From positions 5,580,001 to 5,644,000 of the forward strand of contig CP124680.1 in the NCBI GenBank assembly GCA_029961745.1: 64,000 nt of DNA, read 5' to 3'. Below are positions 1 to 64,000 of this stretch, one piece after another. The notes under the pieces are model-generated. The model worked only from the letters and a program-made list of their open reading frames with translations, did no database searches and had not been told where the DNA came from. The DNA comes from Nocardioides sp. L-11A. GTDB lineage: Bacteria; Actinomycetota; Actinomycetes; Propionibacteriales; Nocardioidaceae. Within the stretch, counting starts at the first letter, position 1. Every line of letters starts with the position of its first letter. Made by a program: the position numbers and the translations under genes.

Positions 1-365
1 CCGATGAGCATCCGCAGCGCGGCCCGGCGCGGCTCCTGGTGCCGGTCGACCAGCTCGCGGCCCTGGGCGGTGATGGAGACGAGGCGGACCCGTCGGTCCT
101 CACGGCTCTCCCGCCGCTCCAGCAGGCCGAGCCGGACCAGCCGGTGGATATTGCGGCAGGCGGCGGGCGCGGACAGCTCCATCCGCTCGGCGATCCGGTT
201 CACCGGCAGCGGCGCGTCGGCCATGGTCAGCATCAGCAGGGTGCGGATCTGGGTCAGCGAGAGATCGCGATCGGCGAGGTAGGTGAGGCCCTCCCGCTCC
301 GCGAGGGTCCACAAGGACTGCAGGAACTGCTCCAGCCCCTCGAACAACTCGTCGCGCTCAGCCAC
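1..365 (-). CDS. MarR-family transcriptional regulator (3' end outside window)
   Basis: Translation of the minus strand gives a protein opening MAERDELFEG followed by a winged-helix region (LTQIRTLLMLTMADAPLPVNR, then a recognition helix around LSAPAACRNIHRLV and a wing containing RESREDRRVRL), the classic MarR layout. The stop lies beyond base 1, so the gene is cut by the window edge. I chose the GTG at 365; a second in-frame GTG at 374 would add three residues. It is divergent from the PAP2-family gene, and the space between them holds an inverted repeat suited to a dimeric regulator, so it probably controls itself and that neighbour. The ligand is unknown. Confidence 0.85.
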   Translation of the reverse strand, partial: MAERDELFEGLEQFLQSLWTLAEREGLTYLADRDLSLTQIRTLLMLTMADAPLPVNRIAERMELSAPAACRNIHRLVRLGLLERRESREDRRVRLVSITAQGRELVDRHQEPRRAALRMLI

Positions 366-382
366 GCCCGGCACGCTACCCA

Positions 383-406
383 ATTGATTGCATGTTCGCA
401 ATCATT
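383..406. promoter_or_regulatory. Probable MarR operator: GATTGC-N6-GCAATC
   Basis: A perfect inverted repeat, GATTGC (386-391) and GCAATC (398-403), lies in the divergent MarR/PAP2 intergenic space, with further partial symmetry in the flanks. A third copy of the half-site (GATTGC, 420-425) sits just downstream, next to the ribosome binding site of the PAP2 gene. Spacing and position suit a MarR dimer. Binding itself is inferred. Confidence 0.6.
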
Positions 407-451
407 CCTGTAGGACAGTGATTGCGTGAAGGACAGGAGGACGCACGGCCG

Positions 452-1303
452 ATGAGATTCCGTGACCTGGCGACGGGAGGCGTGGGCGAGCCCGAGGCCA
501 CCCCCACCGCCGCAGCGACCCGCTCCCCGGCGTCCGGGCGCTGGACCGTCACCCTCGTCGAGGCCGGTGCGCTGCTGGTGCTCGCCGTGGCCTACACCCT
601 CATCCGCGCGGCCCAGGGCGAGGACGTCGCCGGCGCCCTGGCCCACTCCCGCGCGATCGCGGAGGTCGAGCACTGGCTGATCCAGCACCTCGAGCGCCCG
701 GCCAACAGTTGGCTCGCCTCGATCCCCGCACTCGCCGTCCCCGCCTGCTACTTCTACGCCGTCTTCCACTACGCCGCCACGCCGCTGGTGCTCTACCGCT
801 CCTGGCGGATCGGCGGCTGGGTCCACCGGCGCGGCTACTGGACCCTGATCCTCGCCTCGGCCATCGCGCTGGTGATCTACGCCCGCTTCCCCGTCGCCCC
901 GCCGCGTCTGCTGCCCGACCTCGGCATGATCGACGTGATGCGCGCGTACGCCGACTACGGCTGGTGGGGCGACGCCGCGTCCGCACCCCGCGGCATCGGC
1001 GACGCCACCAACCAGTACGCCGCCATGCCGTCCCTCCACTTCGGCTGGTCGCTGTGGTGCGCGATCCAGATGTGGAGCTTCCCGGGGTCCTGGTGGCGGG
1101 TCGCGGCCGTGCTCTACCCGAGCGTGCAGGTGCTGGTCGTGATCGCCACCGCCAACCACTACCTGCTCGACGTACTCGCCGGCGGACTGTGCGTGCTCGT
1201 CGCGCTGGGCGTCGTGGTCGGGTTGCGGTGGCTGCGGGGCCGACACTCGGCCGAACCGGTCACCGCGACGACGGCTGAGGTCGGCGGACCGAAGACCCGC
1301 TGA
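452..1303 (+). CDS. PAP2-superfamily integral membrane phosphatase/phosphotransferase
   Basis: A 283-residue membrane protein with about six hydrophobic segments. The C-terminal half carries PAP2-type motifs: a MPSLHFGWS segment (PSxH) and NHYLLDVLAG (HxxxD-like), plus a preceding FPVAPPRLLPD loop typical of the inositol-phosphotransferase/Aur1-like PAP2_3 branch. Such enzymes dephosphorylate or transfer head groups of lipid phosphates at the membrane. The ATG at 452 is preceded by AGGAGG (435-440); an upstream in-frame TTG at 422 has no clear ribosome binding site. It is divergent from the MarR gene and probably regulated by it. The actual lipid substrate cannot be read from the sequence. 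Confidence 0.8.
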   Translation: MRFRDLATGGVGEPEATPTAAATRSPASGRWTVTLVEAGALLVLAVAYTLIRAAQGEDVAGALAHSRAIAEVEHWLIQHLERPANSWLASIPALAVPACYFYAVFHYAATPLVLYRSWRIGGWVHRRGYWTLILASAIALVIYARFPVAPPRLLPDLGMIDVMRAYADYGWWGDAASAPRGIGDATNQYAAMPSLHFGWSLWCAIQMWSFPGSWWRVAAVLYPSVQVLVVIATANHYLLDVLAGGLCVLVALGVVVGLRWLRGRHSAEPVTATTAEVGGPKTR

Positions 1304-1309
1304 TCAGCG

Positions 1310-2158
1310 TCAGGTCGGCAGCGTCCGCACGAAGGCCAGGATGCACTGCGCGAGTTGTTCGGGCTGGTCGAACGGCAGACCGTGGCCGGCGTCGTCGACC
1401 TGCTCGAGACGCAGGCGGGGGCTGAGCTCACACAGCTCGGTCGCCAGGTCCCGGCTGACGACGGGCCGGTCACCGATGACGAGCAGCGTGGGTACGTCGA
1501 GCGCGCGGACCACGTCGCGGTACGGCGGGTTGGGCGGCCGCAGCACGTCGAACGCCGCGAGGCTGGTGTTCAGCCGCGCCTCGACCTGCAGCTCGACGAG
1601 CGCCGGCGGGCGACGCGCCGGCCGGGCGAGCGCGTCCCGCAGCAGCGCCGAGCGCCCTCGGCGGACGGCCTGGTGGTGCTGCTCGGCGACGTCGCTCTCG
1701 AAGACCTCACGCTGTCGTTCGCCGCTCAGGAAGGTGGGGTCCACGAGGACGAGGCCGCGGAGCAGGTGCCCGATCCGGGTCGCCACCAGCGCCGCCGTCA
1801 TCCCGCCCATCGAATGGCCGACGAGGACCGGTCGGGTGAGGCCGAGCTGCTGGATCAGGCCGATCACGTCGTCCGCGAGATCCGCGTAGCGGTAGCCGGA
1901 GTCCGGCGCGGTGGAGCGACCGTGCCCGCGGGCGTCGGGAAGGATCACGTCCAGGTCCGCCTCGAGCAGCCGGGCCACCGGCGCCCAGCCCGCGCCGCTG
2001 CCCATCAGCCCGTGCAGGAGTACGGCGGGTGGCCGGTCGCCACCGGTCCGGCGGTACGCGATGGTCAGGCCGCCGACATCGGCGTCGAGACGGTCGAGGA
2101 GGGGATGTCCCGCGCCGACCAGGCTCGCCAGCGGCCCGTGCGGTGCGGACGCGCTCAC
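1310..2158 (-). CDS. Alpha/beta-hydrolase fold protein
   Basis: A 282-residue alpha/beta hydrolase. It has the oxyanion-hole segment LLHGLMGSG, the strand-turn motif ILPDARGHGRS, the nucleophile elbow GHSMGG, an acid-bearing strand near VIGDRP and the catalytic histidine in DAGHGLPFDQP. The family includes esterases, epoxide hydrolases and C-C bond hydrolases; the substrate is unknown. The GTG at 2158 was chosen because the longer open frame runs back into dnaB and has no hydrolase homology before this point. It lies 34 nt downstream of dnaB on the same strand and ends six bases from the convergent PAP2 gene. Confidence 0.8.
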   Translation of the reverse strand: MSASAPHGPLASLVGAGHPLLDRLDADVGGLTIAYRRTGGDRPPAVLLHGLMGSGAGWAPVARLLEADLDVILPDARGHGRSTAPDSGYRYADLADDVIGLIQQLGLTRPVLVGHSMGGMTAALVATRIGHLLRGLVLVDPTFLSGERQREVFESDVAEQHHQAVRRGRSALLRDALARPARRPPALVELQVEARLNTSLAAFDVLRPPNPPYRDVVRALDVPTLLVIGDRPVVSRDLATELCELSPRLRLEQVDDAGHGLPFDQPEQLAQCILAFVRTLPT

Positions 2159-2192
2159 GGTGCGCTGCGTCCCGCAACCACCCGCAGCACCG

Positions 2193-4883
2193 TCAGTGCG
2201 CCATGTCGACGAACCGGCTGTAGTGACCCTGGAAGGCGACGACGATGTCGCGGGTCGCGCCGTTACGGTGCTTGGCGACGATGAGGTCGGCCTCGCCGGG
2301 GCGGGTCGACTCCTTCTCGTAGACGTCGTCACGGTGAAGCAGGATCACCATGTCGGCGTCCTGTTCTATGGAGTTGTGCAGGGCGATGCCCTCGGCAACG
2401 AAGTTGTGGACGCCGAGCACGGTGGCGTCGTAGACGGGCTGCTCACCGATCGCCTCGACGGACTTGATGCTGTCCCAGTAGACGTCGTTGGTGGCCAGCA
2501 CCTCGAGGTCGGCGTGATCGAGGACGGCGGCGACCTTGCCGAGGCGCTGGCGGCTCGGGGCGTGCTGCCACATCGTGGAGCCGCAGAACTGCGTGCCCAT
2601 CGCGGCGGCGAACTCGCGGTGGGTCATCCCCTGGTCGCTGAGGATCGTGCGGACGTCGTCCCAGACCTCGACCGGCACGGTGTCGGCGTTGGTGTTGGGG
2701 ACGACGTCGCGGATCAGCTCGCCGATCCGGGTCGCGGTCTCGCCGCGGGCGCCGTGCACGCCGATCTCGTCGACGAACCGCAGTTGGTTCTCGACGCCGT
2801 AGACGTGCAGCTGGTAGCCGTCGCGGTAGCCGTTCTTACGCACGGTCTTGACGCGGGTGAAGATGTTGTAGCGGCCGAGCAGCCGGGCCAGATCGTCGAC
2901 CAGGCGCCGACTCGTCGAGGCGTAGTAGATCCACCCGAGAGCGCGCTTCTCATCCCAGTGGACGCACCCGTCGGTGGCCCAGATGTGACGCAGGAAGAGC
3001 CCGACCTGCTCCTTGGGGAGCGCGAAGACCCAGTCGGGGACGAACTTCTCGTGGCTGCGCAGGCCGAACAGCCCGTCGGCATCGAGCCACTCCGCGATGG
3101 GGTTGCGGCGTCCGCGCGCGAGTCGGAAGGGAGCGGGCAGGCGCAGGGTGGTGACCCGCGCCGCGGCGTACTCGTCACGGATCGCCGTGATGCCGAAGCG
3201 ACGTGCGGCGGCCTCGGCGACGATGGCGAGATTGGCCTCGTCCTGGCTCGCGTACCTGATCGGCTGGCGCCTGACGAACGAGCCGTCACCCAGCAGGTGC
3301 GCGAGCAGGACGATCTCGTCGTCGTCGCGCGGCACGATCTCCAGTGGCGGCGGGACATGCCGGATGGCACCGACCCGGCTGCCGACCTCGAGCTCGGCCA
3401 GCGGCATCCAGCCGTCGTAGGTCAGGAAGGGGTGGTTGCCCGTGGCCTTCACCCGCCGGCCGGAGGCCAGCGTCACCTCGAACACCGGCTTGGTGCCGCT
3501 GGGGAAGGCATGGGTGAGGGTGCGGGGCACCAGCTTGAGGCGGTCGTCGAGCGCCCAGACGGGGATGTCGCGGACGCCGTCCTCCATCAGCTCCCCGAGC
3601 GTGATCTCGGCATTGGTGTCGGCACGGAGCAGGCGGGTGTCGGCCGTCAGGCAGCCCGACTCTCGGAGATCCGACATGGCCGGACGCTTGTCGGCGCGCT
3701 GCTCGGGACCACGGTTGAGCTGCGAGAGGGCGATGATCGGGATCTCCAGCTCCTTGGCGAGGAGCTTCATCTGCCGGGAGAACTCGGACACCTCGAGCTG
3801 GCGGGACTCGACCTTCTTGCCCGACGACATCAGCTGGAGGTAGTCGATGACCATCAGCTTGAGGTCGTGCTTCTGCTTGAGCCGGCGCGCCTTGGCACGG
3901 ATCTCGGTCATCGTCATGTTGGGCGAGTCGTCGACGAACATCGGCGCGGCCGAGACCTTCGCGACGTGCCGGGCCAGGCGGTCCCACTCCTCGGTGCCCA
4001 TCTTGCCGTTGCGGATGTGGTTGAGCGGGATCCGGGCCTCGGCGGAGAGCAGGCGCATCACGATCTCGGCGCGCGTCATCTCCAGGCTGAAGAAGGCACT
4101 GGTGAGGTTGTGCCCGACGGAGGCCGCGCGGCAAAAATCGAGAGCCAGCGTTGATTTGCCCATAGCGGGACGCGCCGCGACGACGATCATCTGGCCGGAG
4201 TGCAGGCCGTTGGTGAGCTCGTCGAGGTCGGCGAAGCCGGTGGGGACGCCGTAGATGCCGGCCTCACGGTTCTCGATCGCCTCGATCTCGTCGAGGACGC
4301 CGTCCATGATGTCGCTGAGCGGGGCGTAGTCCTCGGACTTGTTGCGGTCGGTGACCTTGTAGATCTCGGACTGGGCCTCGTTGACGATGCCCTCGACCTC
4401 GCCCTCGCCGGCGTAGCTGATCTGGACGATCTTGGTGCCGGCGTTGACCAGGCGGCGCAGGATCGCCTTCTCGTAGACGATCTCGGCGTAGAAGCCGGCG
4501 TTGGCGGCGATCGGGACGTTGGCCGCGAGGGTGTGGAGGTACGGCGCGCCGCCGACCTTCTGCAGCTGCCCGCGCCGCTGCAGCTCGCCGGCGACGGTCA
4601 CCATGTCGGCGGGCTCGCCGCGGCTGTAGAGGTCGAGGATCGCCTCGTGGATCTCCTCGTGGGCGGGCCGGTAGTAGTCGGCCCCGCGGAGCACCTCGAC
4701 CACGTCGGCGATGGCGTCCTTGGAGATCATCATCGCGCCGAGCACGGACTGCTCGGCGGCCATGTCCTGCGGCGGGGTGCGGCCGCCGCTGGGCGCCTCG
4801 CCGGGCGCGTACGACGCCGGGCCGTCGCCCCAGCCGTCGGAGGGCTCGGCGGTCCAGGCGGGCGGGTCGTCCGTGAGGCTCAC
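2193..4883 (-). CDS. dnaB: Replicative DNA helicase DnaB, interrupted by an intein
   Basis: An 896-residue precursor. The N-terminal DnaB domain covers about residues 40-150 and the RecA-like helicase domain begins near 205. Walker A (ARPAMGKST, 237-245), Walker B (MVIDYLQLM, about 344-352) and the ALSQLNRG segment are intact. The protein is split after SDLRESG (residue 410) by a 427-residue intein and resumes with SIEQDADMVI. Exteins joined give about 469 residues, normal for DnaB. It starts at a GTG with purine-rich GGAGG sequences just upstream. DnaB unwinds the fork in 5'-3' direction and is loaded at the origin. In related actinobacteria it directly follows rplI; here about 19 kb separates them. 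Confidence 0.97.
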   Translation of the reverse strand: MSLTDDPPAWTAEPSDGWGDGPASYAPGEAPSGGRTPPQDMAAEQSVLGAMMISKDAIADVVEVLRGADYYRPAHEEIHEAILDLYSRGEPADMVTVAGELQRRGQLQKVGGAPYLHTLAANVPIAANAGFYAEIVYEKAILRRLVNAGTKIVQISYAGEGEVEGIVNEAQSEIYKVTDRNKSEDYAPLSDIMDGVLDEIEAIENREAGIYGVPTGFADLDELTNGLHSGQMIVVAARPAMGKSTLALDFCRAASVGHNLTSAFFSLEMTRAEIVMRLLSAEARIPLNHIRNGKMGTEEWDRLARHVAKVSAAPMFVDDSPNMTMTEIRAKARRLKQKHDLKLMVIDYLQLMSSGKKVESRQLEVSEFSRQMKLLAKELEIPIIALSQLNRGPEQRADKRPAMSDLRESGCLTADTRLLRADTNAEITLGELMEDGVRDIPVWALDDRLKLVPRTLTHAFPSGTKPVFEVTLASGRRVKATGNHPFLTYDGWMPLAELEVGSRVGAIRHVPPPLEIVPRDDDEIVLLAHLLGDGSFVRRQPIRYASQDEANLAIVAEAAARRFGITAIRDEYAAARVTTLRLPAPFRLARGRRNPIAEWLDADGLFGLRSHEKFVPDWVFALPKEQVGLFLRHIWATDGCVHWDEKRALGWIYYASTSRRLVDDLARLLGRYNIFTRVKTVRKNGYRDGYQLHVYGVENQLRFVDEIGVHGARGETATRIGELIRDVVPNTNADTVPVEVWDDVRTILSDQGMTHREFAAAMGTQFCGSTMWQHAPSRQRLGKVAAVLDHADLEVLATNDVYWDSIKSVEAIGEQPVYDATVLGVHNFVAEGIALHNSIEQDADMVILLHRDDVYEKESTRPGEADLIVAKHRNGATRDIVVAFQGHYSRFVDMAH
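2373..3653 (-). mobile_element. DnaB intein with LAGLIDADG-type homing endonuclease
   Basis: Residues 411-837 of the DnaB precursor. The splice block A starts with Cys1 (CLTADTRLL); block B contains TGNHPFLT; the C-terminal blocks are VHNFVAEGIALHN, with Asn last and Ser as the +1 extein residue. The two dodecapeptide-like endonuclease segments appear as LLAHLLGDGSF and FLRHIWATDGCV, so this is a full-size intein with an endonuclease domain that may still be active. The insertion point lies between Walker B/sensor and the final helicase motifs, a site used by known DnaB inteins. Confidence 0.93.
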
Positions 4884-5415
4884 GGTCCTCCCACCTCCTG
4901 CTCTCGTCGGTCCACGCCGATCCTGTCGGTGCCGTCCGTGCCGGTCCGTCCGGTCTCGATTGTCCGGTCCGGCCCTCGGGGCGGCTCACTCGGGGTCGTG
5001 CGGTGGTCAGGGTCGCGACCGGGTCCGACACAATGCCCGGGCGGGGCCCGCGCGGCCCGACCGCACACGCCACCGGTGCGGCAACCTACGGGCCGGACGG
5101 GCTCGCCGAAAGGGCCTTATCCACAAGGGTTGGGGATAACTCGGGGCAGGGCGTGGACGACACGCGGGCATGGTGTGCACGGGGTGGGGAGGAACCTGTG
5201 GAGGCGAAGGGGTCCGGGAGGCCAGAAGTGGGCCTGACCTGCACAAACGTCGATCCACGCCTGTGGATGGCAAAAATCGGCGATGTGATCCTGTTCACCT
5301 TCCGGCCATCGGGCGGTCGGACGGCGTCTCCCCCGGCGGCCACCCCGGTACCACACGGACGGCCCTCATTTCCACAGGGGGACCCCACTTATCCACCGAC
5401 GTGGGAGCGACCGTG
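4884..5415. other. Gene-free region between dnaB and MATE gene with DnaA-box-like cluster
   Basis: No coding frame here looks real. Five sites resemble the DnaA box TTATCCACA: 5117-5125 (exact), 5131-5139 (opposite strand, one mismatch), 5262-5270 (opposite strand, two mismatches), 5368-5376 (two mismatches) and 5389-5397 (one mismatch). The first 110 bases carry the dnaB ribosome binding site and a low-complexity GGTCCG-rich stretch. A short A-rich patch lies near 5271-5277. The cluster could be a DnaA-regulated dnaB promoter or an accessory DnaA-binding region. The standard actinobacterial oriC lies by dnaA/dnaN, which are absent here. Confidence 0.5.
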
Positions 5416-6765
5416 GTGAGCGCGGCGCGGGCGCTCGACCGCGAGATCGCCCGGCTCGCGTTCCCGGCCTTCCTGGCCCTGGTCGCCGAGCCCCTCTTCC
5501 TGCTCGGTGACGCGGTCGTCGTCGGCCACCTCGGCACCCCGGAGCTGGCCGGACTCGGCATCGCCGGGACGGTCGTGACGACGGTCGTCGGCCTGTGCAT
5601 CTTCCTGGCCTACGGCACCACCGCGGGCGTCGCCCGCCAGATCGGCGCCGGCCATCGTGACGCCGCCCTCGCCCAGGGCCTCGACGGACTGTGGCTGGCC
5701 CTGCTGATCGGCGTTCCCGCCACCCTGCTCACCGCGCTCGCCGCCGACCCGCTCGTCGCCGTGTTCGGGGCCTCCCCCGACGTGGTCGAGCCGGCCACGA
5801 CGTACCTCCGCGTCGCCGCGCTCGGCCTGGTCCCGCTCCTGCTCATCCTCGCCGGCACCGGCGTGCTGCGCGGCCTGCAGGACACCCGCACCCCGCTCGT
5901 GGTCGCCGTGGCGGGCAATGTCGCCAACCTCGTCCTCAACGTCGTCCTCGTGTACGGCGCCGGGCCGGTGCCCGGGCTCGGGATCGCCGGGTCCGCGCTC
6001 GGCTCGGTGCTCGCCCAGACCGCGATGGCCCTCGCCCTCGTCGTCACCGTCGTGCGGGCGGCCCGCCGGGAGGGCGCCACCCTGCGCCCCCACCTGCCCG
6101 GCGTGCGCGCCGCGGCCCGGGCCGGCGTCCCCCTCCTGGTGCGGACCCTGACCCTGCGGGCCTCCCTGCTCGTCACGACGTACGCCGTCGTCCTCACCGC
6201 GACCGCCGACCCGGATCTCGACAGCACCGCGGTCCCGGTCGCCACCCACCAGCTGGCGATGACCCTGTGGGGGTTCCTCGCCTTCGTGCTGGACGCGATC
6301 GCCATCGCCGCGCAGGCGATCACCGGCCGCTACCTGGGGGCGGGCGACGTCGCCGGGACCCGCGAGGTCACCCGGCGGATGGTCGGCTGGGGCGTGGTCA
6401 GCGGCATCGCGACCGGGCTGCTGCTGGCGGCGGCGAGCCCGTGGCTCGGCGCACTGTTCACGCCCGACGAGGGCGTCCGGGACGCCCTCGTCCCGGTCCT
6501 GCTGGTCGCGGCGCTCGCCCAGCCGGTCGCGGGCGTCGTGTTCGTCCTCGACGGTGTCCTCATCGGTGCCGGCGACGGCCGCTACCTGGCCTGGGCGGGC
6601 GTGATCGTGCTGGCGGGCTACGCTCCGGTCGTGCTGCTGACGAGTGGGCTGGGCGCCGGACTGCCCTGGCTGTGGGTCGTCTTCTCCGCGGTCTTCATGG
6701 GCGGCCGGCTGGTCACCCTGCTGCGCCGGGCGCGCGGGGACGCCTGGCTGGTGGCCGGCGCGTGA
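5416..6765 (+). CDS. MATE-family multidrug/toxin exporter (DinF-like)
   Basis: A 449-residue protein with 12 predicted membrane helices in two similar halves, as in MATE antiporters. The N-terminal half begins LAFPAFLALVAEPLFLLGDAVVV and contains the conserved GxxDT-like RGLQDTRTPL loop; the second half starts near PLLVRTLTLRASLL. These transporters couple Na+ or H+ influx to export of cationic compounds, and the DinF branch is common beside replication genes in actinobacteria. The GTG at 5416 was chosen over GTG 5413 and 5401 because GGGAG at 5403-5407 gives an 8-nt spacing. It is translationally coupled to the next gene. Confidence 0.9.
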   Translation: MSAARALDREIARLAFPAFLALVAEPLFLLGDAVVVGHLGTPELAGLGIAGTVVTTVVGLCIFLAYGTTAGVARQIGAGHRDAALAQGLDGLWLALLIGVPATLLTALAADPLVAVFGASPDVVEPATTYLRVAALGLVPLLLILAGTGVLRGLQDTRTPLVVAVAGNVANLVLNVVLVYGAGPVPGLGIAGSALGSVLAQTAMALALVVTVVRAARREGATLRPHLPGVRAAARAGVPLLVRTLTLRASLLVTTYAVVLTATADPDLDSTAVPVATHQLAMTLWGFLAFVLDAIAIAAQAITGRYLGAGDVAGTREVTRRMVGWGVVSGIATGLLLAAASPWLGALFTPDEGVRDALVPVLLVAALAQPVAGVVFVLDGVLIGAGDGRYLAWAGVIVLAGYAPVVLLTSGLGAGLPWLWVVFSAVFMGGRLVTLLRRARGDAWLVAGA

Positions 6766-7328
6766 AGCCGCTCCAGGCGGTCGGGCTGGGCCTGGTCCTG
6801 CTCGCGCTCGGACCGGCCGAAGCGGAGCCCGGCACCTTCGACCCGCTGCCCGACCCCTTCGGCTGGCTGCTCGTCCTGATCGGCCTGCACGGGCTGAACG
6901 CCGTGCTCGACCCCCGGCGGCTGCCCACCCTGCGGTTCCTCGGCGGGCTCGCCCTGGTCATCTCGGTCGCGCTGGTCGTGCCGGCCGTGGCCCGCTGGGT
7001 CGACACCGAGCCGTCGCTGGGCTGGGCGGCCGACGTCCCCCGGTTCGGCTTCTTCGCGCTGCTGTGCCACCAGCTCAGCCAGGCCGCACTGCGGGCGCGC
7101 AGCACCGGCGCCGCGAGCGTGTTCGGCATGGCCGCGCTGACGCTGCTGTTCGTGCTGGCCGCGCCGCCGCTGGCCTTCGGCGCCGACTGGACCGGCGTCG
7201 GCCCGGCCGGCGAGGTGGCCGCGCAGGCCGTCCAGCTCGCCCTCGTGATCCTCTGCTTCGTGGTCGCCGGCCGCGCCTGGGCCGGCGCGCCGGATCCGGC
7301 CGAGCCCGCGAACGACGCGTCGTCCTAG
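6762..7328 (+). CDS. Small integral membrane protein, function unknown
   Basis: A 188-residue protein with about five hydrophobic segments: a first short one after the start, a DPLPDPFGWLLVLIGLHGL segment, then further helices around residues 55-75, 85-105, 115-140 and 150-170. The GTG overlaps the stop of the MATE gene (GTGA, 4 nt), so the two are translated together. I recognise no family beyond a resemblance to small actinobacterial hypothetical membrane proteins. It may help the exporter but nothing in the sequence proves it. It ends on bases shared with the stop of the convergent Lrp gene. Confidence 0.7.
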   Translation: MKPLQAVGLGLVLLALGPAEAEPGTFDPLPDPFGWLLVLIGLHGLNAVLDPRRLPTLRFLGGLALVISVALVVPAVARWVDTEPSLGWAADVPRFGFFALLCHQLSQAALRARSTGAASVFGMAALTLLFVLAAPPLAFGADWTGVGPAGEVAAQAVQLALVILCFVVAGRAWAGAPDPAEPANDASS

Positions 7329-7780
7329 CCAGCCGGACCGCTGCCGTCGGTGATCCGGGACCGGTCCCAGGCCTTCATCACGATCAGGGTCTTCGTCGCC
7401 GCGACGATCCCGGTCCGCCGGATCGCGTTGACCACCTGCTGGAGATGGTCGACATTGCGCACCCGGAATCGGACCATGCCGTCCGGGTCGCCCGCGATCG
7501 TGTAGTACTCCTGGACCTCGGGGACCTGGCGCGCGATCTCGTCGAACTCCTGGGTGTCCGTGCCGCTGGTCAGCGTCACCTCGGTGAAGGCGTCCAGGTC
7601 GCCGGCCTCGCCGTAGTCGACGACCGCGACATAGCCCAGGATCACGCCGGAGGCCTCCAGCCGCTCGATCCGGCGCGCCACCGGCGCCGCGGAGAGGCCG
7701 ACCCGGCGCGCGATCTCGCTCACCGGGAGCCGGGCGTTGTGACGGAGCAGGTCCAGGATCTGCCGGTCGATCTCGTCCAT
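7325..7780 (-). CDS. Lrp/AsnC-family transcriptional regulator (BkdR-like)
   Basis: A 151-residue protein: an N-terminal helix-turn-helix (MDEIDRQILDLLRHNARLP, then VSEIARRVGLSAAPVARRI) followed by a RAM ligand-binding domain (ILGYVAVVDYG through QEYYTIAGDPDGMVRFRV). Family members form dimers and octamers and sense amino acids or keto acids. The ATG at 7780 is the conserved start; the longer open frame would begin inside the operator palindrome. It is divergent from the 2-oxoacid dehydrogenase operon, the same arrangement as BkdR with bkd genes in other bacteria, so control of branched-chain keto acid oxidation is likely. Confidence 0.88.
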   Translation of the reverse strand: MDEIDRQILDLLRHNARLPVSEIARRVGLSAAPVARRIERLEASGVILGYVAVVDYGEAGDLDAFTEVTLTSGTDTQEFDEIARQVPEVQEYYTIAGDPDGMVRFRVRNVDHLQQVVNAIRRTGIVAATKTLIVMKAWDRSRITDGSGPAG

Positions 7781-7802
7781 CGTGGGTCCTCTCGGCGCGA
7801 TG

Positions 7803-7827
7803 CGAACATGCGTGTCACGCATGTTCG
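7803..7827. promoter_or_regulatory. Perfect 25-bp palindrome, probable Lrp/BkdR operator
   Basis: Two exact 12-base arms (CGAACATGCGTG and its complement) around a single T at 7815. It lies between the divergent Lrp gene (start 7780) and the E1-alpha gene (start 7951), where a regulator could act on both promoters. Lrp-family dimers recognise such long dyads. Promoter elements themselves were not identified with confidence. Confidence 0.75.
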
Positions 7828-7950
7828 AAGGGTGCTGGACCCTCCAAATATCGCGATTTCCAGCGGAACGAGCAAGTCCCGCGCGTGATGATTGCGCCCC
7901 CGTCGGTCGAGCGAGCAGGCTTCCGTCGCCGGACGAACCAAGGAGGCACC

Positions 7951-9066
7951 GTGACGGACGAGCACGCCACCGACCAGCCGTGGTCGGTCCTCAGCAGCAG
8001 CGGCGTCCTGCGCGCCAGCGAGCGGGTGCCCGGCGGCGCGGATGCCCTGGACCTGCGCGCCGCCTACCGCGACATGGTGCTGGCCCGCCGCATCGACACC
8101 GAGGCGATCGCGCTGCAGCGCCAGGGCGAGCTCGGTCTCTGGCCGTCGATGCGCGGCCAGGAGGGCGCCCAGGTCGGTGCCGGCTCCGCCCTGCGGCCCC
8201 GTGACGTCGTCTTCCCGACCTACCGCGAGCACGCGGTGGCCTGGTGCTTCGGCGTCGACCCGGTCCAGCTGCTCGGCCTGTTCCGCGGTACGACGATGGG
8301 CGGCTGGGACCCGCGCGAGCGCAACTTCAACCTCTACACGCTGGTCATCGGCGCCCAGACCCTGCACGCCGTCGGGTACGCGATGGGGATCGTCCGCGAC
8401 GGCGACGTCGCCACCGGCGACCCGGAGCGCGACCGCGCCGTCCTGGTCTTCCTCGGCGACGGCGCCCTCAGCGAGGGCGAGACCAACGAGGCCTTCGTCT
8501 GGGCCGCGGCCCAGAACCTGCCCGTGGTCTTCTTCTGCCAGAACAACCAGTGGGCGATCTCGGCGCCGTTCTCCGTCCAGAGCCGGGTGCCGGCCGCCGA
8601 GCGGGCCCGCGGCTTCGGCTTCCCCGGCGTGCGGGTCGACGGCAACGACGTCGTCGCCTGCCACGCCGCCACCCACGAGGCGCTGGCCCAGGCACGCGCC
8701 GGCAACGGCCCCACCCTGATCGAGGCGGTCACCTACCGCAGCAACCCGCACACGACCTCGGACGACGACCTGCGCTACCGCAGCGCCGCCGAGAACGACG
8801 CCTGGGCCGCGCGCGACCCCCTCGAGCGACTCCACGTGCTGCTCAGCGGCCCCGGCGCGGCGTACCCGATGGACGATGCCTTCCTCGCCGACCTCGCCGC
8901 CGAGGAGGAGCGGCTCGCCGAGCGGCTGCGGACCGGCTGCCGGGCGCTGCCGGTGCCCGCGCCGAGCGACCCCTTCCTGCACACCCTGAGCACCCTGCCC
9001 CCCGACCTCGCCCGGCAGCGGGACGAGCATCTGGCCTTCCTGGCCGCCGAGGAGGTGTCCGCATGA
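7951..9066 (+). CDS. bkdA: 2-oxoacid dehydrogenase E1 alpha subunit (probably branched-chain)
   Basis: A 371-residue thiamine-diphosphate enzyme subunit. The TPP motif runs from GDG (169-171) to NN (198-199) with the surrounding LFLGDGALSEGETNEAF-like sequence; RGQEGAQVG (68-76) is also typical of E1 alpha. With E1 beta it decarboxylates a 2-oxo acid and acylates the E2 lipoyl group. The GTG at 7951 has AGGAGG at 7941-7946. It overlaps the E1 beta gene by 4 nt. The alpha/beta organisation plus a BkdR-like regulator favours branched-chain keto acids over pyruvate, but a pyruvate or aryl-keto-acid substrate cannot be excluded. Confidence 0.9.
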   Translation: MTDEHATDQPWSVLSSSGVLRASERVPGGADALDLRAAYRDMVLARRIDTEAIALQRQGELGLWPSMRGQEGAQVGAGSALRPRDVVFPTYREHAVAWCFGVDPVQLLGLFRGTTMGGWDPRERNFNLYTLVIGAQTLHAVGYAMGIVRDGDVATGDPERDRAVLVFLGDGALSEGETNEAFVWAAAQNLPVVFFCQNNQWAISAPFSVQSRVPAAERARGFGFPGVRVDGNDVVACHAATHEALAQARAGNGPTLIEAVTYRSNPHTTSDDDLRYRSAAENDAWAARDPLERLHVLLSGPGAAYPMDDAFLADLAAEEERLAERLRTGCRALPVPAPSDPFLHTLSTLPPDLARQRDEHLAFLAAEEVSA

Positions 9067-10034
9067 GCACCGCGATGGCGCACGCGCTCAACGCCGGCCT
9101 GCGCGACGCGATGGAGGCCGACGAGAAGGTGCTGCTGATCGGCGAGGACATCGGCGCCCTCGGCGGCGTGTTCCGGATCACCGACGGCCTGCTCAAGGAC
9201 TTCGGCGAGGACCGGGTCGTCACCTCGCCTCTCGGCGAGGCCGGCATCGTCGGCAGCGCGATCGGGCTGGCGATGGCGGGCTACCGCCCGGTGTGCGAGA
9301 TCCAGTTCGACGGCTTCGTCTTCCCCGCCATGAACCAGATCATCACCCAGCTGGCCAAGTACCGGCACCGCTCCGAGGGACGGATCTCGCTGCCGGTCGT
9401 CATCCGGATCCCCGTCGGCGGCGGCATCGGCGCCATCGAGCACCACAGCGAGTCGCCCGAGGCGTACTTCGCCCACACCCCGGGCCTGCGGGTGCTGTGC
9501 CCGTCGACCTCGCAGGACGCCTACGACCTGCTCGGGCAGGCGATCCGGTCCGACGACCCGGTCGTCTTCCTGGAGCCGAAGCGCTCGTACTGGTCCAAGG
9601 CCGAGCTCGACCGGTCCGCCCCGGCCGTCGACCTGGAACGGGCCCGGGTCGTGCGCCCCGGAACGGAGCTGACCCTGGTGACCTACGGCGCCCTGGTGCC
9701 GATCGCGCTCAAGGCCGCCGCGACGCTGGCCGAGGAGGGCCGCGACGTCGAGGTCATCGACCTCCGCTCCCTCTCGCCCCTCGACGACGCCACCGTCGTG
9801 GAGTCGGTACGCCGGACCGGCCGGCTGGTCATCGCCCACGAGGCCTCCCAGAGCGGCGGCATCGGCGGCGAGCTCGCCACCCGGGTGCAGGCCCAGGCGT
9901 TCTACGAGCTCGAGGCGCCGATCCTGCGGGTCACCGGCTACGACACGCCCTACCCGGCGAGCCGGCTGGAGGAGGACTGGCTGCCCAACCTCGACCGGAT
10001 CCTCGACGCCTGCGACCGCAGCTTCACGTACTGA
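9063..10034 (+). CDS. bkdB: 2-oxoacid dehydrogenase E1 beta subunit
   Basis: A 323-residue transketolase-like partner of E1 alpha. It shows the family's GEDIGALGGVF and TSPLGEAGIVGSAIGLA segments, a conserved IEHHSESPEAYFAHTPGL loop and a C-terminal transketolase domain ending in RVTGYDTPYP. The ATG at 9063 overlaps the upstream stop (ATGA), indicating translational coupling and a fixed subunit ratio. Length is normal for the family. Confidence 0.92.
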   Translation: MSTAMAHALNAGLRDAMEADEKVLLIGEDIGALGGVFRITDGLLKDFGEDRVVTSPLGEAGIVGSAIGLAMAGYRPVCEIQFDGFVFPAMNQIITQLAKYRHRSEGRISLPVVIRIPVGGGIGAIEHHSESPEAYFAHTPGLRVLCPSTSQDAYDLLGQAIRSDDPVVFLEPKRSYWSKAELDRSAPAVDLERARVVRPGTELTLVTYGALVPIALKAAATLAEEGRDVEVIDLRSLSPLDDATVVESVRRTGRLVIAHEASQSGGIGGELATRVQAQAFYELEAPILRVTGYDTPYPASRLEEDWLPNLDRILDACDRSFTY

Positions 10035-10070
10035 CCGGCGTCCCGCCGGCCGTCCTTCCCAGGAGCCCCC

Positions 10071-11405
10071 GTGACCACCACCCCCACCGCCGCCGACCTG
10101 CGGACCTTCCTGCTGCCCGACGTCGGCGAGGGCCTGACCGAGGCCGACATCGTCGTCTGGCACGTGGCCGTCGGCGACACCGTCACCGTCAACCAGGTCA
10201 TCGTCGACATCGAGACCGCCAAGTCGGTCGTCGAGCTCCCCTCGCCGTACGCCGGGGAGGTGGTCGAGCTGATGGCGGCCGTCGGGGAGACGGTGCCGGT
10301 GGGCGCACCCATCATCGCGATCCGCGCCGAGGGCGCCGCGTCGGCTGCCGAGCCCGCCCCCGCGGTCGCGCCGCCCACCGAGGAGGAGCCGCGCCTCCTC
10401 GTGGGCTACGGCGCCCGGGAGCCGGGCGCCGGCCGGCGCCGCCGCGGCACGCCCGCCGCAGCCCCGACCGCCCCCACCGCGCCCATGCCCGCCGCCGCCG
10501 TCCCCGCGCGGGAGCGGCCCCGGGCCAAGCCACCGGTCCGCAAGCTCGCGAAGGTCCTCGACGTCGACCTCGCCACCGTCGTACCCACCGGCCCGGACGG
10601 CACCATCGTCCGGGCGGACGTCATGGCCGCCGCGCAGCAGCCCACGGCCCACCCGGACCCGGCATCCGCAGGAGGCGACGCCCGGACCGCCGCGTCCGCC
10701 AGGGAGACCCGCATCCCCATCAAGGGCGTGCGCAAGCACACCGCCGCCGCGATGGTGGCCTCCGCGTTCACCGCACCCCACGTCACCGAGTTCGTCACCC
10801 TCGACGTGACCAGGACACTCGAGCTGCGCGAGAGCATCCAGCGCCGCCGCGAGTTCCGCGACGTGAAGCTGACCCCGCTCGCCTTCGTGGCGCGGGCCTA
10901 CCTCCGCGCGCTGGCGGCGGTGCCGACGTCCTGCGCCCGCTGGGACGAGCAGGCCCAGGAGATCGTCGTCCCCGATGGCATCAACCTCGGCGTCGCCGCC
11001 GCCACCCCGCGCGGCCTGATGGTGCCGAACATCCCGGGCGCCCACCGGCTCGGCCTGCTCGAGCTGGCCACGTCGATCAACGACCTCGCCGCCACCGCGC
11101 GGGCAGGCAAGACGCCGCCGGAGGCGATGACCGGAGGGAACACCACGATCACCAACGTCGGGGTGTTCGGCGTCGACACCGGCACCCCCATCCTCAACCC
11201 GGGCGAGACCACGATCCTGGCCGTCGGCGCGATCCGCCGGCAGCCCTGGGTCGTCGACGACGGATCAGGGGAGCGGATCGAGCCCCGCTCGATCCTCCAG
11301 CTCGCCCTGTCCTTCGACCACCGCGTCCTCGACGGCGCGGAGGGCTCCCAGGTGCTCGCCGACACGGCCGCCCTCCTGGCCGAGCCCGGACTGGCGGTGC
11401 TGTGA
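10071..11405 (+). CDS. bkdC: 2-oxoacid dehydrogenase E2, dihydrolipoyl acyltransferase
   Basis: A 444-residue E2 with one lipoyl domain (about 10-88; lipoyl-Lys51 in DIETAKSV), an Ala/Pro-rich linker, a peripheral-subunit-binding domain (about 148-183, PPVRKLAKVLDVDL) and the catalytic acyltransferase core, ending with the active-site SFDHRVLDGA (His417, Asp421). The GTG start has AGGAG at 10061-10065. It carries acyl groups from E1 to CoA at the centre of the complex. One lipoyl domain and this size match branched-chain-type E2 proteins. Confidence 0.92.
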   Translation: MTTTPTAADLRTFLLPDVGEGLTEADIVVWHVAVGDTVTVNQVIVDIETAKSVVELPSPYAGEVVELMAAVGETVPVGAPIIAIRAEGAASAAEPAPAVAPPTEEEPRLLVGYGAREPGAGRRRRGTPAAAPTAPTAPMPAAAVPARERPRAKPPVRKLAKVLDVDLATVVPTGPDGTIVRADVMAAAQQPTAHPDPASAGGDARTAASARETRIPIKGVRKHTAAAMVASAFTAPHVTEFVTLDVTRTLELRESIQRRREFRDVKLTPLAFVARAYLRALAAVPTSCARWDEQAQEIVVPDGINLGVAAATPRGLMVPNIPGAHRLGLLELATSINDLAATARAGKTPPEAMTGGNTTITNVGVFGVDTGTPILNPGETTILAVGAIRRQPWVVDDGSGERIEPRSILQLALSFDHRVLDGAEGSQVLADTAALLAEPGLAVL

Positions 11406-12799
11406 TGACGGCCCGGACCTTCGACGTCGTCGTCATCGGCGCCGGTCCCGGTGGCTACGTCGCCGCGATCCGCGCCGCCCAGCTCGGCAGGTCCGTCGCC
11501 GTGATCGAGGAGAAGTACTGGGGCGGCGTGTGTCTCAACGTCGGCTGCATCCCCTCCAAGGCCCTGCTGCGCAACGCCGAGCTGGCCCACACCTTCCGCC
11601 ACCACGCCGCGACCTTCGGGATCGGCGGCGAGGCCACCTTCGACTACGACGTCGCCCACCGCCGCAGCCGCGACGTCGCCGAGGGCCGCGCCAAGGGCGT
11701 GCACTTCCTGATGCGCAAGAACGGCATCACCGAGGTCGGCGGTCGTGCGACGTTCACCGGCCCCCACGAGCTCGAGGTCGCCACCGCCGACGGCACCGTG
11801 CCGATCTCCTTCGGCCACGCCGTCATCGCGACGGGAGCGCGCCCCGCCGTACCTCCGGGCATCGAGCTCTCCGCGAATGTCGTCACCTACGAGCACCTGC
11901 TCCTCGAGCCCCGCCTGCCCCGCACCATCGCCGTCGTCGGCGCGGGCGCGATCGGCATGGAGCTCGGCTACGTCCTCGCGGGCTACGGCGTCGACGTCAC
12001 CATCGTCGAGTACGCCGACCGGCCGCTGCCGGCCGAGGACGCCGATGTCTCGAAGGAGATGCTGCGGGCCTATCGCAAGCTCGGCGTGGAGATCCTCACC
12101 TCCGCCCGCGTGGCCGCGGCGACCGACCACGGGGACGAGGTCACCGTGGCCCTGGAGAACGCGGAGGGTCGTACCGAGCGCACCGTCGACCTCGTCCTCG
12201 TCGCGACCGGCTTCCGCCCGAACAGCTCCGACCTCGGCCTGACCGCCGCCGGCGTGGACGTCGACGACCGCGGCGCCATCACCATCGATGACCGGATGCG
12301 GACCAGTCAGTCGCACATCCACGCCATCGGGGACGTGACGATGCGCCTGCAGCTGGCCCACGTCGCCGAGGCGATGGGCGTCGTCGCGGCCGAGACCATC
12401 GCCGGCGCCGTGACGATGGAGCTCGGCGACTACCGGATGATGCCCCGCGCCGTCTTCTGTCAGCCGCAGGTGGCCAGCTTCGGCCTCACCGAGGAGCAGG
12501 CGCGCGCCGAGCACGGCGAGGTGAAGGTCGCGAAGTTCCCGTTCTCCGCCAACGGCAAGGCCCACGGCCTCGGTGACCCGACCGGCTTCGTCAAGCTGAT
12601 CGCGGACGCCGACGGGCTGCTGCTCGGCGGCCACCTGGTCGGCCCGGACGCGTCCGAGCTGCTGCCCGAGCTCACCCTCGCGCAACGGTGGGATCTGGGC
12701 TCCTTCGAGCTGGCCCGCAACGTCCACGTCCACCCGACGCTGGGCGAGGCGCTGCAGGAGGCGTTCCACGGCCTCGAGGGCCACATGATCAACCTGTGA
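11405..12799 (+). CDS. lpd: Dihydrolipoyl dehydrogenase (E3)
   Basis: A 464-residue FAD disulphide oxidoreductase. FAD-binding GAGPGG is at 12-17, the redox disulphide CLNVGC at 43-48, a second Rossmann motif GAGAIGMELG binds NAD, and the dimerisation domain near the C-terminus holds the catalytic HPTLGEALQE. It reoxidises dihydrolipoamide of E2 using NAD+. Its ATG shares one base with the E2 stop (TGATG). It closes the four-gene operon and converges on a TetR gene. Confidence 0.94.
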   Translation: MTARTFDVVVIGAGPGGYVAAIRAAQLGRSVAVIEEKYWGGVCLNVGCIPSKALLRNAELAHTFRHHAATFGIGGEATFDYDVAHRRSRDVAEGRAKGVHFLMRKNGITEVGGRATFTGPHELEVATADGTVPISFGHAVIATGARPAVPPGIELSANVVTYEHLLLEPRLPRTIAVVGAGAIGMELGYVLAGYGVDVTIVEYADRPLPAEDADVSKEMLRAYRKLGVEILTSARVAAATDHGDEVTVALENAEGRTERTVDLVLVATGFRPNSSDLGLTAAGVDVDDRGAITIDDRMRTSQSHIHAIGDVTMRLQLAHVAEAMGVVAAETIAGAVTMELGDYRMMPRAVFCQPQVASFGLTEEQARAEHGEVKVAKFPFSANGKAHGLGDPTGFVKLIADADGLLLGGHLVGPDASELLPELTLAQRWDLGSFELARNVHVHPTLGEALQEAFHGLEGHMINL

Positions 12800-12819
12800 G
12801 GCGGCCCGGGGCCGGCCTC
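12798..12819. terminator. Possible hairpin at convergent lpd/TetR junction
   Basis: GAGGC pairs with GCCTC and the inner GGCC/GGCC bases extend the stem with one bulge. It lies just after the lpd stop and before the convergent TetR stop. No T-run follows, so the call is weak. Confidence 0.3.
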
Positions 12820-12826
12820 GCGAGAA

Positions 12827-13399
12827 TCAGGCCCGCGCCCAGGCCGCCAGGTAGAGGTCGAGCGACGCCTTGATCCGGGCGGTCTGACCGGTGCTCTGCA
12901 GGTCGACCACCAGACCGCTCAGCAGTGCCATCAGCAGCGTGGAGTGCGCCACGGCGTGATCGCGGGAGCAGCCGAGCTCGCCCTGCACCCAGTCGGCGAA
13001 GTACTCGATCCAGAAGGTCAGCAGCTCGGGCCGTCGCTCCTGCGGGTACTCGCGGTCCGAGGCCAGCATCGCCTCCATGCTGAGTCGCGTGGAGACCAGG
13101 TTCCTGCGGTCCTCCATCCACCAGTCCCAGAGCCGTTCGATGCTCTGGCTCAGCGTGGGCTTCGGCTCGCTGGTCCGGATCCGCTGGAGCACCTCCAGCG
13201 TGGTCGCGCGCGCCCGGCCCAGCGCCGCCTCCACCAGTTCCTCCTTCGAGCCGAACTGGTAGGAGATCGTGTTGGTGCTGGTGCCCATGGCCGCGGCGAG
13301 CTTGCGGAGCGAGAGGTTGGACAACCCGTGCTCGGCGAGATAGGCGACCGCGCGGGCGAGCACCTCCTCCCGCCGCGTGGGGTCGGGTGGGCGTCCCAT
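12827..13399 (-). CDS. TetR-family transcriptional regulator
   Basis: A 190-residue TetR protein. The N-terminal HTH (EEVLARAVAYLAEHGLSNLSL, then KLAAAMGTSTNTISYQFGSKEEL) is clear; the rest is an all-helical ligand domain containing a Trp-rich segment (RLWDWWMEDRR). The ATG has GGAGGAG immediately upstream. It is divergent from the NCS1 permease operon with a 249-bp gap that contains a palindrome, so it most likely represses that operon, and perhaps the related genes at 20.3-23.8 kb that share upstream sequence motifs. Confidence 0.88.
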   Translation of the reverse strand: MGRPPDPTRREEVLARAVAYLAEHGLSNLSLRKLAAAMGTSTNTISYQFGSKEELVEAALGRARATTLEVLQRIRTSEPKPTLSQSIERLWDWWMEDRRNLVSTRLSMEAMLASDREYPQERRPELLTFWIEYFADWVQGELGCSRDHAVAHSTLLMALLSGLVVDLQSTGQTARIKASLDLYLAAWARA

Positions 13400-13550
13400 G
13401 AAGCTCCTCCGCTCGCGTGGGGGCCGCGGTGGCCCGGCCGTTACGTTACAACCCCGTCACCGCCTCGGGCCGGATCCGCTGGACGACCGGCCACCGTCAG
13501 AACGGCGGTGCAGATTTCTGGAACAGTTGATCCACAAATCATGACCGAAC

Positions 13551-13566
13551 TTTACCGTACGGCAAA
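13551..13566. promoter_or_regulatory. Near-perfect 16-bp palindrome, candidate TetR operator
   Basis: TTTACCGTACGGCAAA is symmetric except for one base pair. It lies between the TetR gene and the NCS1 permease gene, ten bases upstream of a TTGACA element, where repressor binding would block the permease promoter. Confidence 0.5.
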
Positions 13567-13575
13567 CGTCGACCC

Positions 13576-13605
13576 TTGACACCCGCGAATCAGCCGACCT
13601 AGTTT
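13576..13605 (+). promoter_or_regulatory. Candidate promoter for the permease operon
   Basis: A consensus -35 (TTGACA, 13576-13581) is followed after 18 bases by TAGTTT (13600-13605), a weak -10. The permease ATG is 44 bases further on. The palindrome at 13551-13566 abuts it. Confidence 0.4.
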
Positions 13606-13648
13606 TCGTGACAGGTGTTAGACAAATTCGCAGACTCGAGGACGACAG

Positions 13649-15106
13649 ATGGCCACCACCGACAGCACGCCTGCGCGCTCCCCCATCGAACAGCGCTCCA
13701 TCGACTACATCCCCGCCAGGGAGCGCCACGGACGACCGTGGCACTGCACCACCGTCTGGTTCATGTGCACCACCAATGTCACCGTCCTGGCCCTCGGCAC
13801 CGTCGGGCCGCTGCTCGGCCTGAGCCTGCTGTGGAGCGTCGTCGCCATCGTCGGTGGATCCCTGTTCGGCACGATCTTCGCCGCCCTGCACTCCAGCCAG
13901 GGTCCTGAGATGGGCCTGCCGCAGATGATCCAGTCCCGCCCGCAGTTCGGCTACAAGGGCGCCGTGCTGATCTACCTGATCGCGGTGCTGGCCTATATCG
14001 GCACCACGGTGCTGGCGATCAGCCTGATGGGCACCGCCCTCACCTCGCTCGTCGACATCAGCCCCGAGCTGGGCATGGTGCTCGTGACGCTGCTCGGCAT
14101 CGCCGTGGCGGTCTACGGCTACGACCTGATCCACCGCACCTCGCGCTACTCCTCGGCGTTCCTGCTCGCCGCCTTCCTGGTGCTCACCGTCGGCGCGCTC
14201 AGCCGACTCGGTGACGGCGCCGCCCTGAGCGACGGCGCCGGCTGGTCGACGGGCGCCTTCATGGCGCAGTTCATCGCCATGGCCAGCGGCACGCTCGCCT
14301 GGGCGCCGTACGTCTCCGACTACACGCGCTACCTGCCCAAGGAGGGCGGCATCCTGCGCTCCTTCCTCGCCACCTACCTCGGTATGGCGCTCTCCGCCAT
14401 CTGGATGTCCGCGCTCGCCGCCGTGATCATCAACCAGTTCCCCTCGACCGACATCGTCGACAGCTTCCGCCGCGCGGCCGACCACATGGTCTCCGGCTTC
14501 GGCACCGTGATCGTCCTGGTGAGCTCCTCCGGCACCGTCATCGTGGTCGCGATGAGCCTGTACGGCGGCGCCCTCACCCTGCTCAGCGGCGTGACCTCAC
14601 TCGTCGACCTGCGCGCGACCGCGCGGCTGCGGATCCAGGCGACCGTGCTCCTCGGCGCGATCTGCCTGCCCATCGCCATCGCGATCTCCAACGACTTCCA
14701 GGACTTCCTCGGCTTCTACTTCGCGGCGCTGATCTACCTGCTGGCGCCGTGGACCGCGATCAACCTGGTCGACTTCTTCTTCGTCCGGCGCGGCCACTAC
14801 TCGATCACGGAGATCTTCAACCCGAAGGGGATCTACGGCTCGTGGAACTGGCAGGGCTACTCCGTCTACGCGATCACGATCGCCGCGATGTACCCCTTCA
14901 TGCTCACGCCCTACTTCTCCGGGCCCGTGGGCGAGCGGCTGGGCTACGACCTGGCCCCCTTCATCGGCGTCGCGGTCGCCGGCCTCGCCTACCTCCTGAT
15001 GACGCGCGACCTCGACCTCGAGGCCGAGCGCCGCATCATCGAGGCCGCCGACGCCGACCTCGAGTCCCGCACCACCCAGCAGCCCGACGACCAGATGAGC
15101 AGGTGA
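13649..15106 (+). CDS. NCS1-family permease (nucleobase/cation symporter type)
   Basis: A 485-residue transporter with about 12 membrane helices. The N-terminal SIDYIPARERHGRPW segment, the glutamine-rich EMGLPQMIQSRPQFG loop and the APYVSDYTRYLP motif are typical of cytosine/purine/allantoin permeases. NCS1 proteins import nucleobases, hydantoins, vitamins or related N-heterocycles with a cation. It heads a three-gene set with an alpha/beta hydrolase and a FAH/hydratase-family enzyme, which suggests uptake of the compound those enzymes break down. The C-terminus is a soluble acidic tail. Confidence 0.88.
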   Translation: MATTDSTPARSPIEQRSIDYIPARERHGRPWHCTTVWFMCTTNVTVLALGTVGPLLGLSLLWSVVAIVGGSLFGTIFAALHSSQGPEMGLPQMIQSRPQFGYKGAVLIYLIAVLAYIGTTVLAISLMGTALTSLVDISPELGMVLVTLLGIAVAVYGYDLIHRTSRYSSAFLLAAFLVLTVGALSRLGDGAALSDGAGWSTGAFMAQFIAMASGTLAWAPYVSDYTRYLPKEGGILRSFLATYLGMALSAIWMSALAAVIINQFPSTDIVDSFRRAADHMVSGFGTVIVLVSSSGTVIVVAMSLYGGALTLLSGVTSLVDLRATARLRIQATVLLGAICLPIAIAISNDFQDFLGFYFAALIYLLAPWTAINLVDFFFVRRGHYSITEIFNPKGIYGSWNWQGYSVYAITIAAMYPFMLTPYFSGPVGERLGYDLAPFIGVAVAGLAYLLMTRDLDLEAERRIIEAADADLESRTTQQPDDQMSR

Positions 15107-15114
15107 CCCCCGCA

Positions 15115-15954
15115 ATGCCCACCATCGACCTCCGCGGCCTCGCGATGAGCTACGAGCAGACCGGCTCCGGCCCCGACATCGTCTGGGTGTCCGGCGGCGG
15201 CAGCCGCGGCCGGGACTGGCATCCCTACCAGGTGCCCTGGTTCGCGGATCGCTTCCGCAACACCACCTTCGACAACCGCGGCATCGGCGGCACCCGCCCG
15301 CTGGACGCCGACGCGCCGGAGTCGTGGTCCATCGAGGACATGGCCGACGACCTGGCCGAGCTCATCGAGCGGGTCTGCACACCCCCGGTCTACTGCGTCG
15401 GGCTCTCGATGGGCTCACTGATCACCCAGAAGCTCGCGATCCGGCGACCCGAGCTGCTTCGGTCGGCCATCGTGATGGGCACCCTGGCCCGCGCCTACGA
15501 CTGGCCCTACGACTTCATGAAGGCCGAGATCGAGTGGCGGCGGGCCGGCCGGTCGCTGAGCGGCATGATGGGAGCCACCCACTACGCGGCGTTCTCCTAC
15601 CCCGCCTCCGCGCTCGGCGACCCGGCGGTGCTGGCCAACATCTACCGGTACCTCGACTCCGAGGAGTGGACCGAGGGCAACGAGGAGTCGCTGGTCCCGC
15701 AGTGGGAGGCGTGCAACGCCTACGACGTGACCGCCGAGCTCCCGACCTGCGCGGCGCGCATCGACGTGATCGCCTTCGAGCAGGACGTGCAGACCCCGCC
15801 CGTCTTCGGCCGGGAGGTCGCCCGGCTCGCCGCGGACTCGTCCTTCCGGATGATCCCCGACAGCGGCCACTACTCGTGCTGGGGCCATCGGCACGATGAG
15901 ATCAACCAGGCCATCGACGACATCATCGCCGCCGACGCGCGGGGCTCGGCATGA
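15115..15954 (+). CDS. Alpha/beta hydrolase, probably catabolic
   Basis: A 279-residue alpha/beta hydrolase with nucleophile elbow GLSMGS, an FDNRGIGGTRP strand-turn and the catalytic histidine in DSGHYSCWGH. The ATG at 15115 follows AGGTGA by 8 nt; an in-frame GTG at 15103 overlapping the permease stop by 4 nt would add four residues. It overlaps the next gene by 4 nt. In ring-cleavage pathways such enzymes hydrolyse ring-opened C-C or amide bonds before a hydratase acts, which fits the downstream gene. The substrate is not known. Confidence 0.82.
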   Translation: MPTIDLRGLAMSYEQTGSGPDIVWVSGGGSRGRDWHPYQVPWFADRFRNTTFDNRGIGGTRPLDADAPESWSIEDMADDLAELIERVCTPPVYCVGLSMGSLITQKLAIRRPELLRSAIVMGTLARAYDWPYDFMKAEIEWRRAGRSLSGMMGATHYAAFSYPASALGDPAVLANIYRYLDSEEWTEGNEESLVPQWEACNAYDVTAELPTCAARIDVIAFEQDVQTPPVFGREVARLAADSSFRMIPDSGHYSCWGHRHDEINQAIDDIIAADARGSA

Positions 15955-16793
15955 CCGCCGGCGACCCCTGCGCCGAGAGCGACGCCGTCCTCGCGGCGAG
16001 CCTCGAACACAACTACACCGTCTACCAGTGCGGCCCCGGCGGAAGTGCCCTGGGCGCCGCGCCCGCGCCGGTCCCGACCGGCGACCGGCGTCCTCCCCCC
16101 GCGGCCTACGCGCTGTCCGCGGAGATCGTCGCCCGGGTGCAACACACCTGGGCGACGACGCCGCGCGGCTTCAAGCTCAGCATGACCAACGAGGCCGACC
16201 AGGCCCGCTTCGCGACCACCGAGCCGTCGTACGGCGTGCTCACGTCCGCCCACGTGCCCGGCGACCCGGTCGTGATCGCGCTGGCTCACGCCAACGCGCC
16301 GTTGGTCGAGTCGGAGCTGGTCGCCCGCGCCACCCGTGAGCTCGGCCCGGAGCTCACCGGGGCCGAGCTGCAGGCGGGGATCGAGGTCGCCGCGGGCCTG
16401 GAGATCCCGGTGTCGCGGATCCCCGGCTGGTGGCCCGACGGCGGTGCGCCCGCGGTGACGCTGAGCGACTTCATCCTCGACAACGCGATGGCGGGCTATC
16501 TCGCCCACGGCGAGCGCTGGCTGCCGGCGGCCGACCTGGATCTCGCGGCGCTCACCGTCGAGGTGGTCGACCCGGACGGCACCGTCCACCCCGGCGCGGC
16601 CACCCATGTGCTCGGCGATCCGCTGCGCGCCCTGCAGTGGCTGGTCGGCGCGCTCGCCCGCCGCGGCGAGGTCGTGCCGGCCGGCGCGATCATCAGCACC
16701 GGCACCTTCCTGCGGCCGCTGCGCGCTCGCACTGGGACCTTCCGAGCGACGTTCAGCCACGGCCTCGGCGACGCCGTGGTCACCTTCCGCTGA
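15951..16793 (+). CDS. 2-keto-4-pentenoate hydratase / FAH-family enzyme
   Basis: A 280-residue protein resembling MhpD-type hydratases of the fumarylacetoacetate hydrolase superfamily: a metal-site strand near SELVARATRELG, the VEVAAGLEIPVSRI-like region, a DNAMAGYLAHGERW segment and a final TISTGTFLRPL-like motif (here IISTGTFLRP). These enzymes hydrate or decarboxylate 2-oxo acids with Mg2+ or Mn2+. The ATG overlaps the hydrolase stop (ATGA). Its 3' end overlaps the convergent FMN reductase by 14 nt. Together with the hydrolase it suggests the late part of a ring-cleavage pathway. Confidence 0.8.
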   Translation: MTAGDPCAESDAVLAASLEHNYTVYQCGPGGSALGAAPAPVPTGDRRPPPAAYALSAEIVARVQHTWATTPRGFKLSMTNEADQARFATTEPSYGVLTSAHVPGDPVVIALAHANAPLVESELVARATRELGPELTGAELQAGIEVAAGLEIPVSRIPGWWPDGGAPAVTLSDFILDNAMAGYLAHGERWLPAADLDLAALTVEVVDPDGTVHPGAATHVLGDPLRALQWLVGALARRGEVVPAGAIISTGTFLRPLRARTGTFRATFSHGLGDAVVTFR

Positions 16794-17301
16794 CCGGCCT
16801 GCCGCAGCCGACCGGCCCGACATTCCGCTCGATCACGCCCTGCCACCGCGCGAGCCAGTCGTGCTCGGTGGTGTCCGTGGGCGCCGGCTTGTCCAGCACG
16901 AAGAGCGCCGGCGCCGGCACGGTCGCGCCGAGCTCCACGAGCACCGGCTTGAGGTGCAGCTCGCCGGCGAGCTGATGGGCCGGGCTGCCGCCCCGCATCA
17001 GCGGGACGGCGACCACGCCCTCGAGCCCGGTGCTCGTGGGCAGTCGGTCCAGGAACAGCTTGAGCAGGCCGGTGAACGTCGCCTTGTAGGTCGGCGAGGC
17101 CACCACCAGGACGTCCGCCGAGCAGACGTCCTCCTCGACCGTGCGGGTCGCGGCGTCGGCGGGGTCCAGCAGGCCCGGCCCCAGATCGGCCAGGTCCCAG
17201 CCGTGCACCGGATCGCCGCCGAGGCCGGCGGCGATCCGGTGAGCGGCGTCCCAGGTGCCCGACCGGGGCCTCGGGTTGCCGACGAGGACCGAGATCCTCA
17301 T
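16780..17301 (-). CDS. NADPH-dependent FMN reductase
   Basis: A 173-residue flavodoxin-like protein: ISVLVGNPRPRSGT is the FMN phosphate-binding loop and SPTYKATFTGLLKLFLDRL the second FMN loop, as in SsuE/MsuE-type reductases. It supplies reduced FMN to two-component monooxygenases. The ATG overlaps the stop of the binding-protein gene (ATGA), so it is the last gene of the ABC importer operon. The likely client is the LLM monooxygenase at 22.5 kb, although a dedicated flavin reductase already sits beside that enzyme. Confidence 0.85.
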   Translation of the reverse strand: MRISVLVGNPRPRSGTWDAAHRIAAGLGGDPVHGWDLADLGPGLLDPADAATRTVEEDVCSADVLVVASPTYKATFTGLLKLFLDRLPTSTGLEGVVAVPLMRGGSPAHQLAGELHLKPVLVELGATVPAPALFVLDKPAPTDTTEHDWLARWQGVIERNVGPVGCGRPVSGR

Positions 17302-18182
17302 CCGCTCGTCTCCAGCCAGCTGTCCACCAGCTCCTGGTTCTCGCTCATCCAGGCCTTCGCGCCCTCGTCGGCCTTGCCCTTGCCGGCCTCTTGGATGGCG
17401 AGCTCCAGCTGACCGAGCTGGTCGCTGGTCAGCGCGAACCGGCTCAGGATCGCCGCGGCCTCCGCCTGGCTCTCGTCGAAGCCCTTGGTCGCCACGGTCT
17501 CGATGACGCCGGACCCGCCGAAGAGGCCGTCCGGGTCCTCGAGCGCCTTGATCGGGTACTTCGCGAACGCCCAGTGCGGCCGCCAGAGGGTGACCACGAT
17601 CGGCTCGCGCTTGGCGATGGCGGCGTCGAGGGAGGCCAGCATCGCGGGCGTGCTGCTGGCCTCGACCTTCAGTCCGTCCAGGCCGTAGCCGGGGACGACG
17701 TCCGACTCCAGCACCTTCATCAGCTCCGAGCCGGTCTCGATGCCGATGACCCGGCCGCTGACGTCGTCCGCGCGGGTGGCCAGGTCCGCGATGGAGTCGA
17801 TGCCCTCGACGTACTCGGGCACGGCCAGGTTCAGGTCGGTGCCGTCGTACCAGGTCCCGAGGGTGGTGAGGTCCTTCTCGTACTTGTCGATGTACTCACG
17901 GAAGTAGTTGGGCCACTGCTCGGGGAAGACGTCGATCTGCCCCGCGGCCAGCGCCTGGTACGCCGGGCCCGGGTCGAGCTGCTTGACCTCGACCTCGTAG
18001 CCCTGGGACTCGAGCAGCCGCTCCCAGACCGCGGTCACGGCGAGCGACTCGTCCCAGGCCAGGGTGCCGATGGTGATCTTCTCGGCCGCGTCCTCGTCGT
18101 CTCCGGACGAGCAGGCGGTGGTGGCGAGCACGCTCGCCAGGGCGGTCGCTGCGGCGACGGCGCGCCAGCGGATGGTCTTCAT
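17298..18182 (-). CDS. Glycine betaine-type ABC transporter substrate-binding lipoprotein (OpuAC family)
   Basis: A 294-residue secreted lipoprotein. The signal peptide (KTIRWRAVAAATALASVLATT) ends in a lipobox-like TTAC. The mature part has OpuAC features: ITIGTLAWDESLAVTAVW, an FPEQWPNYFREYI segment and TLWRPHWAF, whose tryptophans could form the aromatic cage for a quaternary amine. It delivers ligand to the permease encoded upstream. Because it sits beside monooxygenase genes, the ligand may be a catabolic substrate rather than an osmolyte. The gap to the permease gene is 71 nt. Confidence 0.88.
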   Translation of the reverse strand: MKTIRWRAVAAATALASVLATTACSSGDDEDAAEKITIGTLAWDESLAVTAVWERLLESQGYEVEVKQLDPGPAYQALAAGQIDVFPEQWPNYFREYIDKYEKDLTTLGTWYDGTDLNLAVPEYVEGIDSIADLATRADDVSGRVIGIETGSELMKVLESDVVPGYGLDGLKVEASSTPAMLASLDAAIAKREPIVVTLWRPHWAFAKYPIKALEDPDGLFGGSGVIETVATKGFDESQAEAAAILSRFALTSDQLGQLELAIQEAGKGKADEGAKAWMSENQELVDSWLETSG

Positions 18183-18253
18183 GAGAGCTCCTGGTCGGTC
18201 TTGGTGGATGGGTCGATCGGTGGGTGGACGAGGGGGTGGGATGTCGAGGGCCG

Positions 18254-19132
18254 TCAGGCGACGGCGGCCGCCGGCACCGCGCGGGGAGTACGCCGGCGCG
18301 CGCGTCCGGGACGCAGGCCATGGCTGAGGGCCTGGGTGAGCCGGTCGAGGTAGATCGCGAGCACGACGACGGCGAGTCCGCTCTGGATGCCGCCGGCCAC
18401 ATCGAGGCTCGACACGGCACGGACCACGAGGGTGCCGAGCCCGTCGGCGCCGACGAGCCCGGCGACGACGACCATCGAGAGCGACAGCATGATCACCTGG
18501 TTGACGCCGGCCATGATCGAGCCCGACGCGAGCGGGAGCTGGACCTCGCGCAGCACCTGCAGCGGACTCGCACCGATCGCCTCCGCGGCCTCCACGGTGT
18601 CCGCATCGACGCCGCGGATGCCGAGCTCGGTGAGCCGGACGGCCGGGGGGAGCGCGAAGACGATGGTGGCCACGATCCCGGGGGCCGGCCCGATGCCGAA
18701 GAAGAAGACGGCCGGGATCAGGTAGACGAAGACCGGCAGCGTCTGCATGACGTCCATGACCGGCCGCAGGGTGACACTCACCGACCGGCTGAAGGCCGCC
18801 GCGATGCCGAGCGGGATCCCGATGACCAGGGCGATGAGGGTCGCGAGGAGGACGAGCGCCATCGTCTGCATCGTGTCGACCCACAGGCCCATGCCGGCGA
18901 TCAGCAGGAAGGTCAGCAGCGTGTAGGCCGTCAGGCCCCACCGGCGCGTCGGGAGCGTGAGCGCCGCGAAGACGCCGATGAGCACCGCCTGCGGCGTCTC
19001 GGTGAGTGCCGAGGTCATCGTCTCGGCCAGTGCGGTGATCACGTCGGTGATCGGCGCGAAGAGGAAGTCGAGATGGGTCTGCATCCAGGCCACGGCCTTC
19101 TCGGCCGGGGTGCCGAGGTCGATCTCAGGCAT
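18254..19132 (-). CDS. Glycine betaine-type ABC transporter permease (ProW/OpuAB family)
   Basis: A 292-residue inner-membrane permease with about six helices and the coupling motif EAAEAIGASPLQVLREVQLPLA. The N-terminal region resembles ProW (VAWMQTHLDFLFAPITDVI). The ATG at 19132 overlaps the stop of the ATPase gene by 8 nt; the longer open frame is a shadow running back through that gene. It forms the channel of the importer. Confidence 0.9.
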   Translation of the reverse strand: MPEIDLGTPAEKAVAWMQTHLDFLFAPITDVITALAETMTSALTETPQAVLIGVFAALTLPTRRWGLTAYTLLTFLLIAGMGLWVDTMQTMALVLLATLIALVIGIPLGIAAAFSRSVSVTLRPVMDVMQTLPVFVYLIPAVFFFGIGPAPGIVATIVFALPPAVRLTELGIRGVDADTVEAAEAIGASPLQVLREVQLPLASGSIMAGVNQVIMLSLSMVVVAGLVGADGLGTLVVRAVSSLDVAGGIQSGLAVVVLAIYLDRLTQALSHGLRPGRARRRTPRAVPAAAVA

Positions 19133-20345
19133 GGGCCACCTCCGGGCGGCTCGCGGGGCGGGCGGGTTCGGGATGGTCGTCGGCGAGCGCGGCCAGCAGT
19201 GCGGCTCGGGGTACGACACCGCGCAGCCGCCCGGACGGATCGGTGACGGCGAGCGGGACGCAGTACTGCCCGACCCGGCGGCACAGCTCGACGAGGGGCC
19301 GGTCACCGGCCACGGTCTCGAACTCCTGCACCAGTGCCGAGGCGATGGTCGGCGTACCGGCGCGGACCAGCTCGGCGAGCGTGCCGTCGCGGACCACGCC
19401 GAGGATCCGCTCGGTGACCTCGTCCACGACATAGCTGCCGTTGGCCTCGTGCCGCTCGAGGCGACCGAGCACGGCCTGGGGCGACTCACCGGGGTGCGCG
19501 ACGAGCAGCGGCGGGCGCATCACCATCTCGGCGGTGAGCACCCGGGACCGGTCGACATTGGCCAGGAACCGGCTCACGTAGCCGTCGGCGGGCGTGCCGA
19601 TCATCGCGGCCGCGGAGTCGAGCTGGACGGCATGGCCGTCGCGCATGACCAGGATCCGGTCGCCCAGCTTCATCGCCTCGTTGAGGTCGTGGGTGACGAA
19701 CACGATGGTGCGCTCGAGCTCGTGCTGCAGCGTCGTGAGCAGGTCGTGCATCTCGGTCCTGATCAGCGGGTCCAGGGCGCTGAACGGCTCGTCCATCAGG
19801 AGGATGTCGGCGTCGGTGGCCAGCGCCCGGGCCAGACCGACCCGCTGCTTCATGCCCCCGGAGAGCTCCTGCGGGTAGTGGTCTCGCCACGGGGTCAGGC
19901 CGACCTGCGCGATCGCCCAGTCGACCCGCTCCCGGTCGGCCGCCGTCGGCTTGCGCCGGATCCGGAGTCCGTAGCCGACGTTCTGCGCCACGGTGCGGTG
20001 CGGGAAGAGGCCGAAGTGCTGGAAGACCATCGCCATGCTCCGGTTGCGGACCGTCCTCAGTTCCGCGGCGGAGAGCGTGTCGAGCCGTTGCCCGTCCACC
20101 GACACCGTGCCGGCCGTCGGCTCCACGAGACCGTTGACCATCCGGAGCAGGGTCGACTTGCCGGACCCGGAGAGCCCGACGATCACGAAGAACTCGCCCC
20201 GGGCCACCTCCAGGCTGACGTCGCTCACCGCGAGGTGACCGCCGGCCTCCCCGACGGCCGCGGACGGGTCCGCGGCCGCCAGGAGCGGCGTCGCGGCCCG
20301 GCGGTCGAGCCCGAACACCTTCGAGACGTTCGCGATCGTGATCAA
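19125..20345 (-). CDS. Glycine betaine-type ABC transporter ATP-binding protein with CBS domains (OpuAA family)
   Basis: A 406-residue ATPase. Walker [10 protein letters not shown], signature [15 protein letters not shown] and Walker [15 protein letters not shown] are intact, and the C-terminal third (from about residue 275) is a CBS pair, which in OpuA senses ionic strength or c-di-AMP. The start is a TTG at 20345 with GGGAGG five bases upstream; no ATG or GTG fits. An extra Ala-rich insert lies between strands near residues 18-40. First gene of a four-gene operon, divergent from the SDR operon. Confidence 0.9.
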
Positions 20346-20373
20346 CCGATCCTCCCCTGTTTACGTGACTATC

Positions 20374-20395
20374 GTTATGTGTAACAATCGACACA
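20374..20395. promoter_or_regulatory. Dyad in divergent OpuAA/SDR promoter region
   Basis: GTTA-N4-TAAC (20374-20385) overlaps TGTGT (20378-20382) and ACACA (20391-20395), two nested inverted repeats in the 125-bp gap between divergent operons. On the minus strand it reads TTGTTACACATAAC, similar to TTGTTACTCTTAT at 21274-21286 in front of the flavin reductase gene, pointing to a common regulator. Confidence 0.5.
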
Positions 20396-20470
20396 CAAAC
20401 TCTGGCACGCCGCCGCTGTGACGTCAAGCACAGGTCGGCGGCCCTCTCCGCACCTGCGAAGGAGCACTCC

Positions 20471-21247
20471 ATGGACCTCGACCTCGACGGCCGCGTCGTC
20501 ATCGTCACCGGCGGCAGCGACGGCCTCGGGCTGGCCGCGGCCCGCGGTCTGGCCGCGGAGGGCGCCCGGGTGGCCGTGTGCGGACGGGACGCGACCCGGC
20601 TCGAGCAGGCCGCCGCGACGCTCGCCGAGGTGAGCGACGACGCCCTCGCCGTCCCCTGCGACGTCACCGAGCCCACCGAGCTGACCGCCCTGGTCGACCG
20701 GGTCGTGGCCCGGTGGGGGCGCGTGGACGGGCTGATGAACAACGCCGGTCGCGCTACCGCGATGCCCTTCGAGGAGATCGACGACCAGACGTTGCTCGAC
20801 GATCTCACCCTCAAGGTCTTCGCCTCGATGCGCCTCAGCCGTCTGGTCGCGCCACTGCTGCGCGAGCACCAGGGGGCGATCGTCAACAGCCTGAGCATCT
20901 TCGCCCGCGTGCCCGGCCCGCGCTCCCTGCCGAGCGCCGCGTCGCGCGCAGCCGGCCTGGCGATCACCAAGTCGCTCGCCTTCGAGCTGGCTCCCGACGG
21001 CGTCCGCGCGAACGCGATCCTGGTGGGCTTCGTCGACAGCGGCCAGTGGACCCGGGCCGCCGCCGAGGCGGGACGCACCTACGACGAGCACGTGCGCGAG
21101 CTCGCTGCCGCGGCCCAGATCCCGATGGGCCGCTTCGGCAAGGCCGAGGACTTCGCCGACCTGGCCGCGTTCCTGCTGTCCCCGCGGGCCGGCTACCTGA
21201 CCGGTACCGCGATCAACCTGGACGGCGGCCTGTCCCCCGTCGCCTGA
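20471..21247 (+). CDS. Short-chain dehydrogenase/reductase-like protein lacking the catalytic Tyr and Lys
   Basis: A 258-residue SDR fold protein. The cofactor motif TGGSDGLG (13-20) and NNAG (90-93) are normal and Ser142 matches the catalytic serine, but the YxxxK motif is replaced: the Tyr position is Ser155 and the Lys position Arg159 (SAASR). The codons are clear in the DNA. It may therefore be a non-canonical SDR (isomerase, lyase or binding role) rather than a typical oxidoreductase. It heads an operon with a flavin reductase and an LLM monooxygenase. Confidence 0.85.
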   Translation: MDLDLDGRVVIVTGGSDGLGLAAARGLAAEGARVAVCGRDATRLEQAAATLAEVSDDALAVPCDVTEPTELTALVDRVVARWGRVDGLMNNAGRATAMPFEEIDDQTLLDDLTLKVFASMRLSRLVAPLLREHQGAIVNSLSIFARVPGPRSLPSAASRAAGLAITKSLAFELAPDGVRANAILVGFVDSGQWTRAAAEAGRTYDEHVRELAAAAQIPMGRFGKAEDFADLAAFLLSPRAGYLTGTAINLDGGLSPVA

Positions 21248-21273
21248 GCGGCTCTCGACCATGATTGAAACAC

Positions 21274-21293
21274 TTGTTACTCTTATAGGAGGT
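21274..21293 (+). promoter_or_regulatory. Regulatory motif and strong ribosome binding site before flavin reductase gene
   Basis: TTGTTAC (21274-21280) followed by TCTTAT matches the dyad upstream of the SDR operon. AGGAGGT at 21287-21293 lies five bases before the GTG at 21299 and fixes that start. The TCTTAT/TTATAG bases could also act as a -10 for an internal promoter. Confidence 0.4.
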
Positions 21294-21298
21294 AGTCG

Positions 21299-22441
21299 GT
21301 GAAGCACGGCGCCCGTCCCGCCCCCGAGGACCAGCAGTGGTTCCGCCGGGTCCTGGGCCAGTTCCCGACCGGGATCACCGCGATCACCGCGACCGTCGGC
21401 GCCGAGCCCGTCGGCATGGTCGTCGGCTCGTTCACCTCGGTCTCGCTCGATCCGCCGCTCGTGGCCTTCCTGCCCAGCAAGACGTCGACGACCTGGCCGC
21501 GCATCGAGGCTGCCGGATCCTTCTGTGTCAACGTCCTCGGCACCGACCAGGAGGAGGTCTGCCACGCGCTGATGACGAAGGACCCCGACGCCTTCACCCG
21601 CCTGGGCTGGACGACCGAGACCTGCACCGGCGCCCCCGCACTGGCCGACGCCGTCGCGTGGATCGACTGCCGGGTCGCCCAGGTCGTCGACGCCGGCGAC
21701 CACTGGCTGGTCATCGGCGAGGTCGTCGACCTCGACGTGGGCCGCCCGCAGACGCCGCTGATCTTCTTCCGTGGCGGCTACGGCCGCTTCGAGGCCGGCA
21801 CCCGGGTCGCCACCCGGATCGACCTCGGCGCGCACCTCCAGGCCCTCAACAGAGTGCGCCCCGCGATGGAGCGTCTCGCCGCCGAGCTCGACTGCGAGTG
21901 CGTCGCGGTCGCCCAGGTCGGCGACGAGTTCTCCCTCATCGCCAGCGCCGGCCGCGCGCACGGCTGGGACTTCCCGTCCCGGGTCGGCGAGCGGGTGCCG
22001 GCCGTGGCGCCCTTCGGCCGCAGCATCATGGCCTGGGCGTCCGAGGAGCACGTGGAGCGGTGGCTGGCCCCGCTGACCGAACCAGCACAGGCCGAGGAAT
22101 GCCGCCGGCTCCTCGAGATCATCCGCGCACGCGGCTACTCGGTGACGATCCGCCCCGAGGCCCCGGGCGCGCCCGACGGCCCGGCCGACGACCTGCGGAC
22201 GGTCCTCGACCCCGGCACCGAGCTGCGGACCGGGTCCGTCGAGGGCGAGCCGGCGAGCGTCGCCGTACCCGTCCTCGACGCGGACGGCCACCCGCTGTTC
22301 GCCCTCGCCGTCTACGGCTTCGCGTCACTGGACGCCGCCGGCCTGCACCGGGTCGCCGAGCGCCTCTTCGCCATCGCTGCCACCGGAGGCAGCACCCCGT
22401 CCCCCCAGGACGCCGTCAGTGCGGGATCCGCCCGCCGTTGA
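21299..22441 (+). CDS. Flavin reductase fused to a C-terminal IclR-effector-like domain
   Basis: A 380-residue protein. Residues about 12-165 are a flavin reductase domain (FRRVLGQFPTGITAIT, VGSFTSVSLDPPLVAF, then FCVNVLGTDQ), which reduces FMN or FAD with NAD(P)H for a partner oxygenase. Residues about 170-365 look like an IclR-type effector-binding (GAF-like) domain: an RPAMERLAAELDCECVAVAQ-like opening, RVGERVPAVAPFGRSIMAW and a final VAVPVLDADGHPLFALAVYG. No HTH is present, so this is not a regulator; substrate sensing that tunes the reductase is a plausible role. The next gene is an LLM monooxygenase. Confidence 0.85.
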   Translation: MKHGARPAPEDQQWFRRVLGQFPTGITAITATVGAEPVGMVVGSFTSVSLDPPLVAFLPSKTSTTWPRIEAAGSFCVNVLGTDQEEVCHALMTKDPDAFTRLGWTTETCTGAPALADAVAWIDCRVAQVVDAGDHWLVIGEVVDLDVGRPQTPLIFFRGGYGRFEAGTRVATRIDLGAHLQALNRVRPAMERLAAELDCECVAVAQVGDEFSLIASAGRAHGWDFPSRVGERVPAVAPFGRSIMAWASEEHVERWLAPLTEPAQAEECRRLLEIIRARGYSVTIRPEAPGAPDGPADDLRTVLDPGTELRTGSVEGEPASVAVPVLDADGHPLFALAVYGFASLDAAGLHRVAERLFAIAATGGSTPSPQDAVSAGSARR

Positions 22442-22455
22442 GATCGGAGAAGCCC

Positions 22456-23817
22456 ATGCAGGAGCAGAGCCGGCAGCGCCCGGGACAGATGAGTCTCGGC
22501 GCCGTACTGTCGCCCACCACCGCCCACATCGCCGGATGGCGCCACCCCGACGCCGTGTCCAACGCGGGCGCGACCTTCGACTTCTACCGCCATGCGGCGG
22601 AGACCGCCGAGGCCGCCAAGCTCGACTTCGTCTTCCTGGCCGATGAGCTCTGCGCCCCGGAGGCGCCGCCGGAGCTGATGAGCCTGGACCCGCTGATGTA
22701 CCGCTACGAGCCGATCACCCTGACCTCCGCGCTCGCCGTCAGCACGCAGCGGATCGGCATCGTGGTCACCCAGACGACGACGTACAACGAGCCGTACCAC
22801 ATCGCCCGCAAGCTGGCCTCGATCGACCACCTCAGCAACGGGCGGCTCGGCTGGAACCTGGTCACCTCCTACGTCGAGGCGGAGGCCAAGAACTTCAACC
22901 TCAGCGAGCACGCCCGCTACGCCGACCGCTACGCCCGGGCGGCCGAGTTCTTCGAGGTCGCCGCCGGTCTGTGGGACAGCTGGGACGACGACGCCTTCGT
23001 GCTCGACAAGGAGTCGGGCCGCTACTTCGACCCGGCGAAGATGCACCAGCTCAACCACAAGGGCGAGCACTTCACCGTCGCCGGGCCGCTCAACGTGAGG
23101 CGCTCGCCCCAGGGCCGCCCCGTGCTCGTCCAGGCCGGGGCCTCCGAGCCCGGGCTCGACCTGGCCGCCCGACTCGCCGAGACGACCTTCACCGCCCAAC
23201 GCACCCTCGAGTCCGGCCAGGCCTACTACCGCGACCTCAAGGGCCGGATGGTCGCCTACGGGCGCTCGCCCGAGAGTCTGCGGGTGATCGCCGGCGTCTT
23301 CCCGATCGTCGGCGGGACGATGGAGGAGGCCCAGCGGAAGTACGACGAGCTGCAGGAGCTGATCCTGCCGCAGATCGGGCTGGCCCGGCTCTCCCAGCTG
23401 ATCGGCTTCGACGTCACCGAGCTGCCGCTGGACGCGCCGCTGCCGGACGTGATCCCGGAGACCAACTCCTACCAGAGCCGCCAGCAGCTCATCGTCGAGA
23501 TGGCCCGCCGGGAGAACCTCACCCTGCGCGAGCTCTACCTCAAGGTCGTCACGGCCTACGGCCACCGGACCGTGGTCGGGACCCCGGAGACGGTCGCCGA
23601 CGCGCTCGAGGAGTGGTGGCACGGCCACGCCGCCGACGGCTTCATGGTGATGCCGCCGACGCTGCCCGCCGGCATCGACGACTTCACCGCGGGCGTGGTC
23701 CCGGAGCTCCGTCGCCGCGGCCTCTTCCGCGACGACTACGAGGGTGACACCCTGCGCTCCCACCTGGGCCTCGAGCGCCCCGAGCGGGGCGCCCCCCTCC
23801 CTCCGCGTCGCGGCTGA
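22456..23817 (+). CDS. LLM-class FMN-dependent monooxygenase (NtaA/SnaA/DszA family)
   Basis: A 453-residue luciferase-like (beta/alpha)8 enzyme of the nitrilotriacetate/dibenzothiophene-sulfone monooxygenase family. Typical segments are YRYEPITLTSALAVST, LASIDHLSNGRLGWNLVTSY and RPVLVQAGASEPGLDLAA, and the C-terminus FMVMPPTLPAGIDDF. These enzymes use FMNH2 from a separate reductase and O2 to cleave C-N or C-S bonds or hydroxylate. It lies 14 nt after its flavin reductase gene and ends at a strong hairpin. The substrate is unknown; the adjoining betaine-type importer hints at an N- or S-containing zwitterion. Confidence 0.92.
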   Translation: MQEQSRQRPGQMSLGAVLSPTTAHIAGWRHPDAVSNAGATFDFYRHAAETAEAAKLDFVFLADELCAPEAPPELMSLDPLMYRYEPITLTSALAVSTQRIGIVVTQTTTYNEPYHIARKLASIDHLSNGRLGWNLVTSYVEAEAKNFNLSEHARYADRYARAAEFFEVAAGLWDSWDDDAFVLDKESGRYFDPAKMHQLNHKGEHFTVAGPLNVRRSPQGRPVLVQAGASEPGLDLAARLAETTFTAQRTLESGQAYYRDLKGRMVAYGRSPESLRVIAGVFPIVGGTMEEAQRKYDELQELILPQIGLARLSQLIGFDVTELPLDAPLPDVIPETNSYQSRQQLIVEMARRENLTLRELYLKVVTAYGHRTVVGTPETVADALEEWWHGHAADGFMVMPPTLPAGIDDFTAGVVPELRRRGLFRDDYEGDTLRSHLGLERPERGAPLPPRRG

Positions 23818-23828
23818 GGGACCGCACA

Positions 23829-23860
23829 CGGGCCCGGAGACCTCATGGTCTCCGGGCCCG
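23829..23860. terminator. Bidirectional hairpin terminator
   Basis: A perfect 14-bp stem (CGGGCCCGGAGACC and its complement) with the loop TCAT. It lies between the convergent LLM monooxygenase (stop 23817) and lipoprotein (stop 23887) genes and can serve both. No T-run follows, as is common in GC-rich actinobacteria. Confidence 0.8.
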
Positions 23861-23886
23861 ATCGCGTTGCGGTGCGGTGTGCTCGG

Positions 23887-24519
23887 TCAGCCCGCGATCG
23901 CGGTCAGGATCCGCTCGGCGAGTCCGACCGACTGGTTGAGCGGGTCTCCCTCGTACTGGACGCCGTCCTCGTAGTCGAGGTCGATCTGCAGCAGCACCGC
24001 GTCGGTGCAGGCCCGCAGCTCGCCCTCGAACTCCGGCGGGTTGCTCACCTTCCACCAGCCGCCGGTCGCGCCGGCGATGTCGGCGGCCGGCTCGACGATG
24101 CCGTCGTCGTCGGCCGGCTGCGGGCACCCGAAGGCGCCCTGGGTGAAGTCCTCGGGACCGGTCAGCTTCACGGTGACCTCGGCCAGCCCGGCCGACTCGA
24201 ACGAGCAGTCGTCGCTGGTCCAGGCCAGACCGTTCTCGCTGGAGTCGTCACCGCCGACCTCGGGCGCGCCGAAGCTCATGCCGTAGGCCTCGGCGAGGTC
24301 GTCGGCGCTCACCACGTCGCACGCGGCGGGCAGGGTCGAGGCGGGGGGAGCCGGCGCCGTGGGTGGCGAGCTCGGCGGAGCCTCGGTGGGCGAGGTCTCC
24401 TCGGTCGGGCTCGACGCGGCGGTCGGGGTGTCGTCCGCGTCCGGGTCGTCGTCGCCGCAGGCCGCCAGGACCGGGGTCAGCAGCAGGAGGGCAGCAGGCC
24501 AGAGCCGTCGTACACGCAT
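23887..24519 (-). CDS. Secreted lipoprotein of unknown function
   Basis: A 210-residue protein. A signal peptide (RVRRLWPAALLLLTPV) ends in a perfect lipobox LAAC, followed by an Asp-rich and a Ser/Thr/Pro-rich linker of about 45 residues and a globular domain with four further cysteines (CDVVSADDLAEAYG, DDCSFES, FGCPQP, RACTDAV). Such cysteine-paired domains are common in actinobacterial surface lipoproteins (DUF3558-like), though I am not sure of the family. The ATG at 24519 has AGGAGC seven bases upstream. It follows rplI on the same strand, after a terminator. Confidence 0.75.
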   Translation of the reverse strand: MRVRRLWPAALLLLTPVLAACGDDDPDADDTPTAASSPTEETSPTEAPPSSPPTAPAPPASTLPAACDVVSADDLAEAYGMSFGAPEVGGDDSSENGLAWTSDDCSFESAGLAEVTVKLTGPEDFTQGAFGCPQPADDDGIVEPAADIAGATGGWWKVSNPPEFEGELRACTDAVLLQIDLDYEDGVQYEGDPLNQSVGLAERILTAIAG

Positions 24520-24554
24520 CGGGGAAGCTCCTGGGTAGGGGAAGGAGGAGTCGG

Positions 24555-24600
24555 ACCAAAAGTAGCGGCGTGGCCGGCCCCGGAGGGACCGGCCACGCCG
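24555..24600 (-). terminator. Intrinsic terminator after rplI
   Basis: A perfect 12-bp stem (24566-24577 with 24589-24600, CGGCGTGGCCGG arm) and 11-base loop. Reading on the minus strand, it is followed within a few bases by TTTT (complement of AAAA at 24558-24561). It ends the rpsF-ssb-rpsR-rplI operon before the lipoprotein gene. Confidence 0.75.
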
Positions 24601-24616
24601 TCGTACGTCGATCAGG

Positions 24617-25063
24617 TCAGGCCGGGATGACGTTGAGCGCCACCGCGGCGGACACGTCGTCGTGGAGCTTGACCGACACCGCGTGGTTGCCCAGCGACTT
24701 GATCGGGTTGCCGAGGACGATGGTCCGCTTGTCGATCGCCTCGCCGGCGGCGTCGCCGAGCGCGGCGGCGATGTCGGCGGGGGTGACCGCACCGAACAGG
24801 CGGCCGCCCTGGCCGGCCTTGACCTTGACGTCGACCGGCGAGCCCTCGAGCTTGGCCTTCAGCTCGGCGGCGTGGGCCTCGTCGCGCACGGCGCGCGCCG
24901 TGCGGGCCTTCTTGATCGAGTCGGCCTGCGCCTGGGCGCCCCGGGTCCACCGGATCGCGAAGCCGCGGGGAATGAGGTAGTTGCGGCCGTAGCCGTCCTT
25001 GACCTCCACCACGTCACCAGCAGCGCCGAGGTTCTCGACCTCCTGGGTCAGGATGATCTTCAT
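24617..25063 (-). CDS. rplI: 50S ribosomal protein L9
   Basis: A 148-residue L9: the N-terminal rRNA-binding domain [19 protein letters not shown] with the [13 protein letters not shown] signature, a long central helix (residues about 42-75, [19 protein letters not shown]) and a C-terminal domain. It binds 23S rRNA at the base of the L1 stalk. Last gene of the rpsF-ssb-rpsR-rplI operon. Confidence 0.98.
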
Positions 25064-25099
25064 GAGTTCAGCTCTCCTTCTCTGACTGCTAGCCGGGGC

Positions 25100-25336
25100 T
25101 CAGCGGCCGCTGGAGGTGTAGGGCAGCAGCGCGACCTCGCGGGCGTTCTTCACCGCGATCGCGACGTCCCGCTGGTGCTGGACGCAGTTGCCGGTCACCC
25201 GACGGGCGCGGATCTTGCCGCGGTCGGAGATGAACTTCTTCAGAAGGCCGGTGTCCTTGTAGTCGACACCGGTGGCCTTCTCCTTGCAGAACTGGCAAAC
25301 CTTCTTCTTCGGCTTGCGGACGACTGCCTTCGCCAT
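25100..25336 (-). CDS. rpsR: 30S ribosomal protein S18
   Basis: A 78-residue S18. The zinc-type (C+) pattern is kept: CQFC near residues 14-17, a Cys in GNCVQHQ and a nearby His. The core [18 protein letters not shown] is typical. It pairs with S6 on the 30S platform. Actinobacteria often carry a second, zinc-free S18 elsewhere that is Zur-regulated; this operon copy is the housekeeping, zinc-ligand form. Confidence 0.97.
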
Positions 25337-25407
25337 TGTGGTGCTCCTCCTCAGAGCCCGGCCGCGTCAGTCAACGACGGCCGGAATGGTTGGGTTGTGA
25401 TGCTTGA

Positions 25408-25992
25408 TCAGAACGGGGGCTCGTCGCTCGACGAGACGCCCGGCGCGGCCCACGGATCGTTGGCCGGGGCGCCGCCCCCGTAGTTGGAACCGCCACCCTG
25501 CTGCTGGCCGCCACCGGCGGGGGCACCCCACGGGTCCTGACCCGCGGGACGTCCACCGCCCTGGTTGCCGCCGCCCTGGTTGCCCTGGTTGCCACCCTGG
25601 TTGCCGTAGCCGCCGCCACCGCCGGAGCGGCTGGCACGGGTGACCTTGGCGGTCGCCCACGTCAGCGACGGGCCGATCTCGTCGACCTGCAGCTCGTTGA
25701 CGGTGCGCCGGTTGCCCTCGCGGTCGTCGTACGAGCGGGACACGAGCCGACCCTGGACGACGACCCGCATGCCCTTCTGCAGGGACTCGGCGACGTTCTC
25801 GGCGACCTGGCGCCAGACCGAGCAGCGCAGGAACAGGGTCTCCCCGTCCTTCCACTCGTTGGTCTGGCGGTCGAAGGACCGCGGCGTGGACGCCACCGTG
25901 AAGTTGGCGACGGCCGCACCCGACGGGGTGAAGCGCAGCTCCGGGTCGTCGGTGAGGTTTCCGATGACGGTGATGACGGTGTCGCCAGCCAT
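25408..25992 (-). CDS. ssb: Single-stranded DNA-binding protein
   Basis: A 194-residue SSB: OB fold in residues 1-115 ([46 protein letters not shown]), a Gly/Gln/Asn-rich disordered linker with GNQGG repeats, and the acidic C-terminal tip SSSDEPPF that docks replication and repair partners. It coats single-stranded DNA at forks. Operon member between rpsF and rpsR. Confidence 0.97.
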
Positions 25993-26114
25993 GGTGGTCT
26001 CCTGTGAGTGGGTTCGAGTGGCCCGCCCGGGTCAGTCCCGGGCAACGGACCCCATGGTGTCCCGTGACTCCGACAATGAACAGTCGGCTTCCACAGGACG
26101 GGGTCCGGGCTGCC

Positions 26115-26402
26115 TCAGACGGTGGGTCGCAGGACCTTCGTCCGCAGGACGGACTCGTTGAGGGTCAGCTGGCGGTCGAGCTCGTCGACGGTCGCCGGAG
26201 CGGCGGTCAGCTTGATGATCGCGTAGATGCCCTCGGCGTTCTTCTTGATCTCGTACGCCAGGCGACGCTTGCCCCACACGTCGACGTTGTCGACCGTGCC
26301 GCCGTCGTTGCGGACGACGTTCAGGTACTTGTCGAGCGACGGCTGGACCGTCCGCTCGTCGAGGCTCGGGTCGAGGATGACCACGACTTCGTAGTTGCGC
26401 AA
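26115..26402 (-). CDS. rpsF: 30S ribosomal protein S6
   Basis: A 95-residue S6 starting [18 protein letters not shown], with [12 protein letters not shown] and a C-terminus [13 protein letters not shown] as in mycobacterial S6. I place the start at the TTG (26402): it matches the conserved N-terminus, and AGGAGG (complement of 26414-26419) lies 11 nt upstream. The in-frame GTG at 26414 overlaps that ribosome binding site, so it cannot use it. First gene of the operon. Confidence 0.95.
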
Positions 26403-26432
26403 AGCGGTCTCCACCTCCTCTGGACTCAGGCG

Positions 26433-26488
26433 GCCGCGGACTTTCCGCGGCAGGAGGGCCTTGCTTGCCCGCTGGTTCGGCCCAGCGG
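26433..26488 (-). promoter_or_regulatory. Structured leader upstream of rpsF, candidate S6:S18 autoregulatory element
   Basis: Between rpsF and the FHA-protease gene the transcript side shows two tight hairpins: a perfect 8-bp GCCGCGGA stem with a 3-base loop (26433-26440/26444-26451) and a 7-bp CCGCTGG stem with a 6-base loop (26469-26475/26482-26488). Many bacteria have an S6:S18-binding leader here. I did not fit the published consensus, so the call rests on position and structure. Confidence 0.4.
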
Positions 26489-26566
26489 ACGGTACGGCGC
26501 CGGTGGCACCGGACAGGAGAGGCTAACAGCGCGCGGGCGACCGGGCCGAATCGCGAGCCCCCGGAC

Positions 26567-26622
26567 CCGCCGACCCGGCGCATCTGAACGTCTGAGAACC
26601 GCCGACCCGGCGCGTTTGAACG
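26567..26622. repeat. 24-nt direct repeat in rpsF/FHA intergenic region
   Basis: CCGCCGACCCGGCGC(A/G)T(C/T)TGAACG occurs at 26567-26590 and 26599-26622 with two mismatches. The second copy forms the left arm of the terminator hairpin that follows, so a duplication of terminator-related sequence is likely. Confidence 0.6.
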
Positions 26623-26632
26623 CGCCGGGTCG
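26603..26632 (-). terminator. Terminator hairpin after FHA-protease gene
   Basis: A perfect 12-bp stem (CGACCCGGCGCG and complement) with loop TTTGAA, 29 bases past the stop of the FHA-protease gene on the minus strand. No T-run follows; the stem strength and position support the call. Confidence 0.65.
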
Positions 26633-26661
26633 ATGGGGAGCACTCACCCCGGGCGGGGCTC

Positions 26662-28671
26662 CTACCCGAACAGCACCGGGTTGCGGATCGACGAGTCGTC
26701 GATGACCAGCACGGCGATCGCACCCCCCAGCCCCTCGGGTACGTCGAGCGACACCGCCGCGCAGACGTCGTCGGAGCCGAGGTCCCACGCACCGTCGAGC
26801 GAGCCGAGCAGCTCACCGTCGGGGTTGTACAGCTCGATCGTGAACGGGGTGCCGTCGGGCAGCCCGCTGACGGCGAAGTGCGCGTACAGCGTGGTCGGGA
26901 GCACCACGCCGGTGAGCACCTGCGGGTCGTCCATGGTGCTGGTCGTCGAGCAGTCGCTGTTGCCGTCGGCGCTCCAGCCGGCGGGGGAGGCCGTGGCCTG
27001 GCCCATCGGGTCGGCGGGTGGCTCCGGCAGGTCGTCGAGGTACGGCGACACATAGTCCGGGTCGCCGCCGTCCTGGGCGATCTCGACGATGTCGTCGCTC
27101 AGGTTGACCGGTCGGATCCTGGCCGAGCCGCCGGTGAAGGCGCCCCCCTCGCCGCTGTCGCCGATGGTGGCCTCCGTGACGACGGCGCTGTTGACGCCGA
27201 CGAGCTCGCCGTCGTCGTTGATCGAGGCGCCGCCGGAGTTGCCGGAGCCGATCCGGATGTCGCTGTCGATCCAGGCCCGGTTGCCGGGGACGGCGGTCTC
27301 GGTGAGGAAGGTGGACACGACGCCGCGGGTGACGGTGAGCGCCCGGTCGAGGCCGTCGCCGGACGCGACGTGCGCCACGGCCGGGAAGCCGAGCGCGGTG
27401 AGCTCGTCGCCGGTGCGCAGGTCGTCGCTGTCGCCGAGCGGGACGGGCGGGGGCAGGTCGAGGTCCTCCTGGTCGATCGCCTTGCCGTCCGCGTCGGCGG
27501 TGATCCGCAGGACCGCGAGGTCCAGGACGCCGTCGGCGACGATCGCCTCCGCGGTGTACGACGGCGCGGCGGGCTTGTCGTCCTCGGCGGAGGTGAGCGC
27601 GACCAGCAGGCCCGCGGGGTCGTCGCTGGGCGGCAGCTGGCCGGGTGCGCTGGGCTTGCCGACGTGGGCGTTGGTGAGGATCAGGCCGTCCTCGCTGATG
27701 ATCGTGCCGGAGCCGGTGTAGATCGGCTCGCCGCTGTCGTCGACGGCGATGATCAGCACGCTCGCCAGCTTGGCCCGGTCGAGCTCCTCGGTGCTCAGGC
27801 CGGCGGTCTCGGTCGGGCCGCCCCCGCCGCCGGAGTCGTCGTCGCCCAGGAGGACCGCTGCGGTGACGCCGCCGCCGACCAGGACCAGGGCCGCGACGAT
27901 GCCGCCGACCACCGCGGCGGTACGCCGGCGCTTCTTCTTGGCGATGGACTTCTGCGCCGCCCCGGCGGCCACGATCGGGACCACCTCGACCTCGGCGCCC
28001 GCGGTGGGGTGGCCGAGCATGAGCGTGGTCGGGTCCTCGAGCCGGCGCTGGGTGACCCGGTCCTCCTCGAGGAAGGTGCCGGCACTCGACCGGTCGACGT
28101 ACCACCAGCCGTCGGGGCGGCCCTCGACCACGCCGTGCAGCCGGGAGACGGACGGGTCGTCGATCACGACCTCGTTGCCCGGGTCGCGGCCGATCCGGAC
28201 GACGACGCCGGGCGGGAACCGGCGCGACGTGCCGCCGGCGCGGACCAGGAGGCCGGGCCCGTTGCCGAACCCGGGTGCGCCACCCGGGCCGGGCGCGACA
28301 GGCCCGACGGCGCCGGGCAGCATCGTCTGCTCGAGGGCGGGCGGGGGCAGGACCGGCGCGGGCGCGACCGGGCGGGGGGCTGCTGCCGGGGTCAGCGTCA
28401 GCTCCTCGCCGTTGGCGCCGCCGCACCGGACGACCGTCGGGCCGCCCAGCCGGACCTCGCTCACCCGGTTGCCCTGGAGGAAGGTGCCGCCGCTGGAGCC
28501 GACGTCGACGAGCACCCAGCCGGAGCCGTCCGAGCGCAGCTCGGCGTGCCGACGGGACGCCGAGGGCGCGGTGAGGAGGATGTCGGAGCCGGCGTCGCGC
28601 CCGATGGTGACGACGCGGGGCTCCTCGAACGACCAGGTCCGGCCGCCCGCGGAGACGTGGAGAGTGCTCAC
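26662..28671 (-). CDS. Membrane-anchored protein: two FHA domains, one TM helix, trypsin-like serine protease
   Basis: A 669-residue protein. FHA 1 lies at about residues 1-90 (IGRD near 23-26, SASRRH near 37-42) and FHA 2 at about 145-220 (IGRDPGNE, SVSRLHG). A basic stretch KKKRRR is followed by one TM helix (VVGGIVAALVLVGGGVTAAVLL) and an extracytoplasmic chymotrypsin/DegP-like domain with all three catalytic motifs: TNAHVG (His), LDLAVLRI (Asp) and GSGNSGGAS (Ser). FHA domains bind phosphothreonine, so an inside Ser/Thr-kinase signal could control an outside protease. GTG start 28671; divergent from nfo by 66 nt. Confidence 0.88.
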   Translation of the reverse strand: MSTLHVSAGGRTWSFEEPRVVTIGRDAGSDILLTAPSASRRHAELRSDGSGWVLVDVGSSGGTFLQGNRVSEVRLGGPTVVRCGGANGEELTLTPAAAPRPVAPAPVLPPPALEQTMLPGAVGPVAPGPGGAPGFGNGPGLLVRAGGTSRRFPPGVVVRIGRDPGNEVVIDDPSVSRLHGVVEGRPDGWWYVDRSSAGTFLEEDRVTQRRLEDPTTLMLGHPTAGAEVEVVPIVAAGAAQKSIAKKKRRRTAAVVGGIVAALVLVGGGVTAAVLLGDDDSGGGGGPTETAGLSTEELDRAKLASVLIIAVDDSGEPIYTGSGTIISEDGLILTNAHVGKPSAPGQLPPSDDPAGLLVALTSAEDDKPAAPSYTAEAIVADGVLDLAVLRITADADGKAIDQEDLDLPPPVPLGDSDDLRTGDELTALGFPAVAHVASGDGLDRALTVTRGVVSTFLTETAVPGNRAWIDSDIRIGSGNSGGASINDDGELVGVNSAVVTEATIGDSGEGGAFTGGSARIRPVNLSDDIVEIAQDGGDPDYVSPYLDDLPEPPADPMGQATASPAGWSADGNSDCSTTSTMDDPQVLTGVVLPTTLYAHFAVSGLPDGTPFTIELYNPDGELLGSLDGAWDLGSDDVCAAVSLDVPEGLGGAIAVLVIDDSSIRNPVLFG

Positions 28672-28737
28672 GCGAGGAAGGTAATGCCCCGGGGCTCCGA
28701 TCCACGAGTGTCGCCGCCGGTCGATACGGTGGCGATC

Positions 28738-29535
28738 ATGAGCGAGTTGCGCATCGGAGCCCATGTCGACCAGACCGACCCGATCGCCGAGGCGGCCGCC
28801 CGCAACGCCCCGCTGGTGCAGTTCTTCCTCGGCAACCCGCAGTCCTACAAGGGCCCCGTCCTGTCGTACGACGGCGGCCCGGCCGCCCTCCGCGCCGCTG
28901 CCGAGGCGGCCGGCGTCGACCTCTACGTGCACGCGCCGTACCTCATCAACGTCGCCACGACCAACAACCGTCAGCGGATCCCCAGCCGCAAGCTGCTGCA
29001 GCAGCACATGGACGCCGCCGCCGAGCTCGGCGCCAAGGGGCTGATCGTCCACGGCGGCCACGTGACCGACGACGACGATCCCGCGAAGGGCTTCGACAAC
29101 TGGCGCAAGGCCATCGAGGCCACGGACCTCAAGATCCCGCTGCTCATCGAGAACACCGCGGGCGGCACCAACGCGATGACCCGCTACCTCGACCGGATCA
29201 AGGGCACCTGGGACGCCATCGCCTCCGCCGAGGGCGCCGACCTGGTCGGCTTCTGCCTCGACACCTGCCACGCCCACGCGGGCGGCAACGCGCTGGAGAC
29301 CATCGTCGACGACGTCCGCGCGATCACCGGCCGCATCGACCTGGTCCACGCCAACGACAGTCGCGACGCGTTCGACTCCGGCGCCGACCGGCACGCCAAC
29401 TTCGGCGCCGGCCAGATCGACCCCGACCTGCTCGCTCAGGTCGTCCGCGACGCCGGCGCCCCCGTCGTGTGCGAGACGCCGGGTGGAGCCGACGAGCACG
29501 TCGCCGACTTCGCCTGGCTGCGCGAGCGGGTCTGA
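28738..29535 (+). CDS. nfo: Deoxyribonuclease IV (AP endonuclease, Nfo family)
   Basis: A 265-residue TIM-barrel AP endonuclease. Metal-ligand segments typical of the family are present: IGAHV at the start, LYVHAPYLIN, LIVHGGH, IENTAGG, FCLDTCHAHAGG and HANDSRDAFDSGADRHANFGAG. It cuts 5' to abasic sites in base excision repair using zinc ions. Length matches actinobacterial End/Nfo proteins, which are shorter than E. coli Nfo. The ATG at 28738 is the first in frame after the divergent promoter space. Confidence 0.95.
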   Translation: MSELRIGAHVDQTDPIAEAAARNAPLVQFFLGNPQSYKGPVLSYDGGPAALRAAAEAAGVDLYVHAPYLINVATTNNRQRIPSRKLLQQHMDAAAELGAKGLIVHGGHVTDDDDPAKGFDNWRKAIEATDLKIPLLIENTAGGTNAMTRYLDRIKGTWDAIASAEGADLVGFCLDTCHAHAGGNALETIVDDVRAITGRIDLVHANDSRDAFDSGADRHANFGAGQIDPDLLAQVVRDAGAPVVCETPGGADEHVADFAWLRERV

Positions 29536-29548
29536 GCCGGGCCGGTCG

Positions 29549-32500
29549 TCAGCGGCCAGCCATCAGGTCGAGCTGTCGTTCGAGCGCCGCCGCGGAGGAC
29601 CGGAAGCCGGCGACGCTGTCCAGCTTGATCTGCTCGTAGCCACGGATGCCGTCGGGCAGGTCCACGAGCTCCTGGACGACGTCCGCCGTCGGGCCTCGCA
29701 ACTGGACCACGGCCCGCTCCACCAGGTCACGATAGAGCTCGGGAAGCTCCCGTTCGACCCGTCGCACCTCGCCGCGTCCGAACGGATCGAAGCGGGTCCC
29801 CCGCAGGCCCCGGAACGCGTACAGCACCCGGAAGACGACGCGGAACCACGGCCCCACCGCGATCTTGCGCCGTACGCCGAGGGCCCGCAGGATCGGCGGA
29901 TGCAGGCGGTAGGTGAAGCGTGCGTCCGCACCGAACGTCTCCCGGACCTGCTGGGCGAGCTCGGGGTCGAGGGAGAGCCGGGCGACCTCGTACTCGTCCT
30001 TGTAGGCCATCAGCTTGTACAGCTGACGGGCGTAGGAGTAGGCGAGCCGCCCGGTGGTGCCGAAGGCGTCCCGCTCCGCTCGCGCGACCCTCTCGACGTC
30101 GTGGCGGTAGCGGGCGGCGTACGCCTTGCCCTGGTAGGCCGTCAGGTCCCGCGCCCGCGCGTCGAGCAGGCGCTCCAGGTCGTCGTCACCCGGATCGTCG
30201 GGTGGCATCAGCGGCTCCCGCTCCGGGGTCCTCGCCCTGGCGGTCATCGCCGCGCGAACGCCGTCCGGATCGGCGACATAGCGCCGCCCCCATCGGAACG
30301 CCTGCAGGTTGCGCGCGACCGCGACGTCGTTCAGGGTGAGGGCCTGCTCCATGGTGGCCGGGCTGATCGGCAGCGCGCCGGCCTGCACCGCCGCTCCGAC
30401 GAGGAAGACGTTCGCATACTGGTCGTCTCCGAGCAGCGCGAGCGCCGCCTCCCGGGCATCGACCACAACGGCGTGCTCGCGGCGGGTCCGGCTCAGCACG
30501 CGCTCCACCGTGGCGCCGATCTCGGGGAAGGCCGAGCTCGGATCGCTCACCATGCGCCCCGTCGGCACCCGCGACGTCGAGAGCACCGCGATGGAACGGT
30601 CCACGGCGGCCGCCTCGAGGTGGGTGTCGTCAGCCGCGACCAGCAGGTCGCAGCCCAGATAGAGGTCGCACTGCCCGGGATCCACCTTGTTGGCACCCTG
30701 GAAGGGCGTCAGCCCGAGACGGACGTCGGAGACGACGGCACCGCCCTTCTGCGCCATGCCCATCTGGTCGAGGCCGCGCACGTACAGGCCTTCGATGGAC
30801 GCGGCGGTGGCGATGACCTGGGCGATGGTGACGACGCCCGTGCCGCCCATCCCGGTGATACGCAGGTTGAACCGGCTCACCCCGACGCGCACCTGCGGGT
30901 CCGGGAGGGACTCCGCCGCGAGGTCGCCGGAGGAGCCCGGAGCCGGTGCCGGACGTCCGCCGGCGGAGCCCGGTCTGACGCCGATGAAGGACGGGCAGTC
31001 CCCGTCGAGGCAGGAGAGGTCGGTGTTGCACGAGGCCTGATGGATCCGGGTCTTGCGGCCGAACTCCGTCTCGACCGGCTGGACCGACAGGCAGTTCGAC
31101 TTGACCCCGCAGTCGCCGCAGCCCTCGCACACCCGCTCGTTGATCATGACCCGCGTCGTCGCTTCGGGGACGCGGCCGCGCTTCCGCTTGCGGCGGAGCT
31201 CGGTCGCGCACTCCTGGTCGTTCACGATCACGGTGACGCCGTCGACGCCGGCCAGCTCCTCCTGCACAGCGACCAACCTGTCCCGGTGCACGACCTCGAC
31301 GTCGCGCGGCAGGCGGCTGCGCCGGTACTTCGCGGGATCGTCGGTGGTGACGACCGTCCTGGCGACGCCCTCGGCGGCCAGCGAGCGCACCAGGTCCGGG
31401 ACCGACATCACGCCGACGGCCTCCTGGCCGCCGGTCATGGCCACCGCGTCGTTGTAGAGGATCTTGTAGGTCATCCGCACGCCGGAGGCGATCGCGGCAC
31501 GGATCGCCAGACTGGCGGAGTGGTGGAAGGTGCCGTCGCCGACGTTCTGGATCAGGTGCTCCTGTCGCACGAAGGGAGCCATCCCGATCCAGCTCGCGCC
31601 CTCGCCACCCATCTGGGTGAAGCCGATGGCGGTGCCGACCCGCTCCTCGGGCATCAGCGCGGCCAGGGCCGAGCAGCCGATCCCCATCCCCACCAGCGTG
31701 CCCGGGGGCACCTGGGTCGAGCGGTTGTGCGGACATCCCGAGCAGAAGTACGGCGTGCGGCTGGCCACCGGCAGCAGCGGACGGCCGCCCGCGGGGCTGC
31801 CATCCGCCGGCAGCCGGCGGTCGCCGGGCAGCCGTGGTGCCAGAGCCCCCGCGATCAGTGCGGGTGGCAGATCAGCATGGGTGCGGAACAGCTCCCTGCC
31901 GTCAGGGGTTCGGCGGCCACAGATCCGCGGAGCATCTACACGGCCGTACAGGAGGTCCTTGAGGGCCGCCTCGATGCAGGAGCGCTTCTCCTCGACGACC
32001 ACGATCTCGTCGAGCCCGTGGCGGAACCGCTCCACGATCCCCGGCTCCAGCGGGGAGATCATGCGCAGCTTGAGCAGACGGATTCCGGTACCTGCGAGGT
32101 TCGAGGGGTCCAGGCCGAGGAGGGTCAGGGCCTGGCACACGTCCAGGTAGGTCGCCCCGGCGGCGACGATGCCCACCCGCGCGTCGGGATCGCCGGAGAT
32201 CACGTCGAGTCCGTTGGCCGCCGCGTAGCGGCGGGCGAGCTCGACCCGTTCGTTCATCAGTGACCGTTCCAGCCGGCCCAGCTGCGGCTGCAGGAAATGC
32301 GCGGACACCTCGTGGACGAACTCCGTGCCGTCGATCTCCCGGCTCGGGACCACCGGCTGGAACGGAGCCTCGCCCAGCCGGACCGTGGCGGCCCCGTCGA
32401 CGACATTGGTAGCGAGCTTCAGACCGGTCCACAGGCCGCAGAACCGCGACATCGCGATCCCGTGCAGACCCAGGTCCAAGATGTCCTGCGGGTCGGCGGG

Positions 32501-33025
32501 AACCAGCACGGGCATCCCGATCTCCGCCATGGCGACCTCGGAGGCGCTGGGCACGGTCGACGACTTCGCGATCGAGTCGTCACCGACGAGGACCAGCACA
32601 CCACCGTCGGGATCGGCACCCGCGAGATTCCCGTGGCGCAGCGCGTCGGTGGCCCGATCCAGACCGGGCGCCTTCCCGTACCAGATCCCCACGACGCCGT
32701 CCGCGGTCCGGTCGGGCGAGGCCGAGGCCAGCTGGGAGCCCAGGACCGCGTCGGCCGCGAGCTCCTCGTTGACCGAGGGCCGCAGGACGACGCCCGCCGC
32801 CTCCATCAGGGTGGAGCGTCGGGCCATCTCGAGGTCGTAGCCGGCCAGAGGCGAGCCCTCGTAGCCGGCGACCAGGGTCCGCGTCGCGCGACCTGCGGCG
32901 GTGTCGATGCGGTGCTGGTCGAGAGGGATCCGGACCAGTGCCTGCAGGCCCGACAGATGGAGCTCGCCCGATCGCCGCTCGTAGCGGTCGGCCAGGGCGA
33001 CATGCCGGCGGGTGGAGGCGCCCAT
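29549..33025 (-). CDS. Indolepyruvate:ferredoxin oxidoreductase, fused alpha-beta (IorA-IorB) type
   Basis: A 1158-residue single-chain enzyme. It has pyruvate-ferredoxin-oxidoreductase-type N-terminal domains, a TPP-binding region near residue 495 (QNVGDGTFHHSAS, then ILYND), a ferredoxin-like iron-sulphur cluster region near 631-665 (CEGCGDCGVKSNC, later SCLDGDCPSF), a gamma-type KOR domain from about 720 (GMGGTGVVTIAQVI, MGMAQKGGAVVSD) and a long C-terminal extension found in such bacterial fusions. It oxidatively decarboxylates aryl-2-oxo acids to acyl-CoA with ferredoxin as acceptor. The next gene upstream is 2 nt away. Last gene of the catabolic operon, pointing to an arylpyruvate-like intermediate. 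Confidence 0.92.
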   Translation of the reverse strand: MGASTRRHVALADRYERRSGELHLSGLQALVRIPLDQHRIDTAAGRATRTLVAGYEGSPLAGYDLEMARRSTLMEAAGVVLRPSVNEELAADAVLGSQLASASPDRTADGVVGIWYGKAPGLDRATDALRHGNLAGADPDGGVLVLVGDDSIAKSSTVPSASEVAMAEIGMPVLVPADPQDILDLGLHGIAMSRFCGLWTGLKLATNVVDGAATVRLGEAPFQPVVPSREIDGTEFVHEVSAHFLQPQLGRLERSLMNERVELARRYAAANGLDVISGDPDARVGIVAAGATYLDVCQALTLLGLDPSNLAGTGIRLLKLRMISPLEPGIVERFRHGLDEIVVVEEKRSCIEAALKDLLYGRVDAPRICGRRTPDGRELFRTHADLPPALIAGALAPRLPGDRRLPADGSPAGGRPLLPVASRTPYFCSGCPHNRSTQVPPGTLVGMGIGCSALAALMPEERVGTAIGFTQMGGEGASWIGMAPFVRQEHLIQNVGDGTFHHSASLAIRAAIASGVRMTYKILYNDAVAMTGGQEAVGVMSVPDLVRSLAAEGVARTVVTTDDPAKYRRSRLPRDVEVVHRDRLVAVQEELAGVDGVTVIVNDQECATELRRKRKRGRVPEATTRVMINERVCEGCGDCGVKSNCLSVQPVETEFGRKTRIHQASCNTDLSCLDGDCPSFIGVRPGSAGGRPAPAPGSSGDLAAESLPDPQVRVGVSRFNLRITGMGGTGVVTIAQVIATAASIEGLYVRGLDQMGMAQKGGAVVSDVRLGLTPFQGANKVDPGQCDLYLGCDLLVAADDTHLEAAAVDRSIAVLSTSRVPTGRMVSDPSSAFPEIGATVERVLSRTRREHAVVVDAREAALALLGDDQYANVFLVGAAVQAGALPISPATMEQALTLNDVAVARNLQAFRWGRRYVADPDGVRAAMTARARTPEREPLMPPDDPGDDDLERLLDARARDLTAYQGKAYAARYRHDVERVARAERDAFGTTGRLAYSYARQLYKLMAYKDEYEVARLSLDPELAQQVRETFGADARFTYRLHPPILRALGVRRKIAVGPWFRVVFRVLYAFRGLRGTRFDPFGRGEVRRVERELPELYRDLVERAVVQLRGPTADVVQELVDLPDGIRGYEQIKLDSVAGFRSSAAALERQLDLMAGR

Positions 33026-33027
33026 GC

Positions 33028-33795
33028 CTACGCCCCACCCGCCAGGCCGCCGTCCGGCAGGGGGACGGGGGACGGCAGCGGATCAGCGGTCAGCACGGTC
33101 CTGGCCGACCTGCTCAGATGACGGGCGAGATGGACGTCCCAGTACAGGGCACAGCACGTGGCTCCCGACCGCCAGACGGAGGCGACGTCGGAGGGATCGG
33201 GAACGCCCCAGCCGAACTCGACTCCGAGCCCGGCCAACGTGGTGATCACCTCGTGCAGCACCTCGTCGAATCCGCCGGGCCCGCCGCCCTCCTGTTCATA
33301 GTCGTCGCGCAGGTCCTTGGGGCCGAGCCAGAAGGTCGTCACGCACTGCGCCGCGGCGATCTGCTCGAGGGACCGCACCACGTCCATGGTCTCGACGATG
33401 ATGCTGACCGCGGGCTCGCGCTCGTACGAGGTGCCCCAGGCGGTTCCGGGTGTCACCTGGCGCGGCCTCCGCCCAGCGGGCGGATAGCTGAGCCAGGCGC
33501 ACGCCTGCTGGATCTCCCGCAACGTCCGCACCCGGGGGACGACGATCTCGTCCACGCCCATGTTGGCGTAGGTCAACAGCATGTCCGGCTCCTGGTTCTG
33601 GACACGGACCGCCGTTCGCGTCGCGCTGCCCGAGAGTCGACCGACCACCTCGCCGACCTGGACCGGCGTGAGTCCCGTGTTCTCCGCGTCCAGCCACAGG
33701 AAGTCCAGGCCGGCCTGCGCGACGGAGTCGATCAGCACCGGGTCGACCGAGGAGGTGAGCAGGCCCAGTTGGCGCGACCTCGGCGTCCTAGCCAT
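33028..33795 (-). CDS. HpcH/HpaI-family aldolase
   Basis: A 255-residue aldolase of the HpcH/HpaI (2,4-dihydroxyhept-2-ene-1,7-dioate) family: GLDFLWLDAENTGLTPVQV near the N-terminus, GVDEIVVPRVRT for the substrate/metal loop, and SIIVETMDVVRSLEQI with the metal-binding Glu. These class II enzymes cleave or form 2-oxo-acid aldols with a divalent metal. The ATG at 33795 lies inside the end of the upstream gene (8-nt overlap); an in-frame GTG at 33804 is an alternative. Its pyruvate-like product could link to the ferredoxin oxidoreductase downstream. Confidence 0.82.
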   Translation of the reverse strand: MARTPRSRQLGLLTSSVDPVLIDSVAQAGLDFLWLDAENTGLTPVQVGEVVGRLSGSATRTAVRVQNQEPDMLLTYANMGVDEIVVPRVRTLREIQQACAWLSYPPAGRRPRQVTPGTAWGTSYEREPAVSIIVETMDVVRSLEQIAAAQCVTTFWLGPKDLRDDYEQEGGGPGGFDEVLHEVITTLAGLGVEFGWGVPDPSDVASVWRSGATCCALYWDVHLARHLSRSARTVLTADPLPSPVPLPDGGLAGGA

Positions 33796-35347
33796 GGCTG
33801 CCACCGAGCCGCGAGAGGACGTTGCGGGTGATACGCGCGACCAGCGGATCGCCGCCCTCCAACCCGTGGACCCAGTCTGTGCAGCCGGTGGTGAACACGG
33901 TGCCTCCCTCGGTGTAGATCCCCATCACCGCCTGGCCGTGTCCCAACCGGACGGCCGCCGGGTCGTCGGCCTCTTCGGCCCGTTCGCGGTCGACGCCGAG
34001 CACGCGCCAACGGGTGTAGGCCAGGTCGGACATTCCCCCGTTGACACCTTCCGTGGTCGGCGGCAGGTCGCGCTTCGCCCAGAGCCGTGCCGGCGAGGTG
34101 GCCAGCACCTCGAACGACGTCGGCGTGCCGTCGGCATGCGTGGGTCGGGGCAGTCCGTCGGGCCCGTAGGTGAGCTCGCACCCGTCCGCCTCGTAGCCCA
34201 CCACCCCGTGCTTGGCGCCGAGCAGATCGCCGTACCTCAGGTCGGTCCCGTCGAAGATCCAATGGTCGGGTCGCCACACGTGGTAGCCGCCGGAGCCGCG
34301 CGGGGTCGCCTGACCGGCGCGGACGTAGCCGCCTCGGGTGAAGCTGACGCCGGTCAGGCGGTTCTCCGGCCGGCCGACGACCTGGTCCGACCACATCCCG
34401 GTCTGCAGCGGCGTGCCCCGCTCGGGGTCGGCGGTCGGCGCGGCGTACTTGTAGCAGGTCATCGCGCGTCCGTCGTCCTCGAGGCGGACCTGCCAGAAGA
34501 CCGCATTGCCCGTCAGGAAGGCCGCGTTCCCTCCGCGCGCGATGTAGTCCTCCATCGTGTCCCGCATGCCGGCCGACCAGTACTCGTCGTGCCCGACGCT
34601 GAGCACCAGCTGTCGGCCCTGGAGGATCTCGGGGCGCAGCTCGAGATCGGAGCTCACCGCGTAGTCGAACGCGAAGCCCTCCCGCTCGGCCCACGAGATG
34701 AAGGGCCGCTCCCACTGGTGGAACCCCGAGCCGTAGCACCACCCGGACACGCGATAGGCGTCGACCATCCCGCTCTGCTCGTCGAAGTCGGGGTCGTAGC
34801 GGCCCATCGCCGTCGCGGCGCGCAGCTGGATGTCGGGCGGGCGCGCCAGGAACCCGGGCGCCAAGGGTCGCTCCCAGGAGACCCGCACCCCGCCGGTGTA
34901 GAGGCTGCGACTGTGGTTCCAGTCGTTGTAGGCGTTGTAGGTCGTGTCGGTCAGCAGAAGCAGCGTGCGGGGACGCGTGGCCGGGGGGTCGGCACTGCGG
35001 ACCACGAAGTACGCCGGCTGATCGAGCTCGTCGAGCGACTTGTCGGCCCAGTTGAACCGGACCTCGTAGTAGCCCGGGGTCCAGTCGGGCGCGACCTCGA
35101 TCTCGAAGGAGACCGGCCAGCCGCAGCCACGCTCCCCGACGTCGTCGGGCACCTCACGGCGATGGCCCTCGATGCCACTGCGCGCCCACACGACCCGGCG
35201 GTTGGCGCCGCGACGGGCGATCTGGACGTCGAAGTGCGGCCGCTCCGCGCTGCAGTGCACCCGCACGGTCTGACCCGCCACGAAGCTCCGCCCACCGCCG
35301 ACATAGCCCTCGACGGCCGCCCTGAGCATGGTGTCCGGGGATCTCAC
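33788..35347 (-). CDS. N,N-dimethylformamidase large-subunit-like amidohydrolase
   Basis: A 519-residue protein with the hallmark GHDEYWS motif (HDEYWS at 253-258) and a TTYNAYNDWNHSRSLY stretch (135-150) of the dimethylformamidase beta-subunit family. The N-terminal 120 residues form a beta-sandwich-like domain (FVAGQTVRVHCSAERP, APDWTPGYYEVRF). Characterised dimethylformamidase hydrolyses DMF at a mononuclear iron held by two tyrosines and a glutamate, and pairs with a small subunit; no small-subunit gene is visible here. The GTG start overlaps the upstream stop by 4 nt. Probable role: hydrolysis of a small or N-substituted amide. Confidence 0.82.
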   Translation of the reverse strand: MRSPDTMLRAAVEGYVGGGRSFVAGQTVRVHCSAERPHFDVQIARRGANRRVVWARSGIEGHRREVPDDVGERGCGWPVSFEIEVAPDWTPGYYEVRFNWADKSLDELDQPAYFVVRSADPPATRPRTLLLLTDTTYNAYNDWNHSRSLYTGGVRVSWERPLAPGFLARPPDIQLRAATAMGRYDPDFDEQSGMVDAYRVSGWCYGSGFHQWERPFISWAEREGFAFDYAVSSDLELRPEILQGRQLVLSVGHDEYWSAGMRDTMEDYIARGGNAAFLTGNAVFWQVRLEDDGRAMTCYKYAAPTADPERGTPLQTGMWSDQVVGRPENRLTGVSFTRGGYVRAGQATPRGSGGYHVWRPDHWIFDGTDLRYGDLLGAKHGVVGYEADGCELTYGPDGLPRPTHADGTPTSFEVLATSPARLWAKRDLPPTTEGVNGGMSDLAYTRWRVLGVDRERAEEADDPAAVRLGHGQAVMGIYTEGGTVFTTGCTDWVHGLEGGDPLVARITRNVLSRLGGSHG

Positions 35348-36516
35348 AGGAAACGGGCCGGGTCGAAGAGGGCCGGGTCGCAGCTCGGCTGCAGGGACCC
35401 GCCGTGCACGAGCAGGTCACGCACCAGCTCGCCGGTGGCCGCCGCGAGGTGGATCCCGCGATGGGTGTGACCGGTCGCGAGGTAGGCGCCGCGCAGGCCG
35501 GGCACCGCTCCGACCAGGGGCCGGGTGTCACGCGAGAGCGGACGGATGCCGGTGATGTGCTGGCCGACGGTTGCGAACTTGACCGTCGGCAGCACCTCGG
35601 TGGCCTGGCGCAACAGCTCCTCGCGCGCCTCCGGGCTCGGCGGCGGATGCGGGTCGGCCACCGCCTCGTTCTGGTCGACGATCCAGTTCTCGCGATCGTC
35701 GAAATCGCGGCCACCGGTGCTGCCGATGCTGAGGAACCCGTCGACCCGGCTGATCAGGTGTCCCCGGCGGGGAGTCGACAAGATCGCCTGCAACGGCTGC
35801 GAGGGCCAGCGCAGCATCAGGCGCTCCCCGCGCAGGGGACGCACCGGGACCGTGTAGCCGGTCCACTCCGAGGCCAGCGCGGCGGAGGCGCCCATCGCGA
35901 GCACCACGTTGTCGCAGGCGATCGTGCCCTGCTTGTGGGTCACGCCCACGACCCGGTCGCCACGTCGGGCCAGACCGGTGATCGTCGTCGGGAACAAGGC
36001 GGCGCCGAATCGCTCGGCGGAGCGCATGAACGCGTGGGACAGTCGGTCGGCCGGCACCTGGAGGGCCTCGGGCTCGAACGCTGCGCCGCGCACATCGCGG
36101 GTGATCGACGGCTCGATCGCCCGTACGTCGTCGGGATCGAGCCAGCGCACGCTCATCACCTCGGACTGCCACTCGAGGTCGGCCCGCACCTGGCGCTCCT
36201 CCTCGTCGTCGATGGCCAGGCGCATCGCCGGGCGGCACTGGTAGCCGGTCCGGACGCCGGAGAGATCCTCCAGCACCGGCACGATCGCCTTGGTCGAGTG
36301 GTGGCCGCGCACCCCCCAACGCAGGTACTCCGCGTCGTCGAAGTCGGCCGAGATCGAGTACATCGCACCCGTCGCGCAGGTCGATGAGCCCGCGGCCACC
36401 CGATCCTGCTCGACCACCATCACCTTCAGGCCGGCTGCCGCGAGGTGATAGGCGCACGAGGTGCCCACCGCCCCCGCACCGACCACCACGACGTCCGGAC
36501 TCTGGCTCATTGACAC
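35344..36516 (-). CDS. DAO-family FAD-dependent oxidoreductase
   Basis: A 390-residue glycine/D-amino-acid oxidase-type flavoprotein: Rossmann motif GAGAVGTSCAYHLAAAG (GxGxxG), a CATGAMYSI loop near the flavin, and the C-terminal signature GIRPLSRDTRPLVGAVPGLRGAYLATGHTHRGI. Family members oxidise amines or amino acids to imines with O2 or another acceptor. The GTG at 36516 has GAGGAG eight bases upstream; the ATG at 36510 is a weaker choice. An 85-bp AT-rich gap upstream may hold a promoter. Confidence 0.87.
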   Translation of the reverse strand: MSMSQSPDVVVVGAGAVGTSCAYHLAAAGLKVMVVEQDRVAAGSSTCATGAMYSISADFDDAEYLRWGVRGHHSTKAIVPVLEDLSGVRTGYQCRPAMRLAIDDEEERQVRADLEWQSEVMSVRWLDPDDVRAIEPSITRDVRGAAFEPEALQVPADRLSHAFMRSAERFGAALFPTTITGLARRGDRVVGVTHKQGTIACDNVVLAMGASAALASEWTGYTVPVRPLRGERLMLRWPSQPLQAILSTPRRGHLISRVDGFLSIGSTGGRDFDDRENWIVDQNEAVADPHPPPSPEAREELLRQATEVLPTVKFATVGQHITGIRPLSRDTRPLVGAVPGLRGAYLATGHTHRGIHLAAATGELVRDLLVHGGSLQPSCDPALFDPARFL

Positions 36517-36601
36517 GTCAACTGCTCCTCACGGTGAAGTACCACAGGTGTTCCAATGGCTTGAATTAGGATATTACTCATATACCAGTTCGAGATCGAG
36601 G
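36517..36601 (-). promoter_or_regulatory. AT-rich gap, candidate internal promoter/operator in the catabolic operon
   Basis: The only sizeable gap in the run of coupled genes between 29.5 and 42.1 kb. In strong contrast to its GC-rich surroundings it contains GGATATTACTCATATACC (36569-36586). On the transcribed strand this reads GGTATATGAGTAATATCC; its GTATATGA recurs at 46141-46148 before the nitrilase gene, and TGGTATATGA resembles TGGTATGTCA at 45203-45212 in the GntR gap. TAATAT could serve as -10. Confidence 0.45.
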
Positions 36602-38140
36602 TCATGTCCGGAGGATGAACGGATCATCGACGTGCCCCGCGCGCGTCTCGACCCAGACGCTCTTCAGGCGGGTGTACTCCGCCATCACGTGGCGGCTGTG
36701 CTCGATGCCCATCCCGCTGTCCTTGAAGCCCGAGCGGGGCGACATCGGCGAGGTCGACCGATAGCTGTTGATCCAGACCGTCCCGGCATCGAGGCGCGCG
36801 GCGACCCGGTGGGCCCGGGACAGCTCCGCGGTCCAGACGCCGGCCGCCAGGCCGTACCGGGAGCTGTTCGCCAGCGCGACCGCCGTCTCCTCGGAGTCGA
36901 AGGGCAGGAAGGCGACGACCGGGCCGAAGATCTCCTCCTGGCACAGCCGCATGGCGTTGTCGCCTCCGACGAAGATCGTCGGCTCCACGAAGTAGCCCGG
37001 GAGGCCGGGTACCGACGCCCTCCCCCCACCGGTCAGGACGCGCGCGCCCTCCGCGATGCCGAGCGCGACGTACTCCTCGACGCGCGCGCGTTGCTGCTCC
37101 GTCGCGAGCGGGCCCACCTGTGTGGTCGCCTCCAGCGGATCGCCGACCCTGATCGCCCGTGCCTGCTCCGCGACCCGATGGGCGAGCTCGTCATGCAGAG
37201 CGCGGGCGACCAGCACTCGACTGCCTGCCACGCAGCTCTGGCCGGCGGCCGCGAAGACTCCCGCCACGATCCCGGTGGCCGCCTGGTCGAGGTCGGCGTC
37301 GGGGAAGACGAGGTGCGGCGACTTGCCACCGAGCTCGAGCGTGGTGCGCACGAACCGGCCCGCACAGCTCCGGGCCAGTCCGGCACCCGTGCTCGTGCCG
37401 CCCGTGAAGCTGACCTTGGCCACCCGGGCGTCCTCCGCCACCGCCCGGCCCGCCTCCGCCCCCAACCCGGTGACGACGTTGAACACGCCCGGAGGGAATC
37501 CAGCCTCCTCGACCAGCAGCGCGAGCTCCAGCACCGAGGCGGACGTGTGCTCCGACGGCTTCACCACCACCGTGTTGCCGGCCGCCAGCGCCGGGCCGAC
37601 CTTGCTCACGGTCAGGAGCAGGGGCGAGTTCCACGGCGTGATGGCCACCACGACACCGAGCGGCTCGCGCAGCGTGTAGTTGAGCACCGCCGGGTGCGGA
37701 CCAGGGATCGTCTCCCCGCTCACCTGGGTCGCCAGACCGGCGTAGTAGTGGAGGTGCTCGGGAAGGCCCGTCAGCTGTCCCCGCATCTCCGCGAGCAGCT
37801 TGCCGTTGTCACAGGTCTCGATGCCGGCCAGGTACTCGGCATGCTCGGCGACGAGCGTCGCGAGGCGGCGCAGCAACGCGCCGCGTCGCGCCTGGGACAG
37901 CTCACGCCACGCCGGCGCGTGGAAGGCGTCATGGGCGGCCCGCACCGCACGTTGCGCGTCACCCTCGCGGCCCCGCGCGAACTCGTACCACGGCTCGGCT
38001 GTGCTCGGATCGGTGCTCGCCAGGTACTCACCCTGCTCCGGCGGCGTCCAGCATCCCGCGATGTAGTGCTCATAGCGCGGCATCGACCCGGCGCCGGGCG
38101 TGTGGCGAGCGGCCCGCAGGGCCGGCCGGTCCCGGCTCAC
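36602..38140 (-). CDS. NAD(P)+-dependent aldehyde dehydrogenase
   Basis: A 512-residue ALDH. Key residues are in place: Asn171 (ITPWNSPL), Lys194 (VVVKPSEHT), Glu269 (LELGGKSP) and the nucleophile Cys303 (GQSCVAGS), plus EEIFGPVVAF for cofactor binding. It resembles betaine-aldehyde/aromatic aldehyde dehydrogenases. The GTG at 38140 overlaps the upstream ABC gene stop (GTGA); ATG 38083 would remove a 19-residue extension but lose the coupling. It would oxidise the aldehyde formed by deamination or decarboxylation steps of the locus. Confidence 0.92.
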   Translation of the reverse strand: MSRDRPALRAARHTPGAGSMPRYEHYIAGCWTPPEQGEYLASTDPSTAEPWYEFARGREGDAQRAVRAAHDAFHAPAWRELSQARRGALLRRLATLVAEHAEYLAGIETCDNGKLLAEMRGQLTGLPEHLHYYAGLATQVSGETIPGPHPAVLNYTLREPLGVVVAITPWNSPLLLTVSKVGPALAAGNTVVVKPSEHTSASVLELALLVEEAGFPPGVFNVVTGLGAEAGRAVAEDARVAKVSFTGGTSTGAGLARSCAGRFVRTTLELGGKSPHLVFPDADLDQAATGIVAGVFAAAGQSCVAGSRVLVARALHDELAHRVAEQARAIRVGDPLEATTQVGPLATEQQRARVEEYVALGIAEGARVLTGGGRASVPGLPGYFVEPTIFVGGDNAMRLCQEEIFGPVVAFLPFDSEETAVALANSSRYGLAAGVWTAELSRAHRVAARLDAGTVWINSYRSTSPMSPRSGFKDSGMGIEHSRHVMAEYTRLKSVWVETRAGHVDDPFILRT

Positions 38141-39207
38141 GACGCCGGTCCTTCCGTCGAGCGCACCGGGAGCCGGCGCCGGGTCCCGTCCGCCTCAGCG
38201 GGCACCGCACCGCCGCCGCGGCTCGCCGCGGTCTCGCTCCGAGCCGCGTCGGCGCGGATGCAGGCCACCCGATGGAGGCCACGCGCCGGCCGCCCGCCGG
38301 AGGGGGCCAGCTCCGGGTCGATCGTGGCGCAGGCGTCGATGGCCGCCGCGCACCGCGGGCGGAAGCGGCACCCGGACGGCAGGGCAGCCAGGTCCGGCGG
38401 CTCCCCGGGCAGCGCGGGGCGAGCCGTGTCCCGCGAGCGCTCCGGATCCGGTACGGCGGCCAGCAGCGCCTGCGTGTAGGGATGCAGTGGCGAGGAGAGG
38501 ACGACGTCCGGACGCCCTTCCTCGACCACGCGCCCGGCGTACATCACCACGACCCGGTCCGCATACTGCGCAGCCGTGATGAGGTCGTGGGTGATCATCA
38601 CGATGGCGATCCCCGCATCCCGCAGGTCCGCGAACAGGCGCAGCACGCCGGCCCGCATCGAGACGTCGAGCATGGAGACGGGCTCGTCCGCGATCAGGAC
38701 CTCCGGCTCGAGCACGATCGCCGAGGCGATCGCGACCCGCTGCAGCTGACCGCCCGACAACTGGTGGGGATAGCGCCCCAGATAGCTGTGCGCGGAAGGG
38801 ATCCCGGCTCGCTCCAACGCGGCCACGACCAAGCTCCGTCGCTCCGGCGCGCTCCTCGTCACCCGGTGCACCAGCAACGGCTCGTTCACCACGTCCTCGA
38901 CGGTGAAGCGGGGATCGAGCGCCTCGTAGGGGTCCTGACAGATCAGCTGGATCGACCGGAGCAGCTCCCGGCGCTGACGTCCCCGGCTGGCGACCAGGTC
39001 GATGCCGTTCACCCGGATCGAGCCGGCCGCCGGTCTGACCAGCCCGACGGCCGCCATCGCGGTGGATGTCTTTCCGCATCCGGACTCGCCGACCACAGCG
39101 ACCAGCTCGCCGCCGCGCACGGTGATGGAGACGTCGTCCACCGCCGTGCGTGCGCCGTAGCGGACATCGAGTCGATCGATCGCCAACGCCGGCGCATCCT
39201 CGCTCAC
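38137..39207 (-). CDS. Oligopeptide/dipeptide-type ABC transporter ATP-binding protein (DppF/OppF-like)
   Basis: A 356-residue ATPase: Walker A GESGCGKTS, signature LSGGQLQRVAIASAI, Walker B LIADEPVSMLDVS, and a C-terminal oligopeptide-transporter extension with the CRFRPRC...AC cysteine cluster that in this family can bind an iron-sulphur cluster. The GTG at 39207 overlaps the previous stop by 4 nt; the long open frame upstream is a shadow. A basic tail of about 40 residues follows the conserved domain. Confidence 0.9.
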   Translation of the reverse strand: MSEDAPALAIDRLDVRYGARTAVDDVSITVRGGELVAVVGESGCGKTSTAMAAVGLVRPAAGSIRVNGIDLVASRGRQRRELLRSIQLICQDPYEALDPRFTVEDVVNEPLLVHRVTRSAPERRSLVVAALERAGIPSAHSYLGRYPHQLSGGQLQRVAIASAIVLEPEVLIADEPVSMLDVSMRAGVLRLFADLRDAGIAIVMITHDLITAAQYADRVVVMYAGRVVEEGRPDVVLSSPLHPYTQALLAAVPDPERSRDTARPALPGEPPDLAALPSGCRFRPRCAAAIDACATIDPELAPSGGRPARGLHRVACIRADAARSETAASRGGGAVPAEADGTRRRLPVRSTEGPAS

Positions 39208-40193
39208 GGAATCTCCTCGGTCGGGGGGTGGTGAAGATGGCATCGGGCCTGCTGCAGGGCAGTCGCCACGGGCAGCAGGGCAGGGCCACGCGAACCACAC
39301 GGCCCGAAGCGATCGGGGCAACGTGGGGCGAAGCTGCAGCCCGCCTGGTCCACACCGGGTCGCGGCGGTGCACCTGGGATCGAGGCCAGCTCGCGTCCGG
39401 GGTCCGACAGCCGTGGACTGGCGTCGATCAGCAGCCGCGTATACGGATGAGCAGGCTCGTGCAGCAAGGTCCCGATCCGTCCGGTCTCGACGATCTGGCC
39501 GCCGTACATCACCGCTGCCCGGTCGCACACCTCGCCGATGACGCCCATGTCATGGGAGACCAGCACCAGCGCGGCTCCGGTCTCCGCACACGCGTTCTCC
39601 AGGGCCGTGAGGACCTGCGCCTGCACGATCACATCCAGTGCCGTGGTCGGCTCGTCCGCGAGCAGCACCCGCGGCTCGCACACGACGGCCATCGCGATCG
39701 CCACTCGCTGGCGCATGCCGCCGGACAGCTCATGGGGGTAGCGCCGCGCAACCTCGGTGCGCAGACCGACGAGCTCGAGAACGCTGTGCACGCGCTCGCG
39801 CACTCCTGCTCCCGACCCGGCGCCACGGCGGGCCGCCTCCCCGATCTGGCGGCCGATCGTCACCACCGGGTTGAGCGAGTTCATCGCACCCTGGAAGACG
39901 ACGGCGATCTCGCTCCACCGGCGGCGACGCACGTCCCGCTCGCCCGAGCCGAGGATCTCCGTGCCGTCGATGCGGACCTCGCCGCCCACGGTGGCGTCGG
40001 CACCGAGCAGGCCCATCAGCGCCATCAGCGTCGTGGTCTTGCCGCAGCCGGACTCGCCGATCAATCCGAACCGCTCGCCGCTGCCCACACTGAAGGTGAC
40101 ATCGCGGACCAGGTGGAGGTCGCGTCCCGCACCCGACCGCAGGGTCACGTCCAGACCGCGCACGTCCAGGCAGCCGGTCGTCGTGGTACTCAC
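39204..40193 (-). CDS. Oligopeptide/dipeptide-type ABC transporter ATP-binding protein (DppD/OppD-like)
   Basis: A 329-residue ATPase: Walker A GESGCGKTT, the MNSLNPVV Q-loop region characteristic of OppD, signature LSGGMRQRVAIAMAV, Walker B VLLADEPTTALDV, and the C-terminal GCSFAPRC/C cysteines. GTG start overlapping the permease stop by 4 nt. With DppF it powers import of the compound bound by the lipoprotein encoded at 42.1-43.8 kb. Confidence 0.92.
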   Translation of the reverse strand: MSTTTTGCLDVRGLDVTLRSGAGRDLHLVRDVTFSVGSGERFGLIGESGCGKTTTLMALMGLLGADATVGGEVRIDGTEILGSGERDVRRRRWSEIAVVFQGAMNSLNPVVTIGRQIGEAARRGAGSGAGVRERVHSVLELVGLRTEVARRYPHELSGGMRQRVAIAMAVVCEPRVLLADEPTTALDVIVQAQVLTALENACAETGAALVLVSHDMGVIGEVCDRAAVMYGGQIVETGRIGTLLHEPAHPYTRLLIDASPRLSDPGRELASIPGAPPRPGVDQAGCSFAPRCPDRFGPCGSRGPALLPVATALQQARCHLHHPPTEEIP

Positions 40194-41107
40194 GATGCCT
40201 CCTTGGCTGCGGCAGCGCGGCGGAAGGAGCGCAGGCCGAGGTGCGAGACCGCGAGTCGGGGGTTGGCCCGCTGCTCGAAGCGCCGCCCGATGACGGTGGT
40301 GCTGAGCAGCACCAGGCCGATGGCCAGGCCCGGCGGCAGGAGGACCCACCATGCCTCGGCCGTGATCGCTCCCCTCTCGAAGGAGTCGGCGATCATCTGG
40401 CCCCACGATGTGGTGTCCCGGTCAGCGAGGCCGAGGAACCGCAGCGCGGCCTCGAAGAAGATCGCATGGCCGATCGCGAGCGCCGTACTCGCACCGAGCA
40501 GCGGCGCAACCTGGGGCAGGACATGGTGGATCAGGGTCCGTGCGTGGCTGGCGCCCATCGCCCGGGCACGGCGGACGTAGAGCCGCTGGCGCACCGTCTT
40601 GGCCTGGGACCGGATCACCCGCGCCGTACCCGGCCAGGAGAGCAGCGCGATGATCACGATGGTGTTGACCAGCCGGGTGCCGTAGAGAGCGGCGACCACG
40701 ATCATCACCGGGAGCACGGGAATCACCAGGAAGAAGTCCGTGGTGCGCATCAGTACCGCCTCGAACCAACCACCGAAGTAGCCGCTGACCAGCCCGGCCA
40801 CACCTCCCAGGATCACGGTCATGACGCCGGCGAGGACGCCGACGAGCAGGGAGACCCGCGCACCCCAGAGGAGCTCGGCCCCGACATCGGCCCCGGCGTC
40901 GTCCAGGCCGAGGAGGTGTGCTCCGGACGGGGTCGCATAGGGCGCTCCGACCTGGGCACCCGATCCGTCCGGGTACAGGGCCGGCGCCACGACGGCGCCG
41001 ACGGTGAAGACCAGCAGGACGGTGACACTGAAGACGAGTCCCGGGGACAGCCGCCCGCGCCGGGTCCGCCGCCGACGCCGGGCCAGCAACTCCACCGCCG
41101 CGCTCAT
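40190..41107 (-). CDS. Oligopeptide/dipeptide-type ABC transporter permease (DppC-like)
   Basis: A 305-residue permease with six predicted helices: the first after the basic RRRRRTRRGR segment, an N-terminal periplasmic loop with HLLGLDDAGADV as in DppC/OppC, and the coupling loop RARAMGASHARTLIHHVLP. The ATG at 41107 overlaps the upstream stop (ATGA). Confidence 0.92.
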   Translation of the reverse strand: MSAAVELLARRRRRTRRGRLSPGLVFSVTVLLVFTVGAVVAPALYPDGSGAQVGAPYATPSGAHLLGLDDAGADVGAELLWGARVSLLVGVLAGVMTVILGGVAGLVSGYFGGWFEAVLMRTTDFFLVIPVLPVMIVVAALYGTRLVNTIVIIALLSWPGTARVIRSQAKTVRQRLYVRRARAMGASHARTLIHHVLPQVAPLLGASTALAIGHAIFFEAALRFLGLADRDTTSWGQMIADSFERGAITAEAWWVLLPPGLAIGLVLLSTTVIGRRFEQRANPRLAVSHLGLRSFRRAAAAKEAS

Positions 41108-42081
41108 CGAGCCGCCCCCGCCCGGCGGACCCGCGGATCCAGCAGGCTGTAGGCGGCATCCGCGAGCAGGTTGAACAGCACGACGGAGACGGTGAACACC
41201 AAGAAGGCGCCCTGCATCATCGGGTAGTCCCGCGCGACGATCGAGTCGTAGATGGTCCGCCCCACGCCGGGCCAGGAGAACACCACCTCGATCAGGATCG
41301 CCCCGCCCACCATGGCCCCGATGGACAGCCCGATCAGCGTGACCGTCGGGAGGAGCGCGTTGCGCAGCGCATGACGACGCAGGACGTAGCGCGGCCGGAA
41401 GCCCTTCGCGCGAGCAGTGAGGACGTAGTCGTCGCTCAGCGTCTCGACCATCGACGAGCGCATGATCAGGGTGTACTGGCCGAACATCACCAGCCCCAGG
41501 GTCAGCGCGGGCAGGAGGAGGTGGCGACCGAGGTCGGCGAGGTACTGCGTCGGGGTCGGGTCGATCAGGAACTGGTCGACCATGCCGCCGGTGGGCAGCG
41601 TCCCGGCGAACAGGAAGAGCAGGACCATGCCGATCCACTGCGGCGGCAGCGAGTACATGAAGGTCGCGAACGTCACCGCTCCGTGATCCACCGGCCGGCC
41701 CCGGTAGGCGCCCGCGAGGATTCCGAGCCCGATCCCCAGCACGATCGCGATCAGTAGCCCGAGCCCGACCAGCGGCAGGGTGTTGGCGATGGCGTCGAGC
41801 AGGTTGTCGGTGACCGGCTGACGGTTCACGAAGGACACACCGAGGTTCCCCTGGGACAACTGCTCGAGGTAGCGCACGTACTGCACCACCATCGGCTGGT
41901 CGAGTCCGAACTCACGGGTCAGCTGGTCCTGGAGCTGTCGACTGCCCTGAGGGATCCGACTCATCTGGTCGACCGGGTTGCCGGGCGCGAGACGGAACAG
42001 GAAGAAGTCGAACGTCACGGCCAGCCAGATCAGGAGTCCGGCTCCGGCCAGCCGCCTGCCGATCACGCGCAGTGATGCCAC
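41104..42081 (-). CDS. Oligopeptide/dipeptide-type ABC transporter permease (DppB-like)
   Basis: A 325-residue permease with six helices. The first helix (LLIWLAVTFDFFLFRLAPGNPV) ends in the RLAPGNPVD motif typical of DppB, and the coupling loop YVLTARAKGFRPRYVLRRHALRNA is complete. The start is uncertain: GTG 42081 gives the usual length but lies directly against GGAGG (42082-42086 complement), GTG 42066 is 15 nt away, and an upstream GTG at 42123 would overlap the binding-protein gene. Confidence 0.88.
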   Translation of the reverse strand: MASLRVIGRRLAGAGLLIWLAVTFDFFLFRLAPGNPVDQMSRIPQGSRQLQDQLTREFGLDQPMVVQYVRYLEQLSQGNLGVSFVNRQPVTDNLLDAIANTLPLVGLGLLIAIVLGIGLGILAGAYRGRPVDHGAVTFATFMYSLPPQWIGMVLLFLFAGTLPTGGMVDQFLIDPTPTQYLADLGRHLLLPALTLGLVMFGQYTLIMRSSMVETLSDDYVLTARAKGFRPRYVLRRHALRNALLPTVTLIGLSIGAMVGGAILIEVVFSWPGVGRTIYDSIVARDYPMMQGAFLVFTVSVVLFNLLADAAYSLLDPRVRRAGAAR

Positions 42082-42091
42082 CCTCCGGTCC

Positions 42092-43804
42092 CTACGCGAG
42101 ACGCAGCTGCGTGACCTGGTCACGCGAGACTGCGTTGAACGGACCGAATCCGGACATCTGGTAACCCGTCAGCTTCGGTCCTGATGCCGCCAGCGCGTTG
42201 ACATAGACCAGCGCGAGCATGGCCCGGGCCTCGAAGAAGCGGTTCTGCATGTCGTGCACCATGCGCCGACGCTCGTCGACATCGAGGGTCGCGTTCTGCT
42301 CGACGTAGGTCCGGTCGAACTCGGGATCTGAGTAGTGGCAGTTGTTGAAGCCGCCGATCGAGTCGGTGATGAAGTGATCCAGCACCGCCGAGGGATCCGG
42401 CGAGGCCGGTAGGAAGCCCCACACGGCGATGTCGTTGGTGAGGTACTTGCCGTCAGGGGCGCTGATCGCGTCGATCATCGCGGCGGCATCCAGCGTGTTG
42501 GGCTTCACCTTGACGCCGAGCTGCTCCCAGCCGTCGCTGATGATCTGCAGGATCCGGTCGCCACCCGCCAGACCGCTGGCGAGATTCACCTGGTAGGACA
42601 TCTTCTCCGCCCCGGCCATCCGGATGCCGTCGGAGCCGCGAGCAAGACCGAGTCCGTCGAGGATCTCGTTGGCCGCGGCGATGTCGAACGCGTCGGGGAC
42701 GACGCTGTCGTCGTGCCACACGCCCATCGCGGGATAGACGAGCGACCCCGCGGCCTCGCCCATGCCGAACAGGACGACCTCGACGATGCGAGCCCGGTCG
42801 ATGCCCATCGACAGGGCCCGGCGCACCTGCGGGTCCAGCAGCTCGCGGTGCTGGGTCTTCTTCGGGTTGACGTTGAAGTAGAGGTTGTTCATCACGAAGC
42901 CGGGAGCCTGTCGAGTGCTCAACCCCTTGTCCTTGAGTCGGTCCAGACTCCCGCCGACGGTGCTTGGCGAGAGCAGCGCCACCGCATCGATCTCACTGGC
43001 CTCCAAGGCCTTGATCATCGCGTCGGGCGCGCCGTAGGTCACGAATCCGAGGGTCGAGATCGACTGCTTCTCGCCGTACCAGTCGGCGTGCGCCTTCAGC
43101 AGCACGATCTCCTTGGGGGTGTACTTGGTGAGCACGAACTGTCCGCCACACACCGTCTGCTCGTCGTACGCCACCGTCTTGAGACCTGCGCCATCGCCCG
43201 ACGCGGGCTCGGTCCAGATGTGCTCGGGGAGGATCACGACCCTGGTGAGCAGGCCCAGTGCGTTCGCGATGGGCTCGCTGTAGCGGACCACCAGGGTGTG
43301 CTCGTCGGGAGCGTCGGCCGCGGTGATGCCGACGACATACTGCGCCAGGAGCGCAGCGGCCGATCCGCTGTGCCGGACCAGGGTATTGATGGTGAAGGCC
43401 GCATCGCGCGCCGTGACCGGCTTGCCGTCCGACCACGCGGCCTTCGTCTTGAGGCGGAAGGTGATGGAGGTGCCGTCGGCACTCACCTCGTAGTCGTCGG
43501 CCAGGTCGGGCTCGACGGTGAAGTCATCGCCCTCCAACCGCAGCAGCGTGGGATAGAGCATGTGGGTCGCGATCACCGCCGCGGCACTCTGCTGGACGAA
43601 GGGATTGAGCGAGTCCATCTCCGAGGTCAACCCGATGCGGAGGGTCGACGAGCTCGACCCGGACGATCCGGAGCCGCCGCACGCGGCCAGCAGCGTGGGC
43701 AGGCCGGCGACGACAGCGCCGCCGACCCCCAGGCGAAAGAGCATGGAGCGCCGGGACAGTACGGCCCCTGCCACATCAGTGCTCACGTCATCGTTGTTGC
43801 TCAC
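42092..43804 (-). CDS. Oligopeptide/dipeptide-type ABC transporter substrate-binding lipoprotein (SBP family 5)
   Basis: A 570-residue binding protein. The N-terminus has a twin-arginine signal (LSRRSMLFRLGVGG) ending in the lipobox LLAAC, so it is exported folded by Tat and lipidated. The mature protein shows family-5 hallmarks (SEMDSLNPFVQQSAAAV, WSDGKPVTARDAAFTI, VRRALSMGIDRARI). GTG start with GGAGG six bases upstream. Genome context suggests an amine/amide or aryl compound as ligand rather than peptides. An 82-bp gap separates it from the decarboxylase gene. Confidence 0.9.
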   Translation of the reverse strand: MSNNDDVSTDVAGAVLSRRSMLFRLGVGGAVVAGLPTLLAACGGSGSSGSSSSTLRIGLTSEMDSLNPFVQQSAAAVIATHMLYPTLLRLEGDDFTVEPDLADDYEVSADGTSITFRLKTKAAWSDGKPVTARDAAFTINTLVRHSGSAAALLAQYVVGITAADAPDEHTLVVRYSEPIANALGLLTRVVILPEHIWTEPASGDGAGLKTVAYDEQTVCGGQFVLTKYTPKEIVLLKAHADWYGEKQSISTLGFVTYGAPDAMIKALEASEIDAVALLSPSTVGGSLDRLKDKGLSTRQAPGFVMNNLYFNVNPKKTQHRELLDPQVRRALSMGIDRARIVEVVLFGMGEAAGSLVYPAMGVWHDDSVVPDAFDIAAANEILDGLGLARGSDGIRMAGAEKMSYQVNLASGLAGGDRILQIISDGWEQLGVKVKPNTLDAAAMIDAISAPDGKYLTNDIAVWGFLPASPDPSAVLDHFITDSIGGFNNCHYSDPEFDRTYVEQNATLDVDERRRMVHDMQNRFFEARAMLALVYVNALAASGPKLTGYQMSGFGPFNAVSRDQVTQLRLA

Positions 43805-43886
43805 GGAAAACCTCCGCCTTGTCGTGGGATCCGAGCGGGGTCGGCTCGACACCGGTCGGTGATGCGTTGACGGCCGTGGGGGCCGG

Positions 43887-45155
43887 TCAGGTGTAGCCGA
43901 TGTCGCCGTCGGCGACGTCGGCCCCGTGCGCCACGTCCGAGATGACGGCGACCAGGTCGAGAAGCAGCTCGTCGACCAGCTCGTCGTCCACGGCATCACA
44001 GGTCAGGTGGATGAGCGGCGGATGGGCGACGCCGAAGACCGACCAGCCGCGCCCGGCCAGACCCTTGCCGATCTCGGTGATGTCCAGGTCCGCGGCGCCG
44101 AGCGCCACCAGGGACATCTCGCTGCCGACGACGTGCAGCTCCGGGATCCTCTCGACACCAGCGATCACCCGGTCGCGCACTGCCATCGTGCGACGCGCGG
44201 TGTCCAGATAGCCCTCGCGGCCCAGGTAGCGCAGTACCGCCCAAGCCCCGGAGATCGCACCGGCCGGACGGGAGCCCACGAACGCGTCGGTCCGGTACAG
44301 GCCGTTCGACCAGTCCTCGGTCTCGAAGCCCTGGAACTGTCGCAGCTCCAGGTCGGCGTAGAACAGCGTGGAGCAGGGCTTGGGCGCGTAGCCGTACTTG
44401 TGCAGGTCGACGCTGACGGAGGACACCCCGGCGACGTCGAAGGCGAAGGACGGCACGTCGTACCCGAGCTCACGGGCGAACGGCGTGAGGCAACCCCCGA
44501 CGCAGGCATCGACGTGCAGCCAGAGGTCACGCTCGCTCGCCAGCTGGCCGACCGCCTCGATCGGGTCGTAGACGCCGTGCGGCCACGAAGGCGCCGAGGC
44601 GACCAGGGCTGCGGTCCGATCGGTGATCGCGGCCGACATCGCATCGAGGTCGACACGGAACTCGTCGGTCAGCGGCACCCGGACGAGTCGTACGCCCAGG
44701 AAGTGGCAGGCCTTCGTGAACGCGGCGTGCGCGGAGAAGGGCGCGATGATCTCCACCTCGCCCCGAGGGATGCCACGACGTTCGTGGGCCCACTCCCGGA
44801 TGGAGTGGACTGCGTTGAAGATGCTGTCCGAGCCCCCGGAGGTCAGCACGCCGCACTCCGCACTCGTATGGAGCTCTGCGGCCCAGGACGAGAGCACCTC
44901 GTCGTGCATCGCCTTCAGGCTCGGCAGCGCGCGGGCGAAGAGGCCGTTGATGCTGAAGAACCGCTCGTAGCCGCGACGAGCCGCCTCCTGGATCTGCTCG
45001 TTGCCCCGCAGCGAGAACATGCCGAACCTGCCCTGGCGGACCGGCGGGATCTGGGCGTAGAGGGCGTCGAGCCTCTCGGCCACGTCATCCAGGGCCATTC
45101 CCCGCGGCGGGAAGACGTTGTCGAGCGAACGGCCGGACTGCGACGAGTGGGACAC
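43887..45155 (-). CDS. PLP-dependent decarboxylase/lyase, sphingosine-1-phosphate lyase-like group II family
   Basis: A 422-residue fold-type I PLP enzyme. The PLP lysine is Lys253 in SVDLHKYGYAPKP; the phosphate loop is TSGGSDSIFNAV (about 105-116) and the aspartate is in LWLHVDACVGG. HKYGYAPKP is the signature of S1P lyases and related amino acid decarboxylases. Likely reaction: decarboxylation or retro-aldol cleavage of an amino-acid-like substrate. GTG start with GAGAGGAAG upstream. First gene of the minus-strand catabolic run, divergent from the GntR regulator. Confidence 0.87.
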   Translation of the reverse strand: MSHSSQSGRSLDNVFPPRGMALDDVAERLDALYAQIPPVRQGRFGMFSLRGNEQIQEAARRGYERFFSINGLFARALPSLKAMHDEVLSSWAAELHTSAECGVLTSGGSDSIFNAVHSIREWAHERRGIPRGEVEIIAPFSAHAAFTKACHFLGVRLVRVPLTDEFRVDLDAMSAAITDRTAALVASAPSWPHGVYDPIEAVGQLASERDLWLHVDACVGGCLTPFARELGYDVPSFAFDVAGVSSVSVDLHKYGYAPKPCSTLFYADLELRQFQGFETEDWSNGLYRTDAFVGSRPAGAISGAWAVLRYLGREGYLDTARRTMAVRDRVIAGVERIPELHVVGSEMSLVALGAADLDITEIGKGLAGRGWSVFGVAHPPLIHLTCDAVDDELVDELLLDLVAVISDVAHGADVADGDIGYT

Positions 45156-45431
45156 GTGAGCTTCCTCTCAGGGGTGTGAGTGGAATATAACCATCAGATG
45201 ATTGGTATGTCACTGGTGTATTACATGTCGGACAACCGGATCCCTCGTCGCCGAGGAAGGGGAGCGGACACGGTCTCCGCGGCCGGCCTGCGTGGGCGTT
45301 GATAGGCCGGTGATGTCGAGCCGCTATCCTGGATCGTCAGCGCGAAGCCGCGCGGCCCGATCGGCGAGGAACGCAGGCGGCACCAGCTCGCGACACTGCG
45401 GCCCCGTCGCCTGCACCCAGGGAGTTCCACC
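45156..45431. promoter_or_regulatory. Divergent promoter region between decarboxylase and GntR genes
   Basis: A 276-bp gene-free stretch whose left part is AT-rich. It holds an imperfect dyad around ACCATCAGATGATTGGT (45190-45206) followed by TGGTATGTCACTGGTG (45203-45218), which resembles the GGTATATGA motif at the 36.5 kb gap. It is the likely site where the GntR protein controls both directions. I found no clear coding frame in it. Confidence 0.5.
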
Positions 45432-46115
45432 ATGCCGAGACAGACCGCCAAGACGCCCGCCGCCCGAGTCGTCAAGCCGCGGTTGGCCGACCAGGCCTAC
45501 GAGCGTCTCGTGGAGCTGGTCGTGTCCGACCTGCCCGCCGGTTCGCGGCTGTCGGAGGCCGAGCTGTCCACCACGCTCGGCATGTCCAAGACGCCGGTGC
45601 GCGAGGCTCTGCTCCGTCTCGAGTCCGAGGGCCTCGTGTCGCCGATCCCCCATGTCGGATACCTGATCCCCCATCTGTCGTACTCGGAACTGCGGGAGGC
45701 GCTCGAGGTACGCGAGGCGATCGAGGGGTATCTCGCCATGTTGGCGGCGGACCGGATCGACGACGTGGAGCTCAGCGAGCTGCGCGCGGTCTTCACGCAG
45801 ACCGAGGCCGGCCTCGGGCAGGATCAGGTCGCCGACATCGACGCGATGAAGCGGTTCAACGCCCTGCTTCACGGAGCGATCCTGCAGGCCGCCGGCAACG
45901 CCAAGATGGAGCAGATCCTGGCCACCGTCCGCAACCAGGTCAACCGGGGCATCAAGGAGCTCATCGGCAACGATCAGCGGCGCTACAAGCTGTCCTTCGA
46001 CGAGCACGGCGTCATCCTCGAAGCGCTCGAGGCACGCGACCCGGCACGCGCGGAACGGGCCATGCGCGAGCACGTGGAGTCGGTCAACGTGCACATCCTG
46101 CGTCGGTTCCGCTGA
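45432..46115 (+). CDS. GntR-family transcriptional regulator, FCD (FadR) subfamily
   Basis: A 227-residue regulator: winged HTH at about 18-85 (LADQAYERLVELVVSDLPAGSRLSE, then LGMSKTPVREALLRLESEGLV) and an all-helical FCD ligand domain (EALEVREAIEGYLAMLAADR, FNALLHGAILQAAGN, FDEHGVILEALEARDPARAERAMREHV) with the histidines that bind a metal in this family. Such proteins respond to organic acids. It sits between the divergent catabolic operon and the nitrilase gene and probably controls both. Confidence 0.92.
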   Translation: MPRQTAKTPAARVVKPRLADQAYERLVELVVSDLPAGSRLSEAELSTTLGMSKTPVREALLRLESEGLVSPIPHVGYLIPHLSYSELREALEVREAIEGYLAMLAADRIDDVELSELRAVFTQTEAGLGQDQVADIDAMKRFNALLHGAILQAAGNAKMEQILATVRNQVNRGIKELIGNDQRRYKLSFDEHGVILEALEARDPARAERAMREHVESVNVHILRRFR

Positions 46116-46136
46116 CCGATCCACCATTGGAGTACC

Positions 46137-46158
46137 GGTAGTATATGATCTGACTACC
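46137..46158. promoter_or_regulatory. Inverted repeat GGTAGT-N10-ACTACC before the nitrilase gene
   Basis: A perfect 6-bp dyad lying between the GntR gene and the amidase gene. Its centre contains GTATATGA, the 8-mer also present on the minus strand at 36585-36578 upstream of the flavin oxidase gene. Candidate GntR operator controlling the amidase. Confidence 0.5.
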
Positions 46159-46205
46159 ACCGCTGCGGTGGTGTCTGATTCCGGTTCCCAGGAGGAGTGA
46201 CCCCC

Positions 46206-47177
46206 GTGCGACTGATCAGCCGGGTCGACGACCTGCCCCCGTCGCCGGCCCGCACGCGACCGAGCGGACGGCCGGCGCTGCGGGTCGCCCTTGTCCAGCA
46301 CCGGTGGGACCCCGACCCCGCCCGGCTGCGCTCGCGGCTGCACGACGCCATCGGACAAGCGGCCGGGGCGGGCGCGGCTGTGGTGTTCCTGCCCGAGCTC
46401 ACTCTGCAGCGATACCCGGCCTTCGTTCGCGGTGGCCCCGAGGCGGCCGAGCACGCCGAGGCCCTGACGGACGGGCCCACCGCGACGTTCGCCCGAGAGG
46501 CGGCCCGGAGGTTCGACCTCTTCGTCCACGCCTCGCTCTACGAGCGAGCGGACGACGGCGGCGCGCTGGGCTACAACACGGCGATCCTCGTCGACCCCTC
46601 CGGAGCGATCGTCGGACGCACCCGCAAGCTCCACATCCCGGTCACCGACGGCTACTACGAGGACACCTACTTCCGCCCCGGCCCGGCCGACGACCCGCAT
46701 CCGGTCTACGAGATCCCCCGGCTGGGCGGCTGCCGCATCGGTCTGCCGACCTGCTGGGACGAGTGGTTCCCCGAGCTGGCCCGCGCCTATTCGCTCGCCG
46801 GAGCCGAGATCCTCGCCTACCCGACGGCGATCGGATCCGAGCCGGAGCACCCCGACTTCGACACCCGGCCCCTCTGGCAGCAGGTCATCGTCGGCAACGG
46901 GATCTCCGCGGGCACGTTCATGGTCGTCCCCAACCGGACCGGAACCGAGGGCGATCTCACGTTCTACGGCTCCTCGTTCATCTCCGACCCGTACGGCCGC
47001 GTGCTGGTCCAGGCCCCCCGCGACGAGGAGGCGGTGCTCGTGACCGACCTCGATCTCGACCAGCGGCGCGACTGGCTGGCGCTCTTCCCGTTCCTCACCA
47101 CGCGACGTCCGGACACCTACGCCGCGCTGGTGGAGCCGGTGGACCGCGGCCGCCCGTTCGGAGCCACCGCCCGATGA
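46206..47177 (+). CDS. Nitrilase-superfamily amidohydrolase (N-carbamoylputrescine amidase-like)
   Basis: A 323-residue carbon-nitrogen hydrolase. The Glu-Lys-Cys triad is Glu64 (LPEL), Lys141 (RKLHIP) and Cys183 (PTCWDEWFPE); the CWDxWFPE form is typical of N-carbamoylputrescine/N-carbamoyl amidases. It would hydrolyse an amide or N-carbamoyl group in the cytoplasm. The GTG at 46206 has GGAGGAG (46191-46197) at 8 nt; an in-frame GTG at 46197 overlaps that ribosome binding site. It completes the catabolic locus on the plus strand. Confidence 0.9.
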   Translation: MRLISRVDDLPPSPARTRPSGRPALRVALVQHRWDPDPARLRSRLHDAIGQAAGAGAAVVFLPELTLQRYPAFVRGGPEAAEHAEALTDGPTATFAREAARRFDLFVHASLYERADDGGALGYNTAILVDPSGAIVGRTRKLHIPVTDGYYEDTYFRPGPADDPHPVYEIPRLGGCRIGLPTCWDEWFPELARAYSLAGAEILAYPTAIGSEPEHPDFDTRPLWQQVIVGNGISAGTFMVVPNRTGTEGDLTFYGSSFISDPYGRVLVQAPRDEEAVLVTDLDLDQRRDWLALFPFLTTRRPDTYAALVEPVDRGRPFGATAR

Positions 47178-47218
47178 CTGGATCTCTCGGGGGAAACCGC
47201 GCCCGATAGCCTGGCCGC

Positions 47219-48358
47219 ATGCCCAGCGTGCGCCCGATCACCCCGACCGAGCACCGCGCGTACCTCTCCTCCCGGCCCTCGGCCAGTTTCCTGCAGACCC
47301 CCGGCTGGGCGCGGGTGAAGAGCGAGTGGCGCAGCGAGTCGCTCGGCTGGTTCGACGACGCCGGGACCCAGGTGGGGGTCGCGCTGGTGCTCTACCGGAA
47401 ACTCCCGAAGCTCAACCGCTCCCTCGCCTATCTGCCCGAGGGACCGGTGATCGACTGGGGCAGCGACGACCTGCGCGACTGGCTGGCTCCGATGGTCGCC
47501 CACCTGAGGAAGCAGGGGGCGTTCGCGGTCCGGATCGGGCCGCCGGTGGTCACCCGCCGCTGGACGACGGCGCAGGTCAAGGAGGGCATCGCCGACCCGG
47601 CGGTTCGCCTCCTCGGCGAGATCCCGCCGGCCGAGCGCACGCCTGCGGGCGCTCGGGTGGTCGCCCAGCTCCACGAGCTCGGCTGGCGCCACCAGGGCGT
47701 CGAGGGCGGGTTCGCGGCCGGGCAGCCGCAGTTCGTCTTCCAGATCCCGCTGCGCCACCCCGACGGCAGCCAGCGCACCGAGGACGAGGTCCTCAAGGGC
47801 ATGAACCAGCTCTGGCGGCGCAACATCAAGAAGGCCGCCAAGGAGGGCGTCGAGATCACCCGCGGCACCCGCGAGGACCTGCGGGCCTTCCACGAGCTCT
47901 ACGTCCACACCGCCGAGCGCGACCACTTCACGCCGCGCCCGCTGGGCTACTTCGAGACGATGTACGACGCCCTGTCGGCCGACGCCGCGACGCCCGGCGA
48001 GCGGTTCACCCTCTGGCTGGCCCGGCACCAGGGCGACCTGGTCGCCTCGACGATCGCGATCCGGGTCGGCGAGCACGCCTGGTACTCCTACGGCGCCTCG
48101 TCCACCGAGAAGCGCGAGGTCCGCGGCTCCAACGCGATCCAGTGGGCGATGATCAGCGACGCGATCGCCCACGGCGCGGCGGTCTACGACCTGCGCGGGA
48201 TCACCGAGACCCTCGACGCCGACGACTCCCACGTCGGGCTGATCCAGTTCAAGGTCGGCACCGGCGGCGAGGCCGTCGAGTACGCCGGCGAGTGGGACCT
48301 CCCGATCAACCGGCCGTTGTACAAGGCGTTCCAGCTCTACCTGCAGCGGAGGGGGTGA
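47219..48358 (+). CDS. FemAB/MurM-like aminoacyltransferase (peptidoglycan branch family)
   Basis: A 379-residue protein of the FemAB family with two GNAT-like domains: an N-terminal half with SFLQTPGWARVKSEWRSES and a C-terminal half with GMNQLWRRNIKKAAKEGVEI, then YSYGASSTEKREVRGSNAIQWAMI and YDLRGI. These enzymes add amino acids from aminoacyl-tRNA to lipid II or related acceptors. It is followed 4 nt later by an alanine-racemase-like gene, so the pair may supply and attach an alanine residue to the envelope. Confidence 0.88.
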   Translation: MPSVRPITPTEHRAYLSSRPSASFLQTPGWARVKSEWRSESLGWFDDAGTQVGVALVLYRKLPKLNRSLAYLPEGPVIDWGSDDLRDWLAPMVAHLRKQGAFAVRIGPPVVTRRWTTAQVKEGIADPAVRLLGEIPPAERTPAGARVVAQLHELGWRHQGVEGGFAAGQPQFVFQIPLRHPDGSQRTEDEVLKGMNQLWRRNIKKAAKEGVEITRGTREDLRAFHELYVHTAERDHFTPRPLGYFETMYDALSADAATPGERFTLWLARHQGDLVASTIAIRVGEHAWYSYGASSTEKREVRGSNAIQWAMISDAIAHGAAVYDLRGITETLDADDSHVGLIQFKVGTGGEAVEYAGEWDLPINRPLYKAFQLYLQRRG

Positions 48359-48362
48359 CCGG

Positions 48363-49439
48363 GTGAGCCTCACTCTCACCGTCGACGGTCCGCGCTGGCG
48401 CGCCCACCTCGAGGCGATCGCCGACGCGCACCCCGGGCTGGTCCCAGTCGCGAAGGGCAACGGCTACGGGTTCACCCTCGGCCGACTGGCCCGCAAGGCA
48501 CAGTGGCTCGCCGAGCGCGGCCACGACGTGCGCACGCTCGCCGTCGGCACCTACGACGAGCTGCCGGAGGTCGTCCAGCGCTGGCACGGCGACCTGCTCG
48601 TGCTCACCCCGTGGCGGCCCTGGGTGACGCACCCCGAGCCGGCCGTCGCGAAGCGCCTGATCCACACCGTGAGCCGGCTGGCCGACCTGCGCGACCTGCT
48701 CCACCGCGATCCGTCGGCCCGGATCGTGCTCGAGCGGATGACGTCGATGCGCCGCCACGGCATGGCCGCGCGCGAGCTGTGGGAGGCGGGCGACCTGCTG
48801 CGCAAGCACCCCGGCGCCCGGGTCGAGGGCCTCGCCCTGCACCTGCCGCTCGGCCAGGGCACCCACCTGGGTGAGGTCACCCGGCTGGTCAACGACTTCG
48901 TCGGCGCCGAGATCCCCACCCGCGGTACGCCGCAGGTGTGGGTCAGCCACCTGACCGACGCCGAGCTGGCCACCCTGCGCGGCCGGTACGGCGACTTCGC
49001 GGTCCGCCCGCGGATCGGCACCGGCCTGTGGCTCGGTGACCGCGGCGCGCTGCGGGTGACGGCGACCGTGCTCGACGTGCACCCGGTCGAGCGGGGCGAG
49101 GCGTTCGGCTACCGCGGCCGCACGGCCCCGAAGTCCGGCCACGTACTCGTCGTCAGCGGCGGCACCGCCCACGGCATCGGGCTGGAGGCGCCCACCGGCG
49201 AGCAGTCGATCAAGGCCCGCGCGGCGACGCTGGCCCGCGGCGGCCTCGACGCGGTGGGATTCGTGCGCTCGCCGTACTCCATCGACGCCAAGCTGCGCCT
49301 CTTCGCCGAGCCGCCGCACATGCAGGCATCGATGCTCTTCCTGCCGCACGGCGCGCGGGTGCCGGAGGTGGGCGAGGAGGTCGACGTCCGGGTCCGCTAC
49401 ACCGCCACGACCTTCGACCGGATCCTGGTCGAGGGCTGA
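48363..49439 (+). CDS. Alanine racemase-family PLP protein
   Basis: A 358-residue alanine-racemase fold protein: PLP-Lys in VPVAKGNGYGF (about residue 31), the barrel then a C-terminal beta domain with GEAFGYRGRTAP that may hold the catalytic Tyr. It lacks several segments of canonical Alr (KADAYGHG is KGNGYGF here), so another racemase/decarboxylase specificity is possible. GTG start, coupled to the FemAB-like gene (4-nt gap). Its 3' end overlaps the convergent glycosyltransferase by 43 nt. Confidence 0.8.
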   Translation: MSLTLTVDGPRWRAHLEAIADAHPGLVPVAKGNGYGFTLGRLARKAQWLAERGHDVRTLAVGTYDELPEVVQRWHGDLLVLTPWRPWVTHPEPAVAKRLIHTVSRLADLRDLLHRDPSARIVLERMTSMRRHGMAARELWEAGDLLRKHPGARVEGLALHLPLGQGTHLGEVTRLVNDFVGAEIPTRGTPQVWVSHLTDAELATLRGRYGDFAVRPRIGTGLWLGDRGALRVTATVLDVHPVERGEAFGYRGRTAPKSGHVLVVSGGTAHGIGLEAPTGEQSIKARAATLARGGLDAVGFVRSPYSIDAKLRLFAEPPHMQASMLFLPHGARVPEVGEEVDVRVRYTATTFDRILVEG

Positions 49440-50833
49440 GGGTCGACCCGTTCGAGCGCGACCGGGTCGTGGTCGGGCCGGTAGAGGTCGCGCACGATCA
49501 CCGCGGCGAGATAGAGCTCGCCGAGCACCCGCACCACGATGCCGACCCAGTAGAACCCGGCGTCCCCGCCGCCTGCGGGGGCGAGATAGCCGCCGAGGTA
49601 CCACCACACGGTGCAGAAGTAGAAGACCTCGCTGGCCTGCCACACGATCTGGTCGCGCCAGCGCGGCCGGGCCAGGACGGCGAGGGGGAGCAGCCACAGG
49701 ACGTACTGCGGCGAGTAGACCTTGTTGACCAGCAGGAAGCCGACCACGATCAGGTAGCCCAGCTGCGCGAGACGGGGGACCACCGCGACCGGCCCGCGGC
49801 GCCCGGCGGTCATCCCGATCGCGAACACGGCGACGCACCAGGCCCCGAAGAGGATCCAGGACCACAGGTTGATCGTGTGCGCCGAGAACCCGACGTCGCC
49901 GGCCTGGTCGATCAGCATCCACAGCGACCCGAGGTCGGCGGTGCGCTCGGAGTTGAAGGACCAGAAGACCTTCCACTGCTCCGGACCGGTCAGGTACGCC
50001 GGCGCGTTGGCCGCCGCCCAGGCCGCCGCTGCCCACACGGCCGCGATCGCGAACCGGCCGATCTGCCGGCGCCGCAGGCAGATCACCAGCAGCCCGCCCA
50101 GCAGGAACAGCGGGTAGAGCTTCGCCGCCGTCCCCAGCCCGATCAGGACGCCGGTGAGCACCGGCCGGTCGCGCGACCACGCCCACAGCGCGCCCGCCAC
50201 GAGGGCGACGGCGAGCAGGTCCCAGTTGATCAGGCCGGTGAGCAGCAGGGTCGGCGACAGGGCGAACGCCGCCGCGTCCCAGGGCCGGGTGCGATGGACC
50301 CCCGCGAGCAGCCAGGTGGCGAGCAGCGCCAGCGCCCCGAACCCGACGGCGTTGACCAGCAGGAAGATGGTCTGCTCGTCATCGACCTCCCCGTCGCCGT
50401 ACAGCAGGTCGACGGGGGTGCGCTCGCGCTGGTCGAGGTCCGGTGAGCCGTTGAGCCAGTGGGTGACCCAGGCCGTGCCCCAGGCCCAGTAGGCGATGCC
50501 GACGGGGTACTCCATCACCTCGTAGCGGGCCCGGACCTGCTCGTCGTCGGAGTACGGCCAGGCGTTCTCCACCAGACCCCGGGGCACGTACAGCGGCCGC
50601 AGGTCGGTGTAGCACATGTGGGAGTAGACCCAGTTCTGGTCCCGTCCCTGCGCCAGCGAGCAGGGCGCCTTCTGTATCAGGCCCGCCGCGAACACGATCG
50701 CGGTGAGCAGGAGCAGCACCCGGGTGGGCGTCCACCACCGGTGCGGCCGCGCGCGCTCGCCCATCGGCCCGCCCACGACCTCGCTCAGGGCCGTGACGAC
50801 GGCGTCGTCGCGGGTGGGATGGACGTGACCCAC
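49397..50833 (-). CDS. Polytopic membrane glycosyltransferase, GT87/mannosyltransferase-like
   Basis: A 478-residue protein with about 10-12 membrane helices. The first extracytoplasmic loop (CYTDLRPLYVPRGLVENAWPY, then RYEVMEYPVG) carries the acidic residues expected of GT-C enzymes, and VNKVYSPQYVLWLLPLAVL is typical of the DUF2029/GT87 family using polyprenyl-phosphate mannose. The homologue in mycobacteria lies directly next to ponA1, as here. It follows the PBP gene by 15 nt on the same strand. Probably decorates cell-wall lipids or proteins. Confidence 0.87.
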   Translation of the reverse strand: MGHVHPTRDDAVVTALSEVVGGPMGERARPHRWWTPTRVLLLLTAIVFAAGLIQKAPCSLAQGRDQNWVYSHMCYTDLRPLYVPRGLVENAWPYSDDEQVRARYEVMEYPVGIAYWAWGTAWVTHWLNGSPDLDQRERTPVDLLYGDGEVDDEQTIFLLVNAVGFGALALLATWLLAGVHRTRPWDAAAFALSPTLLLTGLINWDLLAVALVAGALWAWSRDRPVLTGVLIGLGTAAKLYPLFLLGGLLVICLRRRQIGRFAIAAVWAAAAWAAANAPAYLTGPEQWKVFWSFNSERTADLGSLWMLIDQAGDVGFSAHTINLWSWILFGAWCVAVFAIGMTAGRRGPVAVVPRLAQLGYLIVVGFLLVNKVYSPQYVLWLLPLAVLARPRWRDQIVWQASEVFYFCTVWWYLGGYLAPAGGGDAGFYWVGIVVRVLGELYLAAVIVRDLYRPDHDPVALERVDPQPSTRIRSKVVAV

Positions 50834-50848
50834 TAGTCGCTCACCCGG

Positions 50849-53107
50849 TCAGCGGGCGCGGGGGCGACCGCCGCCCTGTCCCGGCTGGAGCGTCGGGCCG
50901 CCGGTGGGCTGGGTCGTCGGGGTCGGCGGCGGCGTCGACGGGGGAGGCGTCGTCGGCGGCACCGGGATCTCCGTCGTCGGCGGAGGCGGAGGCGGCGGCT
51001 CCTGGGTCGGCAGCTCCTCCTTCTTCTCCTTCTTCGGCTTCTTGGTCTGCTTCGGCTTCGGGGGCGGCGGGGGCGGCAGCTTGTCGTGCCCGTCGGACGG
51101 TGCCTCGCCCTCGACCCAGGCGGCCGACGGCAGGTCCTCGACGTCCTCGCCGTCGAGCGCGCGGGTCATCACGGCGGTCCAGGTGTCGGCCGGATAGGCG
51201 CCGCCGAAGTACGACGGCAGCCAGTCCTTGAGCTGCTCGTTGCCCTTGCCGCGCACGTACATCACGGCGGTCGACAGTTGCGGGGTGTAGCCGACGAACC
51301 ACGCCGAGGACACCTCGCCGAGGCCGTTGGTGGCGGTGCCCGTCTTGCCGCCGACCGGCCGCCGCAGGCCGAGGGCCGCCGTACCGGATCCGGAGCGGAC
51401 GACCTGCTGCAGCGCGTAGCCGACGTCGTCGGCCACGCCCTCGCGGATCGCCTCGTGCGTGGTCACCTCGTGGTTGAAGCGCACGACGCCGTCGCGGTCG
51501 ACGACCTTCTCGATGATGTACGCGTCGGCGGCGACACCGCGGTTGGCGATGGTCGCGTAGCCGTTGGCCATGTTGATCGGGCTGACCGTCTGCGAGCCCA
51601 GCGAGACGCCGGTGTTGGCCTGCAGGCCGGGGCTCGAGGTCGGGATGCCGTACGGCTTCGGCGCCGCCTTCTCCGGCGGGATGCCCATCGCGTTGGCGGT
51701 CTCGATGATCTGGGTCGGCCCGTCGGGCATCGCCAGGGTCAGGTCGATGTAGGCGGTGTTGATCGAGTCCTCGGTCGCGCGGATCAGGTCCACCCGGCCG
51801 TAGCTGCGGTCGCCCTGGTTCTCGATCGGGCGGCCGCCGCCGGGCAGGTCGTACGGCGAGTTGCCGTCGAAGGTGTCCTTCAGCTCGAAGCCCGACTCGA
51901 TGCCCGCCGCGAGCGCGAACGGCTTGAAGGTCGAGCCGGCCTGGCCGCCGGCCACCGCCCAGTTGATCTGCGACTGGAGGTAGTCCTGGCCGCCGTAGAA
52001 GCCGCGCACCGCGCCGGTGCCGGGCTCGACCGAGGCGACCGCGACGTGGAGATCCTTGGGGCTGAAGCCCTCGGGGCGCTGCTCAGCGGCGCCCTGGGCG
52101 GCCGCGCTCATCGCCTTCTTGGTGAACGTCGTGGTGACCTGCAGCCCGCCGCCGTCGATCTCCTGCTCGGAGAACCCCATCCGCAGCAGCTCCTTGCGGA
52201 CCATCGTCAGGGCATGACCGCGCTGGCCGCCGTACTGCTCGCTCTGCTTGATCTCCGGGAACTTCGGCAGCGCCGCCCGGGCCTGCGAGACCTCGCCCGC
52301 CGGTGCCACGCCCGTCTCCTCCATCGAGTCGAGGACGTACTGGTAGCGCCCGAGCAGGCGCTGCGCGGTCGCGTCGCCGTCCTGCGGGTCGAGGCCGTTG
52401 GGGTTGTTGAGGATCGCGACCAGCGCGGCGGACTGCTTGAGGTTCAGGTCCGCGGCGTCCTTGGCGAAGTAGGCCTTGGCGGCGGCCTGGATGCCGTACG
52501 CGCCGCGCCCGAAGTAGATCGTGTTGAGGTAGCCCTCGAGGACGTCCTGCTTGCTCAGCTGGTTCTTCACCTTGAGCGAGAGGATGGCCTCCTTGATCTT
52601 CCGCTTCCAGGTGCGTTCCTGGGTGAGGTAGAGGATCTTGACGTACTGCTGCGTGATGGTCGACGCGCCGCGGGTGGTGTTGCCCTGCGCGTTGCTGAAG
52701 GCGGCGCTCAGGATGCCCTTGGGGTCGATGCCGTTGTCGGTCCAGAAGGTCCGGTTCTCGGCCGCGACGACGCCGTCCTTCACGAACTGCGGCATCTCGT
52801 CGTAGTCGATCGAGTCACGGCGCTGGACGGCGAACTGGCCGAGCTGACCCTTGCCGTCGGAGTAGTAGACCTGGGTGGTCTCGGTGAGGAATTCGGCGTT
52901 CGGGTCCGGGATGTCGATCGAGCGGTAGGCCACGAAGAAGCCCGCGGCACCGAGCAGGGCCATCACCACGCAGGCGACCAGGCCCCAGATCGTGAACCTC
53001 TTCAGCCGCTGCTTCCAGGTCCGCGGCGTACGGTCCTTCGGGCGCGACTTCGAGCGGCCCTTCGACCCCGCGGAGCTCGCTGCGGACTTCCGTTTTCCCT
53101 GAACCAC
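50849..53107 (-). CDS. Class A penicillin-binding protein (bifunctional transglycosylase/transpeptidase)
   Basis: A 752-residue PBP: basic cytoplasmic tail, TM helix at about 38-60, GT51 domain with catalytic Glu117 (AAENRTFW) and RGASTITQQ (146-154), and a transpeptidase domain with SxxK (GSTFKP, about 390), SxN (SIN) and KTGT (about 587). The C-terminus is a Pro/Lys/Thr-rich tail of about 100 residues like that of mycobacterial PonA1. It polymerises and cross-links peptidoglycan. Start GTG in the frame MVQGKRKS. Confidence 0.96.
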   Translation of the reverse strand: MVQGKRKSAASSAGSKGRSKSRPKDRTPRTWKQRLKRFTIWGLVACVVMALLGAAGFFVAYRSIDIPDPNAEFLTETTQVYYSDGKGQLGQFAVQRRDSIDYDEMPQFVKDGVVAAENRTFWTDNGIDPKGILSAAFSNAQGNTTRGASTITQQYVKILYLTQERTWKRKIKEAILSLKVKNQLSKQDVLEGYLNTIYFGRGAYGIQAAAKAYFAKDAADLNLKQSAALVAILNNPNGLDPQDGDATAQRLLGRYQYVLDSMEETGVAPAGEVSQARAALPKFPEIKQSEQYGGQRGHALTMVRKELLRMGFSEQEIDGGGLQVTTTFTKKAMSAAAQGAAEQRPEGFSPKDLHVAVASVEPGTGAVRGFYGGQDYLQSQINWAVAGGQAGSTFKPFALAAGIESGFELKDTFDGNSPYDLPGGGRPIENQGDRSYGRVDLIRATEDSINTAYIDLTLAMPDGPTQIIETANAMGIPPEKAAPKPYGIPTSSPGLQANTGVSLGSQTVSPINMANGYATIANRGVAADAYIIEKVVDRDGVVRFNHEVTTHEAIREGVADDVGYALQQVVRSGSGTAALGLRRPVGGKTGTATNGLGEVSSAWFVGYTPQLSTAVMYVRGKGNEQLKDWLPSYFGGAYPADTWTAVMTRALDGEDVEDLPSAAWVEGEAPSDGHDKLPPPPPPKPKQTKKPKKEKKEELPTQEPPPPPPPTTEIPVPPTTPPPSTPPPTPTTQPTGGPTLQPGQGGGRPRAR

Positions 53108-53255
53108 GCAGGACAGGGTACGGCGCTGTGGTCAGCCGACCCGATTTCTGAGACGTCATGCACCCGCGACTTTCGCGGCCACGGCGGTCGTCACCGGGTT
53201 ACTGTGCCGGGGCAGTCCGGGAGCATGGGGCCCCGGCGACGCATGAGGAGTCAGC

Positions 53256-54185
53256 ATGCCTGACGTCGAGTTCGATCCGTTGGTCCTGTTCCCCGAGATC
53301 GGTGCAATCCGGTCCGCGGTCCTCGGCGCCGAGTGGGAACCGGTCGCCCGTTACATCGACGGCTGGCGTGGCCGCGATCCACAACGGGTCAGTCTCGCGG
53401 CGTGGACCGCCGCCGAGACCGCGGGAGCGGAGACGCTCCTCGTCGATCAGCCGCCCACGCAGCTCACCCGAACACTCGTCGCCATCCTCCGGATCCGGGA
53501 GGCCTGGCTGATCCGCGGCGACGGTCCCGCCTCGACCGTCGATGAGCAGCAGTGGACCGGATTCCGAACCAAGCTGGTCGCGGCCGAGCGCGAGCTCACC
53601 GAACTGGCGGCGACCGACCCCGGCGACGGACTCGTCGCCAGCCTCCGGCTGATCTCCGGTCGCGGGCTGGAGGTGGGACTGAGCGAGTCCCAACGCCGCT
53701 ACGCCCGTCTCGCTGCCGTCGACCCTGACGACGTCGGCGCCCAGAGTGCCCATCTGCAGACTCTCGCGTCCAAGTGGCTGGGCTCGACTGAGCTCATGTT
53801 CGAGTTCGCCCGTACGGCGTTCGCGAACGGCCGGCCCGGCAGTTCGGCCGGTCGGCTCATCGCCCTCGCTCATCGAGAACACTGGCTCGACCTCGTCGAC
53901 GAGGGTTCCGCATATATCAGTGGCGAGCACGTGCAGCAGGAGTTGGCGGCCGCAGCGGACGCGTCCGTGCTCCACCCCGACTACGAGCCCGGGCTGCGCT
54001 GGGTGACCGACCACTCCTACTTCGCCTGTCTGCACTCCATCGGCGGACGACATGACCTCGCCCGCCGCCACTTCGAGGCGCTCGGTCCCTGCGCCGACCT
54101 CGACGCGTGGCAGTACTTCAATGATCCGCGTGCCGCACACGATGCGGACCGGGTTCGAGCCCTCTCGGCGGTGGTGGGCGCATGA
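53256..54185 (+). CDS. Hypothetical protein, helical (TPR-like), partner of the M16-type gene
   Basis: A 309-residue soluble protein with no signal peptide or TM segment. The sequence is mostly alpha-helical by composition and heptad-like spacing (for example RTLVAILRIREAWLI, AAERELTELAATDP, HSIGGRHDLARRHFEAL), which suggests TPR-like repeats. I recognise no family. The gene overlaps the next one by 4 nt (ATGA), so they form a two-gene unit. GC content is a little lower and codon use slightly looser than in the flanking PBP and ino1 genes, hinting at later acquisition. Confidence 0.65.
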   Translation: MPDVEFDPLVLFPEIGAIRSAVLGAEWEPVARYIDGWRGRDPQRVSLAAWTAAETAGAETLLVDQPPTQLTRTLVAILRIREAWLIRGDGPASTVDEQQWTGFRTKLVAAERELTELAATDPGDGLVASLRLISGRGLEVGLSESQRRYARLAAVDPDDVGAQSAHLQTLASKWLGSTELMFEFARTAFANGRPGSSAGRLIALAHREHWLDLVDEGSAYISGEHVQQELAAAADASVLHPDYEPGLRWVTDHSYFACLHSIGGRHDLARRHFEALGPCADLDAWQYFNDPRAAHDADRVRALSAVVGA

Positions 54186-55912
54186 TCGGACCGCACGCCG
54201 ACGTCGCGGGGATCCCGCTGCTGCTCGCTCCACCGGTCGACGGACGGTGGGCCGGCGGGCTGACCTTCCGCGTCGGTCACGCGGACGAGACCCTCGCCAC
54301 CAGCGGCATCACGCACCTCACCGAGCACCTCGCGCTGCACTTCAGTGACCCGACGAAGCTGCACTCCAACGGCATGACCGGCCCTAGCCTCACGACGTTC
54401 CATGCCAGCGGCACTCCCGACGAGGTCGTCACCTTCCTCAACCGGGTCGCCGGCGCGCTGCGTGACCTGCCCTTGGACCGGCTGGACACCGAGAAGTCGG
54501 TGCTCCGGACCGAGGCAGCGCGGCGCGGCGGTCCTGCCGACCAACTGCACACGTGGCGCTTCGGGGCCAAGGACTACGGACTGGCCAGCTACGCCGAACT
54601 GGGACTTCACCGCATCGGTCGCGACGACCTTACGGACTGGGCGGCGCGCTGGTTCACGCGCGACAACGCCGTGCTCTGGCTGGCCGCCGAGGATGTGCCT
54701 GACGGGCTCGACCTCGCCCTGCCTGCCGGTGAGCGACGGCCGTCGCCCCCTGTGGAGCCCGTACTGGCGCCGGGGCCCGCCTACTATTTCGGTCCCGACG
54801 GCGTCGTCGCAGCCTCTGCCCTCGTCGAACGAAGCACGGTGGGCAGAGTGTTCACGTCGGTCCTCGAGCAGGCGCTGTACCGCGAGCTGCGTCAGGTAGG
54901 CGGGTACTCCTACTCGCCGACAGCCTCCTACGAGCCCTTGGACCGCTCGACAGCGGTCGTCTACGCCTTCGCCGACTCGCTGCCCGAGAAGCAGGACGCG
55001 GTCGTCGGCGGCGTGGTCGACGTGCTCGCCGCACTCCGTCTCGGCCCGATCACCGAGGACGACCTCGCGGCGGCTGTCAACCGGACCCGCACCATGCTCG
55101 ACCATCCTGATCTCGCCACGCTGCGGCTGCCAGCACAGGCCGCCGACCTTCTCCTGGGACACGACGCCCTCTCCGACGAGCAGCTGCGCGCCGAGCTCGA
55201 CGCCGTCGATGCTGACTCACTGCGGGCGGTGGCTCGGGAGGTGCACGCGTCGTCCCTGGTCCAAGTCCCCCGCCGCGCCATCGACTGGGCGGGGTACGCC
55301 ATCGCTCCGGAGCACAACGACGTCGAGGTCGGGGGCGCCGTCTACTGCTATGTCGCCGAGCCGTCCGCACGGATCAACGTCGATGCCACCGGAGTCAGCG
55401 TGAGCAGTCCGAGCGGTTCCAGCGGCGTGCGGTGGGCGGACGCGGTCGCCGTGGCCTGCTACCCGGACGGCGCCCGGACCACCATCGGCGCCGACGGCTT
55501 CCAGGTCCACGTGGAACCGAACCTGCTCTCCGGCGACACTGCTGCACTCGTCGCCGCCATCGACAGCGCCGTCGGCGCTACGCCGAGAGTGATCCCCATG
55601 CCCGCCCGTGATCCCGAACGGATCCCGCCGATCCCCGAGCCGCCTACTGCAGCATCGACGAAGAGGCAGAGGCACGAGGCCACCGGCCCACGCTGGGCCC
55701 AGATCGCGGCCACGGTGTGCGGTGCGCTCGCGCTGGGTTCCCTGGTGTTCTTCATCTGGGGACTGATCCAGCATTTCGCCGACAGCGGCGCCGGTGCGGA
55801 GGATCTCACCCAGGTCCTGGGCCGCGGGTTGCGCGCACTGCTGCTCGGCGGCCTGAGTGTCTGGTTCCACCGGATCGGGCAGGGCCGCAGGCCCGACGCC
55901 ACCCGCGCCTGA
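54182..55912 (+). CDS. M16-family metallopeptidase-like protein with C-terminal membrane domain
   Basis: A 576-residue protein. Residues about 5-380 resemble M16 (pitrilysin/processing peptidase) domains: the inverted zinc motif HLTEH (45-49) is present, with candidate third-ligand glutamates at 104 and 111, and a second M16-like half includes ELRQVGGYSYSPTASYEPLD. Next comes a small beta domain (DATGVSVSSPSG to GFQVHVEPN) and two TM helices near 510-537 and 548-568. There is no signal peptide. Active-site spacing to the third ligand is shorter than usual, so activity is likely but unproven. The substrate is unknown. Confidence 0.75.
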   Translation: MIGPHADVAGIPLLLAPPVDGRWAGGLTFRVGHADETLATSGITHLTEHLALHFSDPTKLHSNGMTGPSLTTFHASGTPDEVVTFLNRVAGALRDLPLDRLDTEKSVLRTEAARRGGPADQLHTWRFGAKDYGLASYAELGLHRIGRDDLTDWAARWFTRDNAVLWLAAEDVPDGLDLALPAGERRPSPPVEPVLAPGPAYYFGPDGVVAASALVERSTVGRVFTSVLEQALYRELRQVGGYSYSPTASYEPLDRSTAVVYAFADSLPEKQDAVVGGVVDVLAALRLGPITEDDLAAAVNRTRTMLDHPDLATLRLPAQAADLLLGHDALSDEQLRAELDAVDADSLRAVAREVHASSLVQVPRRAIDWAGYAIAPEHNDVEVGGAVYCYVAEPSARINVDATGVSVSSPSGSSGVRWADAVAVACYPDGARTTIGADGFQVHVEPNLLSGDTAALVAAIDSAVGATPRVIPMPARDPERIPPIPEPPTAASTKRQRHEATGPRWAQIAATVCGALALGSLVFFIWGLIQHFADSGAGAEDLTQVLGRGLRALLLGGLSVWFHRIGQGRRPDATRA

Positions 55913-55995
55913 GCTCGGCCCGTGCCGGGACCGGACCTGCCCGGGTCCCGGGCCCGGACGCGCACTTCGGATCGACACCCACGATCCATCGGAAG

Positions 55996-56031
55996 TTCAC
56001 GTCCCGCGGATATATCGCTACGATAGGTCGC
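55996..56031 (+). promoter_or_regulatory. padR promoter with overlapping dyad; leaderless start likely
   Basis: A -35 TTCACG (55996-56001) and -10 TACGAT (56019-56024) are 17 bases apart; the ATG at 56032 begins 7 bases after the -10, so the transcript is probably leaderless. The exact dyad TATCG-CTA-CGATA (56013-56025) covers the -10 and is a likely PadR autoregulation site. Confidence 0.65.
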
Positions 56032-56619
56032 ATGGCACGGCGCGGGGACACCATCGAGCTCGCAGTCCTCGGACTGCTGCACGAGGGACCCATGCACGGC
56101 TACGAGCTGCGCAAGCGGCTCAACCTGATGCTGGGCTGGGGCCGCCTGCTGTCGTACGGCTCGCTCTATCCCGCGCTGAAGAAGATGCTCCGCGGCAACC
56201 TCATCGAGGAGACCGTGCCCTCGGGCCCCCAGACCCGGCGGCAGCGGATCGTCTACCAGGTGACCGACCTGGGCACCGAGGAGTTCTCGCGCCTGATGTC
56301 GGAGGTGGGTCCGACCGCATGGGAGGACGACAACTTCGACATCCGGTTCCGGTTCTTCTCCTCCACCGACATGGAGATCCGGCTGCGCGTCCTCGAGGGA
56401 CGCCGCTCCCGGCTCCAGGAGCGGCTCGACCGCGTCCAGCGCGAGCTGGCCATGACGCAGGCCGAGGCCGACCGGTACGCCGCCGAGCTGCAGCGTCACG
56501 GCGTGGAGTCGGTCGAGCGTGAGGTCCGTTGGCTCTCGGAGCTCATCAACGCCGAACGCAGCGTGCAACAGGCAACACCCGGACCGGAGACGCCGGCGGC
56601 ACCGTCGACGCCGTCCTGA
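56032..56619 (+). CDS. PadR-family transcriptional regulator
   Basis: A 195-residue PadR protein: winged helix at the N-terminus ([50 protein letters not shown]) and a C-terminal coiled coil for dimerisation ([31 protein letters not shown]). No Shine-Dalgarno precedes the ATG, consistent with the leaderless promoter. It is 74 nt upstream of ino1 on the same strand, as in mycobacteria, and is a candidate regulator of inositol synthesis and envelope genes. Confidence 0.93.
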
Positions 56620-56693
56620 CCGGCACCGCAGCACCGACAGGTCAGCCACCTGATCATTCACGAGATGTCATGAGTAGCAAGGAAGGAAACCCC

Positions 56694-57779
56694 ATGGGTT
56701 CGGTTCGAGTAGCGATCGCCGGCGTGGGCAACTGCGCCACGTCCCTCATCCAGGGCGTGCAGTACTACCGGGGCGCCGATGCCGCGAGCACCGTCCCGGG
56801 GCTCATGCACGTCCAGTTCGGCGACTACCACGTGGGCGACGTCCAGTTCGTCGCCGCGTTCGACGTCGACGACAAGAAGGTCGGCAAGGACCTGTCCGAG
56901 GCCATCAACGCCTCGGAGAACAACACCATCAAGATCACCGACGTGCCCACGCTCGGGGTCGAGGTCCAGCGCGGCCCGACGCTCGACGGTCTCGGCAAGT
57001 ACTACCGGATGACCATCGAGGAGTCCGGCGCCGACCCGGTCGACGTCGTCCAGGCGCTCAAGGACGCCGAGGTCGACGTGCTCGTCTCCTACCTCCCGGT
57101 GGGCTCCGAGGAGGCCGACAAGTTCTACGCCCAGTGCGCGATCGACGCCGGCGTGGCCTTCGTCAACGCGCTCCCCGTCTTCATCGCCTCCGACCCGGTC
57201 TGGGCCAAGAAGTTCGAGGACGCCGGCGTCCCGATCGTCGGCGACGACATCAAGTCGCAGGTCGGCGCCACCATCACCCACCGGGTGATGGCGAAGCTGT
57301 TCGAGGACCGCGGCGTGACGCTGGACCGCACCTACCAGCTCAACGTCGGCGGCAACATGGACTTCAAGAACATGCTCGAGCGCGAGCGCCTGGAGTCCAA
57401 GAAGGTCTCCAAGACCCAGGCCGTCACCTCCAACCTCAACGGCCCGCTGGCCGGCGTGGGTGCCGACGACCGCAACGTCCACATCGGCCCGTCCGACTAC
57501 GTCGCGTGGCTCGACGACCGCAAGTGGGCCTACGTCCGTCTCGAGGGTCGCGCGTTCGGCGACGTCCCGCTCAACCTGGAGTACAAGCTCGAGGTCTGGG
57601 ACTCCCCGAACTCCGCCGGCATCATCATCGACGCCGTCCGTGCGGCCAAGATCGCCAAGGACCGCGGCGTCGGCGGCCCGATCATCCCCGCCTCGGCGTA
57701 CCTCATGAAGAGCCCGCCGGTGCAGATCGAGGACACCGAGGGCCGGGCGCAGCTCGAGGCCTTCATCAAGGGCGTCTGA
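56694..57779 (+). CDS. ino1: myo-Inositol-1-phosphate synthase
   Basis: A 361-residue Ino1: Rossmann motif [14 protein letters not shown] (7-20), the conserved [18 protein letters not shown] segment ([14 protein letters not shown]), [12 protein letters not shown] and SKTQAVTS active-site regions. It turns glucose-6-phosphate into inositol-3-phosphate with NAD+ as recycled cofactor, the first step to mycothiol and phosphatidylinositol. GGAAGG precedes the ATG. Ends at a very strong hairpin. Confidence 0.97.
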
Positions 57780-57788
57780 CCAGCTCGC

Positions 57789-57825
57789 ACGAGACCCCGC
57801 ACCCGGCCCGGGTGCGGGGTCTCGT
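57789..57825. terminator. Strong bidirectional terminator after ino1
   Basis: A perfect 16-bp stem (ACGAGACCCCGCACCC and its complement) with a 5-base loop lies 10 bases after the ino1 stop and before the convergent sensor-like gene (stop 57851). It can terminate both transcripts. Confidence 0.85.
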
Positions 57826-57850
57826 CGCGTCCGGGGCGGGACGGCCGGGC

Positions 57851-58924
57851 TCAGCCGGCCAGCGAATCCTGGGCGAGCGGACCGAGCACGTCGAACTCGT
57901 AGTCCTCGGCCCGCGCGATGTGCACCTGCTGGTACGACGATCCGGCGCCGAGCCGGACCGTGCCCCGCGGCCCGTCGTAGGTGACGCCGTGCTCCTCGAT
58001 GGCGGCGAGCATCCGGGCCGGGTCGGCGCTGCCGACCGCACTGGCCGCGGCGGCCAGGGCGAGGATGCCCTCGTAGCAGGATTCGGCGGCGTTGTTGAGC
58101 GCCGGCGCACCGGGCCCGAACCGGTCGGCGTAGGAGCCGGTGAAGTCGATCGCCGAGGAGGTGACCAGGCTGTTGAAGTAGGCCGCGGCGACGTAGAGGT
58201 CGCGGGTGGCGCCGGCACCGGAGGCGAGCAGCATGTTCTCCTCCATCAGCGGGCTGAAGCGGACCAGCCGGTCCTGCAGCCCGCCGGCCGCGAACTGCCG
58301 GTTGAAGAGCACCGCGTCGCGTCCCACGAGCAGCATGATCACGCCCTGCGCGCTGCTGGCCCGCACGTCCTGGAGCACGCCGCGGAAGTCCCGGCAGCCG
58401 TAGCGGACGAACTGCTCGTGGACGATGTCGAGGCCGGTGGCCCGGGCATAGGTGCGGATCGCCCGGACGGTACGGCGCGGCCAGACGTAGTCGGCGCCCA
58501 CGATCGACCAGCGCCGGATGCCGAGCTGCTCACGCAGCCAGCGCAGCCCGGGCGCGACCTGGAGCGACGGTGTCTCGCCGGGGCAGAGCACCGCCTCCCG
58601 GTCGGCGCCCTCGTGCAGCGAGGTGTAGACGTAGGGCACGCCGAGGCCGGCCAGCACGGGTGCCATGTGCTGGCGCACCGAGGAGATGTGCCAGCCGACG
58701 ACCGCGTGGATCCGCCCGGCGGCGACCGCCGCGGCGGTGCTGTCGCAGAACTGCTCGAGCGGCGCGCCGGCGTCGAGCACCTCGACGTCGACCGGCCGAC
58801 CGAGGATGCCGGCCCCCTGGTTGAGCTGGGCGACAGCCAGCTCGGCGACCTTCTCGCAGGAGGGCCCGAAGATCCCGCCGGGTCCCTGCAGCGGGATCGC
58901 CAGCCCGACGCGGAACGCGTCCAC
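57851..58924 (-). CDS. AmiC-like periplasmic-binding-fold protein without signal peptide (probable amide sensor)
   Basis: A 357-residue type I binding-protein fold (Peripla_BP_5/AmiC group): RVGLAIPLQGPGGIFGPSCEKVAELAV at the start, VVGWHISSVRQHMAPVL, IVGADYVWPRRTVRAIRTYA and AAAYFNSL further on. No signal peptide is present, so it is cytoplasmic like Pseudomonas AmiC, which senses short amides. No permease or ATPase lies nearby, against a transport role. It is divergent from MarR and beside an acetamidase and an AmiS channel, which supports amide sensing. GTG start. Confidence 0.82.
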   Translation of the reverse strand: MDAFRVGLAIPLQGPGGIFGPSCEKVAELAVAQLNQGAGILGRPVDVEVLDAGAPLEQFCDSTAAAVAAGRIHAVVGWHISSVRQHMAPVLAGLGVPYVYTSLHEGADREAVLCPGETPSLQVAPGLRWLREQLGIRRWSIVGADYVWPRRTVRAIRTYARATGLDIVHEQFVRYGCRDFRGVLQDVRASSAQGVIMLLVGRDAVLFNRQFAAGGLQDRLVRFSPLMEENMLLASGAGATRDLYVAAAYFNSLVTSSAIDFTGSYADRFGPGAPALNNAAESCYEGILALAAAASAVGSADPARMLAAIEEHGVTYDGPRGTVRLGAGSSYQQVHIARAEDYEFDVLGPLAQDSLAG

Positions 58925-58960
58925 ACCGCACCCCTCTTCCGGCCAGCCCGCACCAATATC

Positions 58961-58976
58961 ACCGAATGGAATATTC
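58961..58976. promoter_or_regulatory. Candidate MarR site between AmiC-like and MarR genes
   Basis: GAATATTC (58969-58976) is an exact palindrome; the half-site ATGGAA just before it is shared with the TTCCA-AA-TGGAA dyad at 59447-59458 upstream of the amidase gene. Both lie beside genes of the amide locus. Confidence 0.45.
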
Positions 58977-59027
58977 TGGGAGTATGGATCGTCACACCGG
59001 GCGGGTCAAGGGACACAGGAGGTGCCG

Positions 59028-59441
59028 ATGACGACCGGGCATGGTGAGCTGGCCGCGCTGCTCATCGGACGCGCGTCGCGGTTGGAGCGCGCGATCGGCG
59101 CCGCGCTGGCCGCGACCCCCCTCAAGACCCCGCACTGGCTGGTGCTCGCCGCGCTCGAGAGCCGGCCCGGCGGCCAGACGATGACCGACCTCGCGCAGGC
59201 GGTGAGCCTGCCCGCACCGACGCTGACGCGCAGTGTCGACCGCCTGGTCGACCACGCCCTGGTGCACCGCGCCCTCGACGGCCTGGACCGTCGCCGAGTG
59301 CTCGTCCGGCTCACCGACCGCGGCCGGGCGACGTACGACGAGCTGTGCGCGCCGGTGCAGGACGCGATCGCCGCCGAGCTGACCGAGCTCGCCGACTGGG
59401 AGCGCGAGGCGCTGCGGGGGTTGTTGACCCGAACCCCTTGA
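59028..59441 (+). CDS. MarR-family transcriptional regulator
   Basis: A 137-residue MarR protein: ALLIGRASRLERAIGAALA dimerisation helix, KTPHWLVLAALESRPGG, then HTH TMTDLAQAVSLPAPTLTRSVDRLVDHALV and wing DGLDRRRVLVRLTDRG. ATG with AGGAGGTG eight bases upstream. It stands between the AmiC-like gene and the amidase gene and is the probable transcription factor of the amide locus, replacing the AmiR antiterminator of Pseudomonas. Confidence 0.9.
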   Translation: MTTGHGELAALLIGRASRLERAIGAALAATPLKTPHWLVLAALESRPGGQTMTDLAQAVSLPAPTLTRSVDRLVDHALVHRALDGLDRRRVLVRLTDRGRATYDELCAPVQDAIAAELTELADWEREALRGLLTRTP

Positions 59442-59446
59442 TTTAA

Positions 59447-59458
59447 TTCCAAATGGAA
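59447..59458. promoter_or_regulatory. TTCCA-N2-TGGAA dyad before acetamidase gene
   Basis: A perfect 5-bp inverted repeat with a 2-base spacer, 44 bases upstream of the amidase ATG, directly after the MarR stop in an AT-rich patch. Likely MarR operator. Confidence 0.5.
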
Positions 59459-59502
59459 GTAATGTGCTCCGCGTCACACCCGACGAACGGAGGCACGAGC
59501 CC

Positions 59503-60711
59503 ATGTCCGACAGCACCGACTTCACCCGGTCCGGCGTATCCCGATTCCCCGACCGCGACCTCGGCGTCCAGCGGTTCCGCTGCGAGGTCGGCGTACCGCT
59601 GGCCGAGCAGAAGCACCTCGGCCACAACCGCTGGCACCCCGACATCCCGCCGCTCATCGAGGTCGGCCTCGGCGACGAGCTGATCCTGGAGAGCGGCGGC
59701 TACGACGACTACCAGCTCCGCGACGTCGACGACGACCAGGACATCCACACCTTCGACCTGACCCGCACCCACCCGCTCACCGGACCGGTCAAGGTCGACG
59801 GCGTCAAGGCCGGCGACCTGCTGGTCGTCGACATCCTCGACGTCCAGCCGCTCTCGGGCATCGGCTACTCCAACATCCTGCCCGGCATGGGCGGACCGCT
59901 GGCCTCCTCCTTCCCCGACGGCTACAAGACCGTCTGGGACCTGCACGGCCTGTTCGCGACCAGCCGGCAGATCCCCGGGGTCGAGATCCCCGCGATCAGC
60001 CACCCGGGCATCATCGGCGTCGCGCCCTCGCACGACCTGCTGCGCACCTGGAACGAGCGCGAGGACCCGTTCATCGCCGAGGGCCTGGCCGCACCGCGCG
60101 CCGACGCCCGCGACACCGCCGTGCTCCGCGACCTCGAGGGCGACGACTGGGCCCGGGTCGCCGAGACCGCCGCGCGGACGATCCCGCCGCGGGAGAACGG
60201 CGGCAATATGGACATCAAGAACCTCTCCCGCGGCTCCCGGGTCTACTTCCCGGTCTTCGTGGACGGCGCGCTGTTCTCCAGCGGCGACTTCCACTTCGCC
60301 GAGGGCGACGGCGAGATCACCTGGAACGCCATCGAGATGGACGGCGTCGGCTGGTACCGCTTCAACGTGATCAAGGACGGCATGGCCCGCTACGGCGTCC
60401 GGACGCCGATGTTCCGCCCCTCGCCCGTCGACCCGCAGTTCGGCACCCGGTACCTCTCCTTCACCGGACTGTCCGCCGGCGGCACGGAGCAGCGCTACCT
60501 CGACACGACGATGGCGGTCACCCAGGTCGTGGAGCAGGCGATCGAGTACCTCGGGAAGTTCGGCTACACCCCCGAGCAGGCCTACACGATCATCTCGGTC
60601 GCCCCCTGCGAGATGCACGTGGGCGGCGTCGTCGACATCCCCAACGCCGCCGTCGTCCTGAAGATCCCGCTCGACATCTTCGACCAGGACATCCTGCCGC
60701 AGCCGAAGTGA
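59503..60711 (+). CDS. fmdA: Acetamidase/formamidase (FmdA/AmdA family)
   Basis: A 402-residue amidase of the FmdA/AmdA family. Family segments include HNRWHPDIPPLIEVGLGDEL, THPLTGPVKVDGVKAGDLLVVDI, AISHPGIIGVAPSHDLL, NGGNMDIKNLSRGSRVYFPV, GDFHFAEGDGEI and the C-terminal APCEMHVGGVVDIPNAAV. It hydrolyses formamide or acetamide to the acid and ammonia. GGAGG precedes the ATG at 59503. The downstream AmiS-type gene would bring in the amide. Confidence 0.94.
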   Translation: MSDSTDFTRSGVSRFPDRDLGVQRFRCEVGVPLAEQKHLGHNRWHPDIPPLIEVGLGDELILESGGYDDYQLRDVDDDQDIHTFDLTRTHPLTGPVKVDGVKAGDLLVVDILDVQPLSGIGYSNILPGMGGPLASSFPDGYKTVWDLHGLFATSRQIPGVEIPAISHPGIIGVAPSHDLLRTWNEREDPFIAEGLAAPRADARDTAVLRDLEGDDWARVAETAARTIPPRENGGNMDIKNLSRGSRVYFPVFVDGALFSSGDFHFAEGDGEITWNAIEMDGVGWYRFNVIKDGMARYGVRTPMFRPSPVDPQFGTRYLSFTGLSAGGTEQRYLDTTMAVTQVVEQAIEYLGKFGYTPEQAYTIISVAPCEMHVGGVVDIPNAAVVLKIPLDIFDQDILPQPK

Positions 60712-60719
60712 CCCGCCCG

Positions 60720-60750
60720 CCGCCGCCCGCCCCACACGGGCGGGCGGCGG
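60720..60750 (+). other. GC hairpin between amidase and AmiS/UreI genes
   Basis: A 13-bp stem (60720-60732 with 60738-60750, CCGCCGCCCGCCC arm) and 5-base loop lie nine bases after the amidase stop; the AmiS ribosome binding site follows directly. It could be a weak terminator, attenuator or 3'-end protector within the operon. Confidence 0.5.
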
Positions 60751-60773
60751 CCCCGGAGGAAAGGTGATCGACC

Positions 60774-61385
60774 ATGAGCGATATCGGGCTCTTCTACGTC
60801 GGCGCGGTGCTCATCGTGAACGGGGTCATGCTGCTGGGCTGGCTGACCCCGCGGGCCGCCGCCCCGCTCAACCTGTTCGTCGGCGCGATGCAGGTGATCA
60901 CGCCGACGTACCTCGTGATGACCTCGGGCGGCGACCCGAAGGCGGTTCTCGGCGCCTCGGCGCTGTACCTGTTCGGCTTCACCTACCTGTGGGTGGGCAT
61001 CAACGCGCTGGCCGGCCTGCCCGGGCACGGGCTCGGCTGGTTCTCCCTGTTCGTGGCGGTCTTCGCGGCCGGGCACGGGATCGACAGCCTGCGTGCCGAC
61101 GCCCCTGTCTTCGGCGTGATCTGGCTGTCGTGGGCAGTGCTGTGGACGCTGTTCTTCCTGCTCCTGGGCCTGGACCGGGCCGCACTCGGCCCGATCACGG
61201 GGGCGGTCGCGGCGGTCGAGGGCGTGCTCACCGCCGCGCTGCCGGCGTGGCTGCTCCTCCACGACGGCTTCGAGGAGTCGTGGGCGGTCGCCCTCGGCGG
61301 TCTCGTCGGCGGCGCCGCGCTCGTCGTCCTCGTCCGGCGGTGGTCGGCCCCGCTGCAGGCGCGGCTGGTCCCGACCCCGGCCTGA
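60774..61385 (+). CDS. AmiS/UreI-family amide/urea channel
   Basis: A 203-residue membrane protein with six or seven helices: IGLFYVGAVLIVNGVMLLGWL, the PLNLFVGAMQVITPTYLVM second helix, LYLFGFTYLWVGINAL and VFGVIWLSWAVLWTLFFLLLG match the UreI/AmiS layout. These form proton-gated or constitutive channels for urea and short amides. Located 62 nt after the amidase gene in the same direction. Confidence 0.92.
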   Translation: MSDIGLFYVGAVLIVNGVMLLGWLTPRAAAPLNLFVGAMQVITPTYLVMTSGGDPKAVLGASALYLFGFTYLWVGINALAGLPGHGLGWFSLFVAVFAAGHGIDSLRADAPVFGVIWLSWAVLWTLFFLLLGLDRAALGPITGAVAAVEGVLTAALPAWLLLHDGFEESWAVALGGLVGGAALVVLVRRWSAPLQARLVPTPA

Positions 61386-61401
61386 GGGACGGGCTCCAAC
61401 C

Positions 61402-62367
61402 TCAGCAGGCCGGCGGCGGCTGAAGCTGCATCCGGGTCCACACCGGGCGGTGGTCGGACACCGCGGAGAAGAGCACCTCGGCCTGGAGCGGCGTGAACCA
61501 GCCGTCGTGGAGGATGAAGTCGATCCGGCTGCCGGGGCGGTCCGCGGGCACCGTAGCCCCCTTGCCCTTCCCGACCGCCCAGACGTCGCCCAGGCCGGAA
61601 CGGCGCAGGATCGCGATCGCGCGGGCGTCGGGACCGGTGTTGAGGTCGCCGCCGAACACCTTGGGCAGCGGGTCCGCCGCCATCAACTGGACGACCGTCC
61701 GCGCCGCGACCGTGCGGGCCTGCCGGGAGCGGTGGTCGAAGTGGGTGGCGTACACGCTGACCGGGACGCCGCCGACGTCGACCTGGGCGTGCAGCAGGCC
61801 GCGCAGCTCCCGCCCGCCGGCCATCGGCAGGTGGGTGTTGGCCGAGGAGACGATCGGGAACCGGCTGAGGATGGCGTTGCCCCGGGGGCCCGCGCCGGTG
61901 TTGCGCGAGTTGCCGCCGTAGACGTGGTGGAGGCCGGTCTTCGCGCCGAGCACGGCGGCCTGGTCGACGTTGCCGCTGACCGGACGTCCCCTGTCGACCT
62001 CCTGCAGCAGCACGATGTCGGGCTCCCAGGTGGTGATCTCCTCGGCGATCCGGTCCAGCCCCCCGCGGCCGTCGTGACCGGTGCCGAAGTGGATGTTGAA
62101 GGTCAACACGGTCAGCTGGATCGGCGCCGGCGTCGGGCACGTCGGCGGTGCCGTCGGGGTGGGCGGCGGGGGAGGCGGCTCGGTCCGGGTCGGCGTCGCA
62201 CCGGAGGACGGCGGCGGCGGGACCGAGGTCGGCTCGCCCGGACCACCGCCCGGACCGTCCGGCGGTCCGCTCGGGTCCTGGAGCAGCAGCACGAGCGCCG
62301 CGACGACCAGGACGACCACCGCCACCGCGACGGTCGCGAGCCTCGTCGCGCGGCTGCCCTCGGTCAC
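61402..62367 (-). CDS. Secreted/anchored endonuclease-exonuclease-phosphatase (EEP) domain protein
   Basis: A 321-residue protein: TM or signal segment (LATVAVAVVVLVVAALVLLL), a Pro/Thr-rich linker of about 45 residues, then an EEP domain with TFNIHFG, the metal-binding Glu in LLQEVDRG, ATHFDHRS, FGGDLNT and the final SDHRPV. Family members are phosphodiesterases (DNase I-like, sphingomyelinase, inositol phosphatases). It acts outside the membrane. GTG start at 62367. Confidence 0.9.
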   Translation of the reverse strand: MTEGSRATRLATVAVAVVVLVVAALVLLLQDPSGPPDGPGGGPGEPTSVPPPPSSGATPTRTEPPPPPPTPTAPPTCPTPAPIQLTVLTFNIHFGTGHDGRGGLDRIAEEITTWEPDIVLLQEVDRGRPVSGNVDQAAVLGAKTGLHHVYGGNSRNTGAGPRGNAILSRFPIVSSANTHLPMAGGRELRGLLHAQVDVGGVPVSVYATHFDHRSRQARTVAARTVVQLMAADPLPKVFGGDLNTGPDARAIAILRRSGLGDVWAVGKGKGATVPADRPGSRIDFILHDGWFTPLQAEVLFSAVSDHRPVWTRMQLQPPPAC

Positions 62368-62452
62368 GCGCCTATTGAACCGGGAGCCCGGTCGGCCTCA
62401 GGAGCCGGGCCGGGTGCCCGGGGCCGGGTGCCCGGGCCGGGGGTCGTCGGGA

Positions 62453-62935
62453 TCAGGCCTCGGCCTCGGCCTTGATCCGCTCGAGGGTCTGCCGGATGCC
62501 GCGGCGCAGCTCCTCGGTGAAGGGCTTCTGGCCGCCGAGGACCAGCTTGGTCAGCACCATCGAGACGCCGGAGACGCCGTCGGGGGTCTCGCGGCGCTCG
62601 GTCAGCCGGGTGCCGCCGTCGGCGGTGGGCTCGAGCTGGAAGGACCAGATGGTCCGGTTCTCGCGGATCCGGAAGGCGAAGTCGCCGGCCGTCGACCCGC
62701 TCGGCGGCTGGAACCGGACCACCTTGCCGCCGGTCGGCCAGCGCTTGATGCCCTGCTTGTTGAGGTTGCTGAAGATCGCACCCTGCTTGACCACCCCGCC
62801 CTTGACGGTCGACTTCACGACCTGGGGGCTCCACTTGGCCATGGCCGGGATGTCGGTCACCAGGCTCCACACCTTGTCGGTGGGCGCGGCGATCTCGATG
62901 GAGTCCTCGAGCAACTTCTCGTAGGTGTCGGCCAT
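62453..62935 (-). CDS. SRPBCC-family (polyketide cyclase/dehydrase-like) protein
   Basis: A 160-residue START-like protein: DSIEIAAPTDKVWSLVTDIPAMAKWSP is the typical N-terminal signature, followed by strands RENRTIWSFQLEPTADGGTRLTERRE and a C-terminal helix FTEELRRGIRQTLERIKAE. Such proteins bind hydrophobic ligands in a deep cavity. ATG at 62935 with GGAAGG upstream; the longer frame has no ribosome binding site. Common in actinobacteria; ligand unknown. Confidence 0.85.
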   Translation of the reverse strand: MADTYEKLLEDSIEIAAPTDKVWSLVTDIPAMAKWSPQVVKSTVKGGVVKQGAIFSNLNKQGIKRWPTGGKVVRFQPPSGSTAGDFAFRIRENRTIWSFQLEPTADGGTRLTERRETPDGVSGVSMVLTKLVLGGQKPFTEELRRGIRQTLERIKAEAEA

Positions 62936-63076
62936 GACGGTGCCTTCCGGAGGGAACTGGGCGGTTCCCGGCAAACTACCTGCAGGTAGCGTACCGACGG
63001 TACGTGACCCCGGTCACAGGTCGCGACGTCCGATTGCCGCCAGACCCGCACCGTCCGGTGGCGCGAGTCTGGACGC

Positions 63077-63829
63077 ATGACCACCATCGACTCCAGAGTC
63101 GCCCTCGTCACCGGCGGCAACCGCGGCCTCGGCCTCGCCACGGCCCGACGCCTGGGACAGGAGGGCGTGACGATCGTGATCGGCGCGCGGGACGCCGACC
63201 GCGCCCGCGCCGCCGTCACCGGGCTGCGCGCGGCGGGCGTGTGGGCCAGCGCCGTGCCGCTGGACGTCGACGACGCGGCGAGCGCCCGCGCCGCGGCCGA
63301 CCGGATCCGCCGCGAGCACGGCCGGCTCGACATCCTGGTCAACAACGCCGGGATCCTGCCGGAGGCGACGGCGACCCACACCGCCGGACCGCTCGACCCC
63401 GACCTCTTCTGGCGCACCTTCCGCACCAACGTGCTCGGCGCCGTCGCGGTGACGGCAGCCGTGCTCCCTCTCCTCGTGGAGTCCGAACGGGGACGGGTGG
63501 TGAACGTGTCGAGCCGGATGGGCTCGCTGCGCGACCAGCTCGACCCCGCGTCGCCGTACCATGCGCTGGTGGTGCCGGCCTACCAGTCCTCGAAGGCCGC
63601 GCTCAACGGGCTCACGGTGGCGCTGGCGAAGCAGCTCGCGGACACCCGGGTCAAGGTCAACTCGGTGTGCCCGGGTTGGGTGCAGACCGACCTCGGCGGT
63701 GCGGGCAACCGCGCGGCCGCGCCGACGCCGGCCGAGGAGGCGGCGGACGTCGTGGTGCGCGCCGCGCTCCTGGACGACGCGGGCCCGTCAGGAGCCTTCT
63801 TCGACACCGACGGCGCCGTGCCCTGGTGA
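63077..63829 (+). CDS. Short-chain dehydrogenase/reductase (classical)
   Basis: A 250-residue classical SDR: TGGNRGLG cofactor motif (12-19), NNAG (near 90), catalytic Ser in VVNVSSRMGS and YxxxK as YQSSK, followed by the CPGWVQTDLGG region. In contrast to the SDR at 20.5 kb, all catalytic residues are present. It resembles carbonyl reductase-like SDRs with NADPH preference (Arg in GNRG). Divergent from the SRPBCC gene; no operon partner. Confidence 0.9.
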   Translation: MTTIDSRVALVTGGNRGLGLATARRLGQEGVTIVIGARDADRARAAVTGLRAAGVWASAVPLDVDDAASARAAADRIRREHGRLDILVNNAGILPEATATHTAGPLDPDLFWRTFRTNVLGAVAVTAAVLPLLVESERGRVVNVSSRMGSLRDQLDPASPYHALVVPAYQSSKAALNGLTVALAKQLADTRVKVNSVCPGWVQTDLGGAGNRAAAPTPAEEAADVVVRAALLDDAGPSGAFFDTDGAVPW

Positions 63830-63849
63830 CCGAGCGCTGGGAGCGGGCG

Positions 63850-64000
63850 TCAGCCGCGGGCGGCCCACCACTCCCGGAGCGCGGCGGCCGCGGCGTCCTC
63901 GGCCATCGGGCCGTTGTCGAGGCGCAGCTCGAGCAGGAACTTGTAGGCCTCCCCGACCTCGCGGCCCGGACCGATGTCGAGAATCGTCATGATCTGGTTG
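63850..64000 (-). CDS. 3' end of a CCA tRNA nucleotidyltransferase/poly(A) polymerase-family gene
   Basis: Translation of the minus strand from the window edge gives an open frame ending in TGA (63850-63852) with NQIMTILDIGPGREVGEAYK, then a FLLELRLDNGPMAEDAA segment and a WWAARG end. The GPGREVGEAYKFLLELRL pattern is the C-terminal helical region of actinobacterial CCA-adding/PcnA proteins. Only about 50 residues are visible, so the call is provisional. It converges on the SDR gene. Confidence 0.6.
   Translation of the reverse strand, partial: NQIMTILDIGPGREVGEAYKFLLELRLDNGPMAEDAAAAALREWWAARG

Follow-up and report, generated by a model that had tools for sequence, protein, structure and literature searches.

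A rare thirteen-gene accessory cassette of Nocardioides with a possible role in degrading an imported amide or ureido amino-acid conjugate

The enzymes of this locus have their closest described relatives in several systems. The agmatine deiminase pathway (AguA-AguB) has an AguB-type amidohydrolase in common with it, but the nit gene of the cluster lies instead beside a GntR gene and is divergent from a PLP enzyme gene. Sphingosine-1-phosphate (S1P) lyase belongs to the same family as that PLP enzyme and has the same PLP site, whereas the cluster enzyme lacks the phosphate-binding Tyr and stands in a context of amide and amino-acid genes. N,N-dimethylformamidase (DMFase) and N-acetyl-(R)-beta-phenylalanine acylase are 772-776 aa long, compared with 519 aa for the DMFase-like amidohydrolase (DMFA), and the cluster's 13 genes include no small-subunit lookalike. 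The HpaI/GarL class II pyruvate aldolases share family, an Arg and two acidic residues with the HpcH-like protein, which is without their catalytic His. A full-length subfamily match above cut-off places the cluster IOR among the fused indolepyruvate ferredoxin oxidoreductases.

The window (the whole 64,000-nucleotide stretch of DNA analysed) contains these enzymes in thirteen genes that behave as a single accessory cassette of Nocardioides and do not stand together merely by chance. All were confirmed as intact, at the coordinates and in the broad families originally assigned, 11 on the minus strand with gntR and nit on the plus strand (Table 1). Its enzymes are of known kinds, in a combination that is new. 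As originally proposed, no described pathway matched this set in the open-access literature, which was searched for the gene combination, the host names, DMFase-like proteins and the single enzymes; such absence is weak evidence, since subscription papers are mostly outside that scope. A putrescine-pathway enzyme occurs here without its usual partner, so the cassette could be the sign of a degradation route that is still undescribed.

Table 1. Positions of genes and candidate control elements in the window.
Feature	Position	Strand	Models or matches
IOR: fused 2-oxoacid:ferredoxin oxidoreductase (indolepyruvate ferredoxin oxidoreductase family, DUF6537)	29549..33025	-	Pfam PF20169, PF01558, PF02775; NCBIfam NF009589
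HpcH/HpaI-type protein, orphan subfamily	33028..33804	-	PF03328
DMFA: DMFase-like amidohydrolase	33788..35347	-	
DAO: glycine-oxidase-like flavin amino acid oxidase	35344..36516	-	PF01266
Candidate operator GAGTAATAT, upstream of DAO unit	36571..36579	-	
ALDH, betaine/aminobutyraldehyde/phenylacetaldehyde dehydrogenase-like	36602..38140	-	PF00171
DppF-type ABC ATPase	38137..39207	-	PF00005, PF08352
DppD-type ABC ATPase	39204..40193	-	PF00005, PF08352
DppC-type permease	40190..41107	-	PF00528
DppB-type permease; start uncertain, ORF reaches 42123	41104..42081	-	PF00528, PF19300
Family 5 solute-binding protein (SBP); twin-arginine and lipobox-like N-terminus (read by eye)	42092..43804	-	PF00496
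PLP enzyme, sphingosine-1-phosphate lyase family	43887..45155	-	PDB match 3mad
Promoter-like GTGACA-N18-TATATT (by eye), before PLP-ABC-ALDH unit	45184..45213	-	
Candidate operator GATTGGTAT, overlapping promoter-like element of PLP-ABC-ALDH unit	45200-45208		
29-nt block upstream of gntR, identical across three loci	45303..45331	strand not assigned	
GntR-family regulator	45432..46115	+	best NCBIfam model TIGR03338, 95 bits vs cut-off 271.5
NIT: AguB-type N-carbamoylputrescine amidohydrolase homologue	46197..47177	+	PF00795
Segment missing from nfo-FemX interval of five fetched relatives	29536..47198 (about)		

All thirteen genes keep their order and strand in two further genomes, G290, where the cassette occupies the same site, and G014, where it lies elsewhere and the nfo-FemX site is empty; IOR identity was 96% and 77%, respectively. 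Genes of the cluster type for the DMFase-like protein, the PLP enzyme and DAO occur in 3 of 294 Nocardioidaceae genomes, the same three for each gene, and the class-wide search gave 3 of 394, the cassette's own genome included. Co-occurrence thus held for these three genes; it did not for the nitrilase, which has 64-72% relatives in another 24 of the 294. The locus had been said to interrupt a conserved rpsF-to-PBP gene order, which was supported only as far as nfo and FemX, the genes next to it. Of the 10 genomes in which FemX was found, five (G014, G298, G280, G305 and G192) were examined around this gene; all five lack the segment and have different DNA, 0.57 to 5.7 kb long, between nfo and FemX instead. 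Values of dN/dS against G014 were 0.06-0.30 for 12 genes; those of DppF (0.314 against G014) and of DppD against G290 were dropped as paralogous hits. The cassette is rare and apparently mobile, and most likely regulated and transferred.

Plasmid searches gave relatives below 60% identity only. A scan of genome contigs with the DMFA alignment gave at least 580 confirmed loci (among at least 591 stretches), the best 80 of which had identities of 39-48%. No other cluster gene was found at 50% identity or more over 100 aa in 89 DMFA-type loci (the best 80 plus L103, L104, L135-L139, L151 and L152); 37 of the 80 span at least 20 kb, so the rest show their neighbourhood in part only.

Within the minus-strand run, which had been described as having mostly 4-nt overlaps, 5 of the 10 junctions are of this kind; the others differ, with a 17-nt overlap for HpcH/DMFA, a 2-nt spacing for IOR/HpcH, an uncertain start of DppB, and longer spacers between SBP and PLP (82 bp) and between DAO and ALDH (85 bp). 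A single 11-gene run was not borne out, because part of the 85-bp spacer is conserved as a block in G290 and G014, which points to probably two transcription units. The cassette is therefore probably made up of two minus-strand units plus gntR-nit. The same motif was found at two promoter regions, with two occurrences within the 64 kb, a rarity that is partly by construction as the motif was fitted to these very sites; its stricter form GAGTRRTAT matches one of the two window sites. The cassette would presumably be under GntR control.

The two units could also be unrelated pathways travelling together by chance, PLP-importer-ALDH with gntR-nit on one side and DAO-DMFA-HpcH-IOR on the other. 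The 85-bp gap, which has a conserved block to itself, would fit this, as would HpcH and DMFA relatives that are possibly on one metagenome contig (both 5415 bp). In Nonomuraea cavernae there is a DMFA-like protein of 69% identity, and among the listed relatives, many of them nameless, no HpcH partner was named from this species, which also leans that way. The 120 best relatives of the PLP gene, again with many nameless entries, likewise included none under this species name. Both units are however together in three of three genomes at two sites, and the motif marks both promoter regions; independent pathways are rated rather unlikely.

The protein originally called a nitrilase is an AguB-type N-carbamoylputrescine amidohydrolase homologue, as judged by its sequence. 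It has the Glu-Lys-Cys triad and the second Glu (E67, K144, C186 and E155). Compared with the Medicago AguB pocket, for which residue roles were taken from PMC4812014, E215 is the equivalent of Glu187, the binder of the free amino end, and together with the narrow-pocket residues 8 of 9 are kept (E215, Y73, P148, Y153, W187, W190, A211, I212). The ninth, Trp277, is F297 in NIT and likewise in ten other aligned relatives. At the entrance Asp190 is replaced by H218, and the carbonyl sites Asp126, Pro128 and Cys276, as given in that source, by V149, D151 and L296; the ten relatives also deviate from the Medicago enzyme at these four positions, L163 being set aside at 296, where it has P. In total 5 of 17 named residues differ, mostly as in the ten relatives. 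The score was below the AguB equivalog cut-off (TIGR03381, 204 vs 410 bits).

Ten loci were fetched for relatives of the NIT type in Nocardioidaceae (64-72%), and in nine of them the relative lies next to agmatine deiminase; the ten loci showed no other cluster genes except ALDH-type matches of 28-38%. A nitrilase unrelated to polyamine enzymes was rejected, NIT being kin to these agmatine-deiminase-linked genes. Agmatine deiminase was found in none of the three cluster genomes and in all three comparison genomes; a protein query, run without a positive control, again gave none in the three cluster genomes. The cluster nitrilases form their own branch, so the NIT substrate may have shifted. 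The N-carbamoyl substrate class of the original prediction was strengthened by the AguB-type assignment.

The closest solved relatives of the PLP enzyme are S1P lyases (PDB 3mad, E 2.1e-81), which replaces the plain group II decarboxylase first suggested; the latter was rejected as S1P lyases score far higher. Seven of eight PLP-binding residues are identical to S1P lyase, with S109 in place of T169 (mapped by eye; Tyr482 is outside the alignment). Two of the five S1P lyase substrate-phosphate residues (A103, Y105, N126, H129, K317) are kept, as N70 and K259, and the lost Ala, Tyr and His are F47, L49 and F73. In PMC6148460 the phosphate-binding Tyr is present in all five enzymes tabulated and the other two positions vary. 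The reaction might be either decarboxylation or C-C bond cleavage.

Cleavage would suit a retro-aldolase acting on a beta-hydroxy-alpha-amino acid that the amidases unmask from an N-acyl or N-carbamoyl conjugate, the aldehyde going to ALDH and the glycine to DAO. S1P lyase family membership and the place of ALDH as last gene of the PLP unit agree with it, and a Sulfitobacter plasmid locus has ALDH and AMP-binding ligase genes one regulator gene beyond a PLP relative (35%). DAO also has a ThiO/glycine-oxidase likeness, below the ThiO equivalog cut-off (176.7 vs 250.8 bits), with Arg325 aligned to BsGO Arg302, the carboxylate Arg. Three of the five substrate-phosphate residues are lost, however, and IOR and the AguB-type nitrilase are not accounted for; a retro-aldolase is considered unlikely.

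The prediction of two unrelated amidases was upheld. A DMFase-type fold was found for DMFA, common also to N-acetyl-(R)-beta-phenylalanine acylase; the first model was poor (pLDDT 63) and was replaced, its fold search having the same best families. Y140, E255 and H253 are invariant in 78 of 78 sequences (reference Fe ligands Y399, Y440 and E521, catalytic H519). The second Tyr ligand, Y440, is not at the aligned DMFA site, and Y150 (78/78) is a candidate second Tyr. The family is common, with 2,696 relatives among 7,998 scored candidates and at least 580 of at least 591 pattern matches.

The acylase fold is one of the points in favour of the original view, in which an N-acyl or N-carbamoyl aromatic amino acid or amine is converted to an arylpyruvate and then an aryl-acyl-CoA. 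Others are the IOR family (NF009589, 1405 bits vs a cut-off of 816), a second IOR in G014 that adjoins a Glu/Leu/Phe/Val-type dehydrogenase, and ALDH scores with phenylacetaldehyde dehydrogenase models, which are below cut-off, as for all 25 NCBIfam models listed of the 43 matched. Conversely, in its pocket the nitrilase is similar to an enzyme that handles an unbranched C4 amine, and no sequence feature marks an aromatic substrate, for which the IOR family name and the beta-phenylalanine acylase likeness are the only grounds. This part of the prediction was not supported, and an aromatic route appears fairly improbable.

The HpcH-like protein belongs to a subfamily of which six proteins were found, itself included. 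It keeps R67 (HpaI Arg70), E138 and D164, but has N42 at the position of the HpaI catalytic His, where its five relatives have Y or F. The "aldolase" of the original prediction was thus rejected as a working HpaI-type enzyme, the His being absent from six of six.

The catabolic gene set with importer and regulator was supported, and the reading tentatively preferred, at somewhat less than even confidence, is a regulated, transferred cassette degrading an imported amide or ureido amino-acid conjugate, with substrate, step order and all enzyme activities predicted from sequence. The family 5 ABC importer would take up a peptide-sized conjugate with an amide and a ureido (N-carbamoyl) amine group, and the DMFase-type metallo-amidase would open the amide bond. 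The amino-acid half would lose its carboxyl (or undergo a C-C split) on the S1P-lyase-fold PLP enzyme to give an N-carbamoyl-amine, which would account for an AguB without agmatine deiminase; the AguB-type nitrilase could then release the amine, CO2 and ammonia, and ALDH could oxidise an aldehyde derived from the amine. From the other half, the glycine-oxidase-like flavoprotein might form a 2-oxo acid, which IOR would turn into an acyl-CoA and on which the HpcH-like protein might act as well. Against this explanation, no putrescine oxidase or transaminase was recognised within the cluster; the NIT score below cut-off, the separate branch of the cluster nitrilases, the fitting of the motif to its own sites and the Nonomuraea cavernae listings also count against it.

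A more specific form, judged very unlikely, is an agmatine-independent route to N-carbamoylputrescine, in which the PLP enzyme with its rebuilt phosphate pocket acts as decarboxylase on a citrulline-type ureido amino acid that the DMFase-type acylase has released from the imported conjugate, the recruited AguB finishes the route and the His-less HpcH-like enzyme serves the acyl half. If the degradative reading is true, it would add a way in which soil actinomycetes break down a nitrogen compound with an amide or ureido group, an example of AguB recruited away from agmatine metabolism, and an assayable role for the common DMFase-like family, an S1P-lyase relative with an altered phosphate site and the HpcH subfamily of which six members were found. 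One binding protein and two promoters make the substrate question directly testable.

Second IOR copies were also observed outside the cassette, in the host genome (46% identity) as well as beside the dehydrogenase gene of G014.

The cluster lies in a complete 5.68 Mb genome. All 13 genes of the original prediction were present, with open frames and the families expected; the mostly 4-nt overlaps described there were confirmed for 5 of the 10 minus-strand junctions, whereas two junctions were gaps of 82 and 85 bp. The kinds of enzyme encoded are known, and no published match for the 13-gene combination was found in the open-access literature searched; per that literature, what is new is their combination in one catabolic cassette.

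Co-occurrence was assessed across 294 Nocardioidaceae genomes (own genome included), with the best few candidates per genome scored. The DMFase-like amidohydrolase (DMFA) was found at ≥80% identity in 3/294 genomes (any match at 1e-60, 9/294), the PLP gene at ≥80% identity in 3/294 (some match at 1e-40, 179/294; the other matches listed were all ≤42% and represented a common paralogue), and the gene for the DAO flavoprotein at E 1e-100 in 3/294. These were the identical three genomes. The nitrilase was detected in 27/294 genomes at 1e-80, 24 of them outside the cluster genomes (64-72% identity). Linkage of the genes as a set therefore held for DMFA, PLP and DAO, but not for the nitrilase. The PLP-gene paralogue, ~40% identical, accounted for nearly all matches in the 179 genomes. 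Class-wide, DMFA at 1e-120 occurred in 3/394 genomes, the own genome and two at 50-51%. For the HpcH/HpaI-type protein (HpcH), six relatives were recovered among 5.8 billion proteins at the sensitivity of the search used: the protein itself, one from N. carbamazepini, and four more. One HpcH relative and one 68% DMFA relative each came from a contig of 5415 bp, and this shared length suggests that the two may be neighbours. Nonomuraea cavernae carried a DMFA relative (69% identity), with no HpcH relative named from this species among those listed and none named from it among the 120 best PLP-gene relatives, which counts against strict linkage.

Both other genomes with the cluster (G290 and G014) belong to the genus Nocardioides, like the host. 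G290 carried 13/13 genes at the same site, between nfo and FemX, with their order unchanged; G014 carried 13/13 in the same order, but on a separate contig from its nfo-FemX site. That site lacked the cluster in G014 and in four further relatives retrieved; nfo and FemX lay 0.57 to 5.7 kb apart there. From the positions at which homology to these relatives ended and restarted (Table), the added segment consists of the 13 genes and little else. dN/dS between the window and G014 was 0.06 to 0.30 for 12 genes, and GC content was 70.3% for the cluster and 71.9% and 71.4% for its flanks. The nfo-FemX interval had a different length in each of the five relatives, which suggests a variable insertion site. 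On G014 contig C23 (L147, L148), the cluster was flanked by two Leu/Phe/Val-type dehydrogenases, 2-oxoacid dehydrogenase E1 subunits, a DAO gene, a second 2-oxoacid:ferredoxin oxidoreductase (IOR) and a regulator of the PucR type, flanking genes described as amino-acid catabolism.

Table. Coordinates of the cluster and associated features.
Feature	Coordinates	Remark
Cluster	window 29549..47177	11 genes on the minus strand; gntR and nit on the plus strand
End of homology to nfo-FemX relatives	window 29535-29538	
Restart of homology	window 47197-47224	
nfo-FemX interval	window 29536-47198	compared with L142-L146
29-nt identical block	window 45303-45331	upstream of gntR
Second fused IOR, own genome	G000:C1:5216832-5220260	46% identical

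In the alignment of the three loci, a block of 29 nt upstream of gntR was identical, the PLP gene was preceded by a promoter-like block, and a conserved block preceded DAO; the non-coding DNA surrounding the 29-nt block had diverged. The latter two blocks were the only sites of the 9-mer GAKTRRTAT in the 64 kb window, the 29-nt block being without it; each 20-kb relative locus (G290, G014) likewise had two sites, again only before the PLP gene and DAO. The expectation in simulated sequence was 0.28 per 64 kb, for a pattern derived from these same sites, and the stricter GAGTRRTAT matched one of the window's two sites; GAKTRRTAT is thus a candidate operator, not a proven one. The GntR protein may be what binds it.

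The closest PDB relative of the nitrilase was N-carbamoylputrescine amidohydrolase (AguB). By-eye mapping on the PDB alignment showed that it keeps 12/17 residues named for the Medicago enzyme in PMC4812014, namely the triad, the second Glu, 7/8 pocket-wall residues and Glu187, which is reported there to set substrate charge and length. Trp277, Asp190, Asp126, Pro128 and Cys276 differed (carbonyls are meant for the last three); these five positions also differed from Medicago in ten other relatives, with some variation among the ten. Ten of 25 non-cluster nitrilase places were fetched, from nine genomes (seven nearest, three more distant): an agmatine deiminase (AguA) gene directly adjoined the nitrilase in 9/10, and lay 4.7 kb away in the tenth (L169, G302). 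PF04371 (agmatine deiminase) had no match in the three cluster genomes and matched in G286, G049 and G046; a protein query, run with no positive control, likewise returned none in the cluster genomes. Cluster nitrilases formed one side of a branch (support 99/98) in a 13-row tree. Given the AguB likeness, the AguA-linked kin and no AguA detected in cluster genomes, the cluster nitrilase is, as judged from sequence, an AguB relative without AguA, and with the HpcH orphan makes up the two unusual parts of the cassette. It scored below the AguB equivalog cut-off, so its substrate may have shifted from that of AguB. The second AguB relative of G286 (L170), beside an agmatine deiminase gene, had a translation without the catalytic Cys, reflecting either a deletion or a sequence error.

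The best solved relatives of the PLP enzyme were sphingosine-1-phosphate lyases. Against the residue table of PMC6148460, PLP residues were identical at 7/8 positions, but just two of the five substrate-phosphate residues, Asn126 and Lys317, were kept, Leu replacing the Tyr that is conserved in all five lyases tabulated. The phosphate-site changes were common to the seven closest homologues, and R43 near this site was nearly invariant in a 19-row alignment. These residues point to a substrate that lacks phosphate and may be an amino acid, which would undergo either decarboxylation or C-C bond splitting. HpcH retained Arg67 as well as two acidic residues with a metal role, E138 and D164. Its family has N, Y or F at the position of the His that is catalytic in HpaI (PMC8560999). 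The IOR matched the fused family over its full length, and the binding protein had its nearest, weak matches among family 5 proteins whose ligands are peptides, nickel or opines. The DAO protein was glycine oxidase-like and kept the Arg that binds the substrate carboxylate.

In the proposed route, a conjugate would be imported and its amide opened, the PLP enzyme would remove a carboxyl or cleave a C-C bond, the AguB relative would hydrolyse an N-carbamoyl amine, and the aldehyde would be oxidised; the other part of the conjugate would pass through a 2-oxo acid to an acyl-CoA. The evidence directly covers only synteny, the sites, the gene families and their residues; the chemistry is predicted. 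On Rhizobial and Aminobacter plasmids (L135, L136, L138), DMFase-like or S1P-lyase-like genes were located near amino acid/peptide ABC importers, in some cases also with M24 peptidases, aminotransferases or hydantoinases, neighbourhoods that suggest a wider role in amide/amino acid catabolism.
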